Below are positions 1 through 64,000 of a DNA stretch of 64,000 nt, piece after piece (positions within the stretch are counted from its first letter, which is position 1; each line of letters opens with the position of its first letter). The translations under genes and the position numbers were made by a program. This DNA comes from Lachnospiraceae bacterium (GTDB lineage: Bacteria > Bacillota > Clostridia > Lachnospirales > Lachnospiraceae): NCBI GenBank assembly GCA_017472605.1, contig JAFUPV010000035.1:1-64000 (forward strand), read 5' to 3'. Below the pieces are notes generated by a model. That model had not been told where the DNA came from. It was given only the letters and a program-made list of their open reading frames with translations, and searched no databases.

Positions 1-142
1 AGGTAGCGGCAATACACTCCATCAAGTAGTCAAGCTACAGGGAAAAATCAATTGTCCACAGTATCTGGATTGTATTAAACCACGATATAAAACGAAAGGG
101 AATAAGGTGTATTCGCTTCTAAATACATCATACAAGGGAAAA

Positions 143-1465
143 ATGAGAGAAAGGAAGTTTGCCGGGAAACTGGCAACGACAGTCAGCATGGGAATACTGC
201 TTGTTGGGGGACCGGAAGTATTGACATGGGCGGAAACTGCTTTGATTGAGGGAGAAACTGTCCTGGAATCCGGTGTCTGCGGAGACAGCATGACCTGGGA
301 GGTGACAGAGCTGGATGGTGTTTTGACACTGACTATCAGCGGAAGCGGAGCGATGTACGACTATGCAGCGGATTCAGCACCCTGGAGCGCATACAAAGCG
401 GCAGAGAATCTTGTGTATGAGGGGGATATCACGCATATCGGAAACAATGCATACTGGTCGTTTTCCAGTTTCACGGGGGATCTGGTCATCCCATCCAGCG
501 TTACTTCAATAGGAGAATGGGCTTATGGAGGAACCGGCTTTAATGGGAATCTGATTCTGCCGGACAGTGTGACAACGATTGGAATGGGTGCGTTTACCAT
601 GTGTGGAAATCTGACCGGAGCGTTGGACATTCCGGACAATCTTACAACGATCAGCAGCTACACGTTTGATCGCTGCAGCGGATTAACCGGTGATTTGCTG
701 ATTCCGGACGGTGTAATGTCGATCCAGATTGCTGCTTTTTCCGGCTGCAGCGGTTTTACCGGAATTCTGGACATTCCGGAGAGCGTTACGGATATTCAGT
801 CAGAAGCGTTTCGGGGCTGCAGCGGTCTGACCGGTACGCTGGACCTGCCGGATGGTATTACCTCACTGCAGGATCATGTGTTTTTCGGCTGCAGCGGCTT
901 TACCGGAACCGTTGAGATCCCAGCCGGTGTAAATTACATTGCAAGTGATGCGATGAGCAGCTGTGAGGGCATAGATCAGGCGATTTTCTACGGCAATGCG
1001 CCGACAATCGGGGCGAATTGCTTTCCGGCTGATCTTGTGATTACCTATCATTCATCAAAAAGCGGCTGGTCAACACCGACCTGGAACGGGTACACGACAA
1101 CTGTGATTGAGGAAACAGTTGTGCTGGCAGAAGGAACCTGCGGAGATAATCTGACATGGAAAGTTGAGGATAACACAGGGATTCAGACATTGACCATCAG
1201 CGGAAGCGGAGCGATGTATGATTATTCGCCGGATTCATCAGCACCGTGGAGTTCTTACAATTGCGTTCAGGAAATTATCTATGACGGTGGAATTACGCAC
1301 ATTGGCGACTATGCGTTCTGGTCATTCAAGTCAGTTGATGGGGACCTGGTGATTCCATCCGGTGTCACTTCCATTGGAAACTATGCTTACGTGCAGCCGG
1401 TTATAACGGAACTCTGGTTCTGCCGGACAGCGTGGCAGAAATCGGTGAAGGTGCATTTACCATGA
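143..1465 (+). CDS. BspA-type leucine-rich-repeat surface protein, N-terminal part (split by frameshift)
   Basis: Secreted surface protein. The chosen ATG at 143 has AAGGG just upstream and opens a signal peptide (basic RERK, then a hydrophobic stretch ending near TWA-ET). A GTG at 107 in the same frame, with AAAGGG upstream, is a possible alternative start. A CGDxxTWxV...LTISGSGAMYDY module precedes BspA/LRR_5 repeats (IPSSVTSIGxxAF type), and the module plus LRR block occurs twice, near residues 35-330 and 330-430, which indicates internal duplication. The reading frame breaks around 1385-1395: after SIGNYAY the frame runs into an unrelated tail, while the expected LRR text continues in frame +1 of the next entry. 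Function is probably adhesion or matrix binding, by family analogy only. Confidence 0.8.
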   Translation: MRERKFAGKLATTVSMGILLVGGPEVLTWAETALIEGETVLESGVCGDSMTWEVTELDGVLTLTISGSGAMYDYAADSAPWSAYKAAENLVYEGDITHIGNNAYWSFSSFTGDLVIPSSVTSIGEWAYGGTGFNGNLILPDSVTTIGMGAFTMCGNLTGALDIPDNLTTISSYTFDRCSGLTGDLLIPDGVMSIQIAAFSGCSGFTGILDIPESVTDIQSEAFRGCSGLTGTLDLPDGITSLQDHVFFGCSGFTGTVEIPAGVNYIASDAMSSCEGIDQAIFYGNAPTIGANCFPADLVITYHSSKSGWSTPTWNGYTTTVIEETVVLAEGTCGDNLTWKVEDNTGIQTLTISGSGAMYDYSPDSSAPWSSYNCVQEIIYDGGITHIGDYAFWSFKSVDGDLVIPSGVTSIGNYAYVQPVITELWFCRTAWQKSVKVHLP

Positions 1466-2775
1466 GCAGTCTGACCGGTGAACTGGATCTGCCGGATGGA
1501 TTAACATCAATTGGAACATATGCTTTCAAAGAAGGAAGCGGATTTACCGGAAGTCTGGTGATTCCGTCCAGCGTCACTTCCATTGGTGACAGTGCGTTCA
1601 TGGACTGTACCGGCTTCAACGGAACGCTGACGCTGTCTGCAAATCTGACGGAGATCGGTGCAGGCGGATTTAACCGCTGTAAGAATCTGACCGGAGAGCT
1701 GGTGATCCCGTCCGGCGTGACGGCAATCCAGGGCTATGCGTTCAGTGGCTGTGGGTTCACCGGTGACGCAGTGATTCCGGAGAGTGTAACATACATTGGA
1801 GAAGCCGCGTTCTGGAATTGCGGAATCGATTCCATGATTTTTGATGGAAACGCGCCGGAATTTGCACCGGGACCGAAATTCTCTTCCACGATGACCTTCT
1901 ATTACTACCCGGATAAGACCGGCTGGAGTACACCGACCTTCAATGGATATGCGGCATATCCCATTGATGATGATTTCAATAAGAATGGACTGTATTATAA
2001 CGAAACGACAGGTGACTGGGAGTATCTGAATCATGGCAGTGTGGATACGTCCTTTACCGGCCTGACCAAGTACAACGGTTCCTGGTACTATGTGGAACAG
2101 GGAATCCTGAACTGGGATTTCACCGGTCTGGTTAAGAACAACGGAGCCTGGTACTATGTGGGCGGCGGAAAGGTAGACTGGTCCTACACCGGACTCTGCA
2201 AGAACAACGGTATGTGGTTCTATGTAAATGGAGGCGTTGTGGACTGGAGCTTTACCGGTCTGACCAAGTATTACGGAGCCTGGTTCTATGTATCAGGAGG
2301 TGTTCTTGACTGGAATTTCACCGGCTTCTGCAAGAACAACGGAATCTGGTTCTATGTGTCCGGCGGAATGGTAGACTGGAACTTTACCGGTCTGGCGAAG
2401 TTCAACGGAGCCTGGTACTATGCGGAGGGCGGTATGATCAACTGGGATTACACTGGTCTCTGTAAGAATAACGGAATCTGGTTCTATGTAGGAGGAGGCG
2501 TTGTGGACTGGAGCTACACTGGCCTCGTAAAATACAGCGGAGCCTGGTTCTATGTGTCCGGCGGAATGCTTGATTGGAATTTCACCGGCCTGACCAAGTA
2601 TAACGGAACCTGGTTCTATGTCAGCGGAGGAATGCTTGACTGGAATTACACGGGTCTGTGTGCAAATAATGGAATTCTGTTCTATGTTAGTGAAGGAATG
2701 GTTGACTGGAGCTTCAGTGGAACTGTGACTTATGAGGGAACAAAATATGAAGTGGTTGGCGGTTATGTGCGCTGA
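1432..2775 (+). CDS. BspA-type LRR surface protein, C-terminal part with wall-binding-like repeats
   Basis: Continuation of the preceding gene after a one-base frameshift. LRR coding sense actually resumes near 1396, so the ATG at 1432 is an internal methionine and not a true start. The part has about six LRR_5 repeats, then ten 22-residue aromatic repeats (TGLxKxNGxWFYVxxGxxDWxF) from about 2053 to 2712, then a shorter cap ending GGYVR. Repeats of this kind resemble choline/glucan-binding modules of Gram-positive cell surfaces, so anchoring to wall polymer is inferred. There is no LPXTG sorting signal. The intact ancestor would have been about 877 residues. A hairpin follows the stop. Confidence 0.8.
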   Translation: MAEIGEGAFTMSSLTGELDLPDGLTSIGTYAFKEGSGFTGSLVIPSSVTSIGDSAFMDCTGFNGTLTLSANLTEIGAGGFNRCKNLTGELVIPSGVTAIQGYAFSGCGFTGDAVIPESVTYIGEAAFWNCGIDSMIFDGNAPEFAPGPKFSSTMTFYYYPDKTGWSTPTFNGYAAYPIDDDFNKNGLYYNETTGDWEYLNHGSVDTSFTGLTKYNGSWYYVEQGILNWDFTGLVKNNGAWYYVGGGKVDWSYTGLCKNNGMWFYVNGGVVDWSFTGLTKYYGAWFYVSGGVLDWNFTGFCKNNGIWFYVSGGMVDWNFTGLAKFNGAWYYAEGGMINWDYTGLCKNNGIWFYVGGGVVDWSYTGLVKYSGAWFYVSGGMLDWNFTGLTKYNGTWFYVSGGMLDWNYTGLCANNGILFYVSEGMVDWSFSGTVTYEGTKYEVVGGYVR

Positions 2776-2977
2776 CTGAGAGCGGGTGCCGCATGGGAGA
2801 AATCTCATGCGGCGCTTTGTATCCTGGTGCTGGCACTGAACGAGTGCGGGTGCTTGTGTACTTGGCAGGAGAGTTGCTGGAGGAAGAGATGCAAGTATAG
2901 TGTCGAAAAAAGGCGAACGATTTGGCTTGAATCATTCGTCTGAATTTGCTAGGATAATTAAGGGAATGACAGGATTG
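2755..2977. repeat. Direct repeat copy A (3' end and downstream region of repeat-protein gene)
   Basis: Shared with 4118-4340: cap codons (VVGGYVR), stop, the GCCGCATG hairpin, then a diverged middle, then a conserved segment (2901-2977 against 4263-4340) including TTCGTCTGAATTTG and GGGAATGACAGGATT. The copies flank the JAB-like gene pair and the relic gene. Confidence 0.7.
2788..2820 (+). terminator. 3' hairpin after LRR surface gene
   Basis: Stem GCCGCAT / ATGCGGC with an inner GAG/CTC pair around AAAT, followed by GCTTTGT. The U-tract is weak. The same 26-base hairpin recurs at 4151, and related ones at 11214 and 22986. Confidence 0.6.
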
Positions 2978-3012
2978 GATGAGTATTTCAGAGGGAGGAG
3001 ATAATTCAGAAA

Positions 3013-3660
3013 TTGAGACAGGTATGGGGCTTAGATGAGCGGATTACACCAGAAAAAATTAACGAAGGATATGAAATTGAAGCACAAAGGTATGGAAGAG
3101 ATAAGCAAGTGGCCATTAACCGCGGATACATTCAAAGCAGTGGATATAGAAGGAAATTTGATCTGATTTCCGGATCAGAGGAACTAAACCGTTTGTTATA
3201 TCAACTTGCGAAACGGATGCTGATACATAGATCCGGGACAAAGTACGAAGACATGTATTGGGTGAATTTGGCTACAAATAAAGTTGTAGCCTGGGAAACG
3301 GATTCTGAAAAAGAAGGAGAAATCAGGTATTCGCAGCGGACAAAAAAGGCAATTGCTGAATGTGATCAGCTTTTGACAATACATTCGCATCCCAATAGTC
3401 ATCCTCCCAGCATTGCGGACTTCAATTCAAACTACATGAATGCCTATAACATGGGGCTGGTGATATGTCATGATGGAACGGTGTATATGTATGAATCCAA
3501 TGAGATGGTGAATGAAGAGTACTTTTCCATGGTAGTTGCATATTATTTCAAGATGGGATATAATGAAAAAGAGGCACAGATCAGCGCACTGAATAAAATG
3601 CAGCAAAGGTTTCATATTTGGTTTAAGGAGGTTGGTCAGGATGAGTGCATACGAAAATGA
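3013..3660 (+). CDS. JAB/MPN-like putative metalloprotease, hypothetical
   Basis: 215 residues, soluble, with no signal peptide or membrane segment. Start is TTG with GGGAGGAG about 12 bases upstream. The central segment TIHSHPNSHPPSIADF reads as a JAMM-like motif: H124-x-H126, S133 and D136 match H-x-H-x(6-7)-S-x-x-D. A following beta-rich stretch (GLVICHDGTVYMY) fits a JAB-type core. Acidic residues upstream (near residues 96-104) could supply the motif's glutamate, but I cannot assign it. The 3' end overlaps the 56-residue partner gene. Known relatives of the fold are deubiquitinase-like peptidases, seen in toxin, phage and sulfur-carrier settings; the real substrate is unknown. Confidence 0.65.
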   Translation: MRQVWGLDERITPEKINEGYEIEAQRYGRDKQVAINRGYIQSSGYRRKFDLISGSEELNRLLYQLAKRMLIHRSGTKYEDMYWVNLATNKVVAWETDSEKEGEIRYSQRTKKAIAECDQLLTIHSHPNSHPPSIADFNSNYMNAYNMGLVICHDGTVYMYESNEMVNEEYFSMVVAYYFKMGYNEKEAQISALNKMQQRFHIWFKEVGQDECIRK

Positions 3661-3811
3661 CAGATTTGTGATACCGGAAAAATATTTAAAGATGTCAACT
3701 GAGGAACTGGAGCGTGAACAGGAAAAGATGCTGGAAATCATAAAAAAGCAGCCGAAGATTATGCCGGATAAAGAGAAAATGCCGTTGAAGGAAAACTTAT
3801 TCCGGTTTTGA
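3641..3811 (+). CDS. Small 56-residue charged protein, partner of JAB-like gene
   Basis: ATG at 3641 preceded by a perfect AAGGAGG at 3625-3631, lying inside the 3' end of the JAB-like gene (20-base overlap), so the two are translationally coupled. The product is highly charged and probably helical (STEELEREQEKMLEIIKKQ), with a Pro/Lys-rich tail ending FRF. There is no signal peptide, no membrane segment and no C-terminal Gly-Gly. It could be a partner, antitoxin-like inhibitor or substrate of the JAB-like protein; the sequence does not decide. Confidence 0.7.
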   Translation: MSAYENDRFVIPEKYLKMSTEELEREQEKMLEIIKKQPKIMPDKEKMPLKENLFRF

Positions 3812-3935
3812 CGTGGCCGGAGAAGGTTATGAGAGTTGAGTGAAGTGAGGGAAGCACTTATGTTAGTGTGGGAGAAAGGATATTTACAGATAGTATAGAA
3901 ATTGGAAGGTAACGTAGAGATTACGAGGAGGATGT

Positions 3936-4138
3936 ATGAGAAAAGGGAGTGGAAAACGAACAGCTGCAGCATGTGTGGCAGGAATGGTAATTGCATTGGC
4001 AGCAGGGCTCTGTACGCAATCTGTAGTAGCAGCTTATACAGGGGATGTAGAAACATGCGCAGAATTTGATGATATTACAGCGGAACGGTGACGCAGGATG
4101 GCGTGAAATATGAAGTAGTTGGTGGATATGTGCGTTGA
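3936..4138 (+). pseudogene. Collapsed relic of a repeat-containing secreted protein
   Basis: ATG at 3936 behind ACGAGGAGG starts a clear signal peptide (RKGSGKRTAAAC... ending VVAAY) plus about 15 residues. The frame stops at 4089-4091. In a different frame, starting at about 4074, lies the cap seen at the ends of the neighbouring proteins (YSGTVTQDGVKYEVVGGYVR, stop 4136-4138). Only the head and tail of a large gene remain, so the whole middle, including all 22-residue repeats, has been lost. The 51-residue head could still be secreted. Confidence 0.75.
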
Positions 4139-4150
4139 CTGAGAGTGGAT

Positions 4151-4183
4151 GCCGCATGGGAGAAATCTCATGCGGCGCTTTGT
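4151..4183 (+). terminator. 3' hairpin after relic gene
   Basis: Identical in its 26-base core to the hairpin at 2788, again followed by GCTTTGT. Confidence 0.55.
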
Positions 4184-4198
4184 ATTTACGCGGGCAGG

Positions 4199-4239
4199 GA
4201 GTCGGGCGAGGGCGCTCGTGTACTCATCACACGAGCGCC
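4199..4239. other. Perfect 11-bp hairpin in dispersed intergenic element
   Basis: GGCGCTCGTGT (4211-4221) pairs exactly with ACACGAGCGCC (4229-4239), loop of 7. The left flank GAGTCGGGCGAGGG matches 20767-20780 with one transition. There is no U-tract, so it is not a standard terminator. Confidence 0.5.
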
Positions 4240-4240
4240 T

Positions 4241-4621
4241 AAAGGTCGAGAGGTGAAAATAATGTCGAAAAATGTCGATTGATTTTGCTTGAATGATTCG
4301 TCTGAATTTGATAAGATTAGGAAGGGAATGACAGGATTAAGTTTGTCGGATTGACAGATAGTTGCCTCTGTGATATGATTGAAAAATAATTAAGGAATGT
4401 GTTGACATCTTTCTTCGATTGCTGTGGAAAACAAGTTCGATGATATCTGAAAAGCGATTGGTCGGATCTGCCAACCTCCTGAAAACAAAAACTGCACATA
4501 CGAAAGATAAAAAAGTACAGAAGAATGGCGAATCGGGTAAAAAGTTTTTTTATCCGGATTTACTATGCGGAAAATTTGTGGATTCGTAGGAAAGAACAGT
4601 TGTTGGAAAGGTGGTTTGGGT
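4241..4621. other. Intergenic stretch, no gene recognised
   Basis: Holds the right part of direct repeat B (to about 4340), then AT-rich sequence without a convincing coding frame. I see no clear -35/-10 pair for the downstream operon. Confidence 0.5.
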
Positions 4622-4957
4622 ATGCGGGAACAACAAATTTTTTGGAATCATTTGTTTCAGAGTAACATATTTTATTATCGAAAGGGAGATGGTGCTGCTT
4701 ATCTTGTCTTCTACATTTTTATCCCCGTGGTGGTAACTGCGGTGAGTCTTCTGGCATTTCCGGAAAATAACATATCAATGGTTTATTGCTATGTAACGAT
4801 ACTGGTCAGCGCGCTGAACAGCATCTATGACAGTGCCATGTGGCTGTTTGTCTATTTTCTGGCTGTTCTTGTTTCTCTGCTTGATGTCGTTGCCTGTTTT
4901 GTAAAAGACATGGCTTTCTGTGACTGGATGGAAAAGAGGGTAGAGGAGGATAAATAA
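4622..4957 (+). CDS. Small membrane protein, unknown
   Basis: 111 residues from ATG 4622, which has AAAGGTGG 8 bases upstream; an in-frame ATG at 4565 has no good ribosome site. It has two or three hydrophobic segments (YLVFYIFIPVVVTAVSLLAF; a middle MVYCYVTILVSAL; WLFVYFLAVLVSLLDVVACF) and a charged C-terminus. The stop is immediately followed by the start of the next gene, so it belongs to a tight three-gene operon ending in an ImmA/IrrE-type peptidase. I do not recognise the family; a holin-like or membrane-partner role is possible but unsupported. Confidence 0.65.
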   Translation: MREQQIFWNHLFQSNIFYYRKGDGAAYLVFYIFIPVVVTAVSLLAFPENNISMVYCYVTILVSALNSIYDSAMWLFVYFLAVLVSLLDVVACFVKDMAFCDWMEKRVEEDK

Positions 4958-5092
4958 ATGAGTGCGGAGATGTATTTGTTCCTTTTTCTGATTGTATCGG
5001 TGGTAGCGATTTGCTTCTCAATCAATGGAACCAGACGGTTCGTGAAGGAAGAATTAGAAGAAAAAATTAAAATGGATATTACGGTAGAATAG
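4958..5092 (+). CDS. Single-pass 44-residue membrane protein
   Basis: ATG 4958 directly follows the upstream TAA, with GAGGAGGA (4943-4950) as ribosome site, and its stop abuts the next ATG at 5093. A short N-terminus leads into one membrane helix (YLFLFLIVSVVAICFSI), then a charged cytoplasmic tail (RRFVKEELEEKIKM). The zero-gap spacing on both sides supports a real gene. Function unknown. Confidence 0.6.
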   Translation: MSAEMYLFLFLIVSVVAICFSINGTRRFVKEELEEKIKMDITVE

Positions 5093-5590
5093 ATGCAAGA
5101 GTCAGAAGCAGTGATTGCTGAATTTCTGAAAAGGAATCAGATCAAGGCAGGTGATCCGATTGATGTGATTGCGAAGGCTCTGAATGTGAAACCGGGAGGG
5201 GCAGATGGCGATATTTCGGGACAGGCTCGATTAAGTAAACCGGATCAGTCGGGAAGCATGACGGTAACGTTCCGAAAGGGGTTGATGCCGCAGGAGCGCT
5301 TATTTGCATTTGCCCATGAGTGCGCCCATTTGATTAATCAGGATCAGGCTCCTGCTGCACGTTCGGAGGGAAGAAACAAGCCAATGGCTGAACAACGTGC
5401 TGACTATACGGCTGCCGCGTTGTTGATGCCTGCCGATCATGTCTATGAGTATCTGAATGAGAATCACTATAGAGATACGACGGCGAGGAAGCGTGTGGCA
5501 CTGATCGGAAAACTCTGTAAAAGATATGGAGTGAGTGATGTGATCGCACTTCGGCGCGTGAAAGAAGTATATGCACTAAATCGGCAATGA
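5093..5590 (+). CDS. ImmA/IrrE family metallo-endopeptidase
   Basis: 165 residues. HECAH (H75, E76, H79) is the gluzincin HExxH zinc site, and the downstream EQRADYTAAALLMP segment supplies the third ligand typical of ImmA/IrrE. The family cleaves repressors (ImmR, DdrO) on mobile elements or in stress responses. The usual partner, an HTH repressor, is not next door; the neighbours are two small membrane proteins in the same operon (start abuts the previous stop). A role in toxin-antitoxin-like or phage-derived regulation is inferred only. The C-terminal part looks helical (TTARKRVALIGKLCKRYGVS). Confidence 0.85.
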   Translation: MQESEAVIAEFLKRNQIKAGDPIDVIAKALNVKPGGADGDISGQARLSKPDQSGSMTVTFRKGLMPQERLFAFAHECAHLINQDQAPAARSEGRNKPMAEQRADYTAAALLMPADHVYEYLNENHYRDTTARKRVALIGKLCKRYGVSDVIALRRVKEVYALNRQ

Positions 5591-5633
5591 ATAAAAGAAA
5601 TTGTTTCGAAAGAAAAAACGGGGGGGGATTGTG

Positions 5634-8111
5634 ATGAAAAAACGATGGATGAAAAAAGCGGCAGCGATGGTGTCTGCCGGAATAATTGCTGTCTACGGTC
5701 CGGGATGGGCTGCAGCATCGGTGACGGAGGAAACCGTCTGGAGTTCTGGTGAGGAAGTGACGCAGGAGGGCAAAGCGGAGACGATTGCTGAGAGTTTTGG
5801 CAGTGAAGCGGCCTGGGAGAGTGAAACGGAAGGAATTGCTGAGTGCTCCGGGGAAGAAGCAGAAACAGAGAGCGAAGCAGAGGAACCGGTCGGGACTTCT
5901 GAGGAAGAAGGAGCAGCAGAAAGAGGAGCAGAGGAATCGGTAGGAAGTCCGGAAGAGGAATCAACTTCGGAGAGTGAAGCAGAAGAGACAACTGACAGTC
6001 CGGAAGAGGAAAGCACCTTGGAGAGTGAAGCAGAAGAGACAGCAGACAGCCCGGAAGAGGAAATGACCTCAGAGAGCGAAGCAGAGGAGACAACGGACAG
6101 CCCGGCAGAAGAAACGACAGAGAGCTCCGGCGAGGAAGCAACATCGGAAAATGAAACCGAAGAAGCAGAATCCGAACCGGAAACATCCGATTCCAACGGG
6201 CAGGTGCAGATGGGAACGACTCTGATCCACATGGGAAATAATGTGTGGGAATACCATGTGGATGGGGAGCTGGATGCTTCCTATACCGGTCTGACAAAAT
6301 ACAATGGATCCTGGTATTACATAAAGAATGGAATTCTGGACTGGAGCTTTACCGGTCTGACGAAGCATAACGGTGTCTGGTACTATGTGAACAGCGGCAA
6401 GCTGGACTGGGGATATACCGGACTGTGTAAGAATAACGGAATCTGGTTCTATGTGAACGGCGGAATGGTAGACTGGTCTTTCACCGGACTGACAAAGTAT
6501 CATGGCGCATGGTTCTATGTGGCAGACGGTATGCTGGACTGGAATTTCACCGGCTTCTGCAAAAACATGGGAATCTGGTTCTATGTGAATGGCGGAATGG
6601 TGGACTGGAACTTTACCGGTCTGGCGAAGTTCAACGGAACCTGGTTTTACGCAGAAGGCGGAATGATCAACTGGAGCTATACCGGATTGTGTAAGAATCA
6701 GGGAATCTGGTTCTATGTGAACGGCGGAATGGTGGACTGGTCTTTTACAGGCGTGACGAAATATAAAGGCGGCTGGTTCTATGTGTCAGACGGTATGCTG
6801 GACTGGGATTACATTGGTCTGTGTGAGAAGAATGGAACGCTTTACTATGTGGAAGGCGGAATGATCGACTGGAGCTTTACCGGTCCTGTGGTACTGAATG
6901 CGGAACGCTATCAGGTGATCGGCGGCTACGTCCGCGGGAACGGCGAGGAGTCCGGAGACAGTCTGACGGCTGCCTGGCTGGCACAGGTGGAAGCGGCAAC
7001 GCTGCAGATGAGCGGCTCGCACCGTGTTGATGTGACATCGCTGACGCAGATCAGCGCGCAGAGCGTGCGGGAGATGGTCGAGGCGTATGCAGTGCCGAAT
7101 AAACCTTACCTGGACGGCGCTGCCCGGACCGATGGTGACTTTGATTCCGTGCTGAACCGAAGAAATCTGTCAGCAATCACGGAACCGGTTGTGCTGCAGT
7201 ATGGAATTCTGACTGACAATGCTTCTGTGCGTGCGTTTCCGACCTGGCAGAAGCTGTCTGACGGAACATCAGCAGATTCCTTTGACTATCTGCAGGAAAG
7301 CATGCTGATGGCAGGGGAAGGGGTTGTGATTCTTCATCAGACGGCAGATCGTGCCTGGAGCTTTGTACAGGCAGATTGCTATAACGGATGGATCGAAACC
7401 GGACGGATTGCGTTCTGTTCACGGGATGAGATGACTTCCTATATGAAATCTGAGGTATTTGCTGTTGTGACAGAACCGGTTCTTACTGTCGATGGTGTTT
7501 CTCTGCGAATGGGTACCAGACTGCCTTTGATCCATTTCCTGGGAGAGGAAGCAGTTCTTCAGATGGCGAAAACCGATGCAAATGGTACGCTGAAGCTGGT
7601 TGAAGTGACTGTCGATGCGAAACAGGTATCCTGCGGTTATCTGGAGCTGAGTGAAGAGGCAATGACTGCGCAGGCCAGGAAACTGCTTGGAAGCAGCTAT
7701 GGATGGGGCGATACGAACGGAAACATGGACTGCAGCTCAACGCTCCGCGCAGTCTATCACTGTTTTGGCATCATTCTTCCGCGGAATACGTCCTGGATGA
7801 GCAGCTGCGGTCTGAAGGTGATTGATCTTCAGATGATGAGCTATGAAGAGAAGAGAAAAGTAATTGCAGAGCTGCCCTTAGGAAGCATTCTTCTGATCAG
7901 CGGTCATGCGATGATGTACATGGGAGAAGAAAACGGTGTGGAGAGCATGCTTCATAACGTGACACAGTATAAGCCGTCTGCCAGTGAGGAGCTGATTCGT
8001 CCGATGAAATGTGTGATTACGCCGGTTGTGATCTGCAATGCATCCGGAACCAGCTATGTGGATCTGTATCGGTATGCGGTCTGTGTTGACTGGGCGCAGT
8101 TCGAGGAGTAG
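5634..8111 (+). CDS. Secreted NlpC/P60 peptidase with SH3-like domain and internal wall-binding-like repeats
   Basis: 825 residues. ATG 5634 follows a G-rich ribosome site; an upstream in-frame TTG (5601) is less likely. Order: signal peptide (to about 27), a long Glu/Ser/Thr linker made of imperfect SESEAEETxDSPEEE units (about 30-190), nine 22-residue aromatic repeats (about 215-415) closed by a GGYVR cap, an SH3-like segment (about 515-600), then an NlpC/P60 domain with C700 in MDCSST and H758 in SGHAMMY. Such enzymes cut peptidoglycan stem peptides outside the cell. Unusually, the repeats sit in the middle with the enzyme at the C-terminus. It ends 24 bases before the next gene and is likely cotranscribed with it. 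Confidence 0.88.
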   Translation: MKKRWMKKAAAMVSAGIIAVYGPGWAAASVTEETVWSSGEEVTQEGKAETIAESFGSEAAWESETEGIAECSGEEAETESEAEEPVGTSEEEGAAERGAEESVGSPEEESTSESEAEETTDSPEEESTLESEAEETADSPEEEMTSESEAEETTDSPAEETTESSGEEATSENETEEAESEPETSDSNGQVQMGTTLIHMGNNVWEYHVDGELDASYTGLTKYNGSWYYIKNGILDWSFTGLTKHNGVWYYVNSGKLDWGYTGLCKNNGIWFYVNGGMVDWSFTGLTKYHGAWFYVADGMLDWNFTGFCKNMGIWFYVNGGMVDWNFTGLAKFNGTWFYAEGGMINWSYTGLCKNQGIWFYVNGGMVDWSFTGVTKYKGGWFYVSDGMLDWDYIGLCEKNGTLYYVEGGMIDWSFTGPVVLNAERYQVIGGYVRGNGEESGDSLTAAWLAQVEAATLQMSGSHRVDVTSLTQISAQSVREMVEAYAVPNKPYLDGAARTDGDFDSVLNRRNLSAITEPVVLQYGILTDNASVRAFPTWQKLSDGTSADSFDYLQESMLMAGEGVVILHQTADRAWSFVQADCYNGWIETGRIAFCSRDEMTSYMKSEVFAVVTEPVLTVDGVSLRMGTRLPLIHFLGEEAVLQMAKTDANGTLKLVEVTVDAKQVSCGYLELSEEAMTAQARKLLGSSYGWGDTNGNMDCSSTLRAVYHCFGIILPRNTSWMSSCGLKVIDLQMMSYEEKRKVIAELPLGSILLISGHAMMYMGEENGVESMLHNVTQYKPSASEELIRPMKCVITPVVICNASGTSYVDLYRYAVCVDWAQFEE

Positions 8112-8135
8112 GAAAAGGAATACAAAGGGGAGAAA

Positions 8136-11100
8136 ATGAAAAGACTTGGAGTTTCAAGTATTATTGCAGTGGTTCTGAGTGCAAGCCTGATCGTTTCGCC
8201 GGTCGGTTTCGCGCTGGCTTCACCAATACCGGACACAGAAACAACGGAAGACAGAGCCGGAGAACCGGAAGACTCCGAGACTGCAGCTGTGGCGGAAGAG
8301 ATCGTTTCGGAAGCAGGTACAACGGAAGAAGTGACTGGAGAACCGGAAACTTTTGAGACTGAAGCTGCGGAAGGAGGAACAGAACCGGAAGCAGATAAAA
8401 CAGAAAAAGTATCCGGAGAAGCAGCAGAGGAATTACCGGCGGAAACAGATGCAATGGAAGAAACATCCAAAGAACCGGAAACCGAAGATGTGACAGCTGC
8501 GGAGGCAGAAACGTCGGAGGCAGGCACCGCGGAAGTGGGATCTGAAGCATCTGCGCTGAATGAAACAGGAGAGACCGAAATTCAGACGGCTGCGGTATCC
8601 GGCACGCTTCTGATTGAGATAAACGGAAAAACAGTGACGGATGCAATGAAGCTGGAGGATGTGACTGTTCTGTTTGGTGAGCCAAAACTGATCACGGACT
8701 CATTCTGGGGCGGAAAAGCATGTACGTTCTACGGGGAAAACTACAGTGATTTCCTGTATCTGGAGACTTACGCGGACGGATTGATTGCTGCGTTTGGAAG
8801 CATGACACCGGGATTTCAGACAGCAACCGTGTGCTACGATGACAGATTCAATCTGAATCAGAAGATTCCGGGAGAAGCGCAGCTGCATGACGGCCTGAAA
8901 ATCTGTGCATACCTTGGCTACAGCAATCTGGAAGACGGATGGATGGACGTCTGGTATGCAGATGCGGCAGAAAATAATAAGAATCTGAATCTTCATGTTG
9001 TGGAGATGTGGAATGCGTTTTCCTGGCTCTATGGCAATCAGGAGACAATCACGTTTAATGAAAATGCATTTTACATGAATCAGCAGCTGGCAGATAACTG
9101 CAGCGATCTGTACCGGTACTGTGAGCTGAATGCAAAAGAAGAGTTCTTCCTGTACTCCTATGAATCCGGAGAAACGACCGATTATGGAACCTATAAATAT
9201 CCGAATCCAATGGAATTTATCTCTTCCGCAGCAACACTGGATTCAGATATTGGGTACGCGTCGGCAGCAATTGTACGAAAAACAGCAGACGGGGCGGACT
9301 ACCGGCTTGTGGGATTGATCGACTGCGATTTTTTTGTAGAGAAAAAGATTGTCGAATATACGGAGGAAGAAAAACAGCAGCTTCAGCAGGCGAAGGGTCT
9401 ATATTCGCACAGTGTGAGCGTCTATAATGAAGGTTATGACGAGGGATATTTTCTGCGGGAACCGCAGTATGAGACGATTCCTCTGGATGAAGGCGAGATC
9501 AATCCGAAGGTTCTGCAGGGGGCAGTGGATTACATCAATGCGATCCGTGCGGGAGCCGGTCTGTCTCTGCTGAAATATTCCGAAGAACTGATGAATGCAG
9601 CTCAGTGTAAGGCAACCCTGACAAAATACTATGCGTTCAATAACCTGGAGAATCCCAATCCCCATTTCCCGGCTCAGCCGGAGGGGCTGGACGATGCGTT
9701 CTATGCAAAGACTCAGCTGGGAACGAGCGAAAACCTGTTTATGGCCGGTTTTTTTGGCGGAAGTGTCATTACCAGTCTGTTGAATGCGCTGGATGATACG
9801 GCAGGTTCCGGACAGTACTATGAAAGAGGCCATCGTTATGTCCTGCTCAATCCCTATGCAGAATTCATTGGCGTTGGTACTGCTGACATTCAGGGCTGCC
9901 ACAAGCTTTCCGGATCAGTCAGCAGTGATGTGGACGTTGTCGCATGGCCAAGCAAGGGAATCATGCCAAAAGAGAGCGGATTCAGTTCAGACACAATGAT
10001 GACCTGCCGTTTCTACAACGGATATATACCTGCATCAGATACCATTGTGACGGTTACCTGTCTGAATACCGATGAAGTCTGGACGATTGATTCCAGTCAG
10101 CTTCAGTCCGGTCAGGATTTCTTCGTCAACGGAAAGCTGATCAGCTACATGGATACCGGCATTTCATTTACCGTTGGCAATATTTACCAGATCACGTTTG
10201 ACCATTTGCGAGACAGCAGCGGAACGGATGTCTCCTATTCCTACCGGAGCGTTTTTGAATCGATCTGGACAGACTGTGATGCGCTGTATCCGGAAGAAAT
10301 CCGGCTGAGTGATACTGCCGTTACTATGCTGAAAGGAGATACGGTAAAAGTGCAGGCAAAGCTGTCTCCGGTCGGCATTGCTCATGCCTACGTTGGCTGG
10401 AAGAGCAGTGATACCGGCATCGCAACGGTAAATGCCAATGGTTACATAACCGGTATTTCCGGAGGCACTGTTACCATTGAAGCAATTACAGCCAACGGCA
10501 TTTCTGCGACCTGTATCGTGACCGTTGTGGATCCTGGGGAAAACTACACGGGTCTGGCAGAGTGCGGCGGAACCTGGTATTATGTGACGAATGGCGTGAA
10601 GGATTCGGATTTTACCGGCCTGACCAAATATAACAATTCCTGGTACTATGTGAAAAACGGCGTTCTGGACTGGAGCTTCACCGGTCTTTGCAAGAACCTC
10701 GGCATCTGGTTTTATGTGAAAAATGGAAAGGTAGACTGGAGCTATACCGGTCTTTGCAAGCATAACGGAGCCTGGTTCTATGTGGCAGGCGGAATGCTGG
10801 ACTGGAGCTTTACCGGTCTGACTAAGTACAATGGAGCCTGGTTCTATGTGGAAAACGGAATGCTCAACTGGAATTACACCGGTCTGTGCAAGAACAACGG
10901 AATTTGGTTCTATGTGAACGGAGGAATGGTGGACTGGAGCTATACTGGTCTTTGCAGGCATAATGGCATGTGGTTCTATGTGGCGGGCGGAATGCTGGAC
11001 TGGAATTTCACCGGTGTAACCAAGTACAACGGCGTCTGGTTCTATGTGGAGAACGGAATGCTCAACTGGAACTACACCGGTCTGGTTAAGAACAACGGAG

Positions 11101-11201
11101 TCTGGTACTATGTAGACGGTGGAATGATCGACTGGAATTATTCCGGAACGGTGACACAGGACGGAATCAAATATGAGGTAATCGGCGGATATGTCCGCTG
11201 A
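8136..11201 (+). CDS. Secreted CAP-domain protein with Ig-like domain and wall-binding-like repeats
   Basis: 1021 residues. ATG 8136 has AAAGGGGAG upstream. Order: signal peptide (ends near FALAS), Glu/Thr-rich acidic linker (about 30-150), a CAP-associated N-terminal domain (about 160-430, LFGEPKLI...), a CAP/SCP domain (about 465-600, with DYINAIRAGAGL and GHRYVLLNPYAEFIGVG), a middle beta region, a Big_2 bacterial Ig domain (about 715-800, ending GTVTIEA), then nine aromatic 22-residue repeats and a GGYVR cap. CAP proteins in bacteria are extracellular, often envelope-associated, with poorly defined activity. The modular tail suggests display on the wall. A hairpin follows the stop. Confidence 0.88.
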   Translation: MKRLGVSSIIAVVLSASLIVSPVGFALASPIPDTETTEDRAGEPEDSETAAVAEEIVSEAGTTEEVTGEPETFETEAAEGGTEPEADKTEKVSGEAAEELPAETDAMEETSKEPETEDVTAAEAETSEAGTAEVGSEASALNETGETEIQTAAVSGTLLIEINGKTVTDAMKLEDVTVLFGEPKLITDSFWGGKACTFYGENYSDFLYLETYADGLIAAFGSMTPGFQTATVCYDDRFNLNQKIPGEAQLHDGLKICAYLGYSNLEDGWMDVWYADAAENNKNLNLHVVEMWNAFSWLYGNQETITFNENAFYMNQQLADNCSDLYRYCELNAKEEFFLYSYESGETTDYGTYKYPNPMEFISSAATLDSDIGYASAAIVRKTADGADYRLVGLIDCDFFVEKKIVEYTEEEKQQLQQAKGLYSHSVSVYNEGYDEGYFLREPQYETIPLDEGEINPKVLQGAVDYINAIRAGAGLSLLKYSEELMNAAQCKATLTKYYAFNNLENPNPHFPAQPEGLDDAFYAKTQLGTSENLFMAGFFGGSVITSLLNALDDTAGSGQYYERGHRYVLLNPYAEFIGVGTADIQGCHKLSGSVSSDVDVVAWPSKGIMPKESGFSSDTMMTCRFYNGYIPASDTIVTVTCLNTDEVWTIDSSQLQSGQDFFVNGKLISYMDTGISFTVGNIYQITFDHLRDSSGTDVSYSYRSVFESIWTDCDALYPEEIRLSDTAVTMLKGDTVKVQAKLSPVGIAHAYVGWKSSDTGIATVNANGYITGISGGTVTIEAITANGISATCIVTVVDPGENYTGLAECGGTWYYVTNGVKDSDFTGLTKYNNSWYYVKNGVLDWSFTGLCKNLGIWFYVKNGKVDWSYTGLCKHNGAWFYVAGGMLDWSFTGLTKYNGAWFYVENGMLNWNYTGLCKNNGIWFYVNGGMVDWSYTGLCRHNGMWFYVAGGMLDWNFTGVTKYNGVWFYVENGMLNWNYTGLVKNNGVWYYVDGGMIDWNYSGTVTQDGIKYEVIGGYVR

Positions 11202-11213
11202 CTGGTGGCGAAT

Positions 11214-11243
11214 GCCGCACGGGAGAGATCCTGTGCGGCATTT
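11214..11243 (+). terminator. 3' hairpin after CAP-domain gene
   Basis: GCCGCAC (11214-11220) pairs with GTGCGGC (11233-11239), inner GGA/TCC, then ATTTAG. Same family as the hairpins at 2788, 4151 and 22986; U-tract poor. Confidence 0.55.
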
Positions 11244-11345
11244 AGTGTGAGCCGCTTGATTCGGAAACATGGAAAACCGCTTGCGGGGCATGGAGTAAAA
11301 TGTTATGATGGATATCAAAGAAGTGGTTACGTGGAGGATAGTGGA

Positions 11346-13634
11346 ATGAAGAAAGTGAAGGCATTATCAGCTGTGATCTGTATGGCAATTCTGTTTCTGC
11401 TGATAGGCAGTGTACAGACAAGAGCAGCCGAAGAGACAGAAATATATGATGACACGGTAGTTTTTCAGATTACGTATGAGAAAACCGGAACCAATGAGAT
11501 TGATGCCGGCTACTTAAATCGTTGGGGTGGTGACTGGGAGTATAATTATCCGGACCATACAGTTTGTGTTTTTTCAACATATTATAAAAAGCCGGAAATT
11601 GGAACCGGTGAAAGCAGTTACAGTGTTTTTAGTCAGGAATCCTTCGATTCTTTTTATTGGGCATATGTTAATCTATCAAAACCGCAATACTGGTGTGACT
11701 ATTTTCAGAATCAATGGCAGGACAAACAGGTTTTTTCGCCGGAAGGGACGGAATGGTTTGAATACTATTTAAATAACATTTTAAGCAGGTACCACTGTGT
11801 TGGCGATTACTATAACGGAAGTGTTCTCTGGGATGCACCAATCAATACGACAGTCATAAATGGGATCACCTATTATTATGTAATCGAAAATGGAATCACC
11901 GTGGATAAGCCGGATTCCTATACGGTTCAGAATAACCAGCTCGTCATGTCAGAATCCTCGTCCCTTTGTACTGCAAATTTCTTCCGGGCGGCAGCCTGGG
12001 GTGGTGATATTTTTCTGGAGCTTGAATTCTGCTATACCCCCGGCTTCGTCTATGATTCGATCGAAGATGCATTATACCGGCTTCTTGAGACCGTTACGTT
12101 TCCTACCGGTGGTTCGGCACCGGATGTACTTGCGGAGGAAACGGCAGAGGGAGAGGAAACGCACAGGAATGAGGTGCAGGTTGTCAGCGTTTATCCGGAA
12201 ACCGGCTTAAGTGGAAAAGAGATTGCACCATCTGTTGAGCTGACATTCAGCCATGAGATTGAGAAGATCAATTTTGAGACAGGGAGCATCTGGCTTTGTG
12301 AGGAAGAAACCGGTGAACGGGTTTATTGGCCAGGATACCTTTCTGCAGGTTCTGTTCAGAGGGGAGAAATCCGGTTTGAGAAAAAATGGCTTTGGTGGAG
12401 TCTTCCCGCACATTATGCATATTCCCCTTTGGAACCGGGAAAAACCTACTATTTACAGATTGATGAAGGTGTTCTTGAATTTGCAGACACCGGGCAGTCA
12501 ATTTCCATTACAGGACCGGATATATGGAGCTACACCATTGAAAAATTGGAATATGAAGATGCATTTGATGTGAATTTCAGCTACATGGCGGCAGATGGAG
12601 GAGGGGCAAAGGTTGATACGGTTCCTTATGATGATCGATATTTTGCCGGCAGCTCCTATGAATATAATTCGAATCTGACACTGCTGTCACTGGGAATGGC
12701 GATGTCCGCATACAATGCAGATCCTGCTTCAAAAGGCTATGCGCATGTATATCAGTTGATGGAAGACATGAATTTTAGCCGCATCTCATATAATGAAGAT
12801 TATGCAAAGACACCGGATGTCAATACGACCGGTGTTTGTATCGGGGCAAAACAGATCACAGATGATACCACGCTGCTTGCAGTTGCAGTGAGGGGCGGTA
12901 ATTATCAGAAAGAATGGGCCGGAAACTTTCTGGTCGGAGATCAGACGGAAGATCATGAAGGGTTTGGAATCGGAAGAGATCATGTGATTGCTGCGCTGAA
13001 ATCGTATCTGACAGAGGGGGATGGCCGCAGAATATCAGGTAATATTAAGCTGTGGATCGTTGGCTACAGCAGAGGGTCTGCAATCGCGAATCTGACAGCG
13101 GCAGCGCTGGACGATGGGATTCTGCTTTCGTCCAATGTTACATACTCAAATTCCGATGTATATGCATACTGCTTCGCAGTCCCTGCAAATACAACATCCG
13201 AAAAGGTATCAGACAGTCGGTATCATAACATATTTAACATCATCAATCCGACGGATGTTGTACCTCGTGTTGCTCTGCATCAATGGGGATTTTCCAGATA
13301 TGGAATCAATCTGTATTTCCCGTGGGGAGAGGATGCGATTCTGTATGGGGAATCCATCTATGAAATGCAGGAAAACGGACTGGACATTTACAATTCATCA
13401 GACAGCCGCCTGGAGTACTGCATGAAGGCGGCAAAGGTGGAAGCGGCAGTGGCAGAACGTGCCGCAAAGGTAATGAAACATATCGAGGAGATTGGCATTT
13501 CCCATTACGCAGAGTATTATTTTACATGGCTTTGCGTCCTGAATGAACAGGAGCCCGGTGTGATGAAACAGATGATGGAGCGAAATTCTCATGACAGCAG
13601 CACGTTGTATTACAGACTGATGGTGGAACCGTGA
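11346..13634 (+). CDS. Secreted lipase-like alpha/beta hydrolase with SbsA-type Ig domain
   Basis: 762 residues from ATG 11346 (GGAGG 8 bases upstream); signal peptide ending RAAEE. The N-terminal 250 residues are unassigned and aromatic-rich. About 275-400 resembles an SbsA/Big_5 Ig-like domain (VVSVYPETG...SVELTFSHEI). The C-terminal third has a lipase-like core: GYSRGSA with nucleophile S575, then YCFAVPANT and NPTDVVPRVAL, the usual places for the acid and the loop before the catalytic His. Class-3-lipase/DUF2974-like esterase activity is inferred; the substrate is unknown. It lacks the aromatic repeats of its neighbours and any visible anchor, so it may be released. Confidence 0.75.
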   Translation: MKKVKALSAVICMAILFLLIGSVQTRAAEETEIYDDTVVFQITYEKTGTNEIDAGYLNRWGGDWEYNYPDHTVCVFSTYYKKPEIGTGESSYSVFSQESFDSFYWAYVNLSKPQYWCDYFQNQWQDKQVFSPEGTEWFEYYLNNILSRYHCVGDYYNGSVLWDAPINTTVINGITYYYVIENGITVDKPDSYTVQNNQLVMSESSSLCTANFFRAAAWGGDIFLELEFCYTPGFVYDSIEDALYRLLETVTFPTGGSAPDVLAEETAEGEETHRNEVQVVSVYPETGLSGKEIAPSVELTFSHEIEKINFETGSIWLCEEETGERVYWPGYLSAGSVQRGEIRFEKKWLWWSLPAHYAYSPLEPGKTYYLQIDEGVLEFADTGQSISITGPDIWSYTIEKLEYEDAFDVNFSYMAADGGGAKVDTVPYDDRYFAGSSYEYNSNLTLLSLGMAMSAYNADPASKGYAHVYQLMEDMNFSRISYNEDYAKTPDVNTTGVCIGAKQITDDTTLLAVAVRGGNYQKEWAGNFLVGDQTEDHEGFGIGRDHVIAALKSYLTEGDGRRISGNIKLWIVGYSRGSAIANLTAAALDDGILLSSNVTYSNSDVYAYCFAVPANTTSEKVSDSRYHNIFNIINPTDVVPRVALHQWGFSRYGINLYFPWGEDAILYGESIYEMQENGLDIYNSSDSRLEYCMKAAKVEAAVAERAAKVMKHIEEIGISHYAEYYFTWLCVLNEQEPGVMKQMMERNSHDSSTLYYRLMVEP

Positions 13635-13712
13635 TGAAATGCAGCATGTAAATAAAGGGAAAAAGATGCTTCGGCAGGTGAGTGGAAGGAACAAAGAGAG
13701 GAGGACAGCGCA

Positions 13713-15593
13713 ATGAAGCAGAGGTATGTTGGTAAAGGGATCACTGTGTTAATGATTCTGTTTTTCGCAACCGCGGTTCTGTCGCTGGCGGTCAGGGAGT
13801 CATGGGCAGCCGAGGATCAGGAGCCGGTTCGGGTAGATGCCAGAGGAAGAGCTTTGTCGGGAGATTGCGGTGCCAATCTGCGCTGGGAAGTCAAAAAAAC
13901 AGTGGGAGGGAGTGTGCTGACAATCAGTGGAACCGGTGAAATGTACGATTATTCGCGCATGAATCCAGCTCCCTGGCATGATCTGCTGTCCGATGGGGAA
14001 TCGGTATGTTCTCTTGTATTGGAAAATGGAATAACAAAGATTGGAAGTTACGCATTCTTTTCCAGCAGCGGGATGACCGGGGAACTGACGCTCCCAGAGA
14101 GCCTGAAGCAGATTGGTGCTCATGCATTTGACAGCTGTGTGAATCTGTCCGGTGAGCTGAAGCTGCCGTTGGGCTTGATGGATATTGCGAATGACGCGTT
14201 TTATGGATGTCTCGGGTTTGATGGAGATCTCGTGATTCCGGATCGTGTAACGAATGTCGGAGAATATGCGTTTTATGGCTGCATCGGTTTTGATGGAGCG
14301 TTGATCCTTTCCGAATCGCTGACAGAGATCGCGGATGGAGTGTTCAGTAATTGCAGCAATTTAAGCGGGGAATTGAAGCTTCCGAAGGGAATTGCATCGG
14401 TTGGCGACGAAGCGTTTTGCTGGTGCATCGGACTGAATGGCAATCCGGTTCTTCCATCCGGTCTTACATTCATTGGGGAACGTGCATTTTTTATGTGTAC
14501 CGGACTGGAAGGGAACCTGGAGCTTCCGCAGCAGCTGACATCGATTGGCGGATATGCGTTTTACGGCTGCACTGGCTGGAATGGCAATTTGAAACTGCCA
14601 ATATCTCTGCAGAACATCGGAGCATATGCATTTTGGGGCTGCAGCGGATTTCAGGGAAGTCTGAAGATTCCGTTTCGTGTGAAGCAAATCGGGGAAGCCG
14701 CATTTTATGGCTGTACCGGTTTTGGCGGAACGCTGGAGATTCCGGAGAAAGTTGCAGAAATCGGAGAATGCGCGTTTGCCGATTGCATCGGATTTCGTTA
14801 TTGCTCAGGAGCTTCGGCTGGCGTAAGACTCATTGGAACGGAGATCTTCAGAAATTGCGGCGGTCTTGATCAGGAGAAGGATGTCAATTATCTCCTGGAG
14901 TATAATGAAAGCAGAGGATACTGGGAATATCTGGAAAACGGTGAAGGAAACCGATTCTATTATGGACTCGCAAAAAATGATGAAACCTGGTACTTCATAA
15001 ATGACGGAATCGTTGACTGGGATTATACCGGCTTGGTGATGCATGATGGGATGTGTTTCTATGTGCAGAATGGTGTTCTGAATTGGGAAATCGATGGTCT
15101 GATCCAGTTTGCGGGAACCTGGTATTATCTGGAAAACAGTAAGGTGGCAGACAGCTATACCGGTCTGGTGAAAAAGGATGATGTCTGGTACTATGTGAAC
15201 GGCGGTGTGCTTAACTGGAACTATACTGGTTTGGTGAAACACAACGGCAGCTGGTTCAGTGTAAAAAATGGTGTGCTGGATTGGAATGATAGAGGGCTGA
15301 TCTATCACAGGGAATCCTGGTATTATGTACAGAATGGAATGATTGATTGGGGATATACCGGTCTGGTATCGGATGACGGAGTTTGCTGCTACATTCAGAA
15401 CGGTGTGCAGGATCCGGAATACACAGGACTGATACTGCAGGATGAAGTTCAGTATTACGTTGTGGACGGATATGTTGACTGGAATTACAACAGTCTGGTA
15501 AAGGATGGAGAGAAATGGCTGTGCGTCCGGGGTGGAATGGTTGATCAGAGTTATGAAGGTCTGTTTTTTATGAAAACAGCTGGTACTATGTGA
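13713..15593 (+). CDS. BspA-type LRR surface protein with degenerate repeats (3' frameshift)
   Basis: 626 residues as read. ATG 13713 follows AGGAGG. Signal peptide ending SWAAED, a CGANLRWEV...LTISGTGEMYDY module, about 13 LRR_5 repeats (residues about 105-385), then nine 22-residue repeats that are more diverged than in neighbours (WYF, CFY, CCY and LCV variants). The frame ends early at GLFFMKTAGTM. One more T in the T6 run at 15564-15569 would restore the tenth repeat and the cap to 15679. Probable adhesin-like protein; repeat divergence plus frameshift suggests decay or variable expression. Confidence 0.8.
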   Translation: MKQRYVGKGITVLMILFFATAVLSLAVRESWAAEDQEPVRVDARGRALSGDCGANLRWEVKKTVGGSVLTISGTGEMYDYSRMNPAPWHDLLSDGESVCSLVLENGITKIGSYAFFSSSGMTGELTLPESLKQIGAHAFDSCVNLSGELKLPLGLMDIANDAFYGCLGFDGDLVIPDRVTNVGEYAFYGCIGFDGALILSESLTEIADGVFSNCSNLSGELKLPKGIASVGDEAFCWCIGLNGNPVLPSGLTFIGERAFFMCTGLEGNLELPQQLTSIGGYAFYGCTGWNGNLKLPISLQNIGAYAFWGCSGFQGSLKIPFRVKQIGEAAFYGCTGFGGTLEIPEKVAEIGECAFADCIGFRYCSGASAGVRLIGTEIFRNCGGLDQEKDVNYLLEYNESRGYWEYLENGEGNRFYYGLAKNDETWYFINDGIVDWDYTGLVMHDGMCFYVQNGVLNWEIDGLIQFAGTWYYLENSKVADSYTGLVKKDDVWYYVNGGVLNWNYTGLVKHNGSWFSVKNGVLDWNDRGLIYHRESWYYVQNGMIDWGYTGLVSDDGVCCYIQNGVQDPEYTGLILQDEVQYYVVDGYVDWNYNSLVKDGEKWLCVRGGMVDQSYEGLFFMKTAGTM

Positions 15594-15679
15594 ACGGTGG
15601 AATGATTGACTGGAACTATTCTGGAACGGTGACAAAGGACGGAATCGAATATGAAGTAGTCGGTGGATATGTACACTGA
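15570..15679 (+). pseudogene. Out-of-frame 3' end of the preceding LRR gene
   Basis: In the -1 shifted frame the sequence reads YENSWYYVNGGMIDWNY then SGTVTKDGIEYEVVGGYVH and stop at 15677-15679, the same last repeat and cap found in sister proteins. It has no start of its own. Confidence 0.75.
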
Positions 15680-15706
15680 CTACTTCAGGAAGTGACAGGA
15701 GGAGAA

Positions 15707-17227
15707 ATGACGAAAAATAGTAGGGAATCAGCGGGCAAATGGCTGTTTATCTATATTGTTACAGCCGTGCTGTTGGCTTGGATGCCGATTCGAACAAATG
15801 CAGAAGAACTGATGATTGTCTGTAGTGATGATGGAATTTTAATGGTTTCGGAGGAGGCATACAGCGAAAGTGATGTTTCCGGCATCGCAATACCGGATGG
15901 TGTTTTAATCATTGGAAAGAGTGCGTTTTATAACTGTACGTATCTGGAACAGGTATCAATACCGTCCAGTGTGACATCAATTGGAAGCTATGCGTTTTCT
16001 GGATGTACCAGCCTGAAGGAACTGGAATCTCTGGCAGCGGTAACAGTGATTGAAGAGTATACCTTCGAACGGTGCAGCAGCCTTCCACGGTTTGCAGTCC
16101 CGGCCAGTGTAACAGCAATCAATCGGGCGGCATTCCAGGGGTGTACCAGTCTGGAATGTGTGGTGATACCTGCAGGCGTAACGTTGATTGCAGATAATGT
16201 GTTTTCAGGATGTGATGTTCTATTCTGCGTGGAAGCAGGATCCTATGCGGAAGCATATGTGCAGCAGAACGGGTATCGGTATGTATACAGCACAGTTTAT
16301 TATACCGGTCTGTATGAGAAAGACGGGCAGTTATATTACATGAGTCAGGGTGTCACAGATTATAGTTGTACGGGTCTGGTTCTGCACAGCGACGGGAAAA
16401 ACTACTATGTTTCATCCGGACTTGTGGATACCGTTTTTACCGGGTTGATAAAGCATGACGGTACCTGGTATTACGTGGAGAATGGAATCGTGGCTTCGGA
16501 TTATACCGGACTGGTGAAGAATTCAACCAACGGTCTCTGGTTTTACGTGGAAAGCGGAATGGTGAACTGGGGGTATACCGGTCTTGTGAAGAATCCGTCT
16601 AACGGTCTCTGGTTCTATGTGGAAGGCGGAATGGTGAACTGGGGATATACCGGTCTTGTGAAGAATCCGTCCAATGGTCTCTGGTTTTACGTGGAGAGCG
16701 GAATGGTGAACTGGGAGTATACCGGTCTTGTGAAGAACCCGTCCAACGGTCTCTGGTTCTACGTGGAAGGCGGAATGGTGAACTGGGAGTATACCGGTCT
16801 TGTGAAGAACCCGTCCAATGGTCTCTGGTTCTATGTGGAAGGTGGAATGGTGAACTGGGAGTATACTGGTCTTGTGAAGAACCCGTCCAACGGTCTCTGG
16901 TTCTACGTGGAGAGTGGAATGGTGAACTGGGGATACACCGGTCTCGTGAAGAATCCCGCCAATGGACTTTGGTTCTATGTGGAGAATGGAATGGTAAACT
17001 GGGGGTATACTGCTCTTGTGAAGAATCCGGTCAATGGAATCTGGTTTTATGTGGAAAACGGAATGATTAACTGGGAATATGAGGGGCTGGTTCTGCAGAC
17101 AGATGGAAGGTACTATTATGTTTTCGGTGGAATGATTGACTGGTCGTTTACCGGGGTGGTTGAGCAGGATGGACAGGTGTACATGGTGCAGGACGGTTAT
17201 GTCAGGTGGAATGTTACCCCTGGCTGA
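15707..17227 (+). CDS. Short BspA-type LRR protein with eight near-identical 24-residue repeats
   Basis: 506 residues. ATG 15707 lies just behind AGGAGG (15697-15702); an in-frame GTG at 15692 overlaps that site and is rejected. Signal peptide ending TNAEE, about five LRR_5 repeats (residues 45-185), three typical aromatic repeats, then eight 24-residue units TGLVKNPSNGLWFYVEGGMVNW from 16502 to 17077, two residues longer than the array's usual unit, and two diverged units at the end. The usual GGYVR cap is replaced by QDGYVRWNVTPG. High DNA identity between units shows recent tandem amplification. Secreted, wall-associated by inference. Confidence 0.85.
   Translation: MTKNSRESAGKWLFIYIVTAVLLAWMPIRTNAEELMIVCSDDGILMVSEEAYSESDVSGIAIPDGVLIIGKSAFYNCTYLEQVSIPSSVTSIGSYAFSGCTSLKELESLAAVTVIEEYTFERCSSLPRFAVPASVTAINRAAFQGCTSLECVVIPAGVTLIADNVFSGCDVLFCVEAGSYAEAYVQQNGYRYVYSTVYYTGLYEKDGQLYYMSQGVTDYSCTGLVLHSDGKNYYVSSGLVDTVFTGLIKHDGTWYYVENGIVASDYTGLVKNSTNGLWFYVESGMVNWGYTGLVKNPSNGLWFYVEGGMVNWGYTGLVKNPSNGLWFYVESGMVNWEYTGLVKNPSNGLWFYVEGGMVNWEYTGLVKNPSNGLWFYVEGGMVNWEYTGLVKNPSNGLWFYVESGMVNWGYTGLVKNPANGLWFYVENGMVNWGYTALVKNPVNGIWFYVENGMINWEYEGLVLQTDGRYYYVFGGMIDWSFTGVVEQDGQVYMVQDGYVRWNVTPG
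16502..17077. repeat. Tandem repeat, 8 units of 72 bp
   Basis: In-frame coding repeat. The first and last units are the most diverged (NSTNG, NPVNGI) and the central units nearly identical, the pattern expected from unequal crossing-over or slippage. Confidence 0.9.
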
Positions 17228-17260
17228 GAAATGGGTTTTGGAAAAAAGAAAGTAAAAGCA

Positions 17261-17315
17261 AAAAGACAGACATTTTGCAGGCATCTCAGTTGCCCGTGAA
17301 AATGTCTGTCTTTTT
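17261..17315. terminator. Bidirectional terminator
   Basis: AAAAGACAGACATTTT pairs with AAAATGTCTGTCTTTT, with A-run and T-run on the two sides. It serves the LRR gene (+) and the DD-carboxypeptidase (-), which converge here. Confidence 0.85.
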
Positions 17316-17405
17316 ATGAGGACAGTGCGTTTCGTTTATTTCCATATTCATGCCAGTATGTTTATGTATCCGGGCGGGCATACCGGCGAACCGATTTGTT
17401 CTGGA

Positions 17406-18788
17406 TTAAAGAAAATGATAATGATGCTCTTCCTCTTCATGAGCCGGTGGTTCTTTTGGTGCCATCATGATTCGGATGATCAGAATCAGAAGAATTGCCA
17501 GAAGAAGAATTGCTGCAGCGATGGCCAGTACGAGCCAGACATTGACGGTATGAAGCCGGGTAATGTCCAGTGCGGAAAGCAGACCGGAAGTGCTTCTGGT
17601 ATCATTCCAGAGACCAATTTGACTGTTATCTTCACTTTGCTGAATCAGATTCACGGTTCCCAGCGGATATCCATCCAGCTTATAGGTGATTGTGTGGCTT
17701 CCGTCTGCATTTTCTGTCATCTTTCTTGTCAGATCAGAGAACGTAACGCTGTTCGGAAGAAGGATTCTGGAACTGGCATCCAGTTCCATCAGGGAAACGG
17801 TATCTTCGGAAATACCGAGAGGTGTGTCGGCACGGAGAGAATCTGTATTTAGTTGGGTATCCTGATCGTAGGGACGAACACTTTGGAAATTTCGTTCTGC
17901 ATAATTGAGAAGAAGCTGAGTGTCCGTATATTGATTCGGTGATTTGGAATTCATGACAACACAGATCAGATTCATGTCATTACGAATCGCATAGGTCACC
18001 AGACAGCGTCCAGCCTGTTCTGTCCATCCGGTTTTTCCGCAGATAACGGTTTTATCATAGAATTCCGAATCTTTTTTCAGAAACTGATTGGTGGTTCCCA
18101 TCGGGATATCCTTGTTCAGAACATCGTCTGCATAGCGCATGTAGGCAGTGTCAGAAGCAATCCGGATAAAGTCATTCTGCCGGATACATGCTTCCATGAT
18201 CAGATAGAGGTCATAGGCACATGTCATGTGGTTAGGATCATGAAGACCATTGGCATTGGCAAAGTTCGTATTGACGCAGCCAAGGGAAGCTGCTTCTTCG
18301 TTCATCAGATTAGCGAAGGCTGAGATTGATCCGCTGACATGTTCAGCCAGACCGTTTGCTGCTTCATTGGCTGAGGGAAGGAGCAGACCGTAAAGGCTGT
18401 CCTCAACGGTCAGGGATTCGCCTGCTTTGAGGCCGATGTGACTGCTGCCAGGCTCCAGACTCAGGATTGCCTTTTTCGAATAGGTAACAATGTCATCCAG
18501 CTGGCAGTATTTCAGAGTCAGATAAGCGGTCATTAGTTTTGTGGTGCTGGCCGGGTACATAGATCGGGTCGGATTTTTTGCGTAGATGATGGCTCCGCTG
18601 TCGATATCCACCAGAATTGCCGATTCGCTGGCCAATTCTGGTGCGTCTGCAAACAATTCGGGGATGTGAGCGGAGTAGGTGTCAATCTCTGCTTTTGTAG
18701 CAGCAAAAACACTTTGCAGAGATAACAGAAGAATCAGAAAAACGGTAGGAATGAGATGCTGTATGCGGGGTATGGATTTGTATTTCAT
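17406..18788 (-). CDS. D-alanyl-D-alanine carboxypeptidase (PBP5/DacF type)
   Basis: 460 residues; removes the terminal D-Ala from peptidoglycan stem peptides outside the membrane. The start at 18788 has GGAGG six bases upstream; earlier in-frame methionines lack this. An N-terminal hydrophobic signal (LIPTVFLILLLSLQSVFA) is followed by the three serine penicillin-recognising motifs in order: STTK (SxxK), SAN (SxN) and KTG in CGKTGWTEQAG. A C-terminal membrane helix (VWLVLAIAAAILLLAILLIL) with a short charged tail replaces the amphipathic anchor of PBP5. It has its own promoter upstream and lies opposite to the surface array. Confidence 0.93.
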   Translation of the reverse strand: MKYKSIPRIQHLIPTVFLILLLSLQSVFAATKAEIDTYSAHIPELFADAPELASESAILVDIDSGAIIYAKNPTRSMYPASTTKLMTAYLTLKYCQLDDIVTYSKKAILSLEPGSSHIGLKAGESLTVEDSLYGLLLPSANEAANGLAEHVSGSISAFANLMNEEAASLGCVNTNFANANGLHDPNHMTCAYDLYLIMEACIRQNDFIRIASDTAYMRYADDVLNKDIPMGTTNQFLKKDSEFYDKTVICGKTGWTEQAGRCLVTYAIRNDMNLICVVMNSKSPNQYTDTQLLLNYAERNFQSVRPYDQDTQLNTDSLRADTPLGISEDTVSLMELDASSRILLPNSVTFSDLTRKMTENADGSHTITYKLDGYPLGTVNLIQQSEDNSQIGLWNDTRSTSGLLSALDITRLHTVNVWLVLAIAAAILLLAILLILIIRIMMAPKEPPAHEEEEHHYHFL

Positions 18789-18849
18789 GAAAACCTCCAT
18801 ATGATTAATTTCTTTCCGGTACCTGTACATGCGCACAGACTTCAGATAC

Positions 18850-18877
18850 ATTATACCAGACTTCCGGGTAAATTCAA
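18850..18877 (-). promoter_or_regulatory. Promoter of DD-carboxypeptidase gene
   Basis: On the minus strand TTGAAT, 16-base spacer, TATAAT; the -10 is about 60 bases before the start codon. Confidence 0.65.
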
Positions 18878-18956
18878 GTGAAAGGAAGAGATGCAGGGCG
18901 CCATTTCATGAGAAATAGGGATGAAGCGGTCTGGCGTTTGAAATTGGAAAATAACA

Positions 18957-18986
18957 TTGACAATTTAAAGTGTGATATATTATAAT
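18957..18986 (+). promoter_or_regulatory. Promoter upstream of cytidylate-kinase-like gene
   Basis: TTGACA (18957-18962), 18-base spacer, TATAAT (18981-18986). Confidence 0.75.
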
Positions 18987-19059
18987 TTTATCATAATCAG
19001 GTGGCCTGGGCAATATCTCAGGCTGACAATCGTTACACGCCAAGGAGGGAAATGTGCAT

Positions 19060-19686
19060 ATGGAGAAGAACTTTGTGGTGACAATTACCAGAACCTGTGG
19101 AAGCGGCGGAACATCGGTGGCGAAAATTCTTTCCGAGGATCTGAAGATTAATTATTATGACCGCATGCTTCTTCGACTGGCTTCGGATGACAGCGGAATT
19201 AATGAAAGCCTGTTTGCGGCAGCAGATGAGGATATGAAAAAGAGTACGTTGTTCAAGGCGTTTAAAAAGGTATATAACGGCGAAATCATTTCGGCAGAAA
19301 AGGATGAATTTACGTCGAATGATAATCTGTTCAATTACCAGGCTAAGGTAATGAAGGAACTGGTAAAGAATGAATCATTTATTGTGATTGGCAGAGCGGC
19401 AGACTTTGTACTCAGAGAGCATCCTTACTTGATTCGTGTATTCATCCATGCGGATGCAAAAAGCTGTCTGCATCATGAAATGGACTGGCTGCAGAGTGAT
19501 GAAAAGACAGCTGCCAGCCGGATTGAACGGGCAAATAAACACCGCAGTGAGTACTATAAGCATTTTACCGGTCGGGAATGGATGGATGCAAGAAACTATG
19601 ACCTGTGTCTGGATACCGGTATCTATACCTACAAAGAGTGTGCGGAAATGATTAAGGCGCTGATCCGGGTCAAAATGAGCCTGTAA
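19060..19686 (+). CDS. Cytidylate kinase-like family protein
   Basis: 208 residues from ATG 19060, with AAGGAGGG 10 bases upstream; a GTG two codons earlier (19054) is also possible. The N-terminus TITRTCGSGGTSVAKILS is a P-loop variant typical of the Cytidylate_kin_2 family, in which the classical GKS is replaced by GGT. A YYDRMLLRLAS segment and a later IGRAADFVLRE segment match the family. A nucleotide kinase role is inferred; the physiological substrate is unsettled. Cotranscription with trmB downstream is likely (34-base gap). Confidence 0.85.
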   Translation: MEKNFVVTITRTCGSGGTSVAKILSEDLKINYYDRMLLRLASDDSGINESLFAAADEDMKKSTLFKAFKKVYNGEIISAEKDEFTSNDNLFNYQAKVMKELVKNESFIVIGRAADFVLREHPYLIRVFIHADAKSCLHHEMDWLQSDEKTAASRIERANKHRSEYYKHFTGREWMDARNYDLCLDTGIYTYKECAEMIKALIRVKMSL

Positions 19687-19720
19687 AAGAAAACAGAAGA
19701 AAGAAGTGACCAGAAGAATT

Positions 19721-20371
19721 ATGAGATTGAGAAATGTGAGAGGTGCCAGAGAAGAGATGCTGGTGAATCCTCATGTAATCCAGGAACCGAAATCCTTTCG
19801 CGGGAGGATGAATGAGGTATTCGGAAATGAAAAACCTATCCGGATTGAGGTTGGAATGGGAAAGGGACAGTTTATCACAGCTATGGCAGCGGAAAATCCT
19901 GCTGTGAATTACATTGGGATTGAAAAATATTCCTCTGTTCTGATACGTGCAATTGAGAAACAGGAAGAACTCCAGCTGTCAAATCTGAAATTCATCCGCA
20001 TGGACGCAGAAGAAATCACAGAAGTTTTTGGCGAAGCTGAGGTGGATCGGATTTATCTGAATTTTTCGGATCCATGGCCCAAGGATCGTCATGCCAAGCG
20101 GCGTTTGACCTCATCTGTTTTTCTTGGACGCTACAGTCAGATCCTGAAAAAGGATGGAATTGTTGAGTTTAAAACGGATAACGAAGCTCTGTTTGATTTT
20201 TCTGTTGAATCTGTTTTGGAATCGGGTTGGAATCTGGAACTGGTCACACGTGACCTTCATCATAGTCCTTATGCGGAAGGAAATATCATGACAGAATATG
20301 AGATAAAGTTTTCTTCCATGGGAAATCCAATTTATAAACTGGTTGCTTCACAGAAAGAAGGAAGCAGATAA
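19721..20371 (+). CDS. trmB: tRNA (guanine-N7-)-methyltransferase TrmB
   Basis: 216 residues. Methylates G46 of tRNA using S-adenosylmethionine. The ATG at 19721 gives the family-typical start MRLRNVRGARE; a GTG at 19706 is in frame but less likely. Motifs: SAM-binding IEVGMGKGQF (about 47-56), IGIEKYSSVL, then YLNFSDPWPKDRHAKRR, the signature of TrmB, and TDNEALFDFS near the C-terminus. Length fits the family. Confidence 0.95.
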   Translation: MRLRNVRGAREEMLVNPHVIQEPKSFRGRMNEVFGNEKPIRIEVGMGKGQFITAMAAENPAVNYIGIEKYSSVLIRAIEKQEELQLSNLKFIRMDAEEITEVFGEAEVDRIYLNFSDPWPKDRHAKRRLTSSVFLGRYSQILKKDGIVEFKTDNEALFDFSVESVLESGWNLELVTRDLHHSPYAEGNIMTEYEIKFSSMGNPIYKLVASQKEGSR

Positions 20372-20442
20372 AAGAAACACACCAGGAATGACAGCATCCG
20401 GTTCCGCATAAAATAGAAGAAAGCGGAATTGGAGCTGTTTTT

Positions 20443-20589
20443 ATGATGAGAAAGATTCGGAAGGCAATTGTCTGTTTTATCGGTTCAAAGCCCTGTGTGG
20501 ACAGGAAGCTTCTTCACTACTATCGCTGTCTGGAAAACGTTGCAGAGGAGTTGAAAAGAAAAAAAGAAAAAAATAAAAAAAGTTGTTGA
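20443..20589 (+). CDS. Possible 48-residue basic protein
   Basis: ATG 20443 with GGAG 8 bases upstream. The reading is Lys/Arg-rich, with four Cys and a poly-Lys tail (ELKRKKEKNKKSC). Its stop overlaps the -35 of the tRNA promoter. Codon usage looks acceptable in the first half, but the A-rich end could be non-coding. Unrecognised; uncertain. Confidence 0.35.
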   Translation: MMRKIRKAIVCFIGSKPCVDRKLLHYYRCLENVAEELKRKKEKNKKSC

Positions 20590-20613
20590 CAAAACAAAAA
20601 AAACTGATATAAT
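20586..20613 (+). promoter_or_regulatory. tRNA-Lys promoter
   Basis: TTGACA (20586-20591), 16-base A-rich spacer, TATAAT (20608-20613), about 38 bases before the mature tRNA. Confidence 0.8.
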
Positions 20614-20650
20614 AACTAGTGTTGTCGGGAAGACAACAAAACAAATGGAC

Positions 20651-20723
20651 GCGCCTCTAGCTCAGTTGGTAGAGCACCTGACTCTTAATCAGGGTGTCCA
20701 GGGTTCGAGCCCCTGGAGGCGCA
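20651..20723 (+). tRNA. tRNA-Lys (anticodon CTT)
   Basis: 73 nt: acceptor GCGCCTC pairs with GAGGCGC, D-arm AGCTCAGTTGGTAGAGC, anticodon loop CTCTTAA, T-arm CAGGGTTCGAGCCCCTG, discriminator A. CCA is not encoded. Identical to the tRNA at 35687. Confidence 0.97.
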
Positions 20724-20730
20724 TTAAAGA

Positions 20731-20757
20731 CCACTTCGCGATGAAGTGGTTTTTTTA
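20731..20757 (+). terminator. tRNA-Lys terminator
   Basis: CCACTTC / GAAGTGG with a 5-base loop followed by a run of seven to eight T. Confidence 0.9.
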
Positions 20758-20766
20758 TGTTTAAGT

Positions 20767-20945
20767 GAGTCAGGCGAGGGTGCCTGCGCACTTATCAGAG
20801 GAGCGACGCGATAACGAGAGAAACTTGCGCAGCGTGTTTCTTCTCGTTTGTGCAGGCAACGAGTTTCTCTCAGTGTACGATTTACAGAGCAGATGAGGCG
20901 TCTGCAAGAACAGCATGCTCACGATGTTCCAGGTCAGTTTTTTTG
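20767..20945 (+). ncRNA. Candidate structured RNA or switch-like element between tRNA-Lys and transglutaminase gene
   Basis: Outer stem TGCCTGCGCA (20781-20790) with TGTGCAGGCA (20849-20858, one G-U). Inner stem AACGAGA-GAAAC (20813-20824) with GTTTCTTCTCGTT (20835-20847). GAGAGAAAC can alternatively pair with GTTTCTCTC (20863-20871). A hairpin GAACA...TGTTC (20908-20929) followed by TTTTTTT ends the block. No coding frame explains these pairings. The left edge resembles 4199-4229. No promoter seen inside; it may be transcribed by read-through. Confidence 0.4.
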
Positions 20946-20990
20946 AGAAAACGAAAACGATTGCGAACGTGTTTCTGTCAACTATATGGA

Positions 20991-21019
20991 TTGAATTTAG
21001 GATAAAACTGTGATATAAT
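20991..21019 (+). promoter_or_regulatory. Promoter of transglutaminase surface gene
   Basis: TTGAAT (20991-20996), 17-base spacer, TATAAT (21014-21019), 38 bases before the start codon. Confidence 0.7.
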
Positions 21020-21057
21020 AATCAAAGCGTATAAAAATGGTTTCATGGGAGGTATAT

Positions 21058-22977
21058 ATGAAAAGGGGATTCATTCGACATATCATGATCTCTGCCATTG
21101 TCACTATGATGTTTCTTATGAGTCAGCTTGTCGCTGCCAGTGAAATAGAGTCGATAACAGAATCGTTTACGGAAGAGGAAATTGAGACAGAAACAGAAGT
21201 GACAGCGGTTTCGCTTGCTGAGCAGGAGGAAATGTCAGATCTGGTGCCTGTGGAAGGGACGGCAGCGGCAGAGATGCCAGTTGTGGATTCTTTCGAAACG
21301 GAAGCGGTGATGGCTGCTGCAATTTCAGAGACAGATACTGTTGATTCGATGGAAGTAATTTCCGTGAATCCAATGTTCGAAGCAATTTATGGACGAGCTT
21401 ATTTAGAGTCATTGCTTACCGCTGCAGGAGCAGGCGATCCAATGACAGCAGCTGTTACATATGGAACTCAGGAAGAAGCGGTTGCAATTTTGAAAGCTGC
21501 ATTAATGGAGAGAACGACTTCTGTCAGCATCGGTTTACTGTCGGCTTCCAAACCGTCTTCATCCATGATGTCTGAGATTTTTCAGGGAGCGATTGCATGT
21601 GACAGTGGATCCGGTTCCTATGATGGTGACGCACTTCGCAGTGATTACCTTAGCTGGAAAGCAAGCGGAAGCTATTACACCAGAAGCGGTCAGTACTATA
21701 TCACGATGAAGTTTACAGTTGTATACTGTACAACCGCGGAGCAGGAAACGGTTCTGCGTGCTGCCATTACGAGCAAGGTGGAAGAAATGAACCTGAAATC
21801 TCTTCCAGAAGATGAAATAATTCGAGAAATTCACGATTTTATCTGCAGCACGGTCAGTTATGACCATTCAACCGACAGTGGAACACTGAAGCATTCTGCT
21901 TATGCAGCGATGATTAATAAAAAAGCGGTATGTCAGGGTTACACATCTCTGTTTTACCGCATGTGCCGGGAAGCCGGAGTGTCCGTTCGAATGATTACCG
22001 GAGTCGGTATAAACAATAGCGGAGAGACAGAAGATCATGCATGGAATATTGCTTCCGTATCCGGAAAGTACTATAATGTAGATACTACATGGGATGCTGG
22101 AAGTTCAGTACGCTATACTTATTTCATGAAGTCTGATGCAGAGTTCCCTAATCATACCCGTGATGATGAATATTTGACAGAATCGTTTCAGCAGAGCTAT
22201 CCCATGTCTGCAAGTTCTTATGCACTCAAGGATTCCTCTGAGAACGAAGCAAAGCTGAATGGTCTGGTTGATACGGGAAATCAGCTTGTTTATTATGTAG
22301 ATAACGCGATTCAGAGCAGCTATACCGGACTTGTTACTCAGGACAATGTCATGTATTATGTGGAAAACGGTGTTGTTAATACCGGATTCACCAGTCTGCT
22401 TAAATTTGAAGGAACCTGGTATTACATTGAGGCAGGAAAGGTAAATACCGGATTTACCAGTCTGTTTAAATATAATGGAGCCTGGTATTATATCGAAAAT
22501 GGAAAGCTGAACTGGAATTTTACCGGTCTGACCAAGTATAACGGAGTCTGGTATTATGTACGCGGTGGTGTTCTTGACTGGAATTACAGCGGTTTATGTA
22601 AAAACAATGGAATGTGGTTTTATGTAGGGAACGGACAGGTGGACTGGAATTTTACTGGTCTGACGAAGTACTGCGGTGCCTGGTTCTATGTAGCAGGAGG
22701 AATGCTTGATTGGAATTATACTGGTCTGTGTAAGAATAATGGAATGTGGTTCTATGTAGGAAATGGACAGGTAGACTGGAATTTTACCGGTCTGACTAAA
22801 TACTGCGGAGTCTGGTTCTATGTAGCAGGAGGAATGCTTGACTGGAATTACATTGGTCTGTGCGTGAATAATGGCGTATTATATTATGTAAGTAATGGAC
22901 AGGTCAACTGGAATTATACCGGAACTGCAATCTATAATGGTGTGACGTATAACGTAGTGGGCGGATATGTCAGATAA
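21058..22977 (+). CDS. Secreted transglutaminase-like protein with wall-binding-like repeats
   Basis: 639 residues. ATG 21058 follows GGGAGG by 5 bases; the in-frame ATG at 21037 lies upstream of that site and is rejected. Order: signal peptide ending VAAS, an acidic Glu/Thr linker (about 25-95), then a transglutaminase-like core with the Cys-His-Asp triad C292 (VCQGYT), H327 (HAWN) and D342 (VDTTWD). Ten aromatic 22-residue repeats follow (about 405-620) and a VVGGYVR cap. The superfamily includes protein cross-linking and peptidase members; the substrate here is unknown. Repeats 6-7 and 8-9 are a near-exact 132-bp DNA duplication. A strong hairpin follows. Confidence 0.88.
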   Translation: MKRGFIRHIMISAIVTMMFLMSQLVAASEIESITESFTEEEIETETEVTAVSLAEQEEMSDLVPVEGTAAAEMPVVDSFETEAVMAAAISETDTVDSMEVISVNPMFEAIYGRAYLESLLTAAGAGDPMTAAVTYGTQEEAVAILKAALMERTTSVSIGLLSASKPSSSMMSEIFQGAIACDSGSGSYDGDALRSDYLSWKASGSYYTRSGQYYITMKFTVVYCTTAEQETVLRAAITSKVEEMNLKSLPEDEIIREIHDFICSTVSYDHSTDSGTLKHSAYAAMINKKAVCQGYTSLFYRMCREAGVSVRMITGVGINNSGETEDHAWNIASVSGKYYNVDTTWDAGSSVRYTYFMKSDAEFPNHTRDDEYLTESFQQSYPMSASSYALKDSSENEAKLNGLVDTGNQLVYYVDNAIQSSYTGLVTQDNVMYYVENGVVNTGFTSLLKFEGTWYYIEAGKVNTGFTSLFKYNGAWYYIENGKLNWNFTGLTKYNGVWYYVRGGVLDWNYSGLCKNNGMWFYVGNGQVDWNFTGLTKYCGAWFYVAGGMLDWNYTGLCKNNGMWFYVGNGQVDWNFTGLTKYCGVWFYVAGGMLDWNYIGLCVNNGVLYYVSNGQVNWNYTGTAIYNGVTYNVVGGYVR

Positions 22978-22985
22978 GAACTTGA

Positions 22986-23013
22986 CGTGCGGGAGAAATC
23001 CCGCACGATTTGT
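22986..23013 (+). terminator. Terminator after transglutaminase gene
   Basis: Perfect stem CGTGCGGG / CCCGCACG around AGAAAT, followed by ATTTGTTT. Best-formed member of the array's 3' hairpin family. Confidence 0.7.
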
Positions 23014-23112
23014 TTACATGGACTAACTGAGTCATTCAACAGGAGATACAGAAGATGCGTATCTGTCTCGTAAAAACGGAAAGACGGTGTGCGATCTGGA
23101 AATGGAGAGAGA

Positions 23113-25623
23113 ATGAGAAAACTGTGGAAGCAGAGCGTGAAAATAATTGGTATGACAGGACTGCTCCTCCTGGGAAACGGTTGGAAATCCTGTTGGGTAC
23201 AGAATGTTTTTGCAGAGGTGACAGAATCAGTCGAAGCTGAAACAGAGCAGTTTACTTGGAAGATTGAGAATGGCTATGCGGTAATCACCGGCTATCAGGG
23301 AGATGGAAACGGGTTCGTTATACCGGATATGATTGATGGATGTCCGGTAACATCGATTGACGAGTGGGCATTCTATGACTGTGATTGTCTGAACGGTGTG
23401 ATTACGCTGCCGGAAACAGTTCAGTCGATTGGTGATTATGCGTTTCGGGAATGTGATAATATAACCGGGATTGTTTTTTCATCCACTCTGAAAACGCTGG
23501 GAACAGGAGCCTTTTCCGGCTGCTCCCGTTTGGGAGAGGAGATGGACTGTCTAACCATCCCTGCAGGAGTGGGAGTGATAGAGAATCAGACATTTTATGA
23601 CTGCGCATCACTTGGCAGTGTCTACCTGCCGGATACAGTTACAGTAATTGGTGAAGGAGCCTTTTCCGGCTGCACGTTGCTGAAAGAGATAACCATTGGA
23701 AATGTATCGCAAATTGCCATGCATGCCTTTTCCGGTTGCTCAAGTCTTCAGATCATTGCACTTCCTGAGTCACTGACTTATCTGGGACGTAATTGCTTTG
23801 AAGCGTGTACCTCACTGATGAGCATTGCACTACCGGAGAGCCTGACATCGGTTCCGGATTACTGCTTTGCAGACTGTGCAGCTCTGGAACGTGTAACCTT
23901 CGGCAGTTCTGTTCGGACAATTGGGCAATATGTTTTTTCCGGCTGTGTACGATTGAAGAAAATTACGATTCCAGTCAGTGTAACAACGATGTATACGGAG
24001 TCTTTTTACAATTGGAAGAGTTGGGGAACTCTGGTTGTTTATAAAGACAGCTACGGCGAGACATATGCTCAGAATAAGTCAGTACCGTATGTATACACAA
24101 CGGAGGTTGATCAGATCACAGATGTATTGATTGGAATGTATCGCTGCAGGATCCAGGAAAATCAGATTGCAATTACTGGCTATATCGGGACAGAAAGCGA
24201 TCTGGTTATTCCTTCTGAGTTGAACGGGTATCCGGTTTCTTCCATCTGCTCAAATGCGTTTCGCTACAATGTGGCAGTGGAGCGGATTACGATACCGGAA
24301 ACGGTTCATACAATTGGCACTTACGCGTTTTCTGACTGTTCTGCGCTTCAGGAAGTGAAACTTCCGTCTGCGCTGACAAAACTGGAAGAGGGGGTATTTG
24401 CCAATTGTACCGCTTTTACTGAGATTACAGTTCCAGATTGCCTGAAGACAATTGGTACAGCGGCGTTTGCAGGCTGTACCAGTCTGCAGACAATCGGTTG
24501 CGGAGAAAAAATAACGCTGATTGATGCCTATGCGTTCATGGGGTGCAGAAATCTGACCAGTCTGATTCTTCCAGAAACGCTGCTGTCAGTGGGGGATGGA
24601 GCATTTCAGGGGTGTGTATCACTGAGAGAACTGACAGTTCCGTCTTCCGTAACAAGGATTGCTGCGAATGCTTTTTCACAGTGTACGTCTCTTAGTGAGC
24701 TGGTAATTAAAGGGGCACCGACAATTGGTACCTATGCATTTGGCGAGTGTACAGCCCTCGTTTCAATTCAATGGCCAGAGTCGATTTCCAGTATTAGCAG
24801 TTACGCATTTTATGGATGTTCATCTCTGACGGAGGTAAAGCTGCCTGACAGTCTAATGACAATTCCTGAATTTCTGTTTGGAAACTGCAGCGCCCTGAAG
24901 ACGGTATACCTGTCAGATCAGGTAAAGTCTTTTGGATTTGGATGTTTTTCCGGATGCGATCAGTTAAATGTAATTGTATGCGGAAGCGGCAGTGAAACAG
25001 AGACTGATCGGGGATCAGAAGAAAATGTGGAAATGGAAGGCAGTGCAGAAACGGAAGAACGTACAGAAGCCGAAGAAAATGCAGAAGCAGAAGGAAATGC
25101 GGAAGTGGAAAGCAGTGTAGAAACGGAAGAACGTACGGAAGCCGAAGGAAACGCAGAAGCAGGAGAAAGTGCAGAAGTAGAAGGCAGCGCAGAAACGGAA
25201 GAACGCACGGAAGCCGAAGAAGACGCGGAAGCCGAAGGAAGTAAAGAAACCGAAGAAAGCGCAGAAACGGAAGAACGCACGGAAGCCGAAGAAAACGCGG
25301 AAACGGAAGGAAGTGCAAAAGCCGAAGAAAGCGCAGAAACGGAAGAACGCACGGAAGCCGAAGGAAACGCGGAAACAGAAGGAAGTGAAGAAGCCGAAGA
25401 AAGTGCAGAAACGGAAGAATGCACGGAAGCCGAAGGAAACGCGGAAGCCGAAGGAAGTGCAGAAGTCGAAGAAAGCGCAGAAACGGTAGGAAGTACGGAA
25501 GTTCAAGAAAACGCAGATACAGGAGAAAACATGGGAATCGAAAAGAGGATAGAGACAGCCTCAACAGGAGTATGGCAGTGGCTGCTGCGTTTCCTGCTGC
25601 GTCTTCTGCAATGGTTGATTTAG
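23113..25623 (+). CDS. BspA-type LRR protein with long acidic repeat tail and hydrophobic C-terminus
   Basis: 836 residues from ATG 23113 (GGAGAG upstream). Signal peptide ending NVFAE, then two LRR_5 blocks (about 50-330 and 345-620), each opened by a YxxxITGYxGxxxxxVIPxxxxGxPV module. About 635-805 is a low-complexity repeat of ETEERTEAEGNAEAEGSAE units. The protein ends in an amphipathic or membrane-like segment, VWQWLLRFLLRLLQWLI. It carries no aromatic repeats and no LPXTG. The tail may anchor in the membrane by a mechanism unlike its neighbours; that is inference from hydrophobicity. Confidence 0.82.
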   Translation: MRKLWKQSVKIIGMTGLLLLGNGWKSCWVQNVFAEVTESVEAETEQFTWKIENGYAVITGYQGDGNGFVIPDMIDGCPVTSIDEWAFYDCDCLNGVITLPETVQSIGDYAFRECDNITGIVFSSTLKTLGTGAFSGCSRLGEEMDCLTIPAGVGVIENQTFYDCASLGSVYLPDTVTVIGEGAFSGCTLLKEITIGNVSQIAMHAFSGCSSLQIIALPESLTYLGRNCFEACTSLMSIALPESLTSVPDYCFADCAALERVTFGSSVRTIGQYVFSGCVRLKKITIPVSVTTMYTESFYNWKSWGTLVVYKDSYGETYAQNKSVPYVYTTEVDQITDVLIGMYRCRIQENQIAITGYIGTESDLVIPSELNGYPVSSICSNAFRYNVAVERITIPETVHTIGTYAFSDCSALQEVKLPSALTKLEEGVFANCTAFTEITVPDCLKTIGTAAFAGCTSLQTIGCGEKITLIDAYAFMGCRNLTSLILPETLLSVGDGAFQGCVSLRELTVPSSVTRIAANAFSQCTSLSELVIKGAPTIGTYAFGECTALVSIQWPESISSISSYAFYGCSSLTEVKLPDSLMTIPEFLFGNCSALKTVYLSDQVKSFGFGCFSGCDQLNVIVCGSGSETETDRGSEENVEMEGSAETEERTEAEENAEAEGNAEVESSVETEERTEAEGNAEAGESAEVEGSAETEERTEAEEDAEAEGSKETEESAETEERTEAEENAETEGSAKAEESAETEERTEAEGNAETEGSEEAEESAETEECTEAEGNAEAEGSAEVEESAETVGSTEVQENADTGENMGIEKRIETASTGVWQWLLRFLLRLLQWLI
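25030..25500. repeat. Coding repeat of acidic GAA-rich units
   Basis: Imperfect tandem units translating as AETEERTEAEGNAE. The purine-rich codons create long spurious open frames on the opposite strand. Confidence 0.8.
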
Positions 25624-25736
25624 AAAACGGACACTTTTTAAAATGGAAATAAAAGAGCATTGACACGAAACCGGAAATGCTGTTATTATATTCTTTACGG
25701 TGTTTCGGAAGGATGTGGGAAAGAGGTGATGGCGAC

Positions 25737-26777
25737 ATGGAAAAAGAGCGGGATTATCGCATGGACAACATTCGTTTTATCTTGATTTTTCTTACTGTTT
25801 TTGGACATATGATTACATTGATGCCGGATGTCTCTTTGCTGTACCGCACGATTTACTCCTTCCACATGCCGGCGTTTCTGTTTGTGACCGGGTATTTCGC
25901 ACGGTTTGACAGAAAAAGAATTCTGACAAAATTTGTCTATCCATACTTTGTGTTTCAACTACTCTATCTGGGATTTAATTCATGGGTCCTGGATCCGGGG
26001 TCAGAACTGCGGATACAATTCGTTTATCCATTCTGGCATCTGTGGTTCCTGCAGGTAATCACCTGTTTTTATCTGTTAATTCCTCTGTTTGATACCGACA
26101 AGACGTGGAAACAGGTAATCTTTTTCGGAATCTCTGTCGGAATGGCTCTGATCGTTCCCTATGATGTAAACATGGATGCGTATCTGTCTTTGATGCGGGA
26201 TTTCACATTCTTACCGTATTTCCTTGCCGGATATTATCTGGGACATAATAAAGGAATGCAGAGATTCTGGAACAGGAACGTGTTTCACGGTGCATTCATA
26301 AAATGTATTGTCTGTGTATTGGCAGCTTATTTTGTACTGGTGATTGCCAAAGATCAAGCTATAACCGGAGATATCCTGTTTGGATCGGCTTCCTATCCGA
26401 GAGGAAATTATGGTCCGGAAATAAAATGGAAAACGCTGATAATTGCAATGGGATGGATTTGCATTCTGCTGGTGATGATTCCAGGACGGCGGATTCCGTT
26501 GCTGTCTAATCTGGGGAAAAACACGTTTTCTGTTTACCTCCTCCATGCATGTCTTGTTCTCCCGCTTCGTACAATGGAAATTTATCCGTTTTCGACGGGA
26601 GTGAATCTGCTGATTGCAGCTGGTTTGTCTATTGGAATTATTGTGTTATTGGGCAATTCATTTGTTTCCCGATGGTTTTCAATCCTGGTTGATGGCGGAT
26701 GGATCGCCAATTGGATCAACCGGGGGGCAAAACGAATCAATCAATATCTGGATTCCCGGGAAAAAATCCACCAATAA
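25737..26777 (+). CDS. Membrane acyltransferase (Acyl_transf_3 family), first of tandem pair
   Basis: 346 residues from ATG 25737 (AGAGGTGAT upstream). About ten membrane helices. The N-terminus RMDNIRFILIFLTVFGHMI holds the conserved His of this family, and YSFHMPAFLFVTGYFAR is typical of fucose-4-O-acetylase-like members. These enzymes move acetyl or other acyl groups onto surface sugars. The next gene is a paralogue of identical length, and the operon continues to an MdoB/LtaS-like transferase, so modification of an envelope glycopolymer is inferred. Confidence 0.88.
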   Translation: MEKERDYRMDNIRFILIFLTVFGHMITLMPDVSLLYRTIYSFHMPAFLFVTGYFARFDRKRILTKFVYPYFVFQLLYLGFNSWVLDPGSELRIQFVYPFWHLWFLQVITCFYLLIPLFDTDKTWKQVIFFGISVGMALIVPYDVNMDAYLSLMRDFTFLPYFLAGYYLGHNKGMQRFWNRNVFHGAFIKCIVCVLAAYFVLVIAKDQAITGDILFGSASYPRGNYGPEIKWKTLIIAMGWICILLVMIPGRRIPLLSNLGKNTFSVYLLHACLVLPLRTMEIYPFSTGVNLLIAAGLSIGIIVLLGNSFVSRWFSILVDGGWIANWINRGAKRINQYLDSREKIHQ

Positions 26778-26810
26778 AATGTTTGCAGGACAGGGAGACA
26801 ATGCTGAACT

Positions 26811-27851
26811 ATGGGTAAAGAACGACTATATCGGATTGATAATATTCGATTCCTATTAATCTTTTTTGTGCTTTTCGGGCATTTTCTGGAACAGGTTCCG
26901 GAAGCATCCGGCCTGTATCGGGTAATCTATTCCTTTCATATGCCTGCATTTATCTTTGTAACTGGCTATTTTGCAGTATATGACCGAAAAAAGATTTTTT
27001 CCAATCTAATCTGGCCCTATTTCCTGTTTCAGTCGCTGTATCTGGTATTTGAAGCGAATGTGACAGAGCCGTCAAAGCTGCTGGAGCCGCAGTATATGTA
27101 TCCGTACTGGCATTTGTGGTACCTGTTGACCATCATCTGTATGGAACTGATGATTCCACTTTTTGAAACGAAGGATCGGGGAAAACAGATTGTAATCCTG
27201 GCCATATCTGTGGCTGGAGCGCTTCTTGCCCCATTTGAACCTCATTTGGGATACTGCATGTCCAGCTTGCGGACAATCTCGTTTCTTCCGTTTTTTCTTG
27301 CCGGCTACTATGCAGGGCATGGATGTGGAAGATTGGTTCTGAATGAGAGAAAAAAAGTGCGGTTGCGATTTGTGTGCGGAGCAGGTGTTCTTGTAAGCGT
27401 TCTTGTGACATGTTTTCATGACAGTTTTACGAAAGAAGTTTTTTTTGCTGTATTTTCCTATTCTGCAGATTCCTACACACCGTGGATCCGGTTATGTGTG
27501 ATGTTCATGGCAGCCTGCTGGATTGGATTTCTATTTCTGTTTATACCGAACAGAAAAGTCCGCTGGATTTCGGAAATTGGAAAGAATACATATCCTGTAT
27601 TCGTTTTGCACGGATTTGTGTTGGCTCTCGTAAGGAAATACGAAATCATTTCATGGGATTTCTGGTCTAACATCGGATTTGCATTTGGAATTTCGCTGCT
27701 ACTTCTGTTTCTTTTGGGGAACCGCTATGTGGCAGCGGCATTTCAGCGGTTATTTACCGGAAAATGGATCATACTGTTAATGAAAAAGCTGCATCTGGCA
27801 GTTGCCAACAGTATAACCGTTGAAGTACAATATGAGAATGAAAAAGAGTAA
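26811..27851 (+). CDS. Membrane acyltransferase (Acyl_transf_3 family), second of tandem pair
   Basis: 346 residues, colinear with the preceding gene: RIDNIRFLLIFFVLFGHFLE, YSFHMPAFIFVTGYFAVYD, YPYWHLWYLLTIICMELMIPLF. Start ATG 26811 has GGGAG 13 bases upstream, a long spacing. Divergence between the two copies is substantial, so they probably act on different positions or acceptors rather than being a recent duplicate. Multi-pass membrane protein. Confidence 0.87.
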   Translation: MGKERLYRIDNIRFLLIFFVLFGHFLEQVPEASGLYRVIYSFHMPAFIFVTGYFAVYDRKKIFSNLIWPYFLFQSLYLVFEANVTEPSKLLEPQYMYPYWHLWYLLTIICMELMIPLFETKDRGKQIVILAISVAGALLAPFEPHLGYCMSSLRTISFLPFFLAGYYAGHGCGRLVLNERKKVRLRFVCGAGVLVSVLVTCFHDSFTKEVFFAVFSYSADSYTPWIRLCVMFMAACWIGFLFLFIPNRKVRWISEIGKNTYPVFVLHGFVLALVRKYEIISWDFWSNIGFAFGISLLLLFLLGNRYVAAAFQRLFTGKWIILLMKKLHLAVANSITVEVQYENEKE

Positions 27852-27862
27852 GGAGGATAAAA

Positions 27863-28210
27863 ATGCTGCAATTTATTGGATTATTTTTTCCGGCATTTCT
27901 GTCAATTCTTGTTTATGACAGCATCACCGGAAAAGAAGAACCGTCGTTTCACGTGTGGCGCTATGTGAAATTGTATGGTGCATTTACGATACTGGACATG
28001 ACAATCGCTATGTTGATTATCAAGCTGATGAAATCGGATATTCCTTTTGCTTCCGGCATCCATGTAAGCGACCAGTTTATGTCAGTGTCATACCTGGTTA
28101 CCGTTTGTATTGTTTCCATCTTTATGGGATACGCCTTGAAGGTGGTATCATCATTTCTGAAAATCTCAATTAAGGAAGATGATGCAGATCAGGGAAAAGA
28201 GGAGAACTGA
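27863..28210 (+). CDS. Small three-helix membrane protein
   Basis: 115 residues; ATG 27863 with AAGGAGG (27850-27856) six bases upstream and an 11-base gap to the acyltransferase. Helices near residues 3-20, 35-55 and 70-95, with a charged C-terminus KEDDADQGKEEN. Not recognised; conserved spacing suggests it serves the envelope-modification operon. Confidence 0.75.
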   Translation: MLQFIGLFFPAFLSILVYDSITGKEEPSFHVWRYVKLYGAFTILDMTIAMLIIKLMKSDIPFASGIHVSDQFMSVSYLVTVCIVSIFMGYALKVVSSFLKISIKEDDADQGKEEN

Positions 28211-28216
28211 TACCAG

Positions 28217-29800
28217 ATGAAACGAATGCGCAGAATCATGAAAACCATTGTAAGTGTTTTCATTGTATTGTTACTGGGGCTGGGGGTTCTGATTGAAAAA
28301 GCGGGCACATGGGCACTTGGATTGTTTGGCGGGATTTCAATTGACGAAATTATCTTCCATCTGAAAGTGCCGCTGTCTGGTACCGATTCGAGTACAATTG
28401 TTCAGTTTATCAAAGTCTGCCTGTTTCCTGCATTGGCAGTCATGCTTCTTGTGGTTGGAATCATGATCCTCCCTGGAATGGAGCGTTCCTTCCGGAAGAA
28501 GAGGGAAAAGAAGACAGGAAGGAAGCTGTTTCTTCAGGTACAGTGGAAGAAAAAGACAAAAGTCAGTGGGGAGCCGTTTCTGACATGGCATGTTCCCTTT
28601 GGTGTGATTGTTGCTGTTGCAGTCATTACATTCGGCTGGGGGACATACAGGATTTGTCAGAAGTATCCTGTGATTGAATATTTTACGACGCAGGGAAATA
28701 CTTCTCCATGGATCGAGGAGGAATATGTGATTCCGGATGCTTCTCTGCTGACCTGGCCAAAAGAAAAGCGCAATTTGATTTACATTTATCTGGAATCCAT
28801 GGAAACTTCTTTTTCTTCCGTGGAAAATGGAGGTGCTTTTGAGAAGGATATGATTCCGGAACTGATGGAACTGGCAAAAGAAAATGTTTCGTTTTCCGAT
28901 GATGAGACGCTTGCAGGAGGCGCAACAGAAGCAACCAGTACCGGATGGACGATTGCCGGAATGTTTGGACAGACGGCAGGACTTCCGCTGAAGCTGCCGA
29001 TTGACTCCAATAACATGGGCGAATACGCAGAATTCTTTCCTGGTGTAACCTCGCTTGGCGATCTGATGGAGGAAGCAGGTTACCATAATTACCTTCTGAT
29101 CGGTTCTGATGCCGTGTTCGGTGGACGGAATAACTATTTCTCCCAGCACGGAAGCTATGAGCTGTTGGATTACGGCTGGGCAATGCGGGAAGGTAAAATA
29201 CCGGAAGAATATAAAGTGTTCTGGGGATATGAAGATAAAAGGCTATTTGATATCGCGAAAGAAATGATTCTGAATGCGGCAGCACAGGAAGAACCTTTCA
29301 ATGTCACCATGCTGACAGTAGACACGCATTTCCCGGACGGATATACCTGCGAGCTTTGTACCGATGAATTTGATACACCATATAAAAACGCACTGGCCTG
29401 TTCCAGCAGGCAGGTGATGGAATTTGTCCGGTGGATCCAGGAACAGGATTTCTACAAGAATACTACCGTTATTCTTTCCGGTGACCACATAACCATGGCA
29501 ACCGGAATCATCAGCGAGATGCCTGCAGATTACCAGCGCCGGATCTATAACTGTTTTATCAATGCGGATGCAGAAACAGAGATGACGAAGAATCGGCAGT
29601 TTACAGTCATGGATCTGTTCCCGACTACGCTGGCGGCTTTGGGTGTGGAAATCGAAGGGGAGCGTCTTGCCCTTGGAACCAATCTGTTCTCCGGTGAACA
29701 GACACTGGCAGAGAAGTTTGGAATTGACTATATTAATGAACAAATGGCAATGAAATCCGAGTTCTATGACGATAAGCTTCTTTACAATAACTGGGATTAA
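28217..29800 (+). CDS. Phosphoglycerol transferase / LTA synthase-like sulfatase-fold enzyme
   Basis: 527 residues. Three N-terminal membrane helices (about 10-30, 65-95, 130-150), then an extracellular alkaline-phosphatase/sulfatase-fold domain. YIYLESMETSF is the metal-binding start. ATSTGWTIAGMFGQTAGLPL resembles the TGWTIAG motif of MdoB/OpgB with the nucleophilic Thr region, and LSGDHITM near the end carries metal ligands. Such enzymes transfer glycerol-phosphate from phosphatidylglycerol to a glycan or growing lipoteichoic chain. Seven-base gap to the previous gene; a terminator follows. Confidence 0.87.
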   Translation: MKRMRRIMKTIVSVFIVLLLGLGVLIEKAGTWALGLFGGISIDEIIFHLKVPLSGTDSSTIVQFIKVCLFPALAVMLLVVGIMILPGMERSFRKKREKKTGRKLFLQVQWKKKTKVSGEPFLTWHVPFGVIVAVAVITFGWGTYRICQKYPVIEYFTTQGNTSPWIEEEYVIPDASLLTWPKEKRNLIYIYLESMETSFSSVENGGAFEKDMIPELMELAKENVSFSDDETLAGGATEATSTGWTIAGMFGQTAGLPLKLPIDSNNMGEYAEFFPGVTSLGDLMEEAGYHNYLLIGSDAVFGGRNNYFSQHGSYELLDYGWAMREGKIPEEYKVFWGYEDKRLFDIAKEMILNAAAQEEPFNVTMLTVDTHFPDGYTCELCTDEFDTPYKNALACSSRQVMEFVRWIQEQDFYKNTTVILSGDHITMATGIISEMPADYQRRIYNCFINADAETEMTKNRQFTVMDLFPTTLAALGVEIEGERLALGTNLFSGEQTLAEKFGIDYINEQMAMKSEFYDDKLLYNNWD

Positions 29801-29831
29801 CAAAAGGATCCCTGAAAACGGATGCTTACAG

Positions 29832-29866
29832 GTTCCCGCAGATCATAACATCTGCGGGAACTTTTT
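29832..29866 (+). terminator. Terminator of acyltransferase operon
   Basis: GTTCCCGCAGAT / ATCTGCGGGAAC, loop of 6, then TTTTT. Confidence 0.92.
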
Positions 29867-29890
29867 CCATGCTTCAGCGGGTCGAACCGG

Positions 29891-29919
29891 TTGCAAGAAT
29901 CCGCCCAATATGCTATACT
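29891..29919 (+). promoter_or_regulatory. Promoter of rfbFGH operon
   Basis: TTGCAA (29891-29896), 17-base spacer, TATACT (29914-29919), 66 bases before rfbF. Confidence 0.65.
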
Positions 29920-29985
29920 TTCCATAGTCCCAACAAATCATTTGTTTTTGACATACATTCCAATAGAACGAAAGGAATTTTCAAA

Positions 29986-30765
29986 ATGAAAGTCGTACTT
30001 CTCGCTGGCGGCCTCGGCACCCGTTTTTCCGAAGAATCGGAATTTAAACCAAAGCCAATGATTGAGATTGGCGGGATGCCGATCCTCTGGCATATCATGA
30101 AAAGTTATTCCTATTATGGATATAAGGAGTTTATCATTTGTGCCGGTTACAAGCAGCACATCATCAAGGAATGGTTCGCGGACTATTTCCTGCACACCTC
30201 GGACATTACCTTTGATTTCACGGAAGGAAACCGGATGATTGTTCACAATCAGCACACGGAACCGTGGAAGGTGACGGTGGTGGATACCGGGTTCAACACG
30301 ATGACCGGCGGACGGATCAAACGCGTGCAGCCCTACATAGGCAACGAGCCGTTCATGATGACCTACGGAGATGGAGTCTGCGATGTGAATGTCAATGACC
30401 TTCTGGCGTTCCACAAGGCCCACGGAAGGATTGCGACGCTGACTGCTGTGCAGCAGAAGCAGCAGAAGGGTGTGCTGAGCATCGGCGGGGATAATGCGGT
30501 CTACTCGTTCCGTGAGAAGAACAGCGGAGACGGTGCCCAGATCAATGCCGGTTACATGGTGCTCGAGCCTGCCATTTTTGACTACATCGAAGGCGACAGC
30601 ACCGTCTTTGAGCAGGAACCGCTGGAGCGTCTGGCTGCAGAGCGGGAGCTGATGTCCTACAGCCATACCGGATTCTGGCAGTGCATGGACAATAAGCGGG
30701 AGAAGGATCTGCTGGAGAAGCTGTGGGCGGCGAATGAGGCGCCCTGGAAGGTGTGGAACGAATAA
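29986..30765 (+). CDS. rfbF: Glucose-1-phosphate cytidylyltransferase
   Basis: 259 residues from ATG 29986 (AAAGGA upstream). Makes CDP-glucose from CTP and glucose-1-phosphate, the entry to CDP-dideoxysugars. The N-terminal LLAGGLGTRFSEESEFKPKP is the nucleotidyltransferase signature, with MTYGDGVCDVN as the metal-binding loop and KPMIEIGG the sugar-binding part; length matches RfbF. First gene of rfbF-rfbG-rfbH-ThDP enzyme. Upstream in-frame sequence from 29869 is not typical of the family. Confidence 0.95.
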   Translation: MKVVLLAGGLGTRFSEESEFKPKPMIEIGGMPILWHIMKSYSYYGYKEFIICAGYKQHIIKEWFADYFLHTSDITFDFTEGNRMIVHNQHTEPWKVTVVDTGFNTMTGGRIKRVQPYIGNEPFMMTYGDGVCDVNVNDLLAFHKAHGRIATLTAVQQKQQKGVLSIGGDNAVYSFREKNSGDGAQINAGYMVLEPAIFDYIEGDSTVFEQEPLERLAAERELMSYSHTGFWQCMDNKREKDLLEKLWAANEAPWKVWNE

Positions 30766-30804
30766 AGACGAAATCGTTTGTAAGAGATTCGCAAGTAAGG
30801 AGCC

Positions 30805-31908
30805 ATGGAAAGAATGCCTGGATTTTTGGATTTTTATAAAGGAAAGCGTGTCCTTGTAACAGGACATACCGGTTTCAAAGGCGCTTGGATGTGCAAGCTG
30901 CTGACCGGGCTTGGCGCGCAGGTTACCGGCTATTCGCTGGAGCCTCCCACGTCTCCAAGTGTCTATGAAATCGCCGGAATTGACCGGCTGGTGGATTCCG
31001 TCATCGGTGATGTGCGGGATTTTGCCCGGCTTCAGGAGACCTTTGAGCGTGTGCAGCCGGAAGTCGTGTTTCATCTGGCGGCTCAGCCCATTGTCCGTGA
31101 AAGCTATCGGGATCCGAAAGGAACCTATGAGACGAACGTGATGGGTACGGTGAATCTGCTGGAGTGCGTCCGTCTGAATCAGATGACATCAAAAAGTGTG
31201 AGATCCGTCCTCAATGTGACGACGGATAAGGTCTATAAAAACAATGAGTGGGTGTGGGGATACCGCGAGGACGAGCCGCTGGACGGCTACGATCCCTATT
31301 CCAATTCCAAGTCCTGTTCGGAGCTGGTAACACACAGCTACATCCGTTCCTTCTTTACCGACCGGGATGGCGCATGTACGCTGCCTGTTTCCACGGCAAG
31401 AGCGGGAAATGTGATCGGCGGCGGCGATTTTGCCGCGGACCGGATCATTCCGGACTGTGTCCGCGCGGCGATGAGCACAAAGGAAATCTTCATCCGCAAT
31501 CCCCGTTCCACCAGACCTTATCAGCATGTGCTGGAACCGCTCTATGCCTATCTGATGATTGCGGCAAGGCAGGCAGAGGACAGCAGGTATGCCGGATATT
31601 ACAATGTAGGACCGGACGAGTGTGACTGCTTTACTACCGGCGCGCTGGTGGAGCTGTTTGTGAACAAATGGCAGGATGGCATGCGCTGGACCACAGGAAG
31701 CGTTGAAGGACCCCACGAGGCGAACTTCCTCAAGCTGGACTGCTCCCTGTTAAAGAACGTCTTTGGCTGGAAACCGGCATGGAACCTGGATACGGCTGTT
31801 GAGAAAGTAGTCGAGTGGAGCAAGTGCTGGATGAGCGGCGGCGATGTTTCCGGCTGCATGGAATTGCAGATCGGGGAATTTCTTGCCTCGATGGAGAAAA
31901 AACCGTGA
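30805..31908 (+). CDS. rfbG: CDP-glucose 4,6-dehydratase
   Basis: 367 residues; ATG 30805 behind AAGGAG. Converts CDP-glucose to CDP-4-keto-6-deoxyglucose using bound NAD. Extended SDR fold: GHTGFKGAWM (glycine-rich NAD site), HLAAQPIVRESY, TTDKVYKN, and YDPYSNSKSCSEL, the catalytic Y-x3-K. The STARAGNVIGGGDFAADRIIPD segment is typical of RfbG. A 39-base gap after rfbF; second step of the pathway. Confidence 0.95.
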   Translation: MERMPGFLDFYKGKRVLVTGHTGFKGAWMCKLLTGLGAQVTGYSLEPPTSPSVYEIAGIDRLVDSVIGDVRDFARLQETFERVQPEVVFHLAAQPIVRESYRDPKGTYETNVMGTVNLLECVRLNQMTSKSVRSVLNVTTDKVYKNNEWVWGYREDEPLDGYDPYSNSKSCSELVTHSYIRSFFTDRDGACTLPVSTARAGNVIGGGDFAADRIIPDCVRAAMSTKEIFIRNPRSTRPYQHVLEPLYAYLMIAARQAEDSRYAGYYNVGPDECDCFTTGALVELFVNKWQDGMRWTTGSVEGPHEANFLKLDCSLLKNVFGWKPAWNLDTAVEKVVEWSKCWMSGGDVSGCMELQIGEFLASMEKKP

Positions 31909-32052
31909 GAACCGGCACAAAAGCAGGTTGAATTAAGAGAACAATGAGACTGCAGAAGTGTATGGAAACGTGCGTGCAAACGTGTATGCAAACGCACGGG
32001 AGGCGCGTGTGCAGTGGATTGATGGATATCGATGAAATGGAAAGGAGCCAAC

Positions 32053-33396
32053 ATGCCAAACTGGAACAGTGAAGCACAGGCAAGAGAAGAGATTAAGGCG
32101 TTGGTGACGGAATACTATCACCAGTTTAAAGAAAAGAAAAAGGAATTTGTACCGGGGGATCGCATCAGCTATGCGTCCCGCGTGTTTGATGAGAAGGAAA
32201 TGTGCAGTCTGACCGATTCTATGCTGGATTTCTGGCTGACGACCGGTCGTTTTGCGGACGAGTTTGAAAAAGAGTTTGCCAGGTGGATCGGCGTGAAATT
32301 CGCCCATCTGGTCAACAGCGGATCCTCCGCGAATCTGATTGCCTTCTCCGTGCTGACAGCGCCGGAGCTGGGTGAGCGTCAGATTAAAAGAGGAGATGAG
32401 GTAATCACCGTAGCCTGCGGTTTTCCGACTACCGTGACCCCGATCCTGCAGTATGGTGCCGTTCCGGTCTTCGTGGATGTGACGGTACCTCAGTATAACA
32501 TCGATGTAACAAAGCTGGAAGCAGCGCTCAGCGAAAAGACAAAGGCTGTCATGATCGCCCATACCCTTGGCAATCCCTTTGATCTGAAGGCGGTAAAGGC
32601 GTTCTGTGAGAAGCATCAGCTCTGGCTGGTTGAGGACAACTGTGATGCGCTTGGAACCACCTACACCATTGACGGAGAGACGAAATTCAGCGGAACCTGG
32701 GGCGACATCGGAACAAGCAGCTTCTATCCGCCCCATCACATGACCATGGGAGAGGGCGGCTGTGTTTATACCAACAATCCGCTGCTCCACCGGCTGATCC
32801 TGTCCTACCGTGACTGGGGACGCGACTGCATCTGTCCGTCCGGACGTGACAATTTCTGCGGTCACCGCTTTGACGGGCAGTATGGTCAGCTTCCGGCGGG
32901 CTATGACCATAAATATGTATACAGCCATTTCGGCTACAATCTGAAGGTAACGGACATGCAGGCAGCCATCGGCTGTGAACAGCTGAAAAAGTTCCCGTCC
33001 TTTATTGCACGCAGACGCCATAACTGGGATCGTCTGCGCAAAGCACTGGAACCGGCAGCTGACCGTCTGATTCTCCCTGAGCCGGCAGAAAACAGCGAGC
33101 CGTCCTGGTTTGGTTTCCTGATTTCCGTAAAACCGGAAAGCGGAATCGACCGCAACCGCGTGACCAGATATGTGGAAGAGCATAATGTGCAGACCAGACT
33201 GCTGTTCTCCGGCAATCTGATTAAACATCCCTGCTTTGATTCCATTCGCGGCACCGATGCGTACCGCGTGTCCGGTGATCTGGCCATGACCGACTTCATC
33301 ATGGAAAATACCTTCTGGGTAGGTGTGTATCCGGGCATGACCGATGAAATGATTGATTACATGGCACAGGTAATCATGGAAGCACTGGAAGCCTGA
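32053..33396 (+). CDS. rfbH: CDP-6-deoxy-4-hexulose 3-dehydrase (E1, RfbH type)
   Basis: 447 residues from ATG 32053, placed 5 bases after AAGGAG; the frame opens earlier at 32032 without a site. PLP/PMP enzyme that removes the C3 hydroxyl of CDP-4-keto-6-deoxyglucose. SSFYPPHHMTMGEGG shows His in place of the usual PLP lysine, the hallmark of E1/ColD-type dehydrases. RYRDW..C sequences (SYRDWGRDC, SGRDNFCGHRF) resemble the iron-sulfur cysteine region of E1. The expected reductase partner (E3/RfbI) is not in this window. Confidence 0.93.
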   Translation: MPNWNSEAQAREEIKALVTEYYHQFKEKKKEFVPGDRISYASRVFDEKEMCSLTDSMLDFWLTTGRFADEFEKEFARWIGVKFAHLVNSGSSANLIAFSVLTAPELGERQIKRGDEVITVACGFPTTVTPILQYGAVPVFVDVTVPQYNIDVTKLEAALSEKTKAVMIAHTLGNPFDLKAVKAFCEKHQLWLVEDNCDALGTTYTIDGETKFSGTWGDIGTSSFYPPHHMTMGEGGCVYTNNPLLHRLILSYRDWGRDCICPSGRDNFCGHRFDGQYGQLPAGYDHKYVYSHFGYNLKVTDMQAAIGCEQLKKFPSFIARRRHNWDRLRKALEPAADRLILPEPAENSEPSWFGFLISVKPESGIDRNRVTRYVEEHNVQTRLLFSGNLIKHPCFDSIRGTDAYRVSGDLAMTDFIMENTFWVGVYPGMTDEMIDYMAQVIMEALEA

Positions 33397-33550
33397 AAAG
33401 AATCCGGCAGTGACAGACTGCCGGCATAAACAGAATGCGGCGGATCCGGCAGCGGTGAGTTCGGACCTGCCGCATTGCAGCAAATAATTGCCATGCAGCA
33501 GCTGCCGCATGATAAGAAATGACCGCCATCCGGCGGAGGAAGAGGTAGAT

Positions 33551-35368
33551 ATGAAACAGAGACTTGCAGACTATGTAGCAGATTTTCTTGTGAACAGAGG
33601 CATTACAGACTGCTTTACCGTAACGGGAGGCGGCGCGATGCATCTCAACGATGCGTTTGGCCACAAAGAAGGTCTGACCTGTACCTATAACCACCATGAA
33701 CAGGCATGCGCGATCGCAGCCGAGGCTTATGCCAGAGTGAATAACCGCATTGCGGCTGTCTGTGTCACGACAGGTCCGGGAGGTACAAATGCCATTACCG
33801 GTGTTGTGGGAGGCTGGCTGGATTCTGTGCCGATGCTGATTATTTCCGGTCAGGTTCGCTACGATACAACGGCGCGCTACACGGAGCAGTTTACCGGCGG
33901 ACTTCCTCTTCGCGCTGTCGGCGATCAGGAATTCGATATCACAAAAGCCGTCGGCTGCATGTGCAAATATGCGACAATGATCGAGGATCCTATGCAGATT
34001 CGCTATGCGCTGGAGAAGGGCTTCCATCTCGCCATGACAGGACGCCGCGGTCCTTCCTGGATCGACATTCCGGTTAATTTCCAGGGAGCGATCATTGAAA
34101 CGGATGATCTGAAGGGCTATGATCCGGCAGAGGATGCAGGGCAGCTTCCGCCGGAAACGCCGATGGAACAGATCGATGCCGTGATTGAAAAAATCCGCAG
34201 CGCAAAGCGTCCCGTGTTCTATGCGGGAAACGGAATCCGTCTCTCCGAAGGTTATCCGGAGTTCAGAAAGGCTGTTGAACTGCTTGGGATCCCGGTTGTA
34301 ACCGGCTGGAATTCCATTGATGCCATAGAGGATGCCCACCCGCTCTATGTGGGCCGCGGCGGAAACATGGGAGACCGTCCTGGTAACTTTGCAGTCCAGA
34401 ATGCAGATTTCATTCTTTCTGTAGGAAGCCGTCTTTCCATTCGTCAGGTCAGCTATAACTGGAAGGGCTGGGCACGGGCTGCCTATGTGGCGATGGTAGA
34501 TGCGGATCCGGCGGAGCTGAAAAAGCACACGATCCATGTTGATCTGCCCATCCATGCAGATGCGAAAGAATTCCTGACAAAGCTGGTTTCCCGTCTGAAG
34601 GAGCCGGTATTTAAAGGAGAAGACTGGATCACCATCTGCCAGAACTGGAAGAAGAACTATCCGGTAACACAGCCAAAGCATTGGGAAGAAGACGGTCAGT
34701 ATGCCAACGTATATGCATTCATCAAGTACCTCAGCAGCAGTCTTCCGGAAAATAACCTGACTGTAGTAAGCAACGGAAGTGCATGTGTAGTCGGAAGTCA
34801 CAACTATGTGATCCAGAAAGGCGGACGTTTCTTAATTAATAGTGCGGTTGCCAGCATGGGATATGGCCTGCCCGCAGCCATTGGCGCCTGCATTGCCAAC
34901 GACAGGAAGCCGACCATCTGCATTGAGGGAGACGGCAGCATGATGATGAATCTGCAGGAAATGCAGACCGTCCTGACCAATGAGCTTCCGCTGAAGATCT
35001 TTCTCATTAACAATCAGGGCTATCATTCCATCCGCCAGACCCAGAATAATCTGTTTGGCCATCATACGAAGGTGGGAATCGGTCCGGAGAGCAGTGATCT
35101 GTCCTTCCCAAGCTATGAGAAGCTTTCTGCTGCTTTTGGCTATCGTTACCTTTCCGCGCACAGCAATGCTGAGATGAAAGAAATGGTTGACCAGGCACTT
35201 GCGGTTGACGGTCCGGTGTTCTGTGAAGTCTTTGTTTCCACGGAGCAGATTTTCGAGCCCAAGAGCTCTACGAAGCGTCTGGAGGACGGAACGCTTGTCA
35301 GTCCGCCGCTGGAGGATCTGGCGCCGTTTTTGCCGAGAGAGGAACTGGAGAAGAACATGTTCATCTGA
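33551..35368 (+). CDS. Thiamine diphosphate-dependent enzyme (acetolactate-synthase-like), CDP-sugar operon
   Basis: 605 residues from ATG 33551 (GGAGGAAGAGG upstream). Three-domain ThDP fold: N-terminal Pyr domain with GGGAMHLNDAFG and catalytic Glu in NHHEQACAIAAEAYA, a central domain, and a C-terminal PP domain with GDGSMMMNLQE...NNQGY (GDG-N metal-ThDP motif). Anabolic acetolactate synthase is unlikely given the operon. In Yersinia, YerE of this family adds a two-carbon unit to the CDP-3,6-dideoxy-4-ketosugar made by RfbFGH homologues to give yersiniose; the same role is inferred here. Hairpins lie in the 154-base gap before it. Confidence 0.85.
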   Translation: MKQRLADYVADFLVNRGITDCFTVTGGGAMHLNDAFGHKEGLTCTYNHHEQACAIAAEAYARVNNRIAAVCVTTGPGGTNAITGVVGGWLDSVPMLIISGQVRYDTTARYTEQFTGGLPLRAVGDQEFDITKAVGCMCKYATMIEDPMQIRYALEKGFHLAMTGRRGPSWIDIPVNFQGAIIETDDLKGYDPAEDAGQLPPETPMEQIDAVIEKIRSAKRPVFYAGNGIRLSEGYPEFRKAVELLGIPVVTGWNSIDAIEDAHPLYVGRGGNMGDRPGNFAVQNADFILSVGSRLSIRQVSYNWKGWARAAYVAMVDADPAELKKHTIHVDLPIHADAKEFLTKLVSRLKEPVFKGEDWITICQNWKKNYPVTQPKHWEEDGQYANVYAFIKYLSSSLPENNLTVVSNGSACVVGSHNYVIQKGGRFLINSAVASMGYGLPAAIGACIANDRKPTICIEGDGSMMMNLQEMQTVLTNELPLKIFLINNQGYHSIRQTQNNLFGHHTKVGIGPESSDLSFPSYEKLSAAFGYRYLSAHSNAEMKEMVDQALAVDGPVFCEVFVSTEQIFEPKSSTKRLEDGTLVSPPLEDLAPFLPREELEKNMFI

Positions 35369-35393
35369 CCGGTTTGATTCGATGAATACAAAG

Positions 35394-35444
35394 CCCCCTG
35401 CGATTTGGACAGGATCCCAAATGGAAATGTCGGACCGCAGGGGG
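35394..35444 (+). terminator. Possible terminator after CDP-sugar operon
   Basis: CCCCCTGCG pairs with CGCAGGGGG across a 33-base loop; no T-run follows, so termination is uncertain. Confidence 0.4.
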
Positions 35445-35537
35445 ATCTGGTACAGAGCGTTTTGATGGAATGGGTGCTGCATAAGCAGTGTTTCCTTCTG
35501 GCTTGCTGATGGTTCCAGGAAGGAAAAGGGATAAATT

Positions 35538-35594
35538 TATAAACGATTCACATAAATCCACCATATGAGAGGGCTCTTTTGTGAATTGTTCATA
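35538..35594. repeat. Inverted repeat upstream of second tRNA-Lys
   Basis: TATAAACGATTCACA (35538-35552) and TGTGAATTGTTCATA (35580-35594) match 13 of 15 as inverted arms, 27 bases apart, about 40 bases before the tRNA -35. Rest of the 35369-35686 gap holds no gene. Confidence 0.5.
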
Positions 35595-35631
35595 AAAGTA
35601 TAAAATTTAGTCATTTTTTGAAAATAAATGG

Positions 35632-35660
35632 TTGACATTTTCCGCCCTCTGTACTATAAT
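35632..35660 (+). promoter_or_regulatory. Promoter of second tRNA-Lys
   Basis: TTGACA (35632-35637), 17-base spacer, TATAAT (35655-35660). Confidence 0.85.
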
Positions 35661-35686
35661 ACATCATGTCGAGAGACAAAAGGAAC

Positions 35687-35759
35687 GCGCCTCTAGCTCA
35701 GTTGGTAGAGCACCTGACTCTTAATCAGGGTGTCCAGGGTTCGAGCCCCTGGAGGCGCA
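35687..35759 (+). tRNA. tRNA-Lys (anticodon CTT), second identical copy
   Basis: Base-for-base the same 73 nt as 20651-20723, but with different flanks: no perfect hairpin-T terminator follows directly, and a zinc-ribbon gene starts 109 bases downstream. CCA is not encoded. Confidence 0.97.
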
Positions 35760-35867
35760 CTGAAAGTACTGATTTTGAAGACATATGTGCTTCGGGGTTG
35801 GTGCTTTTTTATGTTATACGGATTGATGCGATGCAGGTGCAGGGCACTTGCAAAAGGAGGAAATGCA

Positions 35868-36137
35868 ATGTATTTTGTACCTGATGGAACAAAACGCTGC
35901 GGTTTCTATGAATGCAGCGTCTGCGGTGACCGTTTTCTGTCACTTCATACCGAACCGAAAATTGTCTGTCCAACCTGTGAGAAGGAGATGGATCCGGAAA
36001 TCGGCCCGGATGAGGAACTGACGCTGAATGTGGAGACAGCGAAGCTTCTCCAGATTGTCGAAGGCGAGGAGCAGGTGGAAATGATGGATAAGCTGCTCAG
36101 TCTGGCTTTGACCGGCGGTGATTACGAGTGGCTGTAA
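35868..36137 (+). CDS. Small zinc-ribbon protein
   Basis: 89 residues from ATG 35868 with AAAAGGAGG 7 bases upstream. Two CxxC pairs (CSVCGD at about 16-21, CPTCEK at about 34-39) form a zinc ribbon; the rest is acidic and helical (ETAKLLQIVEGEEQVEMMDKLL). It may be cotranscribed with the tRNA. Function unknown. Confidence 0.8.
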   Translation: MYFVPDGTKRCGFYECSVCGDRFLSLHTEPKIVCPTCEKEMDPEIGPDEELTLNVETAKLLQIVEGEEQVEMMDKLLSLALTGGDYEWL

Positions 36138-36215
36138 AAGATTGTGATGGAATACTTTTGGGCAAAATGTAATAAAATATTAAGAAAAGATCAATGGAAA
36201 TCTAACAGATGCATC

Positions 36216-36244
36216 TTGTAAATTAAGAAAGAATTGGCTATAAT
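36216..36244 (+). promoter_or_regulatory. Promoter of PAP2 gene
   Basis: TTGTAA (36216-36221), 17-base spacer, TATAAT (36239-36244), 40 bases before the start codon. Confidence 0.65.
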
Positions 36245-36283
36245 CGATAACGTAACAATGAGTCAAGCCAACAGGAGAGTATT

Positions 36284-36958
36284 ATGCAAGGTAAAGAGAT
36301 AACAGCTAAGATTAAAAACTTGATTCAGAAGTATCCGCTTCTTGTTTCAGTCGGTTATTTCTGTATTTATTTCCCGATTTTCGGTCTTCTTGAGATGTTC
36401 CGCGCACCGGAATACTATGTTCATTGTCGTCTGGACGATTTCATTCCCTATAATGGTTATTTCATCATTCCCTACGTTCTCTGGTATCTGTTTGTGCCGG
36501 GAATGCTGCTGTTCTTTATCCGGTACAGCAAAGCAGACTATTTTAAGTGCTGCAAGGTTATTTTCGGAGGAATGTCGATCTGCCTTCTGATCTACTGGCT
36601 GTTTCCGACCGGACTTCAGCTTCGTGAGCCGATTGCAAACGACAATCTTTGCAATCAGATCGTAAATCTTCTGCGTGTTGTGGACACGCCGACCAATGTC
36701 TGTCCCAGCATCCATGTGTCGAGCACCGTCGGAATCTGTCTGGTGCTGCTCCGTTCCAAAGAGCTGAAGCGGTTCCGTGTTCTGACTGCGGCATCCTGTG
36801 TTCTCGGCGTTCTCATCTGCCTTTCCACCATGTTCATCGATCAGCATTCCGTCATTGATGTCATCTGCGGCTTTGCTCTCAGCGCAGTTCTCAGCAGCCT
36901 GATGGAGCAGACAGAAAGTCAGCCTCAGGTTTCAGCAAAGAAGGCGTTTGGACGGTAA
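36284..36958 (+). CDS. PAP2-family membrane phosphatase
   Basis: 224 residues with five or six membrane helices. CPSIHVSS (PSxH motif, about 143) and STMFIDQHSVIDV (about 180-192, matching S-R-x5-H-x3-D except Thr for Arg) are the two catalytic motifs of type-2 phosphatidic acid phosphatases; the first KX6RP motif is not evident. Family members dephosphorylate lipid phosphates such as undecaprenyl pyrophosphate or phosphatidylglycerol phosphate, or act in lipid headgroup exchange. Substrate not determinable. ATG 36284 follows AGGAGAG. Confidence 0.85.
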   Translation: MQGKEITAKIKNLIQKYPLLVSVGYFCIYFPIFGLLEMFRAPEYYVHCRLDDFIPYNGYFIIPYVLWYLFVPGMLLFFIRYSKADYFKCCKVIFGGMSICLLIYWLFPTGLQLREPIANDNLCNQIVNLLRVVDTPTNVCPSIHVSSTVGICLVLLRSKELKRFRVLTAASCVLGVLICLSTMFIDQHSVIDVICGFALSAVLSSLMEQTESQPQVSAKKAFGR

Positions 36959-37019
36959 CGTGTTATTTCAAACAAAATCCGGTCGAATGTGTCACTGGCA
37001 CGTTCGGATGTAGAAACAA

Positions 37020-37083
37020 CAAAAATCCCGCCGATCCTCATCCAGGGTACTTACAGGTACCGGATGGGATCGGCGGGATTTTA
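37020..37083. terminator. Bidirectional terminator
   Basis: AAAAATCCCGCCGATCC pairs with GGATCGGCGGGATTTT; separates the PAP2 gene (+) from the convergent membrane protein gene (-). Confidence 0.9.
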
Positions 37084-38064
37084 TCAATCTTTCGGCATTA
37101 CAATTTTCGGCATTTTGTGCGGATTTTCTTCCGCTTTTCCGGTAAGAACCGGATCCGGCTTGCCAAACAGCTTTGCCAGCTGATCCGGCATGGTCTGCTT
37201 TGCAATGCGGTAGGTGGTCATGACGGAAATGACTGCTACAGTAAGGTAAAGCAGTTCGGAGAGATAAACGGAGTTGATGACTCCGATGTAACGGACGAAC
37301 ATGGCGGCTGCATAGAGCCCTTCAATGATGAAGACGAATTTGCCGTAGGTTTTCGGAAGCTGTTTTCCGGCGATTCCGCCGTAGATCACACATGCGCTGA
37401 TGTGGATCGGCATCAGGAGAAGCACGTCCAGAGCAACCATCAGATAGTAGATGGTCTCGCCGTCAACCAGGAACTGGATTGCGTCCAGCAGACCGGCAAC
37501 TTCTTCCTCGGTAGAACCGGATTCGGTGATCATGGTGTTGATGACATCGTACAGACCGCCGTTATTTACTGTCTGGGAAACAGCGAAATAGTTACCGAGG
37601 GTTGTGATTGTCTGGGTGCAGAGCGGGACGATCAGCAGGCAGACACCGAAGAGGAGGGAACTGCCGAAGGTAACAGGACCGCGTGTGCAGAGCATTTTCA
37701 TGCCAAGCCAGATGGAAAGAATCATCAGGCCGGCGGAAAGCAGGGAGATCAGCAGGTAGTAGACGATCTCGTTGGCGGAAAAAATCCCGGTCTGCAGGTC
37801 GATCCACTGAAGGCCGATTCCCAGAACGTTGGGAAGCAGGTAGCCGCCAAGCATGTAGGCAACAAGGCTGTACAGGGCAACGGTCGGTTCCAGCTTATAG
37901 CGGCGTTTGAGCCAGATGAAAGCGAAAACAGGAACGGCGATTGCCAGAATCATTCCAAGGATCATGAAGACGATGGAAACGATGGGGACGCGCTGGGCAT
38001 AGTCGAAACCGAAATCATCCGGAGTCATTTCCCGCAGCACATTGAGTGTGGAAAAGATGTTCAT
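37084..38064 (-). CDS. Polytopic membrane protein, YhfC-like
   Basis: 326 residues from the start at 38064, which has AGGAGG upstream on the minus strand; upstream frame to 38172 is rejected because it crosses the promoter. Seven or eight hydrophobic helices. The first (VSIVFMILGMILAIAVPVFAFIWLKRRYK) and the general layout resemble YhfC (PF10086), suggested to be intramembrane proteases, but no diagnostic motif is certain by eye. An alternative is an uncharacterised transporter-like protein. Own sigma-A promoter upstream, convergent terminator downstream. Confidence 0.7.
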   Translation of the reverse strand: MNIFSTLNVLREMTPDDFGFDYAQRVPIVSIVFMILGMILAIAVPVFAFIWLKRRYKLEPTVALYSLVAYMLGGYLLPNVLGIGLQWIDLQTGIFSANEIVYYLLISLLSAGLMILSIWLGMKMLCTRGPVTFGSSLLFGVCLLIVPLCTQTITTLGNYFAVSQTVNNGGLYDVINTMITESGSTEEEVAGLLDAIQFLVDGETIYYLMVALDVLLLMPIHISACVIYGGIAGKQLPKTYGKFVFIIEGLYAAAMFVRYIGVINSVYLSELLYLTVAVISVMTTYRIAKQTMPDQLAKLFGKPDPVLTGKAEENPHKMPKIVMPKD

Positions 38065-38134
38065 AAAACCTCCTGTAACATCTGCATGCCATTCAGACGG
38101 CAAAAGCCGGGAATGAGCAGAGTATAATAGTAAC

Positions 38135-38163
38135 ACTATAGCAGAGAATACAGGGGCTGTCAA
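38135..38163 (-). promoter_or_regulatory. Promoter of YhfC-like gene
   Basis: Minus strand TTGACA (38158-38163), 17-base spacer, TATAGT (38135-38140). Confidence 0.75.
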
Positions 38164-38251
38164 TCGAACCAAATATAAATATTTTCATAAATTCTTCCGG
38201 AAAAACAGAGGGAATTAATGAGGAAAACAGGGACGAACGCGTGTATACAAA

Positions 38252-38316
38252 AGTGTCAACGAGTGTTGACTCAAATGGGAAAAATCGTTGACACTCACCA
38301 CCGAATGTGATATGAT
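38252..38316 (+). promoter_or_regulatory. Cold-shock gene promoter with overlapping inverted repeat
   Basis: TTGACA (38288-38293), 17-base spacer, TATGAT (38311-38316). AGTGTCAACGA (38252-38262) and TCGTTGACACT (38285-38295) are perfect 11-bp inverted arms; the second covers the -35. A third GTTGAC lies at 38265-38270. The transcript would have a 5' leader of about 50 bases. Confidence 0.65.
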
Positions 38317-38371
38317 ACTCCATGTTGAGCCTACGGGCTTGGCAATTTCAATTTAATTTGGAGGTATCATT

Positions 38372-38572
38372 ATGAACAAGGGTACTGTTAAGTGGTTCAA
38401 CAATCAGAAGGGTTATGGATTCATCTCTGACGAGTCCGGCAAGGATGTTTTCGTTCATTACTCTGGTCTGAAGATGGAAGGCTTCAAGTCTCTTGAGGAA
38501 GGCGCTGCTGTAGAGTTCGATGTAATCGAAGGCGCTAAGGGACCGCAGGCTGTTAACGTTGTAAAGCTGTAA
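38372..38572 (+). CDS. Cold-shock protein (CspA family)
   Basis: 66 residues, one OB-fold cold-shock domain. [15 protein letters not shown] holds RNP1 (KGYGFI) and DVFVHYSG holds RNP2 (VFVHY). Binds single-stranded RNA/DNA as a chaperone. ATG 38372 has TTGGAGG 7 bases upstream. Standalone gene. Confidence 0.96.
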
Positions 38573-38712
38573 TGCCGAAGAACGCATTTGTTCGATAAGA
38601 GCATTTTTTGACAGGAGCTTCACGTCAGCAACCGTTGAACAAAAAATAATTTCTATTACACGTACCTTTTCTTATAGCACATATAGAATGTCGTATTTGG
38701 TAATGAGATTGG

Positions 38713-38748
38713 AAAAAAAGCATGACCTGGTGTCATGCTTTTTTTTCA
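38713..38748. terminator. Strong bidirectional terminator
   Basis: AAAAAAAGCATGAC / GTCATGCTTTTTTTT with a 5-base loop. Lies 140 bases past the cold-shock gene; the intervening sequence has no visible gene. Confidence 0.92.
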
Positions 38749-38870
38749 GATTTGCTTGCCACATTCGTCAGGAAATGGTACTATAAGTAAAGAGCAGGGT
38801 AAATGTATGGGGTTCGATAATGCCCTGCAGAGACGTGCCGCCAGGTGCGTTCCCCACAGGGAGAATGTGT

Positions 38871-39935
38871 ATGGTAAAAAATTATAAGTGTCCCGGATGC
38901 GGTGCATCGCTGGTATACGAAGAAGGCAGCGAATTTCTTGCATGTCCATACTGCGAGACCAGGGTTGCGTTAAAGGATCTCCAGGAGGAGGCAGCCGGTG
39001 CTGGCGAGGAGGAGACAGACGGTGCCGGCGAGGAGGAGACAAGTGAAGCCGAAACACAGGACGCAGAGACTTCCCAGTTTCAGTGCAGCAGCTGCGGCGG
39101 TGAGCTGGTAACGGACGCGTACACGGCAGCGACAATCTGTCCCTTCTGCGGAAGTCCTTCCATTTTGAAGACAAGACTTTCCGGAAAATATAAGCCGGAT
39201 CTGCTGATTCCTTTTTCAATCGGAAAAGAGGAGGCGAAAAAGCAGTTCCGTGACTGGACAAAGAGCGGTTTCTTTACGCCGAAGGGCTTTTACAGTCAAA
39301 ATACGCTGGAGAGCATCAATGGAATCTATGTGCCGTACTGGCTCTACGATTTCGATGCGTCGGTACATATGGAAGCGTCGGCGACAAGAGTCCGTACTCA
39401 GCGAAAGGGCAGCTATGAATATACCTACACAGATCATTTCCGCCTTCGCAGAGACACGGAAACGTCTTTCGACCGGATCCCGGTAGACGCTTCCAAACAG
39501 ATGCCGGACGATACGATGGAGCGGCTGGAACCGTTTTCCTATGAAAAGCTGGAAGCGTTTGAAATGCCCTATCTTTCCGGCTACATGGCTGAACGGACCA
39601 ATTTTGAGTCGTCTCAGCTGGAGCCGCGTGCAAGGGAGAGGGCGAAGAGCTATGCAGAGCGTGCCACCAGAGACACGATGCAGGGCTATGCAACGGTAAA
39701 CGTTACTTCCTGCAATACCCGTCTCGGCAAGCGAAAGCAGGAGTATGCCATGCTTCCGGTCTGGGTGCTCAGTTACCGCTACAAGAATAAGAACTGGCAG
39801 CTCTACTTAAACGGTCAGACAGGACGCCGGATCGGTTCACTTCCCGTGGATCCGGGACGGGCAGCTGCATGTTTTGGTATCTGCTCGGCTGTCGTGACAG
39901 TGCTTGCCGGTTTGATTTGGGGGATTGTGCTATGA
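38871..39935 (+). CDS. Zinc-ribbon membrane-associated protein, partner of TPM protein
   Basis: 354 residues from ATG 38871 (GGGAG 8 bases upstream); ATG 38865 is in frame but closer to the site. Two zinc ribbons: YKCPGCGA...LACPYCE (about 4-28) and FQCSSCGG...TICPFCGS (about 65-95), separated by an acidic EEETxGAG linker that is variable low-complexity sequence. A mostly beta domain follows (IPFSIGKEEAKKQF; YVPYWLYDFDAS), ending in a single C-terminal membrane helix (FGICSAVVTVLAGLIWGIVL). Translationally coupled to the TPM gene by an ATGA overlap. Function unknown. Confidence 0.8.
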   Translation: MVKNYKCPGCGASLVYEEGSEFLACPYCETRVALKDLQEEAAGAGEEETDGAGEEETSEAETQDAETSQFQCSSCGGELVTDAYTAATICPFCGSPSILKTRLSGKYKPDLLIPFSIGKEEAKKQFRDWTKSGFFTPKGFYSQNTLESINGIYVPYWLYDFDASVHMEASATRVRTQRKGSYEYTYTDHFRLRRDTETSFDRIPVDASKQMPDDTMERLEPFSYEKLEAFEMPYLSGYMAERTNFESSQLEPRARERAKSYAERATRDTMQGYATVNVTSCNTRLGKRKQEYAMLPVWVLSYRYKNKNWQLYLNGQTGRRIGSLPVDPGRAAACFGICSAVVTVLAGLIWGIVL

Positions 39936-40783
39936 GGGAGAATCAGATGAAATGGAAGCGTACCATATTGCTCCTGCTGTTCGGAATCCTGCTGACCGGT
40001 CTGGGGGATGTTTTTCTGACCGGATCTGGTGCAAACGACGCTGATGCGGTATTTGCATCCGGTTCCTGGGTGGATGACGGAGCCTGGTTGTTTGAGGAAT
40101 CGGAGATCCGCCAGCTGGAAGAGGACTGTGCGTCCTATGGAGATGAGATTGGCGCCGATCTGGTTATTGTTACGGTCGATCAGGATACCAATGAAGCAGG
40201 AACGGACTATGCAAGGAGCTATCTGCTGGAGAACGGATTCGGAAAAGGCAGCGGAAGAGAAGGAATCATCTTCCTCATCGACATGTACCAGCGGGAATAT
40301 ACCGTATATGAGTATAATAAAGAAGCGTCAGGCTATCTGCTGACCGACTATGAAGGCGACTGCATTCTTGATGCGCTGGAGAGTCCGATGCGAAGCGGCC
40401 GGTATTACGATGCGGCAAGAGAATTCCTGGACTGCTGCGTCTACTATGCTGGTGTAGATCTGGGTGATAACTATGACAGCCCATCCAGTCTCCATGCAGA
40501 GCCGGCGGGTGTGAACTGGCTGATCTGTGTTGTGATCGGTCTGGCAGGCGGTGCGCTGATTACCGGCATCCTGATCGCCACAAGAAACGGGGATCAGAAA
40601 CCGTCCTCCGGTGTTTACATGAAGGATGGCCGTCTGGAGATCCGTCATCGGGATGATGTGTTCATCAATACCACGGTAGTGAAGCGTAAGATTGAAACCG
40701 AATCAAGGAGCGGAAAAGGCGGCGGAGGCGGTTTCTCCGGCGGAAAGAGCGGCGGAGGTCATGGCGGAAGCAGAGGCTTCTGA
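39932..40783 (+). CDS. TPM-domain secreted/membrane protein (YgcG-like)
   Basis: 283 residues. ATG 39932 overlaps the preceding stop (ATGA); ATG 39947 with AGGGAG upstream is an alternative. Signal/anchor helix (ILLLLFGILLTGLGDVFL), a TPM domain (about 45-185; EIGADLVIVTVDQD, GREGIIFLIDM), a membrane helix (WLICVVIGLAGGALITGIL), then a tail ending GGGGGFSGGKSGGGHGGSRGF-like glycine repeats typical of YgcG proteins. TPM domains have been linked to phosphatase activity and photosystem repair; here role unknown. Confidence 0.85.
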   Translation: MRENQMKWKRTILLLLFGILLTGLGDVFLTGSGANDADAVFASGSWVDDGAWLFEESEIRQLEEDCASYGDEIGADLVIVTVDQDTNEAGTDYARSYLLENGFGKGSGREGIIFLIDMYQREYTVYEYNKEASGYLLTDYEGDCILDALESPMRSGRYYDAAREFLDCCVYYAGVDLGDNYDSPSSLHAEPAGVNWLICVVIGLAGGALITGILIATRNGDQKPSSGVYMKDGRLEIRHRDDVFINTTVVKRKIETESRSGKGGGGGFSGGKSGGGHGGSRGF

Positions 40784-40822
40784 TGGGAATCAATTTCAGG
40801 AAGAATTATGGAGGAATCAGAA

Positions 40823-41347
40823 ATGGAAAAGAAAAATCCAATTGTTACAATTGAAATGGAAAATGGTGCAGTGATGAAAGCGGAACTCTATCCGGAAATC
40901 GCACCGAACACAGTAAATAACTTCATCAGCCTTGTTAAGAGCGGTTTCTACAATGGCGTGATTTTCCACCGTGTCATCAACGGCTTCATGATCCAGGGCG
41001 GAGACCCGGAAGGAACCGGAATGGGCGGCCCGGGATACAGCATTAAGGGTGAATTCAGACAGAATGGATTTGTCAACAATCTGAAGCACACACCTGGCGT
41101 TCTGTCCATGGCCCGCACCATGATGCCTGACACAGCAGGAAGTCAGTTCTTCATCATGCACAAGACTTCTCCCCATCTGGACGGCGCTTATGCCGGTTTC
41201 GGTAAGGTAATCGAAGGCCTGGAGCATGTAAATGAGATCGCAGAAACCGCAACGGACTGGTCTGACCGCCCGCTGGAGCCGCAGCGCATGAAGACGGTAA
41301 CGGTAGAAACCTTTGGTGTTGACTATCCGGAACCGGAGAAATGCTGA
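40823..41347 (+). CDS. Cyclophilin-type peptidyl-prolyl isomerase
   Basis: 174 residues, cytoplasmic. ATG 40823 has GGAGG 8 bases upstream; an ATG at 40808 overlaps that site. Core motifs: FHRVINGFMIQGGDP (catalytic Arg in FHRV and QGGD), GSQFFIMHKTSPHLDG and YAGFGKVIEGLE. Catalyses cis-trans isomerisation of X-Pro bonds. Its last 7 bases overlap the start of the GNAT gene. Confidence 0.95.
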   Translation: MEKKNPIVTIEMENGAVMKAELYPEIAPNTVNNFISLVKSGFYNGVIFHRVINGFMIQGGDPEGTGMGGPGYSIKGEFRQNGFVNNLKHTPGVLSMARTMMPDTAGSQFFIMHKTSPHLDGAYAGFGKVIEGLEHVNEIAETATDWSDRPLEPQRMKTVTVETFGVDYPEPEKC

Positions 41348-42216
41348 TTAGGCGTTACGCAGACGAATCCCGGTTTGTCTGGCTGACAGATGAGCCCTCA
41401 GAGGCGAGAAATCGGCAGCAGAAGGAACCGATCATAGGAATCACTGGCCCCGAACCGGAGTACTCACTCTGGTTTGGGGTTTCTTATCTTGCGGAGGACT
41501 GCGAGGCGGTGACGCCGGACTACGCAGAACGTGTCTGGTGCCGTTTTCATGGCGAGGCAGCGGTGATCCTGAAGGGCGAAGGATGGTGTCTGCGTGAGAT
41601 GAAGGAAGAAGATCTGGAAGGCATGGAACAGCTGTATGAAGACCGGGAGGTAAAGCGCTTTTTGCCCTATCCGCTGGGAGAACGTTTCGATTCCGGTGGG
41701 ATTGGATCCGCTGGGACATCTGTATGCAGGGAAGCGCATCGTTTGCAGGACTGGCAGGACTGGCTCCAGGCCTATCGGAGGGAAGTGTATGAGCTGGATG
41801 AACCGGCGATGTGGGTTATTGCAGATGAGAATGACCGGTTTCTCGGACGCCTCGGACTGGAATGGAAAGAGCTGCCGGATGTGACGGCTGAGGAGAATTC
41901 GTGTGATTCTCTGCAGGGGTATTTTCTTGGCTACGCGCTGCTGCCCCGAGCCCGGGGCAAAGGTCTGGCGACAAAGTGCGCAGCATCGCTGCTTGCGGTG
42001 TTGGAGGAACGGTATGGGATTGAAACGGTTTATCTGATCTGTGAAAAAGAAAACCAGGCGTCAATCCGCTGTGCGGGACGCCTGGGCTTTCAGAAATTGT
42101 GCAATTGGAAACCGGCCATGGATTCTGTAAAGGCCGGTACGGCCGGTACACAGCCTTGCGGATTCGATGATGCAGATCAGGAATTCTGTGTGTCTTTCAT
42201 TTCAGTCAGCATCTGA
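41341..42216 (+). CDS. GNAT-family acetyltransferase with N-terminal extension
   Basis: 291 residues. The C-terminal half is a GNAT fold of the RimJ/RimL type: LREMKEEDLEGMEQLYEDREV opens it, FLGYALLPRARGKGLATKCAASLL holds the acetyl-CoA loop (RARGKG), and ENQASIRCAGRLGF is the closing motif. The first 80 residues are unassigned. ATG 41341 overlaps the cyclophilin stop, implying coupling. The 3' end overlaps the convergent plsC-like gene by 40 bases, which is unusual. Substrate unknown. Confidence 0.82.
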   Translation: MLIRRYADESRFVWLTDEPSEARNRQQKEPIIGITGPEPEYSLWFGVSYLAEDCEAVTPDYAERVWCRFHGEAAVILKGEGWCLREMKEEDLEGMEQLYEDREVKRFLPYPLGERFDSGGIGSAGTSVCREAHRLQDWQDWLQAYRREVYELDEPAMWVIADENDRFLGRLGLEWKELPDVTAEENSCDSLQGYFLGYALLPRARGKGLATKCAASLLAVLEERYGIETVYLICEKENQASIRCAGRLGFQKLCNWKPAMDSVKAGTAGTQPCGFDDADQEFCVSFISVSI

Positions 42217-42923
42217 AGAATCACGTTTCTGGTGTAGGCACCGGAAAACTTGCGGCTTTCCCGATCCAGACTTTTCAGATCGATGGGATCACCGATGCGG
42301 ACATGGACATGGGTTGCGCAGACACGGGGGAAGTGGTTCTCGAAGATATCAGCCGTGCGGAGCATGGCAACCGGAATGACCGGACAGCCGCTCTTTTCCG
42401 CAATCTTCAGGCTTCCTTCCTTGAAGTCCAGCATTTCCAGCTCGTCGTTGCTGCGGCTTCTTGTGCCTTCCGGATAGATGCAGATGGAGATTCCGCTTTT
42501 CACCTTCTCAATGCCTGCCAGAATCGTTTTCAGGCCTTCCTTGATGTTTTCACGGTCAAGGAAGAGGCAGTGGATGTATTTCATCCAGAGGGAGAGCAGC
42601 GGGATTTTCAGCGTTTCTTTCTTAGCGACAAAACCGGTAATTCCCGGGAACAGTGTGTAGCTGATGATAATGTCGTAGAAGCTGCGGTGGTTGCCTACAT
42701 AGAGAACCGGCCGGTCGGTCGGAATTTTTTCCTGACCTTCGACGGTCAGCTTCACACCGCTTAAGAACAGGATCACATGGAATGCCCACTGGATCATGTG
42801 GTAGGACACCCGGTCTTTCAGACCGGGATTTTTTTGGCCGATCAGCCAGAGAACGGCTGCCGGGATGCATCCGATCACAAGATAGGATACAACAAAAATT
42901 ACGACTAAGAGAAATCGGATCAT
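42177..42923 (-). CDS. plsC: 1-acyl-sn-glycerol-3-phosphate acyltransferase
   Basis: 248 residues. Acylates lysophosphatidic acid to phosphatidic acid at the membrane. Motif I NHRSFYD (H-x4-D) and motif III YPEGTRSRS are clear; N-terminal hydrophobic segment (FLLVVIFVVSYLVIGCIPAAVLWLIG). The start overlaps the malQ stop by an ATGA-type 4-base overlap, so the two are coupled on the minus strand; the 3' end overlaps the GNAT gene. Confidence 0.92.
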   Translation of the reverse strand: MIRFLLVVIFVVSYLVIGCIPAAVLWLIGQKNPGLKDRVSYHMIQWAFHVILFLSGVKLTVEGQEKIPTDRPVLYVGNHRSFYDIIISYTLFPGITGFVAKKETLKIPLLSLWMKYIHCLFLDRENIKEGLKTILAGIEKVKSGISICIYPEGTRSRSNDELEMLDFKEGSLKIAEKSGCPVIPVAMLRTADIFENHFPRVCATHVHVRIGDPIDLKSLDRESRKFSGAYTRNVILQMLTEMKDTQNS

Positions 42924-44536
42924 ACAGCAGCTCCCTTATCAGCAGATGAATCAACATCCGTCTTGTTTGCATCCGGACCATATTCCTCGTCCAGAGCTTC
43001 TTTCTCATCAACCTCGTCGTCCTCGACCAGCGGCTTGCAGCGGCCGAACAGTTCGGTCATCTGGCGCAGATTTGCGGCAAGAGCCGGCGTCAGGTGATCG
43101 GCGCGGAAACGGAATGCCCAGTTTCCGGCAGCAACGGAAGGTGTGTTCATCCGGCAGTCACTGCCGAAGCCAAGAATGTCCTGGATCGGATAGATGCTGA
43201 ACTTGGCAATGGAGCTCATGGCAGCGCGGATCATGTCATAGTGGACGATGTTGGCATCGGTGTTTAAGTAGCGGCGGATGCGGTCCTGATGCTTCGGCTT
43301 CAGAGACTGGTACCAGCCGTAGGTGGTGTCGTTGTCGTGGGTTCCGGTGTAGCAGATGCAGTTGGAAGAAGTAAAGTGGTGAGGCATGATGTCGTTGTCC
43401 TTCGCGTTTCCGAAAGCGAACTGGAGAACCTTCATGCCGGGCAGGTTGAAGTCATCGCGCAGCTTTTCAACCGGCGGAGTGATGATTCCAAGATCCTCAG
43501 CCCAGATCGGGATGTCCTCACCGAAGGTCTTCTGCATGGCCAGGAACAAATCTTCACATGGTCCCGGCATCCATTTACCTGTCATTGCAGTCTTGGAGCC
43601 GTAGGGGATTGCATAGAACTGCTCAAAACCGCGGAAGTGGTCGATGCGGATGTAGTCAACCATGCGCAGCTGTCCCTGCAGACGGCGCATCCACCATTCA
43701 TAACCGGTTTTCTTATGGTAATCCCAGTCATAGAGCGGATTGCCCCAGAGCTGACCGGTCTTGGAGAAGTAATCCGGCGGAACTCCTGCGACAACTGTGG
43801 GGTAACCTTCCTCATCCAGCAGGAAAAGATCGCGGTTTGCCCAGACATCAGCACTGTCCAGAGCAACAAAGATCGGGATATCGCCGACAATATTGATGTC
43901 ATTGATCATTGCATAGGATTTCAGTGCGTTCCACTGACGGAAGAACAGGAACTGGATGTATTTGTAGTAGGCAATTTCATCGGCCAGCTTCTTGTTCCAT
44001 TTTTCCTTGATCGCTTCGTCCGGATCGCGAAGATCGTCTTCCCATTCCAGCCAGCACTTGCCGCCGTGGGCATCTTTTCCGGCCATGAAAAGAGCGTAAT
44101 CATCCAGCCACTGCGCCTCGTCCTCACAGAACTGGCGGTATGCAGCGAAAACAGAAACGGACGCATGCTCCTTGAAGTAGGAATAGGAGCGGCGCAGGAT
44201 GCGGTTCTTTGCCGGGATTACATCGCCGTAGTAGATGTGATCCGGGGAAAAACGGGGATAATCATTGAGCGCATCTCCTTCCAGCAGACCATCCTTTACC
44301 AGCTCGTCCGGGCTGATCAGAAGCGGCTGTCCGGCGAAGGCGGAGAATGCCTGATATGGGGAATCACCGTAGCCGGTTGGGCCAAGGGGCAGGATCTGCC
44401 AGATCGACTGACCGGCGCCTACCAGAAAATTGATGAAATCGTAGGCACCTTTGCCAAAGTCGCCGATGCCGTAAGGAGACGGAAGGCTGGTCGGATGGGC
44501 CAGGATTCCGGAATAACGCGGAGATAATTCTTTCAT
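42920..44536 (-). CDS. malQ: 4-alpha-glucanotransferase
   Basis: 538 residues (GH77; family about 500). Transfers alpha-1,4-glucan segments between maltodextrins in glycogen/maltose metabolism. LPSPYGIGDFGKGAYDFI at the N-terminus, DYIRIDHFRG with the nucleophile Asp, PIWAEDLGIITP with the acid/base Glu, and CYTGTHDNDTTYGWY. A non-homologous acidic 30-residue tail (EDDEVDEKEALDEEYGPD) extends the C-terminus. ATG 44536 has AGGAGG upstream. Fits with glgC/glgD 6 kb away. Confidence 0.95.
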   Translation of the reverse strand: MKELSPRYSGILAHPTSLPSPYGIGDFGKGAYDFINFLVGAGQSIWQILPLGPTGYGDSPYQAFSAFAGQPLLISPDELVKDGLLEGDALNDYPRFSPDHIYYGDVIPAKNRILRRSYSYFKEHASVSVFAAYRQFCEDEAQWLDDYALFMAGKDAHGGKCWLEWEDDLRDPDEAIKEKWNKKLADEIAYYKYIQFLFFRQWNALKSYAMINDINIVGDIPIFVALDSADVWANRDLFLLDEEGYPTVVAGVPPDYFSKTGQLWGNPLYDWDYHKKTGYEWWMRRLQGQLRMVDYIRIDHFRGFEQFYAIPYGSKTAMTGKWMPGPCEDLFLAMQKTFGEDIPIWAEDLGIITPPVEKLRDDFNLPGMKVLQFAFGNAKDNDIMPHHFTSSNCICYTGTHDNDTTYGWYQSLKPKHQDRIRRYLNTDANIVHYDMIRAAMSSIAKFSIYPIQDILGFGSDCRMNTPSVAAGNWAFRFRADHLTPALAANLRQMTELFGRCKPLVEDDEVDEKEALDEEYGPDANKTDVDSSADKGAAV

Positions 44537-44592
44537 TTGAGTCCTCCTGAAGTATTTTTTTGCGGGAAATAGTCCAGCGTTTTCTTCTGTTT

Positions 44593-44621
44593 AGTATACC
44601 ATTCGAGTGGGGTGGAGTCAA
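44593..44621 (-). promoter_or_regulatory. Promoter of malQ-plsC
   Basis: Minus strand TTGACT (44616-44621), 17-base spacer, TATACT (44593-44598). Confidence 0.7.
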
Positions 44622-44630
44622 TGGACGGAA

Positions 44631-44666
44631 GAAAAAAAGAAGAACCCGGGCCCGCCAGGTTCTTCT
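44631..44666 (-). terminator. Terminator after PRPP synthetase gene
   Basis: On the minus strand AGAAGAACC / GGTTCTTCT with an 11-base loop followed by TTTTTTT. Confidence 0.9.
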
Positions 44667-44685
44667 GCGTGATCAGTGAAAACGA

Positions 44686-45855
44686 TTATTTCCCTCTGTG
44701 CTTACTTAAAAGTGCATTGATCCGGTCAGTCGGAATCAGCAGATCATGCAGGGAAACATTGTGGTTCAGATGATCAATGATTAATGCAATGTACTTGCTC
44801 AGGTCAACATCCACATAGTACGGACGGGAGAGCAGCTCCGGCTTCTGATAAATCAGATTCGTCGTCAGGATCCGGTCAATGATGCCCTGCTCATAAGCGG
44901 CGTCAATCTTGTCCAGTCCGTTGGTGAACAGACCGAAGGTGGCAGCCACGAACACGCGGCGTGCTTTTCTGCGCTTCAGCTCCTTTGCAACATCCAGGAT
45001 GCTGTCGCCGGAGGAAATCATGTCATCGAGAATGAAAACATCCTTGTTTTCCACATTGGTTCCAAGGAACTCATGGGCAACGATGGGATTATTTCCGTCA
45101 ACGAGTGTAGTGTAGTCGCGGCGCTTGTAGAACATACCCATGTCTACGCCGAGATAGTTTGCCATCTGGACTGCACGGCCCATTCCGCCTTCATCCGGGC
45201 TGATTACCATCAGATTGCTGCTGTCAACGATCAGATCCGGCTCGGCACGCAGAAGTGCTTTAATGAACTGGTAGACACAGGGAACGCTTTCAAAACCGCC
45301 AAGCGGGATTGAGTTCTGTACTCTTGCATCGTGGGCGTCAAAGGTGATGATGTTGGAAACACCCATTCTGGTCAGCTCCTGAAGCGCCATTGCACAGTCC
45401 AGGGACTCTCTGCTGGTGCGTTTGTGCTGACGGCTTTCATAGAGGAACGGCATGATCACATTGATTCGTCTTGCTTTGCCTTCAACAGCAGCAATGATAC
45501 GCTTCAGATCCTGATAGTGGTCATCCGGAGACATGTGGTTGGTGTAACGACCGATCGGGTAGGTCAGACTGTAGTTGCAGACATCAACCAGCAGATACAA
45601 GTCGCATCCGCGGACGGATTCCTCAATGACACCTTTTCCTTCGCCGGAACCGAAACGGGGCGTTTTTGCTTTGATGATATAGCTGTCTTTGCAGTAATCG
45701 CTGAAATGGATTGTGGAGGCGTGAACATTGTCACGATCATTTCTCCATTTCACAAGGTAGTCATTCACTTTGCTGCCGAGAGCGGTACAGCTGCTTAACG
45801 GGATCAGTCCCAGCGTACCGAAAGGAATCGTATCGAGATTTGGTTTGTTTGACAT
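44686..45855 (-). CDS. prs: Ribose-phosphate pyrophosphokinase (PRPP synthetase)
   Basis: 389 residues from the start at 45855 (GGAGG five bases upstream); the frame upstream to 45888 lacks a site. Makes PRPP from ribose-5-phosphate and ATP. FILDDMISSGDSILDVAKEL is the PRPP-binding loop of type I phosphoribosyltransferases, and FLYESRQHKRTSRESLD plus VITFDAHDARVQNSIP carry the ATP and metal residues. About 70 residues longer than the common 315-residue form, as in a long form seen in Clostridia. A strong terminator follows. Confidence 0.92.
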   Translation of the reverse strand: MSNKPNLDTIPFGTLGLIPLSSCTALGSKVNDYLVKWRNDRDNVHASTIHFSDYCKDSYIIKAKTPRFGSGEGKGVIEESVRGCDLYLLVDVCNYSLTYPIGRYTNHMSPDDHYQDLKRIIAAVEGKARRINVIMPFLYESRQHKRTSRESLDCAMALQELTRMGVSNIITFDAHDARVQNSIPLGGFESVPCVYQFIKALLRAEPDLIVDSSNLMVISPDEGGMGRAVQMANYLGVDMGMFYKRRDYTTLVDGNNPIVAHEFLGTNVENKDVFILDDMISSGDSILDVAKELKRRKARRVFVAATFGLFTNGLDKIDAAYEQGIIDRILTTNLIYQKPELLSRPYYVDVDLSKYIALIIDHLNHNVSLHDLLIPTDRINALLSKHRGK

Positions 45856-45951
45856 AAGTTCCTCCATCTTTTGAACATTGGTAATCATTAATGTCTATCT
45901 TAAGCATGACTGTAGCTGACGCGCACATTTTACCATACTTATCGACTGGAA

Positions 45952-46944
45952 TCAAGGCTTTCTTGAAGGCCTGCTGAATTTTTTGACGATTCGGATGTCA
46001 TCTCCGTAGAGCGGAAAGATCCGATAGCTGGAGAGAAGGCGCGATGCTATTCGCTCGGAATAAACGGTGCGGAGTTCGTTGACCTTCAGGTTGGTGGAAA
46101 TGATCGTACAGCGGCGGTTTAGCAGCCGGTCATTGATGCAGTGGAAAAACTGACTGGCCGTAAACGAGGTAATGAGCTCCGTGCCGAGATCATCGATGAT
46201 CAGCAGATCACAGTCCAGGATATACTGGGAATCGCAGCTGTCGCTGTCTTCCTGAAATCCGCTTCCCAGCCGCTCAAACAGCTCGACGGCGGAAATGGAC
46301 ATCACGGAATAGCACTGGTTCAGCACTTCCCTGGCGATGCAGTTGGTCAGGAACGTTTTTCCCACACCGGTGGTTCCTGTGAATAGGAGATTGCCGCAGC
46401 CGGGCTTGAAGGAGCGGGCATAGCGGTAACACTCGGTTGCCACGTCGCGCATGTAGGAATAGTTGCTCTTTCCTCCCAGCTCCGGGTTTGGATCCTGAGA
46501 ATAGTAATCCAGCTTCAGGGTATTGAAATTTTCTTCCTGAAGGATGTGCTGCAGGTGAGACTGGGAATAGAGAAGATCAATGCCAGCCTGTTCGAAGCAG
46601 TGGCATTTCCGGCTGCCGATGTAGCCGGTATCCTTACAGTCCGGACAGGTATAGCGGACTTCCAGGTCAGCCGGAGTGCAGCCAAGCTGACTCAGCAGAT
46701 CCTCCCGCTCGTTTCGAAGCGCAAGGAGGCGTTCCCTGCAGCGGGCGCTTTCGCCGCCCGGTCCTGTCAGAGAGGCACGGGTCAGATCCGCGCTGGCGGA
46801 CTGGATCTGTGAGGTCAGTTCCTCCAGGCGGGGAGATTTGTCGTAGAGCTTCTGCAGACGGTCCTGCTGCTCGTGGATCGCAGCGAAACGCCGGCGGCTG
46901 TATTCTCGCATAATCTGGTCATATTGGGAATTTTTCAGTGCCAT
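45952..46944 (-). CDS. DnaI/DnaC-like helicase loader ATPase
   Basis: 330 residues. Loads the replicative helicase at the origin or at stalled forks. N-terminal coiled helical part, then a zinc module CPDCKDTGYIGSRKCHC (about 99-115), Walker A GTTGVGKTFL, Walker B LLIIDDLGTE, and sensor segment TIISTNLKVNEL. ATG 46944 has AAAGGAG upstream. Directly downstream of dnaD, 22 bases apart, so helicase loading is encoded as a unit. Confidence 0.92.
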   Translation of the reverse strand: MALKNSQYDQIMREYSRRRFAAIHEQQDRLQKLYDKSPRLEELTSQIQSASADLTRASLTGPGGESARCRERLLALRNEREDLLSQLGCTPADLEVRYTCPDCKDTGYIGSRKCHCFEQAGIDLLYSQSHLQHILQEENFNTLKLDYYSQDPNPELGGKSNYSYMRDVATECYRYARSFKPGCGNLLFTGTTGVGKTFLTNCIAREVLNQCYSVMSISAVELFERLGSGFQEDSDSCDSQYILDCDLLIIDDLGTELITSFTASQFFHCINDRLLNRRCTIISTNLKVNELRTVYSERIASRLLSSYRIFPLYGDDIRIVKKFSRPSRKP

Positions 46945-46966
46945 GGGATTCTCCTTTCCGGCAGGA

Positions 46967-48100
46967 TTACTGCTTGTCCTCCTGACTTCTCAGCTGACTC
47001 AGGATCAGTGCTTCATAGTCGGTATCACGCTCCTCAAAGTTGTGGAATTGCTTCGCGCTTCGTGAGATCTCTACCGGGCGCTTCTGAGCTGCATTGCGCT
47101 TTCTGTGCTGAAGATCGGCGGCATCGACCTGGGCCGGTGTCGTGATCTTGTCCCGGTTCCAGGCGGAAAGGATCCGGTCGGCATAGGCGAACTGGTTGGA
47201 ACTGGTATTGGCTGCCGTTCTTGTGCAGGCAAGAAGGATCATCTCCTGAGAAAAACCAAAATCGCGGGACCATTTGCGGATCAGCTCCTGTTCCGACGGA
47301 TTCGGGTCGCGTTTGGATTTCAGGCCGAAGGCCTTCATGATGCCGCTGACGAGAGAATTCTTTGCCTGGCTGTATTCCCTTGCCTGTTCCGACGATGTAA
47401 TTCCTTCGGAGAACCAGCCGGAGGCAACCGTGTCAAAATAGCGGAACGAAGGCTGACCGGGCTGGCACTGAACCGCGCAGTATTCCAGCAGACATTCCAG
47501 AATATCGATGGAGCAGTTGAAGTTCACATACCAGTAACCGAGGCGCATCACGGAATCCGGTGACAGCGGTGTGCCGAAGCTCTGTTCGGTCATGAAGACA
47601 AAACCCTGGAAATCCAGATCGTTTTCCAGAGAAGCCGTCTCTCTTGCCGTCAGATCTCTTGGTGTCCGGCGCGAAACCTGCTGTGCTTCTTTGCGGGACG
47701 CGTAGGATGGAGCGCTGTCAGAGGGGTGGGAATCAGGCGCAGAAGCAGCAGAAGTGCTGCGCTGCTGCGCAGATGTTTTTCCCGCTTCCTGGGAACGGGA
47801 CCCGTCCGGATCGAGGAACGCAACCGCTTCCAGGATGTGGTCTGAGTTGAAGCTCAGCTGGAGAACTCCGGCTTTCTCCCAGTAGGTGAGTGAACGAAGC
47901 AGATCCTTCTCGGAAAGCTCCAGTGAATCGGAAAGGGAGGCGAGGGAGATATCCGAATCTGCTTTTGTTAATTGACGGAGCAGATAGAGGAAAACCTTGA
48001 GATCATCGCCTCTGGAATGGGGAACATAGGTGTCGATGAAGACGCCCGGAAGGATCAGGGAGTCGTTTGTCATCCGGTTAACTAATTGAAGAACTGCCAT
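46967..48100 (-). CDS. dnaD: DnaD-domain replication initiation protein
   Basis: 377 residues. An N-terminal winged-helix DnaD-like part (LPGVFIDTYVPHSRGDDLKVFLYLLRQL; LELSEKDLLRSLTYWEKAGVL), a Ser/Ala-rich variable linker (about 120-165), and a C-terminal DnaB_2/DnaD segment (SMGYWYVNFNCSIDILECLLEYC-like and SAWNRDKITTPAQV). Acts with DnaI in primosome assembly. Start at 48100 with AGGTGAT upstream. Own promoter with DnaA boxes in front. Confidence 0.9.
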   Translation of the reverse strand: MAVLQLVNRMTNDSLILPGVFIDTYVPHSRGDDLKVFLYLLRQLTKADSDISLASLSDSLELSEKDLLRSLTYWEKAGVLQLSFNSDHILEAVAFLDPDGSRSQEAGKTSAQQRSTSAASAPDSHPSDSAPSYASRKEAQQVSRRTPRDLTARETASLENDLDFQGFVFMTEQSFGTPLSPDSVMRLGYWYVNFNCSIDILECLLEYCAVQCQPGQPSFRYFDTVASGWFSEGITSSEQAREYSQAKNSLVSGIMKAFGLKSKRDPNPSEQELIRKWSRDFGFSQEMILLACTRTAANTSSNQFAYADRILSAWNRDKITTPAQVDAADLQHRKRNAAQKRPVEISRSAKQFHNFEERDTDYEALILSQLRSQEDKQ

Positions 48101-48138
48101 GATTGATCACCTGCTTATACATTTTGTGTGTTTTTTTT

Positions 48139-48167
48139 ACTATAGCATACTTTCTTTTTTTTGAAAA
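48139..48167 (-). promoter_or_regulatory. Promoter of dnaD-dnaI
   Basis: Minus strand TTTTCA (48162-48167), 17-base A-rich spacer, TATAGT (48139-48144), about 40 bases before dnaD. Confidence 0.65.
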
Positions 48168-48179
48168 GGGGTGGCGGGG

Positions 48180-48378
48180 TGTGGATGATTTTGGGATAAA
48201 AAATGTGGATAATGTGGATAACTTTTGTTTTACATGGTAAACGAAAATGCGAAAATTGCAAATAAGTTAGCAAAATGGGGGATTTCGACGAATTTACTTA
48301 ATCTGCATTCAGAGAAAAAGTAATCCCCAGTCTTATCCACGGAAAGTTCGGGGATAAGATTGGGGATAATGTGGATAA
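48180..48378. promoter_or_regulatory. DnaA-box cluster between murC and dnaD
   Basis: TGTGGATAA (perfect DnaA box, reverse orientation) at 48204-48212, 48213-48221 and 48370-48378; one-mismatch forms at 48180-48188 (TGTGGATGA) and 48333-48341 (TTATCCACG); GGGGATAA variants at about 48351 and 48362. Flanked by AT-rich DNA. The cluster fills the whole gap upstream of the dnaD -35 and ends exactly at the murC stop. Confidence 0.75.
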
Positions 48379-49761
48379 CTATAGATTTAGAAGAGATTCT
48401 CCAATAGTTACAACGTCTCCGGCACCCATTGTTATCAACAAATCGTTGGGGACACAATTTTCCAAAATAAAATTCTCAATTTCGTCAAAGGTTTCCAGAT
48501 AGTGAACCGGTGTGCCAAGTGCTTCGAGGCGCAGACGGATGTCGTCAGAGCTGATGCCGAGGGTGTCAGTTTCACGGGCCGGATAGATTCTGGCGAGTAT
48601 GACTTCGTCCGCCAGGGAAAGAGACTGGGCAAACTCATCAAGAAACGCTTTGGTACGGGTGTAGGTATGGGGCTGGAACACGCACCAGACCTTGTTGAAC
48701 GGACATTTTTTTGCTGCCTTCAGCGTAACGGCAATCTCCTGGGGATGGTGGGCGTAATCGTCAATGATGGTAACACCTTTCAGCTCACCTTTCTTCTCAA
48801 AACGGCGTTTGGTTCCGGTAAAACGCAGGAGACCGGCGCGGATGGATTCCGTCGGAATCAGAAGAGAGCGGCCAAGGGCGATGGTTGCCAGCGCATTGTA
48901 AACATTATGTTCGCCCGGGACATTCAGGGAGAAGAGACCAAGATCCCCTTCTGTTTTGTGGATGACACGGAAGGTCGGGTGGGCCAGCGCATCATAGGTG
49001 ATGTCGGCTGCCTGATAGTCGCAGAAAGCTGCATGGCCGACTGTGATCACCGGACAGGACGCATGGGCAGTCAGTTCGCTGACATCTTTGATGTCTCCGT
49101 TGATGATCAGAAGACCATCGGAAGGAAGCAGACGGATAAAAGCGGCAAAAGAGCTGCGGATATCATCCAGATCCTTGAAGAAATCCAGGTGATCGGCTTC
49201 TACATTGAGAATTACCTCGACGGTCGGGTGGAAGGAAAGAAAGCTGTTGGTATATTCACAGGCTTCGGTAACGAAGAGCCCGGATTTTCCGACACGGATG
49301 TTTCCGCCGATGGTGGGAAGGATTCCTCCGACAGAGACAGTCGGATCAAGATCGGCTGCAAGGAGAACTTCCGTTACCATGGAGGTGGTTGTTGTCTTCC
49401 CATGTGTTCCCGCAATATTAATAGAAGTTTTGTAGTTCAGCATCAGCTGTCCAAGCAGTTCTGCTCTGGTCAGCATCGGGATGTTTCTGGAAACGGCTGC
49501 GGCATACTCCGGATTGTCGGGGTGGATCGCAGCGGTGTAGACAATCACGTCAGTATCGTCTGGAATGTTGTCAGCTGCCTGCGGGTAGCGGATTTTGGCA
49601 CCCTGATCGGCCAGATGATCCGTCAGGGGAGATTCCTTTGCGTCGGAACCGCTGACACAGAAGCCTTCTTCCAGCAGAATCTGCGCCAGTCCGCTCATGC
49701 TGATGCCGCCGATTCCGATGAAGTGAATGTGACATGGTTTTTCAAAGTTGATCTGATACAT
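48379..49761 (-). CDS. murC: UDP-N-acetylmuramate--L-alanine ligase
   Basis: 460 residues; adds L-Ala to UDP-MurNAc in peptidoglycan synthesis. GIGGISMSGLAQILL (UDP-binding), AGTHGKTTTTSM (ATP P-loop), EACEYTNSFL, LNVEADHLDFF and DDYAHHPQEI are all family signatures. Start at 49761 has TGGAGG upstream. The stop codon abuts the DnaA-box cluster. Confidence 0.96.
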   Translation of the reverse strand: MYQINFEKPCHIHFIGIGGISMSGLAQILLEEGFCVSGSDAKESPLTDHLADQGAKIRYPQAADNIPDDTDVIVYTAAIHPDNPEYAAAVSRNIPMLTRAELLGQLMLNYKTSINIAGTHGKTTTTSMVTEVLLAADLDPTVSVGGILPTIGGNIRVGKSGLFVTEACEYTNSFLSFHPTVEVILNVEADHLDFFKDLDDIRSSFAAFIRLLPSDGLLIINGDIKDVSELTAHASCPVITVGHAAFCDYQAADITYDALAHPTFRVIHKTEGDLGLFSLNVPGEHNVYNALATIALGRSLLIPTESIRAGLLRFTGTKRRFEKKGELKGVTIIDDYAHHPQEIAVTLKAAKKCPFNKVWCVFQPHTYTRTKAFLDEFAQSLSLADEVILARIYPARETDTLGISSDDIRLRLEALGTPVHYLETFDEIENFILENCVPNDLLITMGAGDVVTIGESLLNL

Positions 49762-49869
49762 GATATTCCTCCAGTCTTGTCAGACAGACAAGAAATTTTA
49801 CTGAATTCTGATTGGATCGCTGTAATTGGTTCCGGAAATCCGGAAACAGTACAAATCGGTACTAATTTA

Positions 49870-49897
49870 AGTATACTCAAAATCGTTTTCTTGTAAA
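49870..49897 (-). promoter_or_regulatory. Promoter of murC
   Basis: Minus strand TTTACA (49892-49897), 16-base spacer, TATACT (49870-49875). The rest of the 351-base divergent gap shows no gene. Confidence 0.6.
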
Positions 49898-49988
49898 GCT
49901 TTTTCTTCTCGTTTCCCCACCGGATAGCAATACATATTGTATAAAATTGCCAAAAAAGAAAAAGGCAAAAATAAATTTATTATTATTA

Positions 49989-50017
49989 TTCACATTTCCT
50001 GAAAAGCGTGGTATACT
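49989..50017 (+). promoter_or_regulatory. Promoter of glgC-glgD-spoVG
   Basis: TTCACA (49989-49994), 17-base spacer, TATACT (50012-50017). Confidence 0.6.
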
Positions 50018-50112
50018 GGAGTGAGTGAAACAGTTATGTTAAGCTGAACATCTGATCATGCCCGTGGCAGAAGATCTGATGAAATAGTGACAGAATAAGG
50101 GGTGATTTTGTA

Positions 50113-51381
50113 GTGAAAAAAGAAATGATAGCCATGTTGTTAGCCGGTGGTCAGGGAAGCCGTCTTGGTGTCCTGACGGCAGAAGTTGCAAAGCCGGCCG
50201 TTTCCTTTGGCGGTAAGTACCGGATCATTGACTTCCCGCTCAGTAACTGCATTAACTCAGGTGTTGACACGGTGGGCGTACTGACGCAGTACCAGCCGCT
50301 TCGCCTGAATACACATATCGGAATCGGTATTCCGTGGGATCTGGACCGCAACTATGGCGGTGTAACCATCCTCTCTCCCTATGAGCAGAGCCAGAACAGC
50401 GACTGGTATACCGGAACCGCAAACGCCATCTATCAGAACATCCGTTACATAGACAGCTATAACCCGGAATATGTTCTGATCCTCGGCGGCGACCACATCT
50501 ATAAGATGGATTATGAGGTAATGCTGGACTTCCACAAGTCAAACAATGCGGATGTAACCATGGCAGCAATGCCGGTGCCGCTGGAAGAGGCAAGCCGCTT
50601 CGGCATCCTGATTACCGATGAAACCGGCCGGATCGTTGATTTCGAAGAAAAGCCGAAGAACCCGAGAAGCAACCTGGCATCGATGGGTATTTACATTTTC
50701 AACTGGTCCGTTCTGCGTGAGGCGCTGCTGACCAATAAAGAAATTCCTCATCTGGACTTTGGTATGCACGTCATTCCGTACTGCCACCAGAGAGGTGACC
50801 GCGTCTTCTGCTACGAGTACAACGGCTACTGGAAGGATGTTGGAACCCTTGGTTCCTACTGGGAGGCGAACATGGAGCTGATTGACATCGTTCCTGTGTT
50901 CAACCTCTACGAAGACTACTGGAAGATTTATACCAAGTCGGATACCCTTCCGGCTCAGTACATTTCCGCGGATGCGGTAACGGAGCGCTGCATCATTGGC
51001 GATGGTGCCGAGATTTACGGAAAGCTGTACAACTGTGTCGTTGGTCCGGGCGTTGTGGTAGAAGAAGGCGTTGAGATTCATGATTCGATCATCATGGAAG
51101 GCTGTGTGATCAAAAAGGGAAGCAGCCTGAACAAGACGATTCTTGCAGGAAATTCCGTTGTGGGAGAAAACTGTAAGATCGGCGTGGGCGAATATGCGGA
51201 GAGTCTCTATAATAAGAAGGTTTACTGCTTCGATCTGGTAACGGTTGCAGAAGGCTCCGTGATTCCGGACAATGTAACCATCGGAAAGAATGTGGCAATC
51301 TCCGGCGTGACGACCCCGGAGGATTATCCGGACGGCAAACTGGTTTCCGGCGGATACATCATCAAGGGAGGTGAGGAGTAA
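50113..51381 (+). CDS. glgC: Glucose-1-phosphate adenylyltransferase, catalytic subunit
   Basis: 422 residues from GTG 50113 (AAGGGGTGA seven bases upstream; an ATG at 50125 is too far). Makes ADP-glucose for glycogen. [45 protein letters not shown] and [11 protein letters not shown] cover the nucleotide, sugar and metal sites; a C-terminal left-handed beta-helix follows. Stop overlaps the glgD start. Confidence 0.96.
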
Positions 51382-52499
51382 TGAAAGCGATTGGTATGAT
51401 TCTTGCTGGCGGAAACAGCAAGCGAATGAAAGAGCTGTCTGACAACCGCGCCATCGCAGCAATGCCTGTAGCCGGAACGTTCCGCAGCATTGACTTTGCG
51501 CTCAGCAACATGAGCAATTCCCATATTCAGAAAGTGGCAGTGCTGACTCAGTACAATGCCCGTTCCTTAAATGAGCACCTGAATTCCTCCAAATGGTGGG
51601 ATTTCGGAAGAAAACAGGGCGGTCTCTATGTGCTGACTCCGACTCTGACTGTGAACAACAGCAGCTGGTACCGCGGTACCGCCGACGCACTCTATCAGAA
51701 CATCCATTTCCTGAAGGACAGCCATGAGCCCTATGTTGTTCTGGCTTCCGGCGATGGCGTTTATAAGCTGGATTACAGCAAAGTTCTGGAATATCACATC
51801 CGCAAGCGCGCGGATATCACCGTTGTCTGCAAAGAACTTCCGACATCGGAAGAGATTGGCCGTTTTGGTCAGGTACGTACCGATGCGGATGGAAGAATTA
51901 CCGACTTCGAAGAGAAACCGATGGTGGAAGCTTCCACGAACGTTTCCTGCGGCATCTATGTGATCCGTCGCCGTCTCCTGATCGAACTGATTGAGCGTGC
52001 CGCTGATGAAGACCGCTATGATTTTGTCAAGGATATCCTGATCCGTTACAAGAATCTGAAGCGCATCTACGCCTATCAGCTGGAAACCTACTGGAGCAAT
52101 ATCTCCACGGTAGACGCATACTACGACACAAACATGGATTTCCTGAAGAAGGAGGTGCGTGATTACTTCTTCCGCGAGGGTGACAGCGTGTACTCCAAGT
52201 CGGACGATCTGCCGCCGGCAAAATACAATCCGGGTGCTTCTGTGCGCAACAGTATGATTGCTCCTGGATGTATTGTGAATGGTTCTGTTGAGAATTCCGT
52301 TGTGTTCAAACAGTCCTACATCGGAAACAACTGTGTGATCAAAAATTCCATCATTCTCAACGACGTTTATATCGGGGATAATTCAGTAATTGAGAACTGC
52401 ATCGTTGAGAGCAGGAGCACAATCCGCGCAAACAGCAGCTACAGCGGTCAGGACGAGCATCGGATCGTTGTTGAAAAAAATGAGAGGTATATTTTATAA
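51381..52499 (+). CDS. glgD: ADP-glucose pyrophosphorylase regulatory-type subunit GlgD
   Basis: 372 residues, TAATG overlap with glgC. Homologous to GlgC but the active-site loop GGDHIYK is replaced by ASGDGVYK and the N-terminal loop is LAGGNSKRMKELS, as in GlgD, which forms a heteromer with GlgC in Firmicutes and tunes its activity. SSWYRGTADALYQN is retained. C-terminal beta-helix with INDVYIGDNSVIENC-like coils. Confidence 0.95.
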   Translation: MKAIGMILAGGNSKRMKELSDNRAIAAMPVAGTFRSIDFALSNMSNSHIQKVAVLTQYNARSLNEHLNSSKWWDFGRKQGGLYVLTPTLTVNNSSWYRGTADALYQNIHFLKDSHEPYVVLASGDGVYKLDYSKVLEYHIRKRADITVVCKELPTSEEIGRFGQVRTDADGRITDFEEKPMVEASTNVSCGIYVIRRRLLIELIERAADEDRYDFVKDILIRYKNLKRIYAYQLETYWSNISTVDAYYDTNMDFLKKEVRDYFFREGDSVYSKSDDLPPAKYNPGASVRNSMIAPGCIVNGSVENSVVFKQSYIGNNCVIKNSIILNDVYIGDNSVIENCIVESRSTIRANSSYSGQDEHRIVVEKNERYIL

Positions 52500-52502
52500 A
52501 TT

Positions 52503-52808
52503 ATGGAAATAACGGATGTGAGAGTACGGAAAGTGGCACTGGATGGCAGAATGAAAGCCATTGTGTCCATCACCATGGACAACGAATTTGTTGTCCATGA
52601 TATTAAGGTGATCGAGGGCGAAAAGGGGATCTTTATCGCAATGCCGAGCCGCAAGGCAACCGGCGGCGAATACAGAGATATTGCCCATCCGATCAATTCC
52701 GATACGAGAGAACGCCTCCAGAAGGTGATCCTCGACAAGTATTACGAAGCGCTGCAGGAGGCAGACGAGTCAGGCAGGGAAGCTGACGAAGAGGAGCTGC
52801 CGCTGTAA
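52503..52808 (+). CDS. spoVG: SpoVG septation/RNA-binding regulator
   Basis: 101 residues, 3 bases after glg[12 protein letters not shown] and [21 protein letters not shown] are the SpoVG signatures. Nucleic-acid-binding regulator affecting septation, sporulation and envelope genes. Cotranscription with the glycogen genes is evident from spacing and may link carbon storage with development. Confidence 0.96.
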
Positions 52809-52886
52809 GCGTGCATTGCGGCAACGGAACTGGACGGACCGCGGGCTGCCATGTCCGGCTGAGCGGGGTGCACAGCCGGAAGATGC

Positions 52887-52915
52887 TTGCATAATTATTA
52901 CAGATGCGGTATACT
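52887..52915 (+). promoter_or_regulatory. Promoter in spoVG-deacetylase gap
   Basis: TTGCAT (52887-52892), 17-base spacer, TATACT (52910-52915); a terminator hairpin begins about 16 bases past the predicted start point. Confidence 0.55.
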
Positions 52916-52937
52916 GATACCGATGATCAGAGAAAGT

Positions 52938-52975
52938 CCTGATGTGAGGAAAGTTTCATCACATCAGGGCTTTTG
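52938..52975 (+). terminator. Terminator or leader attenuator
   Basis: CCTGATGTGA / TCACATCAGG with an 11-base loop, followed by GCTTTTGTGG. Ends the glgC-glgD-spoVG transcript or attenuates transcription into the deacetylase gene. The rest of the 52809-53124 gap has no visible gene. Confidence 0.75.
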
Positions 52976-53124
52976 TGGTCGTTTATCAGGCGAACGTGCC
53001 ATTGATACGTCTGGTCGCTTTTTCACGGATCGTGAGAGGCAGCGAAACCGGCGTACGCATCAGATGAGTGCTGCAGGTTTCTTTCGTTGATGTTTGGGTT
53101 TTACTGTTGGATAAAGGAGGGTAT

Positions 53125-54627
53125 ATGGGAAAAATCAGAGGCTATGATGGTGGAAGAAGACGGAGAAAGGCAAGACAGAGAAAAATCCTGCTCGCCTTTG
53201 TTTCTGTGCTGTTTGCGGCAGTTCTGGCGCTGCTTGGTGTGATCCTCTGGAAGGTACTGCAGCCGGTTACTGTTCCGACTGTGCCTCAGGAGCTGGTGGA
53301 TCAGTATCTGTCCAGTCAGACAACGGAGGCAGACATTACCTGGGAAATGACGGAGGCTCCGGAATATACCCAGCTGGTGGATACCGGTCATCCGACGGTC
53401 GATGCGGCGAATAAACTTGCCCGCATGTATGATTACGACGGCGCCATTGCCATGATTTCTTCCACAGAAGGATATCAGAACGATGAAGCCTGCCTGGCGG
53501 CAATCGAAGCCTATGAGGAACTGAAGTCCCAGTGTGTCAAGTGGGAACGCTATGACCAGATTACCCATGTTTTCTTCCATACCCTGATCGTGGACGAGGA
53601 GCTTGCTTTCACCAGTGAGAAGAGAGACGACTATAATCAGGTTATGACTACGGTCGAGGAATTCAACAAAATCATGCAGTCCATGTATGAGCGTGACTAT
53701 GTGCTGATCAGCCTTCACAAGATTGCGAAGATGGAAGTGCAGCCGGACGGAACCGAGAAAATGGTGCGGCAGGAGATCTGGCTGCCCAAAGGTAAGAAGC
53801 CGTTTGTCCTTTCTGTGGATGATGTCTGCTACTATGAATACATGAACGGCCACGGCTTCGCCACGAAGCTGCTGCTGGATGAAAACGGAAAAGTGGTCAA
53901 TGAATATGTGAACCGGGACGGAAGCGTCAGCTATGGTTCCTATGATGTGCTGACGATTCTGGAGGATTTTCTTACGGTGCATCCGGATTTCTCCTATCAG
54001 GGCTCCAAAGGAATTCTGGCGTTTACCGGCTATGACGGTGTTCTTGGCTACCGTACCAGTGATTTCTGGTACACGGACGGCTGTCCGTACTACATTTCCA
54101 CGCCGGAAAATGACTATGAGAAAGCAAATTATCACACCAGTCCCAATTTAAACATCGAGCAGGATAAGCAGACGGCAAGAGCGGTTGCCCAGGCGATCCG
54201 TGATCTTGGCTGGGAGATGGCCAGCCACAGCTGGGGCCATCCCAACTTAAAGACCATGAGTTATGAGCGGTTTGTCTGGGATACGGATATGTGGGAGCGG
54301 GAAGTGGAACCGATCATCGGTGAGACGGATATCATTCTCTATCCCAAGGGCGCTGACGTGGGCGAGTGGATGGCCAGCGAGTACGGTGCTCAGAACGCAA
54401 AGTATATGAAACTCAAGGAAGTCGGTTTTGATTATTTCTGTAATGTAGACGGTTCCCAGTACTGGGTTCAGATCGGGGATCAGTTCTTCCGACAGGGAAG
54501 AAGAAATCTGGACGGTCAGATGATCTACAAGCAGATTCTGAACCCGGACCGGATGTGGGTGACGGATCTGTTTGATGCGCAGTCCGTGTTCAGTGAGAAC
54601 CGGCCGACGCCGGTACCGGGAACCTGA
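53125..54627 (+). CDS. Polysaccharide deacetylase family protein, membrane-anchored
   Basis: 500 residues from ATG 53125 (AAGGAGGG upstream). Arg/Lys-rich cytoplasmic tip (GGRRRRKARQRK), one membrane helix (about 20-40), a linker domain (about 70-200), then a NodB-like domain: LSVDDVCYYEY (metal Asp pair), MASHSWGHPNLK (H-x3-H metal ligands) and ILYPKGADVGEW. Expected to deacetylate peptidoglycan or another wall glycan outside the cell, commonly giving lysozyme resistance. Confidence 0.88.
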   Translation: MGKIRGYDGGRRRRKARQRKILLAFVSVLFAAVLALLGVILWKVLQPVTVPTVPQELVDQYLSSQTTEADITWEMTEAPEYTQLVDTGHPTVDAANKLARMYDYDGAIAMISSTEGYQNDEACLAAIEAYEELKSQCVKWERYDQITHVFFHTLIVDEELAFTSEKRDDYNQVMTTVEEFNKIMQSMYERDYVLISLHKIAKMEVQPDGTEKMVRQEIWLPKGKKPFVLSVDDVCYYEYMNGHGFATKLLLDENGKVVNEYVNRDGSVSYGSYDVLTILEDFLTVHPDFSYQGSKGILAFTGYDGVLGYRTSDFWYTDGCPYYISTPENDYEKANYHTSPNLNIEQDKQTARAVAQAIRDLGWEMASHSWGHPNLKTMSYERFVWDTDMWEREVEPIIGETDIILYPKGADVGEWMASEYGAQNAKYMKLKEVGFDYFCNVDGSQYWVQIGDQFFRQGRRNLDGQMIYKQILNPDRMWVTDLFDAQSVFSENRPTPVPGT

Positions 54628-54763
54628 TGAGAAGCGGGAAAAGCAGATACAGAGGCAAAGAAAAGAGTCAGCGGAAACGGGAACTGATGGCAGAAAGCAA
54701 AGACAGGAAACGGAAAAACAGGTAGTTAGCCTGTGTGTGACTGTTCTTAGGAAGGGGAACGCG

Positions 54764-55219
54764 ATGACAGGGAGCAGGATAAGGCAGGCCAAAGCGGAAG
54801 ACGCGGCGCGGATCGCGGAAATTGAAATTTTTAATTATCGGCTGAATTTTTACCCGATTTTTCAGGATGACCAATATTATTTCAAGGAGCTTTCGGTTCC
54901 GGAGACAGTAAAAAAATATCAGGATGACAGAGAATGGACGAATCGGACTTTTGTTTACGATGATGGTGTTGTAAAAGGATTTATCCGGGTGAACGGTAAG
55001 GAAGCCGAGAAGCTGTTTGTGGAACCGGTGCTTCAGGGAAACTCCATCGGAGCAAAACTGCTTCAGTTTGCGGTTGATGAAAAAGGGGTTGATTTTCTGT
55101 GGGCGCTGGAAAAGAATCAGAGAGCCATTTCGTTTTATGAGCGGCACGGGTTTCATGCTACGCAGGAGAAGAAGTTTGAAGCGGACACAGCCGAATATCT
55201 GGTCCGTCTGGAGCGGTGA
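54764..55219 (+). CDS. GNAT-family N-acetyltransferase
   Basis: 151 residues from ATG 54764 (GGAAGGGGAA upstream); the long upstream frame to 54572 is basic, low-complexity and non-homologous. IRQAKAEDAARIAEIEIFNYR opens the fold, GFIRVNGKEAEKLFVEPVLQGNSIGAKLLQF has the acetyl-CoA loop (Q-G-N-S-I-G in place of Q-x-x-G-x-G), and NQRAISFYERHGF is the closing motif. Similar to small-molecule or RimI-like acetylases; substrate unknown. Confidence 0.88.
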   Translation: MTGSRIRQAKAEDAARIAEIEIFNYRLNFYPIFQDDQYYFKELSVPETVKKYQDDREWTNRTFVYDDGVVKGFIRVNGKEAEKLFVEPVLQGNSIGAKLLQFAVDEKGVDFLWALEKNQRAISFYERHGFHATQEKKFEADTAEYLVRLER

Positions 55220-55242
55220 GGTCAGCTGACGGGAGGTGTGAC

Positions 55243-55725
55243 ATGAGCATATTGGAACGGCTTTTCAATCGAAAGAAAAGGAGAACACAGTCGGACGATG
55301 TCAATGGATTTCTGATCGAAATGTATGACCGGATCTGCAGGAAAAGTCAGGACGGAGATCAGCTGAATTGTCTGACCGGACCGGAGCAGGTTTTTCTGGT
55401 GACGCAGCAGGTGGAAACAGAAGTGAATAACGGAGGTTTCTCCCAGTATTTCTGCAATTCGAGCGGAAACCTGGCAAATCGAATGGTGGATGCGTTTACA
55501 GAAATCGGAGCAGAGAAAACGGCAGAAATCTGTAAGAGGGCATTGGAGGTGTTCGGAGGAACGGTTCCTGCGAATCGGAGAGAACGAATCGAGCGGCTGG
55601 ATGATGAGGCAGCGGATGAAATCTTCGAAGCCTGCGACGAGGCATTTTACCGGTATGAAGAGGATCTGAATGCGTTGAACTTCGATTATATCATGAAGCA
55701 TAAAATGGATTTTCCTGTCGAATAG
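55243..55725 (+). CDS. DUF4375 (DMP19-like) protein
   Basis: 160 residues from ATG 55243 behind GGGAGGTG. EVNNGGFSQYFCNSSG is the hallmark of the DUF4375/DMP19 family; the C-terminus is helical. Family function unclear, sometimes proposed as nucleic-acid mimic or immunity-associated. Gap of 23 bases after the GNAT gene. Confidence 0.8.
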   Translation: MSILERLFNRKKRRTQSDDVNGFLIEMYDRICRKSQDGDQLNCLTGPEQVFLVTQQVETEVNNGGFSQYFCNSSGNLANRMVDAFTEIGAEKTAEICKRALEVFGGTVPANRRERIERLDDEAADEIFEACDEAFYRYEEDLNALNFDYIMKHKMDFPVE

Positions 55726-55842
55726 ATGGCAGGGAACAGAAATTATTTTATTTGAAAAATGCAGGAAGGAATCAGGAGTATTCATGGCATACCAGGGAAA
55801 ATCCGGTTTTGGAAGGATGTAGAAAAACTGAGGTGACAAAAA

Positions 55843-56511
55843 ATGAATTATCAGACATCAGGAGCAAATCTGTACTATGAAACGTGCGGAAATGGAAGAC
55901 CGCTGATTCTCCTGCATGGAAACGGCGAGTCGCATGCGATTTTTGAAAAAGCAATTCCCCGGTTGGCAAAACGGTATACGGTATATGCAGTGGATTCAAG
56001 GGGGCATGGAAACAGTTCACCGGTCAATGAACTGCACTATGAGGAAATGGCGCAGGACGTTGCGGAACTGATCCGCGGCCTGAGGCTGGAGAAACCGATT
56101 GTGTATGGATTCAGTGATGGCGGAATCATCGCGCTGCTGCTGGGAATCCGGGAACCGGATTTGCTGTCCGGAATTGTAGCAAGCGGCGTCAACGCAAATC
56201 CCAAAGGAATTCAGTTCGTCTGGCTTACTCTGTTCAGACTGTTTTATTTCTTCAACCGGTCGCAGCTGTATCGGCTGATGCTGACGGAACCGGACATTAC
56301 AAAGGAAATGCTGGAAACAATTCCGGTACCGGTGTCTGTGATTGGCGGAAGCAAAGATATGATCCGTGAGCGGCATATGAGGTGGATTGCCGACTGTATC
56401 CCCAATGGACGGTTTACAAGACTGGAAGGGGAGACGCACAGCAGCTATGTTGTAAACAATGAGAAGCTGGCGGAACTGATCATCGGGTGTGTGGAGACGA
56501 TGGAAATCTGA
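55843..56511 (+). CDS. Alpha/beta hydrolase
   Basis: 222 residues. LILLHGNGESH (oxyanion HG motif), VYAVDSRGHGNSSP, and nucleophile in YGFSDGGIIA (G-x-S-x-G). The catalytic His lies in GETHSSYV near the C-terminus; acid residue in SKD. Cytoplasmic serine hydrolase/esterase, substrate unknown. ATG 55843 has GAGGTGAC upstream. Confidence 0.9.
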   Translation: MNYQTSGANLYYETCGNGRPLILLHGNGESHAIFEKAIPRLAKRYTVYAVDSRGHGNSSPVNELHYEEMAQDVAELIRGLRLEKPIVYGFSDGGIIALLLGIREPDLLSGIVASGVNANPKGIQFVWLTLFRLFYFFNRSQLYRLMLTEPDITKEMLETIPVPVSVIGGSKDMIRERHMRWIADCIPNGRFTRLEGETHSSYVVNNEKLAELIIGCVETMEI

Positions 56512-56601
56512 GAAAAGCGCCTGTGTGATCAGACCCGGTGCTGCAAAGCAGCAGGAAAGATAAGACGGGTGATAATAGAGAAGAAGTAAGAGGTAAATAA
56601 G

Positions 56602-57171
56602 ATGTATATCATAGCAGGTCTGGGAAATCCAACCTCCCAGTACAAAGGAACGAGACATAACGTAGGATTCGAAGTCATTGACCGGATCGCGTCCAAATAC
56701 AATATTAATGTAGAAACAAAAAAATTCAAAGGTCTGGTCGGCACCGGCATGATCGGTCATGAGAAAGTCGTTCTGCTCAAGCCGCAGACTTACATGAATT
56801 TAAGCGGCGAAAGCGTTCAGGAAGCGATGAACTTCTATAAACCGGATATGGATCAGCTGATTGTGATCTATGATGATGTCAGTCTGCCGCCGGGTCAGCT
56901 TCGTGTGCGGGGAAAAGGCAGCGCAGGCGGTCACAATGGAATGAAAAACATCATTCTGCACTGCGGCTCTCAGGATTTTCCGCGGGTAAGAGTGGGAATC
57001 GGTGAGAAAAATCCTCATCAGGATCTGGCAGACTATGTGCTTGGCCATTTTCAGGGAGAGGATAAGAAATTGATGGACGAAGCCTATGACGAGGCAGTAG
57101 AGGCGGTAAAAACACTGGTGCTGGATGGGCTGAATGAAGCAATGAATCAGTTCAACCGGGCGAAAAAGTAG
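56602..57171 (+). CDS. pth: Peptidyl-tRNA hydrolase
   Basis: 189 residues. Frees tRNA from prematurely released peptidyl-tRNA. GLGNPTSQYKGTRHNVGFEV holds the catalytic His, KPQTYMNLSG and IYDDVSLPPGQLRVRGKGSAGGHNG are the other signatures. Followed by mfd, the classical pth-mfd order of Firmicutes. Confidence 0.97.
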   Translation: MYIIAGLGNPTSQYKGTRHNVGFEVIDRIASKYNINVETKKFKGLVGTGMIGHEKVVLLKPQTYMNLSGESVQEAMNFYKPDMDQLIVIYDDVSLPPGQLRVRGKGSAGGHNGMKNIILHCGSQDFPRVRVGIGEKNPHQDLADYVLGHFQGEDKKLMDEAYDEAVEAVKTLVLDGLNEAMNQFNRAKK

Positions 57172-57206
57172 AGGATCCGCGTCTGACGAAGCAGAAAGGA
57201 GCATGT

Positions 57207-60200
57207 ATGCCGGGGATGTTTGCAAACCCTCTGTTTGAGCTGAGGGATTACGAAGAGTTTTACCGGGCGTTTACCAAAGGGGATCATGCGGTTGGTCTGA
57301 CCGGCTGCGTGGATTCCCAGAAAGTCCACCTGATGAGTACCTTCCTCGGGGAACGTACCTTCCAGCTGGTGGTGACCTACAATGAACAGCGGGCCCGGGA
57401 GATCATGGAGGATTACCGGCTGTTCACAAACAATGTCTATGTGCTGCCGCCAAGAGATCTGATTTTCTTTCAGGCGGATCTGCAGAGCAATACCATCACA
57501 CAAGAGCGAATGAAAGCCATTCGCGCGATCCTGAGTGAAGAGGCCTGCGTCATCATTACCACCATGGATGGTCTGATGAATGCCCTTGCGCCTCTTTCTT
57601 CTATTAAAAAGGCGGTGCTGCATCTGCAGGAGCAGGACACAATTGATCTGGAAGAACTGAGCCACAGCCTGATTCTTGCCGGTTATGACCGGGTGGGACG
57701 GGTAGAGCTGGCGGGACAGTTTGCCGTTCACGGAGGGATCATCGACATCTTCCCGTTCACAGAGGATACGCCGGTGCGCATGGAACTGTGGGGGGATGAG
57801 ATTGATTCCATCCGCTATTTTGATGCCTTAAGCCAGCGCTCCATCGAACAGATTCCGGAGGTTACGGTCTATCCGGCAACGGAGCTGGTGCTGACGGACG
57901 ATCAGAGGCTGGCCGGTTACAGACGGATCGAAACGGAACTGAAAAAACAGACAGAGATTTTCCGAAAGAAAAAAGAGCAGGAGAAGGCAAAACGTCTGGC
58001 GGCAGAGCTGGCGCTGATTCTGGAAGAGCTGAAGGAAGAGATGATTCTGACCGCTCCCGATGCCTTTGTTACCTATTTCTATGAAGAGACGGCGCGTTTC
58101 CTGGACTATTTTCCCCAGGAAGACACGCTGATCTTCCTGGATGAGCCGATTCGTCTTCAGGAGCGGGGAGACGGTATTCTGGCGGAATTCGAGGAAAGCA
58201 TGAAAAACCGTCTGGAGCAGGGCTATCTTCTGCCCGGACAGGCGGATATCCTTGCTTCGGCAAAGCAGACCCTTGCCGCCCTTGCTCATGGTCAGGTGGC
58301 GGGAATGAGCAGTCTGGATAACCGCATGGGAAATCTGACAGTCAGGGATTCCTTTGCACTGACGGTTCAGAACATGTCCACCTATAAGAACAGCTTTGAA
58401 ATGCTGATTGACGATCTGAAACGGTGGAAAAAAGAAAAATACCGGATCGTCCTTCTTTGTCCGTCCCGGACAAAAGGCCAGCGTATGGTAAGCCAGCTGG
58501 TGGACGAGGGATTGCTGGCATATTACAGCGAGGAAGAGGAAAAAGAAATCAATCCGGGCGAGATCATGGTGACTTATGGAAATCTTCACCGCGGTTTCCT
58601 CTATCCGATGCTGAAATTTGCCGTGATCACCGACAGTGACCTGTTCGGAATTAAAAAGAAAAAGAGAGAACGCAAATCCCAGTATCAGGGCATGAAGATT
58701 CAGCAGTTTTCGGATCTGAAGCCCGGCGATTATGTGGTTCATGAAAGCTATGGCCTTGGCATCTACCGGGGAACCTTTAAGCAGGTAATCGACCGTGTGA
58801 CCAAGGATTTCATTAAAATCGAATATGGAGACGGCGGAAATCTTTACATTCCTGTTACGCATCTGCACATGATCCAGAAGTATGCGGATTCCAAGGCGTC
58901 TGTGCCGAAACTGAACCGCTTAAGCGGACCAGAGTGGTCAAAAACAAAGACACGTGTCCAGAAGGCAGTTGCCAACATCGCAAAAGAGCTGGTGGAGCTC
59001 TATGCCATCCGTCAGGAGGCAAAGGGCTATTCGTTTGGTGAAGATACAGTCTGGCAGAAGGAATTTGAAGAGATTTTTCCGTTCGAGGAGACGCAGGATC
59101 AGCTGAAGGCCATCGAAGACACCAAACATGACATGGAAAGCAGCCGGATCATGGACCGTCTTGTCTGCGGCGACGTGGGATATGGAAAAACAGAAATCGC
59201 CATCCGCGCCGCGTTTAAAGCGGTTCAGGACAACAAGCAGGTGGTTTATCTTTGTCCGACTACCATCCTTGCGCAGCAGCATTACAACAATTTTGTTCAG
59301 CGAATGAAGGACTATCCGGTCAACATCGAGCTGCTGAGCCGGTTCCGTACACCGGCTCAGGTTCAGCGCGCGCTGGATAACCTGAGAAAAGGTCTGGTAG
59401 ATATCGTCATCGGAACTCATCGCGTGCTGTCCAAGGACGTTGTCTTCAAGGATCTTGGTCTGCTGATCATTGACGAGGAACAGCGTTTCGGGGTGACAGA
59501 TAAAGAAAAAATCAAGCAGATGAAGAAAAACGTGGATGTTCTGACGCTGACGGCAACCCCGATCCCGCGGACGCTTCACATGAGCATGATCGGTGTCCGT
59601 GACATGAGCGTGCTGGAAGAAGCGCCCAGTGAACGAAGACCGATCCAGACCTATGTCATGGAGCTGAACTGGGAAATGGTCCGTGAGGCGATCAACCGCG
59701 AGCTGGCCCGTGACGGTCAGGTTTACTATGTCTATAACCGGGTCAAGGACATTGATCAGATCACTTCCGCCATCGCGAAGCTGGTACCGGATGCCAACGT
59801 TGCGTTTGCCCATGGACAGATGAGCGAACGGCAGATGGAGCGGATCATGACCGACTTTATTAATGGAGAGATTGATGTTCTTGTTTCCACAACCATCATT
59901 GAGACTGGACTTGATATTCCAAATGTAAATACAATCATCATTCACGATGCAGACCGCTATGGTCTGTCGCAGCTCTATCAGCTGCGCGGACGAGTGGGAA
60001 GATCCAACCGGACTGCTTATGCGTTTATCCTCTATCAGACAGGAAAGCTGCTGAAGGAAGTGGCAGAAAAGCGTCTGCAGGCAATTCGTGAATATACCGA
60101 TCTCGGTTCCGGCATCAAGATTGCCATGCGTGACCTGGAGATCCGCGGCGCAGGCAATCTGCTTGGAAGCGAACAGCATGGTCACATGGAAGCGGTGGGC

Positions 60201-60734
60201 TATGACCTCTACTGCAAGATGCTGAACATGGCGGTGCGCCGTGAGACTGGTGAGCTGACGGAGGAAGAATCCTTTGAAACAACCATTGACATTCCGATCA
60301 ACGCTTTCATCCCCGATTCCTACATCAGGAATGAAGCGGAGAAGATGGAGGTTTACAAGCGGATCGCCGCAGTGGAGACGCAGGAGGAGTCGGTGGAAAT
60401 GACAGATGAGCTGATTGACCGTTTCGGCGAACCGCCGCGGTCTGTGATGAATCTGATCGAGATCGCGCTTCTTCGTGCCCAGGCACATGCGCTTTATGTC
60501 CGTGAAATTAAGAGCGATAAAGCGACTGCAAAGTTTTTCATGTATCCGAAGGCAAAGCTGAATACCGATGAAATTCCGCTGCTGATTAAGCAGTATAACG
60601 GCGGTCTGCGTTTCATTCAGGGAGAGCAGCCGTATTTCCTGATGGCAGCCGGAAAGGGAAAGGTAAAAGACAGGGAACTGACCCTTCAAACTGTGAAAAT
60701 GTTGTTAAACGACATAAAGTTATTGCTAGTTTAA
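57207..60734 (+). CDS. mfd: Transcription-repair coupling factor
   Basis: 1175 residues. Removes RNA polymerase stalled at lesions and recruits UvrA. N-terminal UvrB-like module ([11 protein letters not shown]... GGIIDIFPF), RNA-polymerase-interacting domain ([19 protein letters not shown], about 500), superfamily-2 motor with Walker [12 protein letters not shown] and DEEQ box [18 protein letters not shown], and the C-terminal TRG/UvrA-gate region ([16 protein letters not shown]). ATG 57207 follows AAAGGAG. Confidence 0.97.
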
Positions 60735-60751
60735 AAAAAATGTATTATAAT
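60723..60751 (+). promoter_or_regulatory. Promoter of PrsA-like gene
   Basis: TTGCTA (60723-60728), 17-base spacer, TATAAT (60746-60751), overlapping the mfd stop. The leader holds a perfect 8-bp hairpin GCCGTCCC/GGGACGGC at 60823-60845 just before the ribosome site. Confidence 0.55.
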
Positions 60752-60870
60752 CAGGGGTAACGCAATGCGAAGCGAAAGCAGAACGGGAAAAAATCGGTTT
60801 TCCGAAACGCTTTCGATAAGCTGCCGTCCCGCGGTAAGGGACGGCGATACCAATTAGGAGGACGAAAGTC

Positions 60871-62244
60871 ATGAGAAATATGAAGCGTATTGGCGCATGT
60901 GCTCTGGCTGCAGTAATGGCTCTTGGAATGATGAGCGGCTGCTCCAGACTGGAGAATAAGAGCGAGCAGGATACCGTGATCGCGACCTTTGACGGTGAGG
61001 ATATCATGCTTGACTATGTCATGTATCAGATGCGTTCTGCTCAGTACGGTTACGAGCAGATGTTCAGCATGTGGTACGGAACCACTGATTTCTGGAGCCA
61101 GGCCTATGATGAGACAACTACCATCGAGTCCTATGTCAAGGAAAGCATCATGGCAACTATCCGTCAGACAAAGGTTCTTTGCGACTACGCAGAAAAGAAC
61201 GGCATTGAGCTGACCGAAGAACAGCTGAAGAAAGTGGATGAAGCGGTTGAAACCGCAATGAGTGCGGACCAGGAATACCTTGATCTGCTGGGAGCAACCG
61301 AGGAGCTGATGCGTGAGGTAGTTACGGAGAATGCGCTGGCAAATGCTGTTTATCTGGCGCTTGTGGCTGACGTGGACACCACGGTTGGCGATGAGGAGTT
61401 TATTCGCAAGGACATCACCTATGTACGTCTGGCTCCGACCGATCTGGAGGAAGAGTCCAGTGAGGCTGTGACCACTGCGGAAGATACCACGGAAGCAGGT
61501 GAGGAAGAGACTGGTACAGCGGCAGATGAAGCAGACGCAAAGACCGCTGACGAGGCAGAAACCTCTATTGAGGCGGAAACTTCAGAGGAAGCGCAGACAA
61601 CCGTTGAAGCAACCACAGCAGATGCCGCTGCTGTTCTGGCTGAAAAGGAAGCAGCGCAGAAGGAAGCAATGGAAGAGGCTGCAAAGGAAATTGAGGAACG
61701 GCTGAATGACGGCGAACTTCCGGCTGATTTCATCAGCGAGTACAACGAAGATACCACGTACTTTACTGCAACTCACTCGACTTCTACCATTGGTGATGAC
61801 AGCACCTATGTTTACACGGAAACTGCATTTGCTCTTGGACTGAATGAAGTTGCGGTTTATGCCGATGAGAGCACTGGCGGCGTGTATGTCCTGATGTGCA
61901 CCAATGACAACAACACTGAAGCGCGTCAGACTGCCATCGAGTCTGAGATTGAGAGCAGAAAAGCGGATCTCTTTGTTGAGAAGTATGCCGCCATTCAGGA
62001 AGAGTCTCCGGAGTTCAAGGTTGATGAGGATGTAATGGCCCAGATCACCTTCTCCACCGCACTCTATGTACCGGAAACAACTGAGGCAGCCAGCGTTGAG
62101 GAAACGACCGTGGAAGAGACAACGGCTGAAGAGGCAACCGTGAAAGAAACGACTGAGGCAGAGACCGGAGAAGCGGATGAAACTGCTGATTCAGAAGTGA
62201 AGACTTCTGAGGAAGAAACCGAAGTGACAACAGAAGCAGAATAA
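60871..62244 (+). CDS. PrsA/SurA-like lipoprotein foldase, possibly atypical
   Basis: 457 residues. Lipoprotein signal MMSGCSR (lipobox SGC). SurA/PrsA N-terminal helical chaperone part (about 35-180, with TTIESYVKESIMATIRQTKVL). The region where a parvulin domain should lie is interrupted (about 195-275) by a Glu/Ala/Thr-rich low-complexity insert (EETGTAADEADAKTADEAE); the rest (ITYVRLAP before; DGELPADFISEYNED...AFALGLNEVA after) resembles the two halves of the domain. A second Thr/Glu-rich tail ends the protein. It should assist folding of secreted proteins, such as those of the surface array. Confidence 0.82.
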   Translation: MRNMKRIGACALAAVMALGMMSGCSRLENKSEQDTVIATFDGEDIMLDYVMYQMRSAQYGYEQMFSMWYGTTDFWSQAYDETTTIESYVKESIMATIRQTKVLCDYAEKNGIELTEEQLKKVDEAVETAMSADQEYLDLLGATEELMREVVTENALANAVYLALVADVDTTVGDEEFIRKDITYVRLAPTDLEEESSEAVTTAEDTTEAGEEETGTAADEADAKTADEAETSIEAETSEEAQTTVEATTADAAAVLAEKEAAQKEAMEEAAKEIEERLNDGELPADFISEYNEDTTYFTATHSTSTIGDDSTYVYTETAFALGLNEVAVYADESTGGVYVLMCTNDNNTEARQTAIESEIESRKADLFVEKYAAIQEESPEFKVDEDVMAQITFSTALYVPETTEAASVEETTVEETTAEEATVKETTEAETGEADETADSEVKTSEEETEVTTEAE

Positions 62245-62283
62245 ATGGTGTAACAGAAGATAGAAATCAGAAAAGGATCTGTC

Positions 62284-62318
62284 ATCTGCCAGTGAAGGCA
62301 GGCGGCAGATTCTTTTTT
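62284..62318 (+). terminator. Terminator after PrsA-like gene
   Basis: ATCTGCC / GGCAGAT stem with inner pairing, followed by TCTTTTTT. Confidence 0.85.
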
Positions 62319-62392
62319 GTGCCGCCAGTACATCCAGTCAGCGGTGCACATAAAATTGTTAAGAAAATCGTAATGAAATCCGCGAAAGACTA

Positions 62393-62460
62393 TTGACATC
62401 CTGTAACAATCTCGTTATAATATAACCGAGTTGTAACAAAGTTGTAACAAACTCTGTAAA
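62393..62460 (+). promoter_or_regulatory. Promoter with WalR-type direct repeat
   Basis: TTGACA (62393-62398), 17-base spacer, TATAAT (62416-62421). TGTAAC at 62432-62437 and 62443-62448, separated by exactly 5 bases, matches the WalR/YycF box TGTWAH-N5-TGTWAH; further TGTAAC at 62402 (inside the spacer) and TGTAAA at 62455. The pair lies just past the predicted start point. Confidence 0.7.
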
Positions 62461-62546
62461 AAAACAGGGAAGAAAAGCCGAAGACACACTCATGGTCAGT
62501 GAAAACAAATGCTTTTCCAAACCATGACAAACGCCTGGAGGATTTT

Positions 62547-64000
62547 ATGAAAAGATTTGCTCATCGCTTATTCGTAGCCTGCCTGACAGCAGCAATGACT
62601 GTTGCTTCCGTTGGAACTACTGCTTTCTCCACAGAGATGGAGGGAGAAGCAGCCGTTGCCGGAATGGCAGTTACTTTAAATAATTACTATGCTTCCACCT
62701 ACACACCGGAAGCCGACATTCTGGAGTACCTGATGCCGACGGTAGCAGCACCGTCCACCGAGGCAGCCAGTGGAGAGACACAGGCACAGACAACTGCGGC
62801 AGCCGTTGCAGCCAATCCGACCACAGCACAAAATACAGAATCTGCTGCAGCTTCTGCAGATGGAACAGCAGCGTCTGACGGTCAGGAAAGCGAAGAAGAA
62901 ACCACGATTGACGGAAGAGGCCTGATTTCTGAGTACTCGACTGTTTACGCAACCGGCGTAATCAGCGTGCTTGGCTACCTGAATGTCCGCGAAGATGCGT
63001 CCACGACGGCAGAGAGCCTTGGCCAGCTGTACAGCAACGCAACGGTTGATATCTACGGTCAGACTGAGAATGACGAAGGCACCTGGTATCTGGTAGCTGC
63101 CAATGGAATCGTTGGCTATGTAAATGCCGACTATGTAAGAATCGGACAGGGCTCTGATGTTGTGGAATCCAACGTTACAAATAAAGTAGCAGTCATCATT
63201 GAAGAAAGTGTTGATGCGAAGAACGCAGCGACTGAGAACGGAACTGTTGTTGCCACTGTCTACAGGGACGAGCGCTATGCAGTTGTTGAAATTCAGGGTG
63301 ACTATGTGAAAATTAAGAACTCCGAATATGTCATCGGCTATGTTCCGATGAGCGGTGTTCAGATCGAGACGGAGCTGCCGGAAGCTGCAGCAGCGTCTGA
63401 TACAGCGACGGTTGATGCGCTGAAAGCCAATTATCTGCAGGGCATCGACTATACAGAAGCGGAGCTGACAAAGAGTCTGATGGCCGGTGATTATTACAGC
63501 GCGCTCCAGCAGGCAACCTATGTCGTAGAGCTCTGGAATCTGTACATTCAGGAGGCAAAATTTGCTGAGCTGAACGATCTGGCTGCAGCTGCGGAAGAAG
63601 AGAAGGCCGCTGCTGTGAAGCAGATGGAAGAGGTTCAGGCAAAATACAATGAATCCGTTGCAGCCGAGACGGAATCCGAGACTTCTCCAGTGGCAGAAGA
63701 TACCAGCGCTCCGGAGATCATCTACGGAGAAGAGGCAACGGTTGACCCGGCAAGTGTACCGACAGGAGCAACAACTACTGCTTCTGCAGATGATGGAGAA
63801 TTGTCCGTTGTTGTTCCGACCATGGCAGCTTCCGTTGTAAAGATCACTGCCTGCTATCAGGGCGGATCCAAGATGGAAGGCGATGTGGTATCCAGCAGCG
63901 AGCTCTGGGTTCGCGCTCTGTACAGTGACGGAACCATCAAGGATCTTTACGAAGGCTGGTCCTGCCCGATGGTTGGAATGAACCTGACTGCAGGAACCGA
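62547..64000 (+). CDS. Secreted SH3-domain protein (5' part, runs off window)
   Basis: At least 484 residues, open to the window end. ATG 62547 follows TGGAGG by 5 bases. Signal peptide ending TAFSTE, an Ala/Thr/Glu-rich linker, two bacterial SH3 domains (about 135-195, GYLNVREDAS...GIVGYVNADYV; about 205-270, YVIGYVPMSG), a helical coiled segment (about 275-375, AEEEKAAAVKQMEEVQAKY), a second linker, and a beta region near the end (WVRALYSDGTIKDLYEGW) resembling an Ig-like domain. A hydrolase domain may lie beyond the window. Cell-wall association fits the WalR-type promoter. Confidence 0.88.
   Translation, partial: MKRFAHRLFVACLTAAMTVASVGTTAFSTEMEGEAAVAGMAVTLNNYYASTYTPEADILEYLMPTVAAPSTEAASGETQAQTTAAAVAANPTTAQNTESAAASADGTAASDGQESEEETTIDGRGLISEYSTVYATGVISVLGYLNVREDASTTAESLGQLYSNATVDIYGQTENDEGTWYLVAANGIVGYVNADYVRIGQGSDVVESNVTNKVAVIIEESVDAKNAATENGTVVATVYRDERYAVVEIQGDYVKIKNSEYVIGYVPMSGVQIETELPEAAAASDTATVDALKANYLQGIDYTEAELTKSLMAGDYYSALQQATYVVELWNLYIQEAKFAELNDLAAAAEEEKAAAVKQMEEVQAKYNESVAAETESETSPVAEDTSAPEIIYGEEATVDPASVPTGATTTASADDGELSVVVPTMAASVVKITACYQGGSKMEGDVVSSSELWVRALYSDGTIKDLYEGWSCPMVGMNLTAGT

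What the first reader, a model, noticed from the sequence alone, without database searches (positions are those of the whole stretch)
107..25623. Modular array of secreted proteins sharing one wall-binding-like repeat block
Seven genes, one a relic, share the same 22-24 residue aromatic repeats or their cap, while the front modules differ: LRR_5, NlpC/P60, CAP+Ig, transglutaminase. Together they look like one display platform with exchangeable catalytic or adhesive heads, possibly diversified by recombination in the repeats. The 22-residue unit is seen directly; its binding to a wall glycan or teichoic polymer is inferred.
Basis: partly seen in the sequence, partly recalled or inferred. Interest (0 to 1): 0.75.

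Follow-up and report, generated by a model that had tools for sequence, protein, structure and literature searches.

The report
Clustered surface-repeat protein genes
Six neighbouring genes of an unnamed bacterium, plus the tail end of a lost seventh, join the same repeat block to different working parts, probably to hold proteins on the cell surface; the architecture is a known one, unusual here mainly because all the repeats of this kind found in the genome sit in one place.

Summary
Six ORFs carry 22-24-residue aromatic repeats, and a seventh gene survives only as a cap plus terminator (4078-4338). The repeats are Pfam PF21540 (Choline_bind_4), far over the cut-off in all six. Heads differ: LRR_5 (three), NlpC/P60+SH3, CAP+Big_2, transglutaminase-like. 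All 51 matches in the 3.68 Mb genome lie in this window. One block models at high confidence (pLDDT 96.4) as a beta-hairpin solenoid resembling pneumococcal choline-binding modules, glucan-binding domains and toxin CROPs. Relatives join the repeat to GH25, NlpC/P60, YkuD, SASA, transglutaminase and LRR heads. Surface display with exchangeable heads is thus well supported by analogy; no binding is shown. Choline is doubtful: no association with LicD in 299 genomes and no choline kinase over cut-off in 10 genomes, though this genome has one LicD gene. In G035, without a LicD hit, four repeat genes are interleaved with a teichoic-acid locus; but the window's own genome lacks TagF- and TagD-type hits, so its ligand stays open. 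Known kind; modest interest.

The parts
107..1465 (+). First part of gene A: leader (by eye) and LRR_5 head; frame ends at 1465
   Evidence: PF13306 143.4 bits; frames overlap at 1432-1465
1432..2775 (+). Second part of gene A: rest of the LRR_5 head, 10 repeat units, cap
   Evidence: PF21540 196.2, LRR_5 88.8 bits; units
4078..4338 (+). Relic of a seventh gene: cap, stop, terminator-like hairpin and 3' flank only
   Evidence: 76.8% identity to 2715-2976; hairpin at 4150-4177
5601..8111 (+). Gene B: leader (by eye), Glu-rich stretch, 9 repeat units and cap, then SH3_6 and NlpC/P60
   Evidence: PF21540 178.5, SH3_6 54.8, NLPC_P60 30.8 bits
8136..11201 (+). Gene C: CAP domain, Big_2, 9 repeat units, cap
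   Evidence: PF21540 192.7, Big_2 39.6, CAP 30.1 bits
11205..13634 (+). Lipase_3-like protein inside the array, without repeats
   Evidence: PF01764 31.1 bits; no PF21540 match
13713..15593 (+). Gene D: LRR_5 head and 9 diverged units; frame lost before the cap
   Evidence: PF21540 117.1, LRR_5 185.8 bits; cap continues in another frame
15692..17227 (+). Gene E: LRR_5 head, 10 units of 22-24 aa with fresh tandem growth, cap-like end
   Evidence: PF21540 202.5, LRR_5 112.9 bits; tandem array 16498-17080, 72-nt period
21037..22977 (+). Gene F: transglutaminase-like head, 9 repeat units, cap
   Evidence: PF21540 149.8, Transglut_core 50.1 bits
23089..25623 (+).
   Evidence: PF13306 409.5 bits, no PF21540 match; 36- and 72-nt tandem repeats

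Best explanation
This is a locus of secreted modular surface proteins. Each has an N-terminal export leader, one working module (LRR adhesin-like, NlpC/P60 peptidase, CAP, transglutaminase-like) and a Choline_bind_4 beta-hairpin solenoid with a terminal cap that holds the protein non-covalently on the cell wall or one of its secondary polymers. The block spread by duplication within the locus and became joined to different heads. Shown: repeats, heads, shared blocks, single-locus confinement. Predicted: the fold. Inferred: export, wall binding, ligand. The ligand class I think likeliest is a secondary wall polymer (teichoic-acid-like or another phosphate-containing glycan), not necessarily choline.
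Confidence: 0.7

Rival explanations
1. The repeats bind choline on wall or lipoteichoic acid, as in pneumococcal choline-binding proteins.
For: Family name and curated model PF21540; solenoid arrangement shared with LytC, LytB and C-LytA; one LicD gene in the genome, 102.5 bits.
Against: No association of the repeat with LicD: 7 of 11 repeat-positive genomes against 185 of 299 overall, Fisher p = 1.0; 5 of 8 when only over-cut-off genomes count. Of the five genomes with 20 or more repeat matches, G000 and G160 have LicD and G035, G061 and G159 do not. No choline kinase over cut-off in 10 genomes searched, though 4 have weak sub-cut-off matches. The third residue of the unit is Leu, Val or Phe in all 56 units, where the weak profile alignment to C-LytA shows Trp.
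Confidence: 0.2
2. The block binds carbohydrate outside the cell (exopolysaccharide, mucin or plant glycan), as glucan-binding domains and CROPs do, so the proteins are soluble or matrix-bound enzymes and adhesins.
For: CROPs and GH70 glucan-binding domains are among the best fold matches; the aromatic repeats would suit sugar stacking.
Against: Three of nine scanned relatives carry peptidoglycan-acting heads (GH25, NlpC/P60, YkuD), as does gene B. G035 places the genes in a teichoic-acid locus.
Confidence: 0.2
3. A decaying, neutral repeat family left by an old duplication burst.
For: Two of six genes have frame changes and a seventh is a relic.
Against: Four long ORFs (B, C, E, F) show no break; key columns stay conserved (first-strand Trp in 48, Tyr in 53, a Gly in 55 of 56 units) although mean third-position identity is only 0.55 within and 0.49 between genes.
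Confidence: 0.06

Closest known systems
Choline_bind_4 (PF21540) repeat proteins of related bacteria
   Same: Same repeat model far over cut-off; NlpC/P60, transglutaminase and LRR_5 heads occur in both
   Different: In the window's genome all 51 matches sit in one 21-kb stretch; in G159 and G160 the listed matches lie on many contigs
Pneumococcal choline-binding proteins (LytA, LytB, LytC, CbpF, CbpJ)
   Same: Predicted beta-hairpin solenoid; repeat block fused to unrelated heads
   Different: Units of 22-24 aa rather than about 20; no Trp at the third position; below the PF01473 cut-off; choline not implicated by co-occurrence
Glucan-binding domains of GH70 enzymes and CROPs of large clostridial toxins
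   Same: Related solenoid arrangement in the fold searches
   Different: No Pfam match to a toxin or glucansucrase part in these proteins
BspA-type LRR_5 surface proteins
   Same: LRR_5 heads in genes A, D and E
   Different: Here joined to the repeat block

Membership tests
Choline_bind_4 (PF21540) | Whole-protein score over the curated cut-off (27 bits) | tested here: met
   196.2, 178.5, 192.7, 117.1, 202.5, 149.8 bits in six of six repeat ORFs
Choline_bind_1 (PF01473) | Score over the curated cut-off (20.5 bits) | tested here: not met
   17.9 bits in gene A and 11.1 in gene D, not listed at E <= 1 for the other four; the two genome matches lie on contigs C9 and C69, not in the window
Choline-binding-module fold | Stacked beta-hairpins in a solenoid | tested here: met
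Choline-binding proteins | Choline site of aromatic residues of consecutive hairpins plus a Met or Leu of the connecting loop (PMC12029793, passage) | tested here: inconclusive
Choline-binding proteins | Organism decorates its wall with choline | tested here: inconclusive
   One LicD match; choline kinase only at 22.1 bits, below its cut-off of 29
Choline-binding proteins | Binding to choline or wall | not testable with these tools
   Needs protein and wall preparations
Glucan-binding domain / CROP | Carbohydrate ligand | not testable with these tools
   Only the fold arrangement was compared

The most novel reading that the evidence does not exclude
Choline_bind_4 is misnamed for much of its family: it is a docking module for secondary wall polymers that differ between species. 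Some bacteria keep the docking kit beside the genes that make the polymer: interleaved with a teichoic-acid locus in G035, and next to a phosphoglycerol-transferase-like, acyltransferase and CDP-deoxysugar cluster (25677-35368) in the window.
Probability: 0.25. Interest if true: 0.6.

Novelty: new member of a known kind. Interest (0 to 1): 0.36.

Why it matters
If the repeats dock to a species-specific wall polymer, they give a handle on the surface polymers of little-studied bacteria and on how non-covalent surface proteins gain new functions. The result also warns that the family name alone should not be read as evidence for choline on the wall. Otherwise it is one more example of a known architecture.

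Tried and rejected
Choline as obvious ligand: tested by co-occurrence and not supported.

Solved structure of the repeat by sequence: no PDB match at E <= 0.01 for the gene A block; the profile search at E <= 10 listed four sequences, the best C-LytA (1h8g) at E 0.029, the other three unrelated by name.

Phage or plasmid origin of the repeat: the viral contig scan gave 31 pattern matches and 0 relatives. The phage collection gave one record, MT836339.1, whose genes look chromosomal (topoisomerase-like and tRNA-nucleotidyltransferase-like, judged by eye). Plasmids gave none at E 1e-5.

Same locus in the genus: of three genomes searched, G260 has no PF21540 match and G299 (84% complete) has two, on other contigs and under a different head. 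In G299 trmB and the carboxypeptidase gene are neighbours with no match to array proteins on the 11.7-kb contig; in G260 trmB lies near a contig end and nothing else of the window matched in the 10 kb fetched.

Recent gene conversion between genes: not supported by block identities, though 31 of 56 units have their nearest relative in another gene.

Teichoic-acid neighbourhood elsewhere: in G021 and G160 glycerophosphotransferase genes share contigs with repeat matches but lie more than 20 kb away. I did not examine every repeat locus of these genomes, and one search lists and scores only part of the matches of repeat-rich genomes (28 each).

Papers: the listings (12 of 366 shown) showed me no paper on this repeat in such an array; most subscription papers are not in that library. 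Two papers name Choline_bind_4: I read passages of PMC13284279 and only the listing of PMC12294143. Of PMC5817068 I saw passages and one section, of PMC12029793 passages, of PMC5705596 abstract and outline.

Full report
What is there. In window 107-22977 six ORFs carry tandem aromatic repeats. I call them A (1432-2775, split from 107-1465), B (5601-8111), C (8136-11201), D (13713-15593), E (15692-17227) and F (21037-22977). I cut 56 units: 47 of 22 residues, eight of 24 and one of 23. The strongest columns are a Gly (55 of 56), a Tyr (53), a second Gly (52) and two Trp (49 and 48). Blocks end in a shared cap, which is internal in B because B's catalytic part follows the repeats. Whether these are real or assembly errors is not known.

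Family. All six are far over the cut-off of Pfam PF21540, Choline_bind_4 (117-203 bits against 27), while PF01473 reaches its cut-off in none of them. Heads: LRR_5 in A, D and E; SH3_6 plus NlpC/P60 in B; CAP plus Big_2 in C; Transglut_core in F. The Lipase_3 ORF (11205-13634) and the LRR_5/Glu-rich ORF (23089-25623) have no repeats. In the whole 3.68 Mb genome (75 contigs) 51 of 51 PF21540 matches at E <= 0.001 lie between 2050 and 22908 of the window; 14 control genomes have none. The window starts at the first base of contig C6, so the locus could continue beyond it.

How the locus arose. Between A and B, whose heads are unrelated, the best DNA match is in register over nine units (75.4%; every other offset at most 71.9%). 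A and C match over 600 columns to 38 nt past both stops (73.8%); the first 40 nt after the stops are 70% identical, the first 60 nt 58%. D's cap region matches the relic (59 nt, 81.4%), and so does C's (96 nt, 78.1%). So blocks and 3' ends were duplicated within the locus. Mean unit identity is 0.66 within and 0.62 between genes, 0.55 and 0.49 at third positions; 31 of 56 units have their nearest relative in another gene. None of the 45 longest cross-gene matches printed exceeds 76%. This reads as old exchange rather than recent conversion. Gene E shows the freshest tandem growth (87% matches); B, C and F have higher-order repeats at about 79-82%. In the congener G299 the flanking carboxypeptidase and trmB genes are neighbours without the array; in G260 the 10 kb fetched around trmB hold no array protein, but the contig ends there.

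Ligand. The family name suggests choline. Among 299 genomes of the family 11 have the repeat (8 over cut-off) and 185 have LicD. LicD is in 7 of the 11, no enrichment (Fisher p 1.0; 5 of 8 in the stricter set). Of the five genomes with 20 or more repeat matches, G000 and G160 have LicD; G035, G061 and G159 do not. No choline kinase over cut-off was found in 10 genomes searched, the window's own included; 4 had weaker matches. The own genome has one LicD match, so choline is not excluded. For a wall polymer: in the single-contig genome G035, four repeat genes with GH25, NlpC/P60, YkuD and SASA heads lie in about 20 kb, alternating with four Glyphos_transf genes, a glycerol-3-phosphate cytidylyltransferase, a ribitol-5-phosphate cytidylyltransferase, an ABC-2 permease and a TagH-like ATPase. 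Against a general rule: the own genome has neither PF04464 nor TIGR01518 matches, and G159 has neither PF04464 nor LicD. In the window the array is followed by two Acyl_transf_3 genes, a Sulfatase-family gene whose best NCBIfam match is phosphoglycerol transferase I (below that model's cut-off), and three CDP-sugar genes over cut-off: glucose-1-phosphate cytidylyltransferase, CDP-glucose 4,6-dehydratase and RfbH. That neighbourhood is suggestive only.

Relatives. One search lists 17 distinct repeat ORFs in the loci fetched; I scanned nine with Pfam. Seven have a recognisable head: GH25, NlpC/P60, YkuD, SASA, transglutaminase, LRR_5, and DUF285 with LRR_5. One has only Big_2 besides the repeats, one nothing.

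Literature. A review (PMC5817068, one section read) already places wall-binding repeats of about 20 residues in the Lachnospiraceae and other families. A 2026 paper (PMC13284279, passages) reports gut phage endolysins with Choline_bind_4, one with thirteen units between GH25 and YkuD. The kind is therefore known.

Verdict. Observation confirmed, with the span trimmed and two broken genes added. Interpretation partly supported: modular surface display is the best reading (0.7), the ligand is open, and exchange between genes looks old while tandem growth in gene E is fresher.

Noticed in passing
25677-35368: Likely surface-glycan cluster: two Acyl_transf_3 genes, a phosphoglycerol-transferase-like gene, glucose-1-phosphate cytidylyltransferase, CDP-glucose 4,6-dehydratase, RfbH-type enzyme and a TPP enzyme whose best PDB match is 8rph. 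From recall, this resembles branched-chain sugar (yersiniose-type) synthesis.
   Followed up: partly
20651-20723 and 35687-35760: Two tRNA-Lys genes with the same anticodon (ctt), one of them between array genes E and F.
   Followed up: no
5093-5590: ImmA/IrrE-type peptidase (Peptidase_M78), weak match to the PADLOC model capP (44.4 bits), just upstream of gene B; two ORFs without Pfam or PADLOC match at 3013-3660 and 4565-4957.
   Followed up: partly
L046 2207-3949 and L047 10015-11637: Congener G299 has two proteins with variant PF21540-type repeats on another head that looks SGNH-hydrolase-like by eye (the L046 protein gave only PF21540 in Pfam).
   Followed up: partly
25030-25528: Glu-rich tandem repeat (36- and 72-nt periods) near the end of the LRR_5 ORF, followed by a short hydrophobic tail.
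   Followed up: no
L067 1-10986 (MT836339.1): A record filed as bacteriophage looks like bacterial chromosome by its genes (by eye) and carries a repeat protein 45.5% identical to the gene C block.
   Followed up: partly
L062 1542-3221: Elsewhere in the own genome a D-Ala-D-Ala carboxypeptidase-like protein (by eye) carries a PF01473-type repeat.
   Followed up: partly
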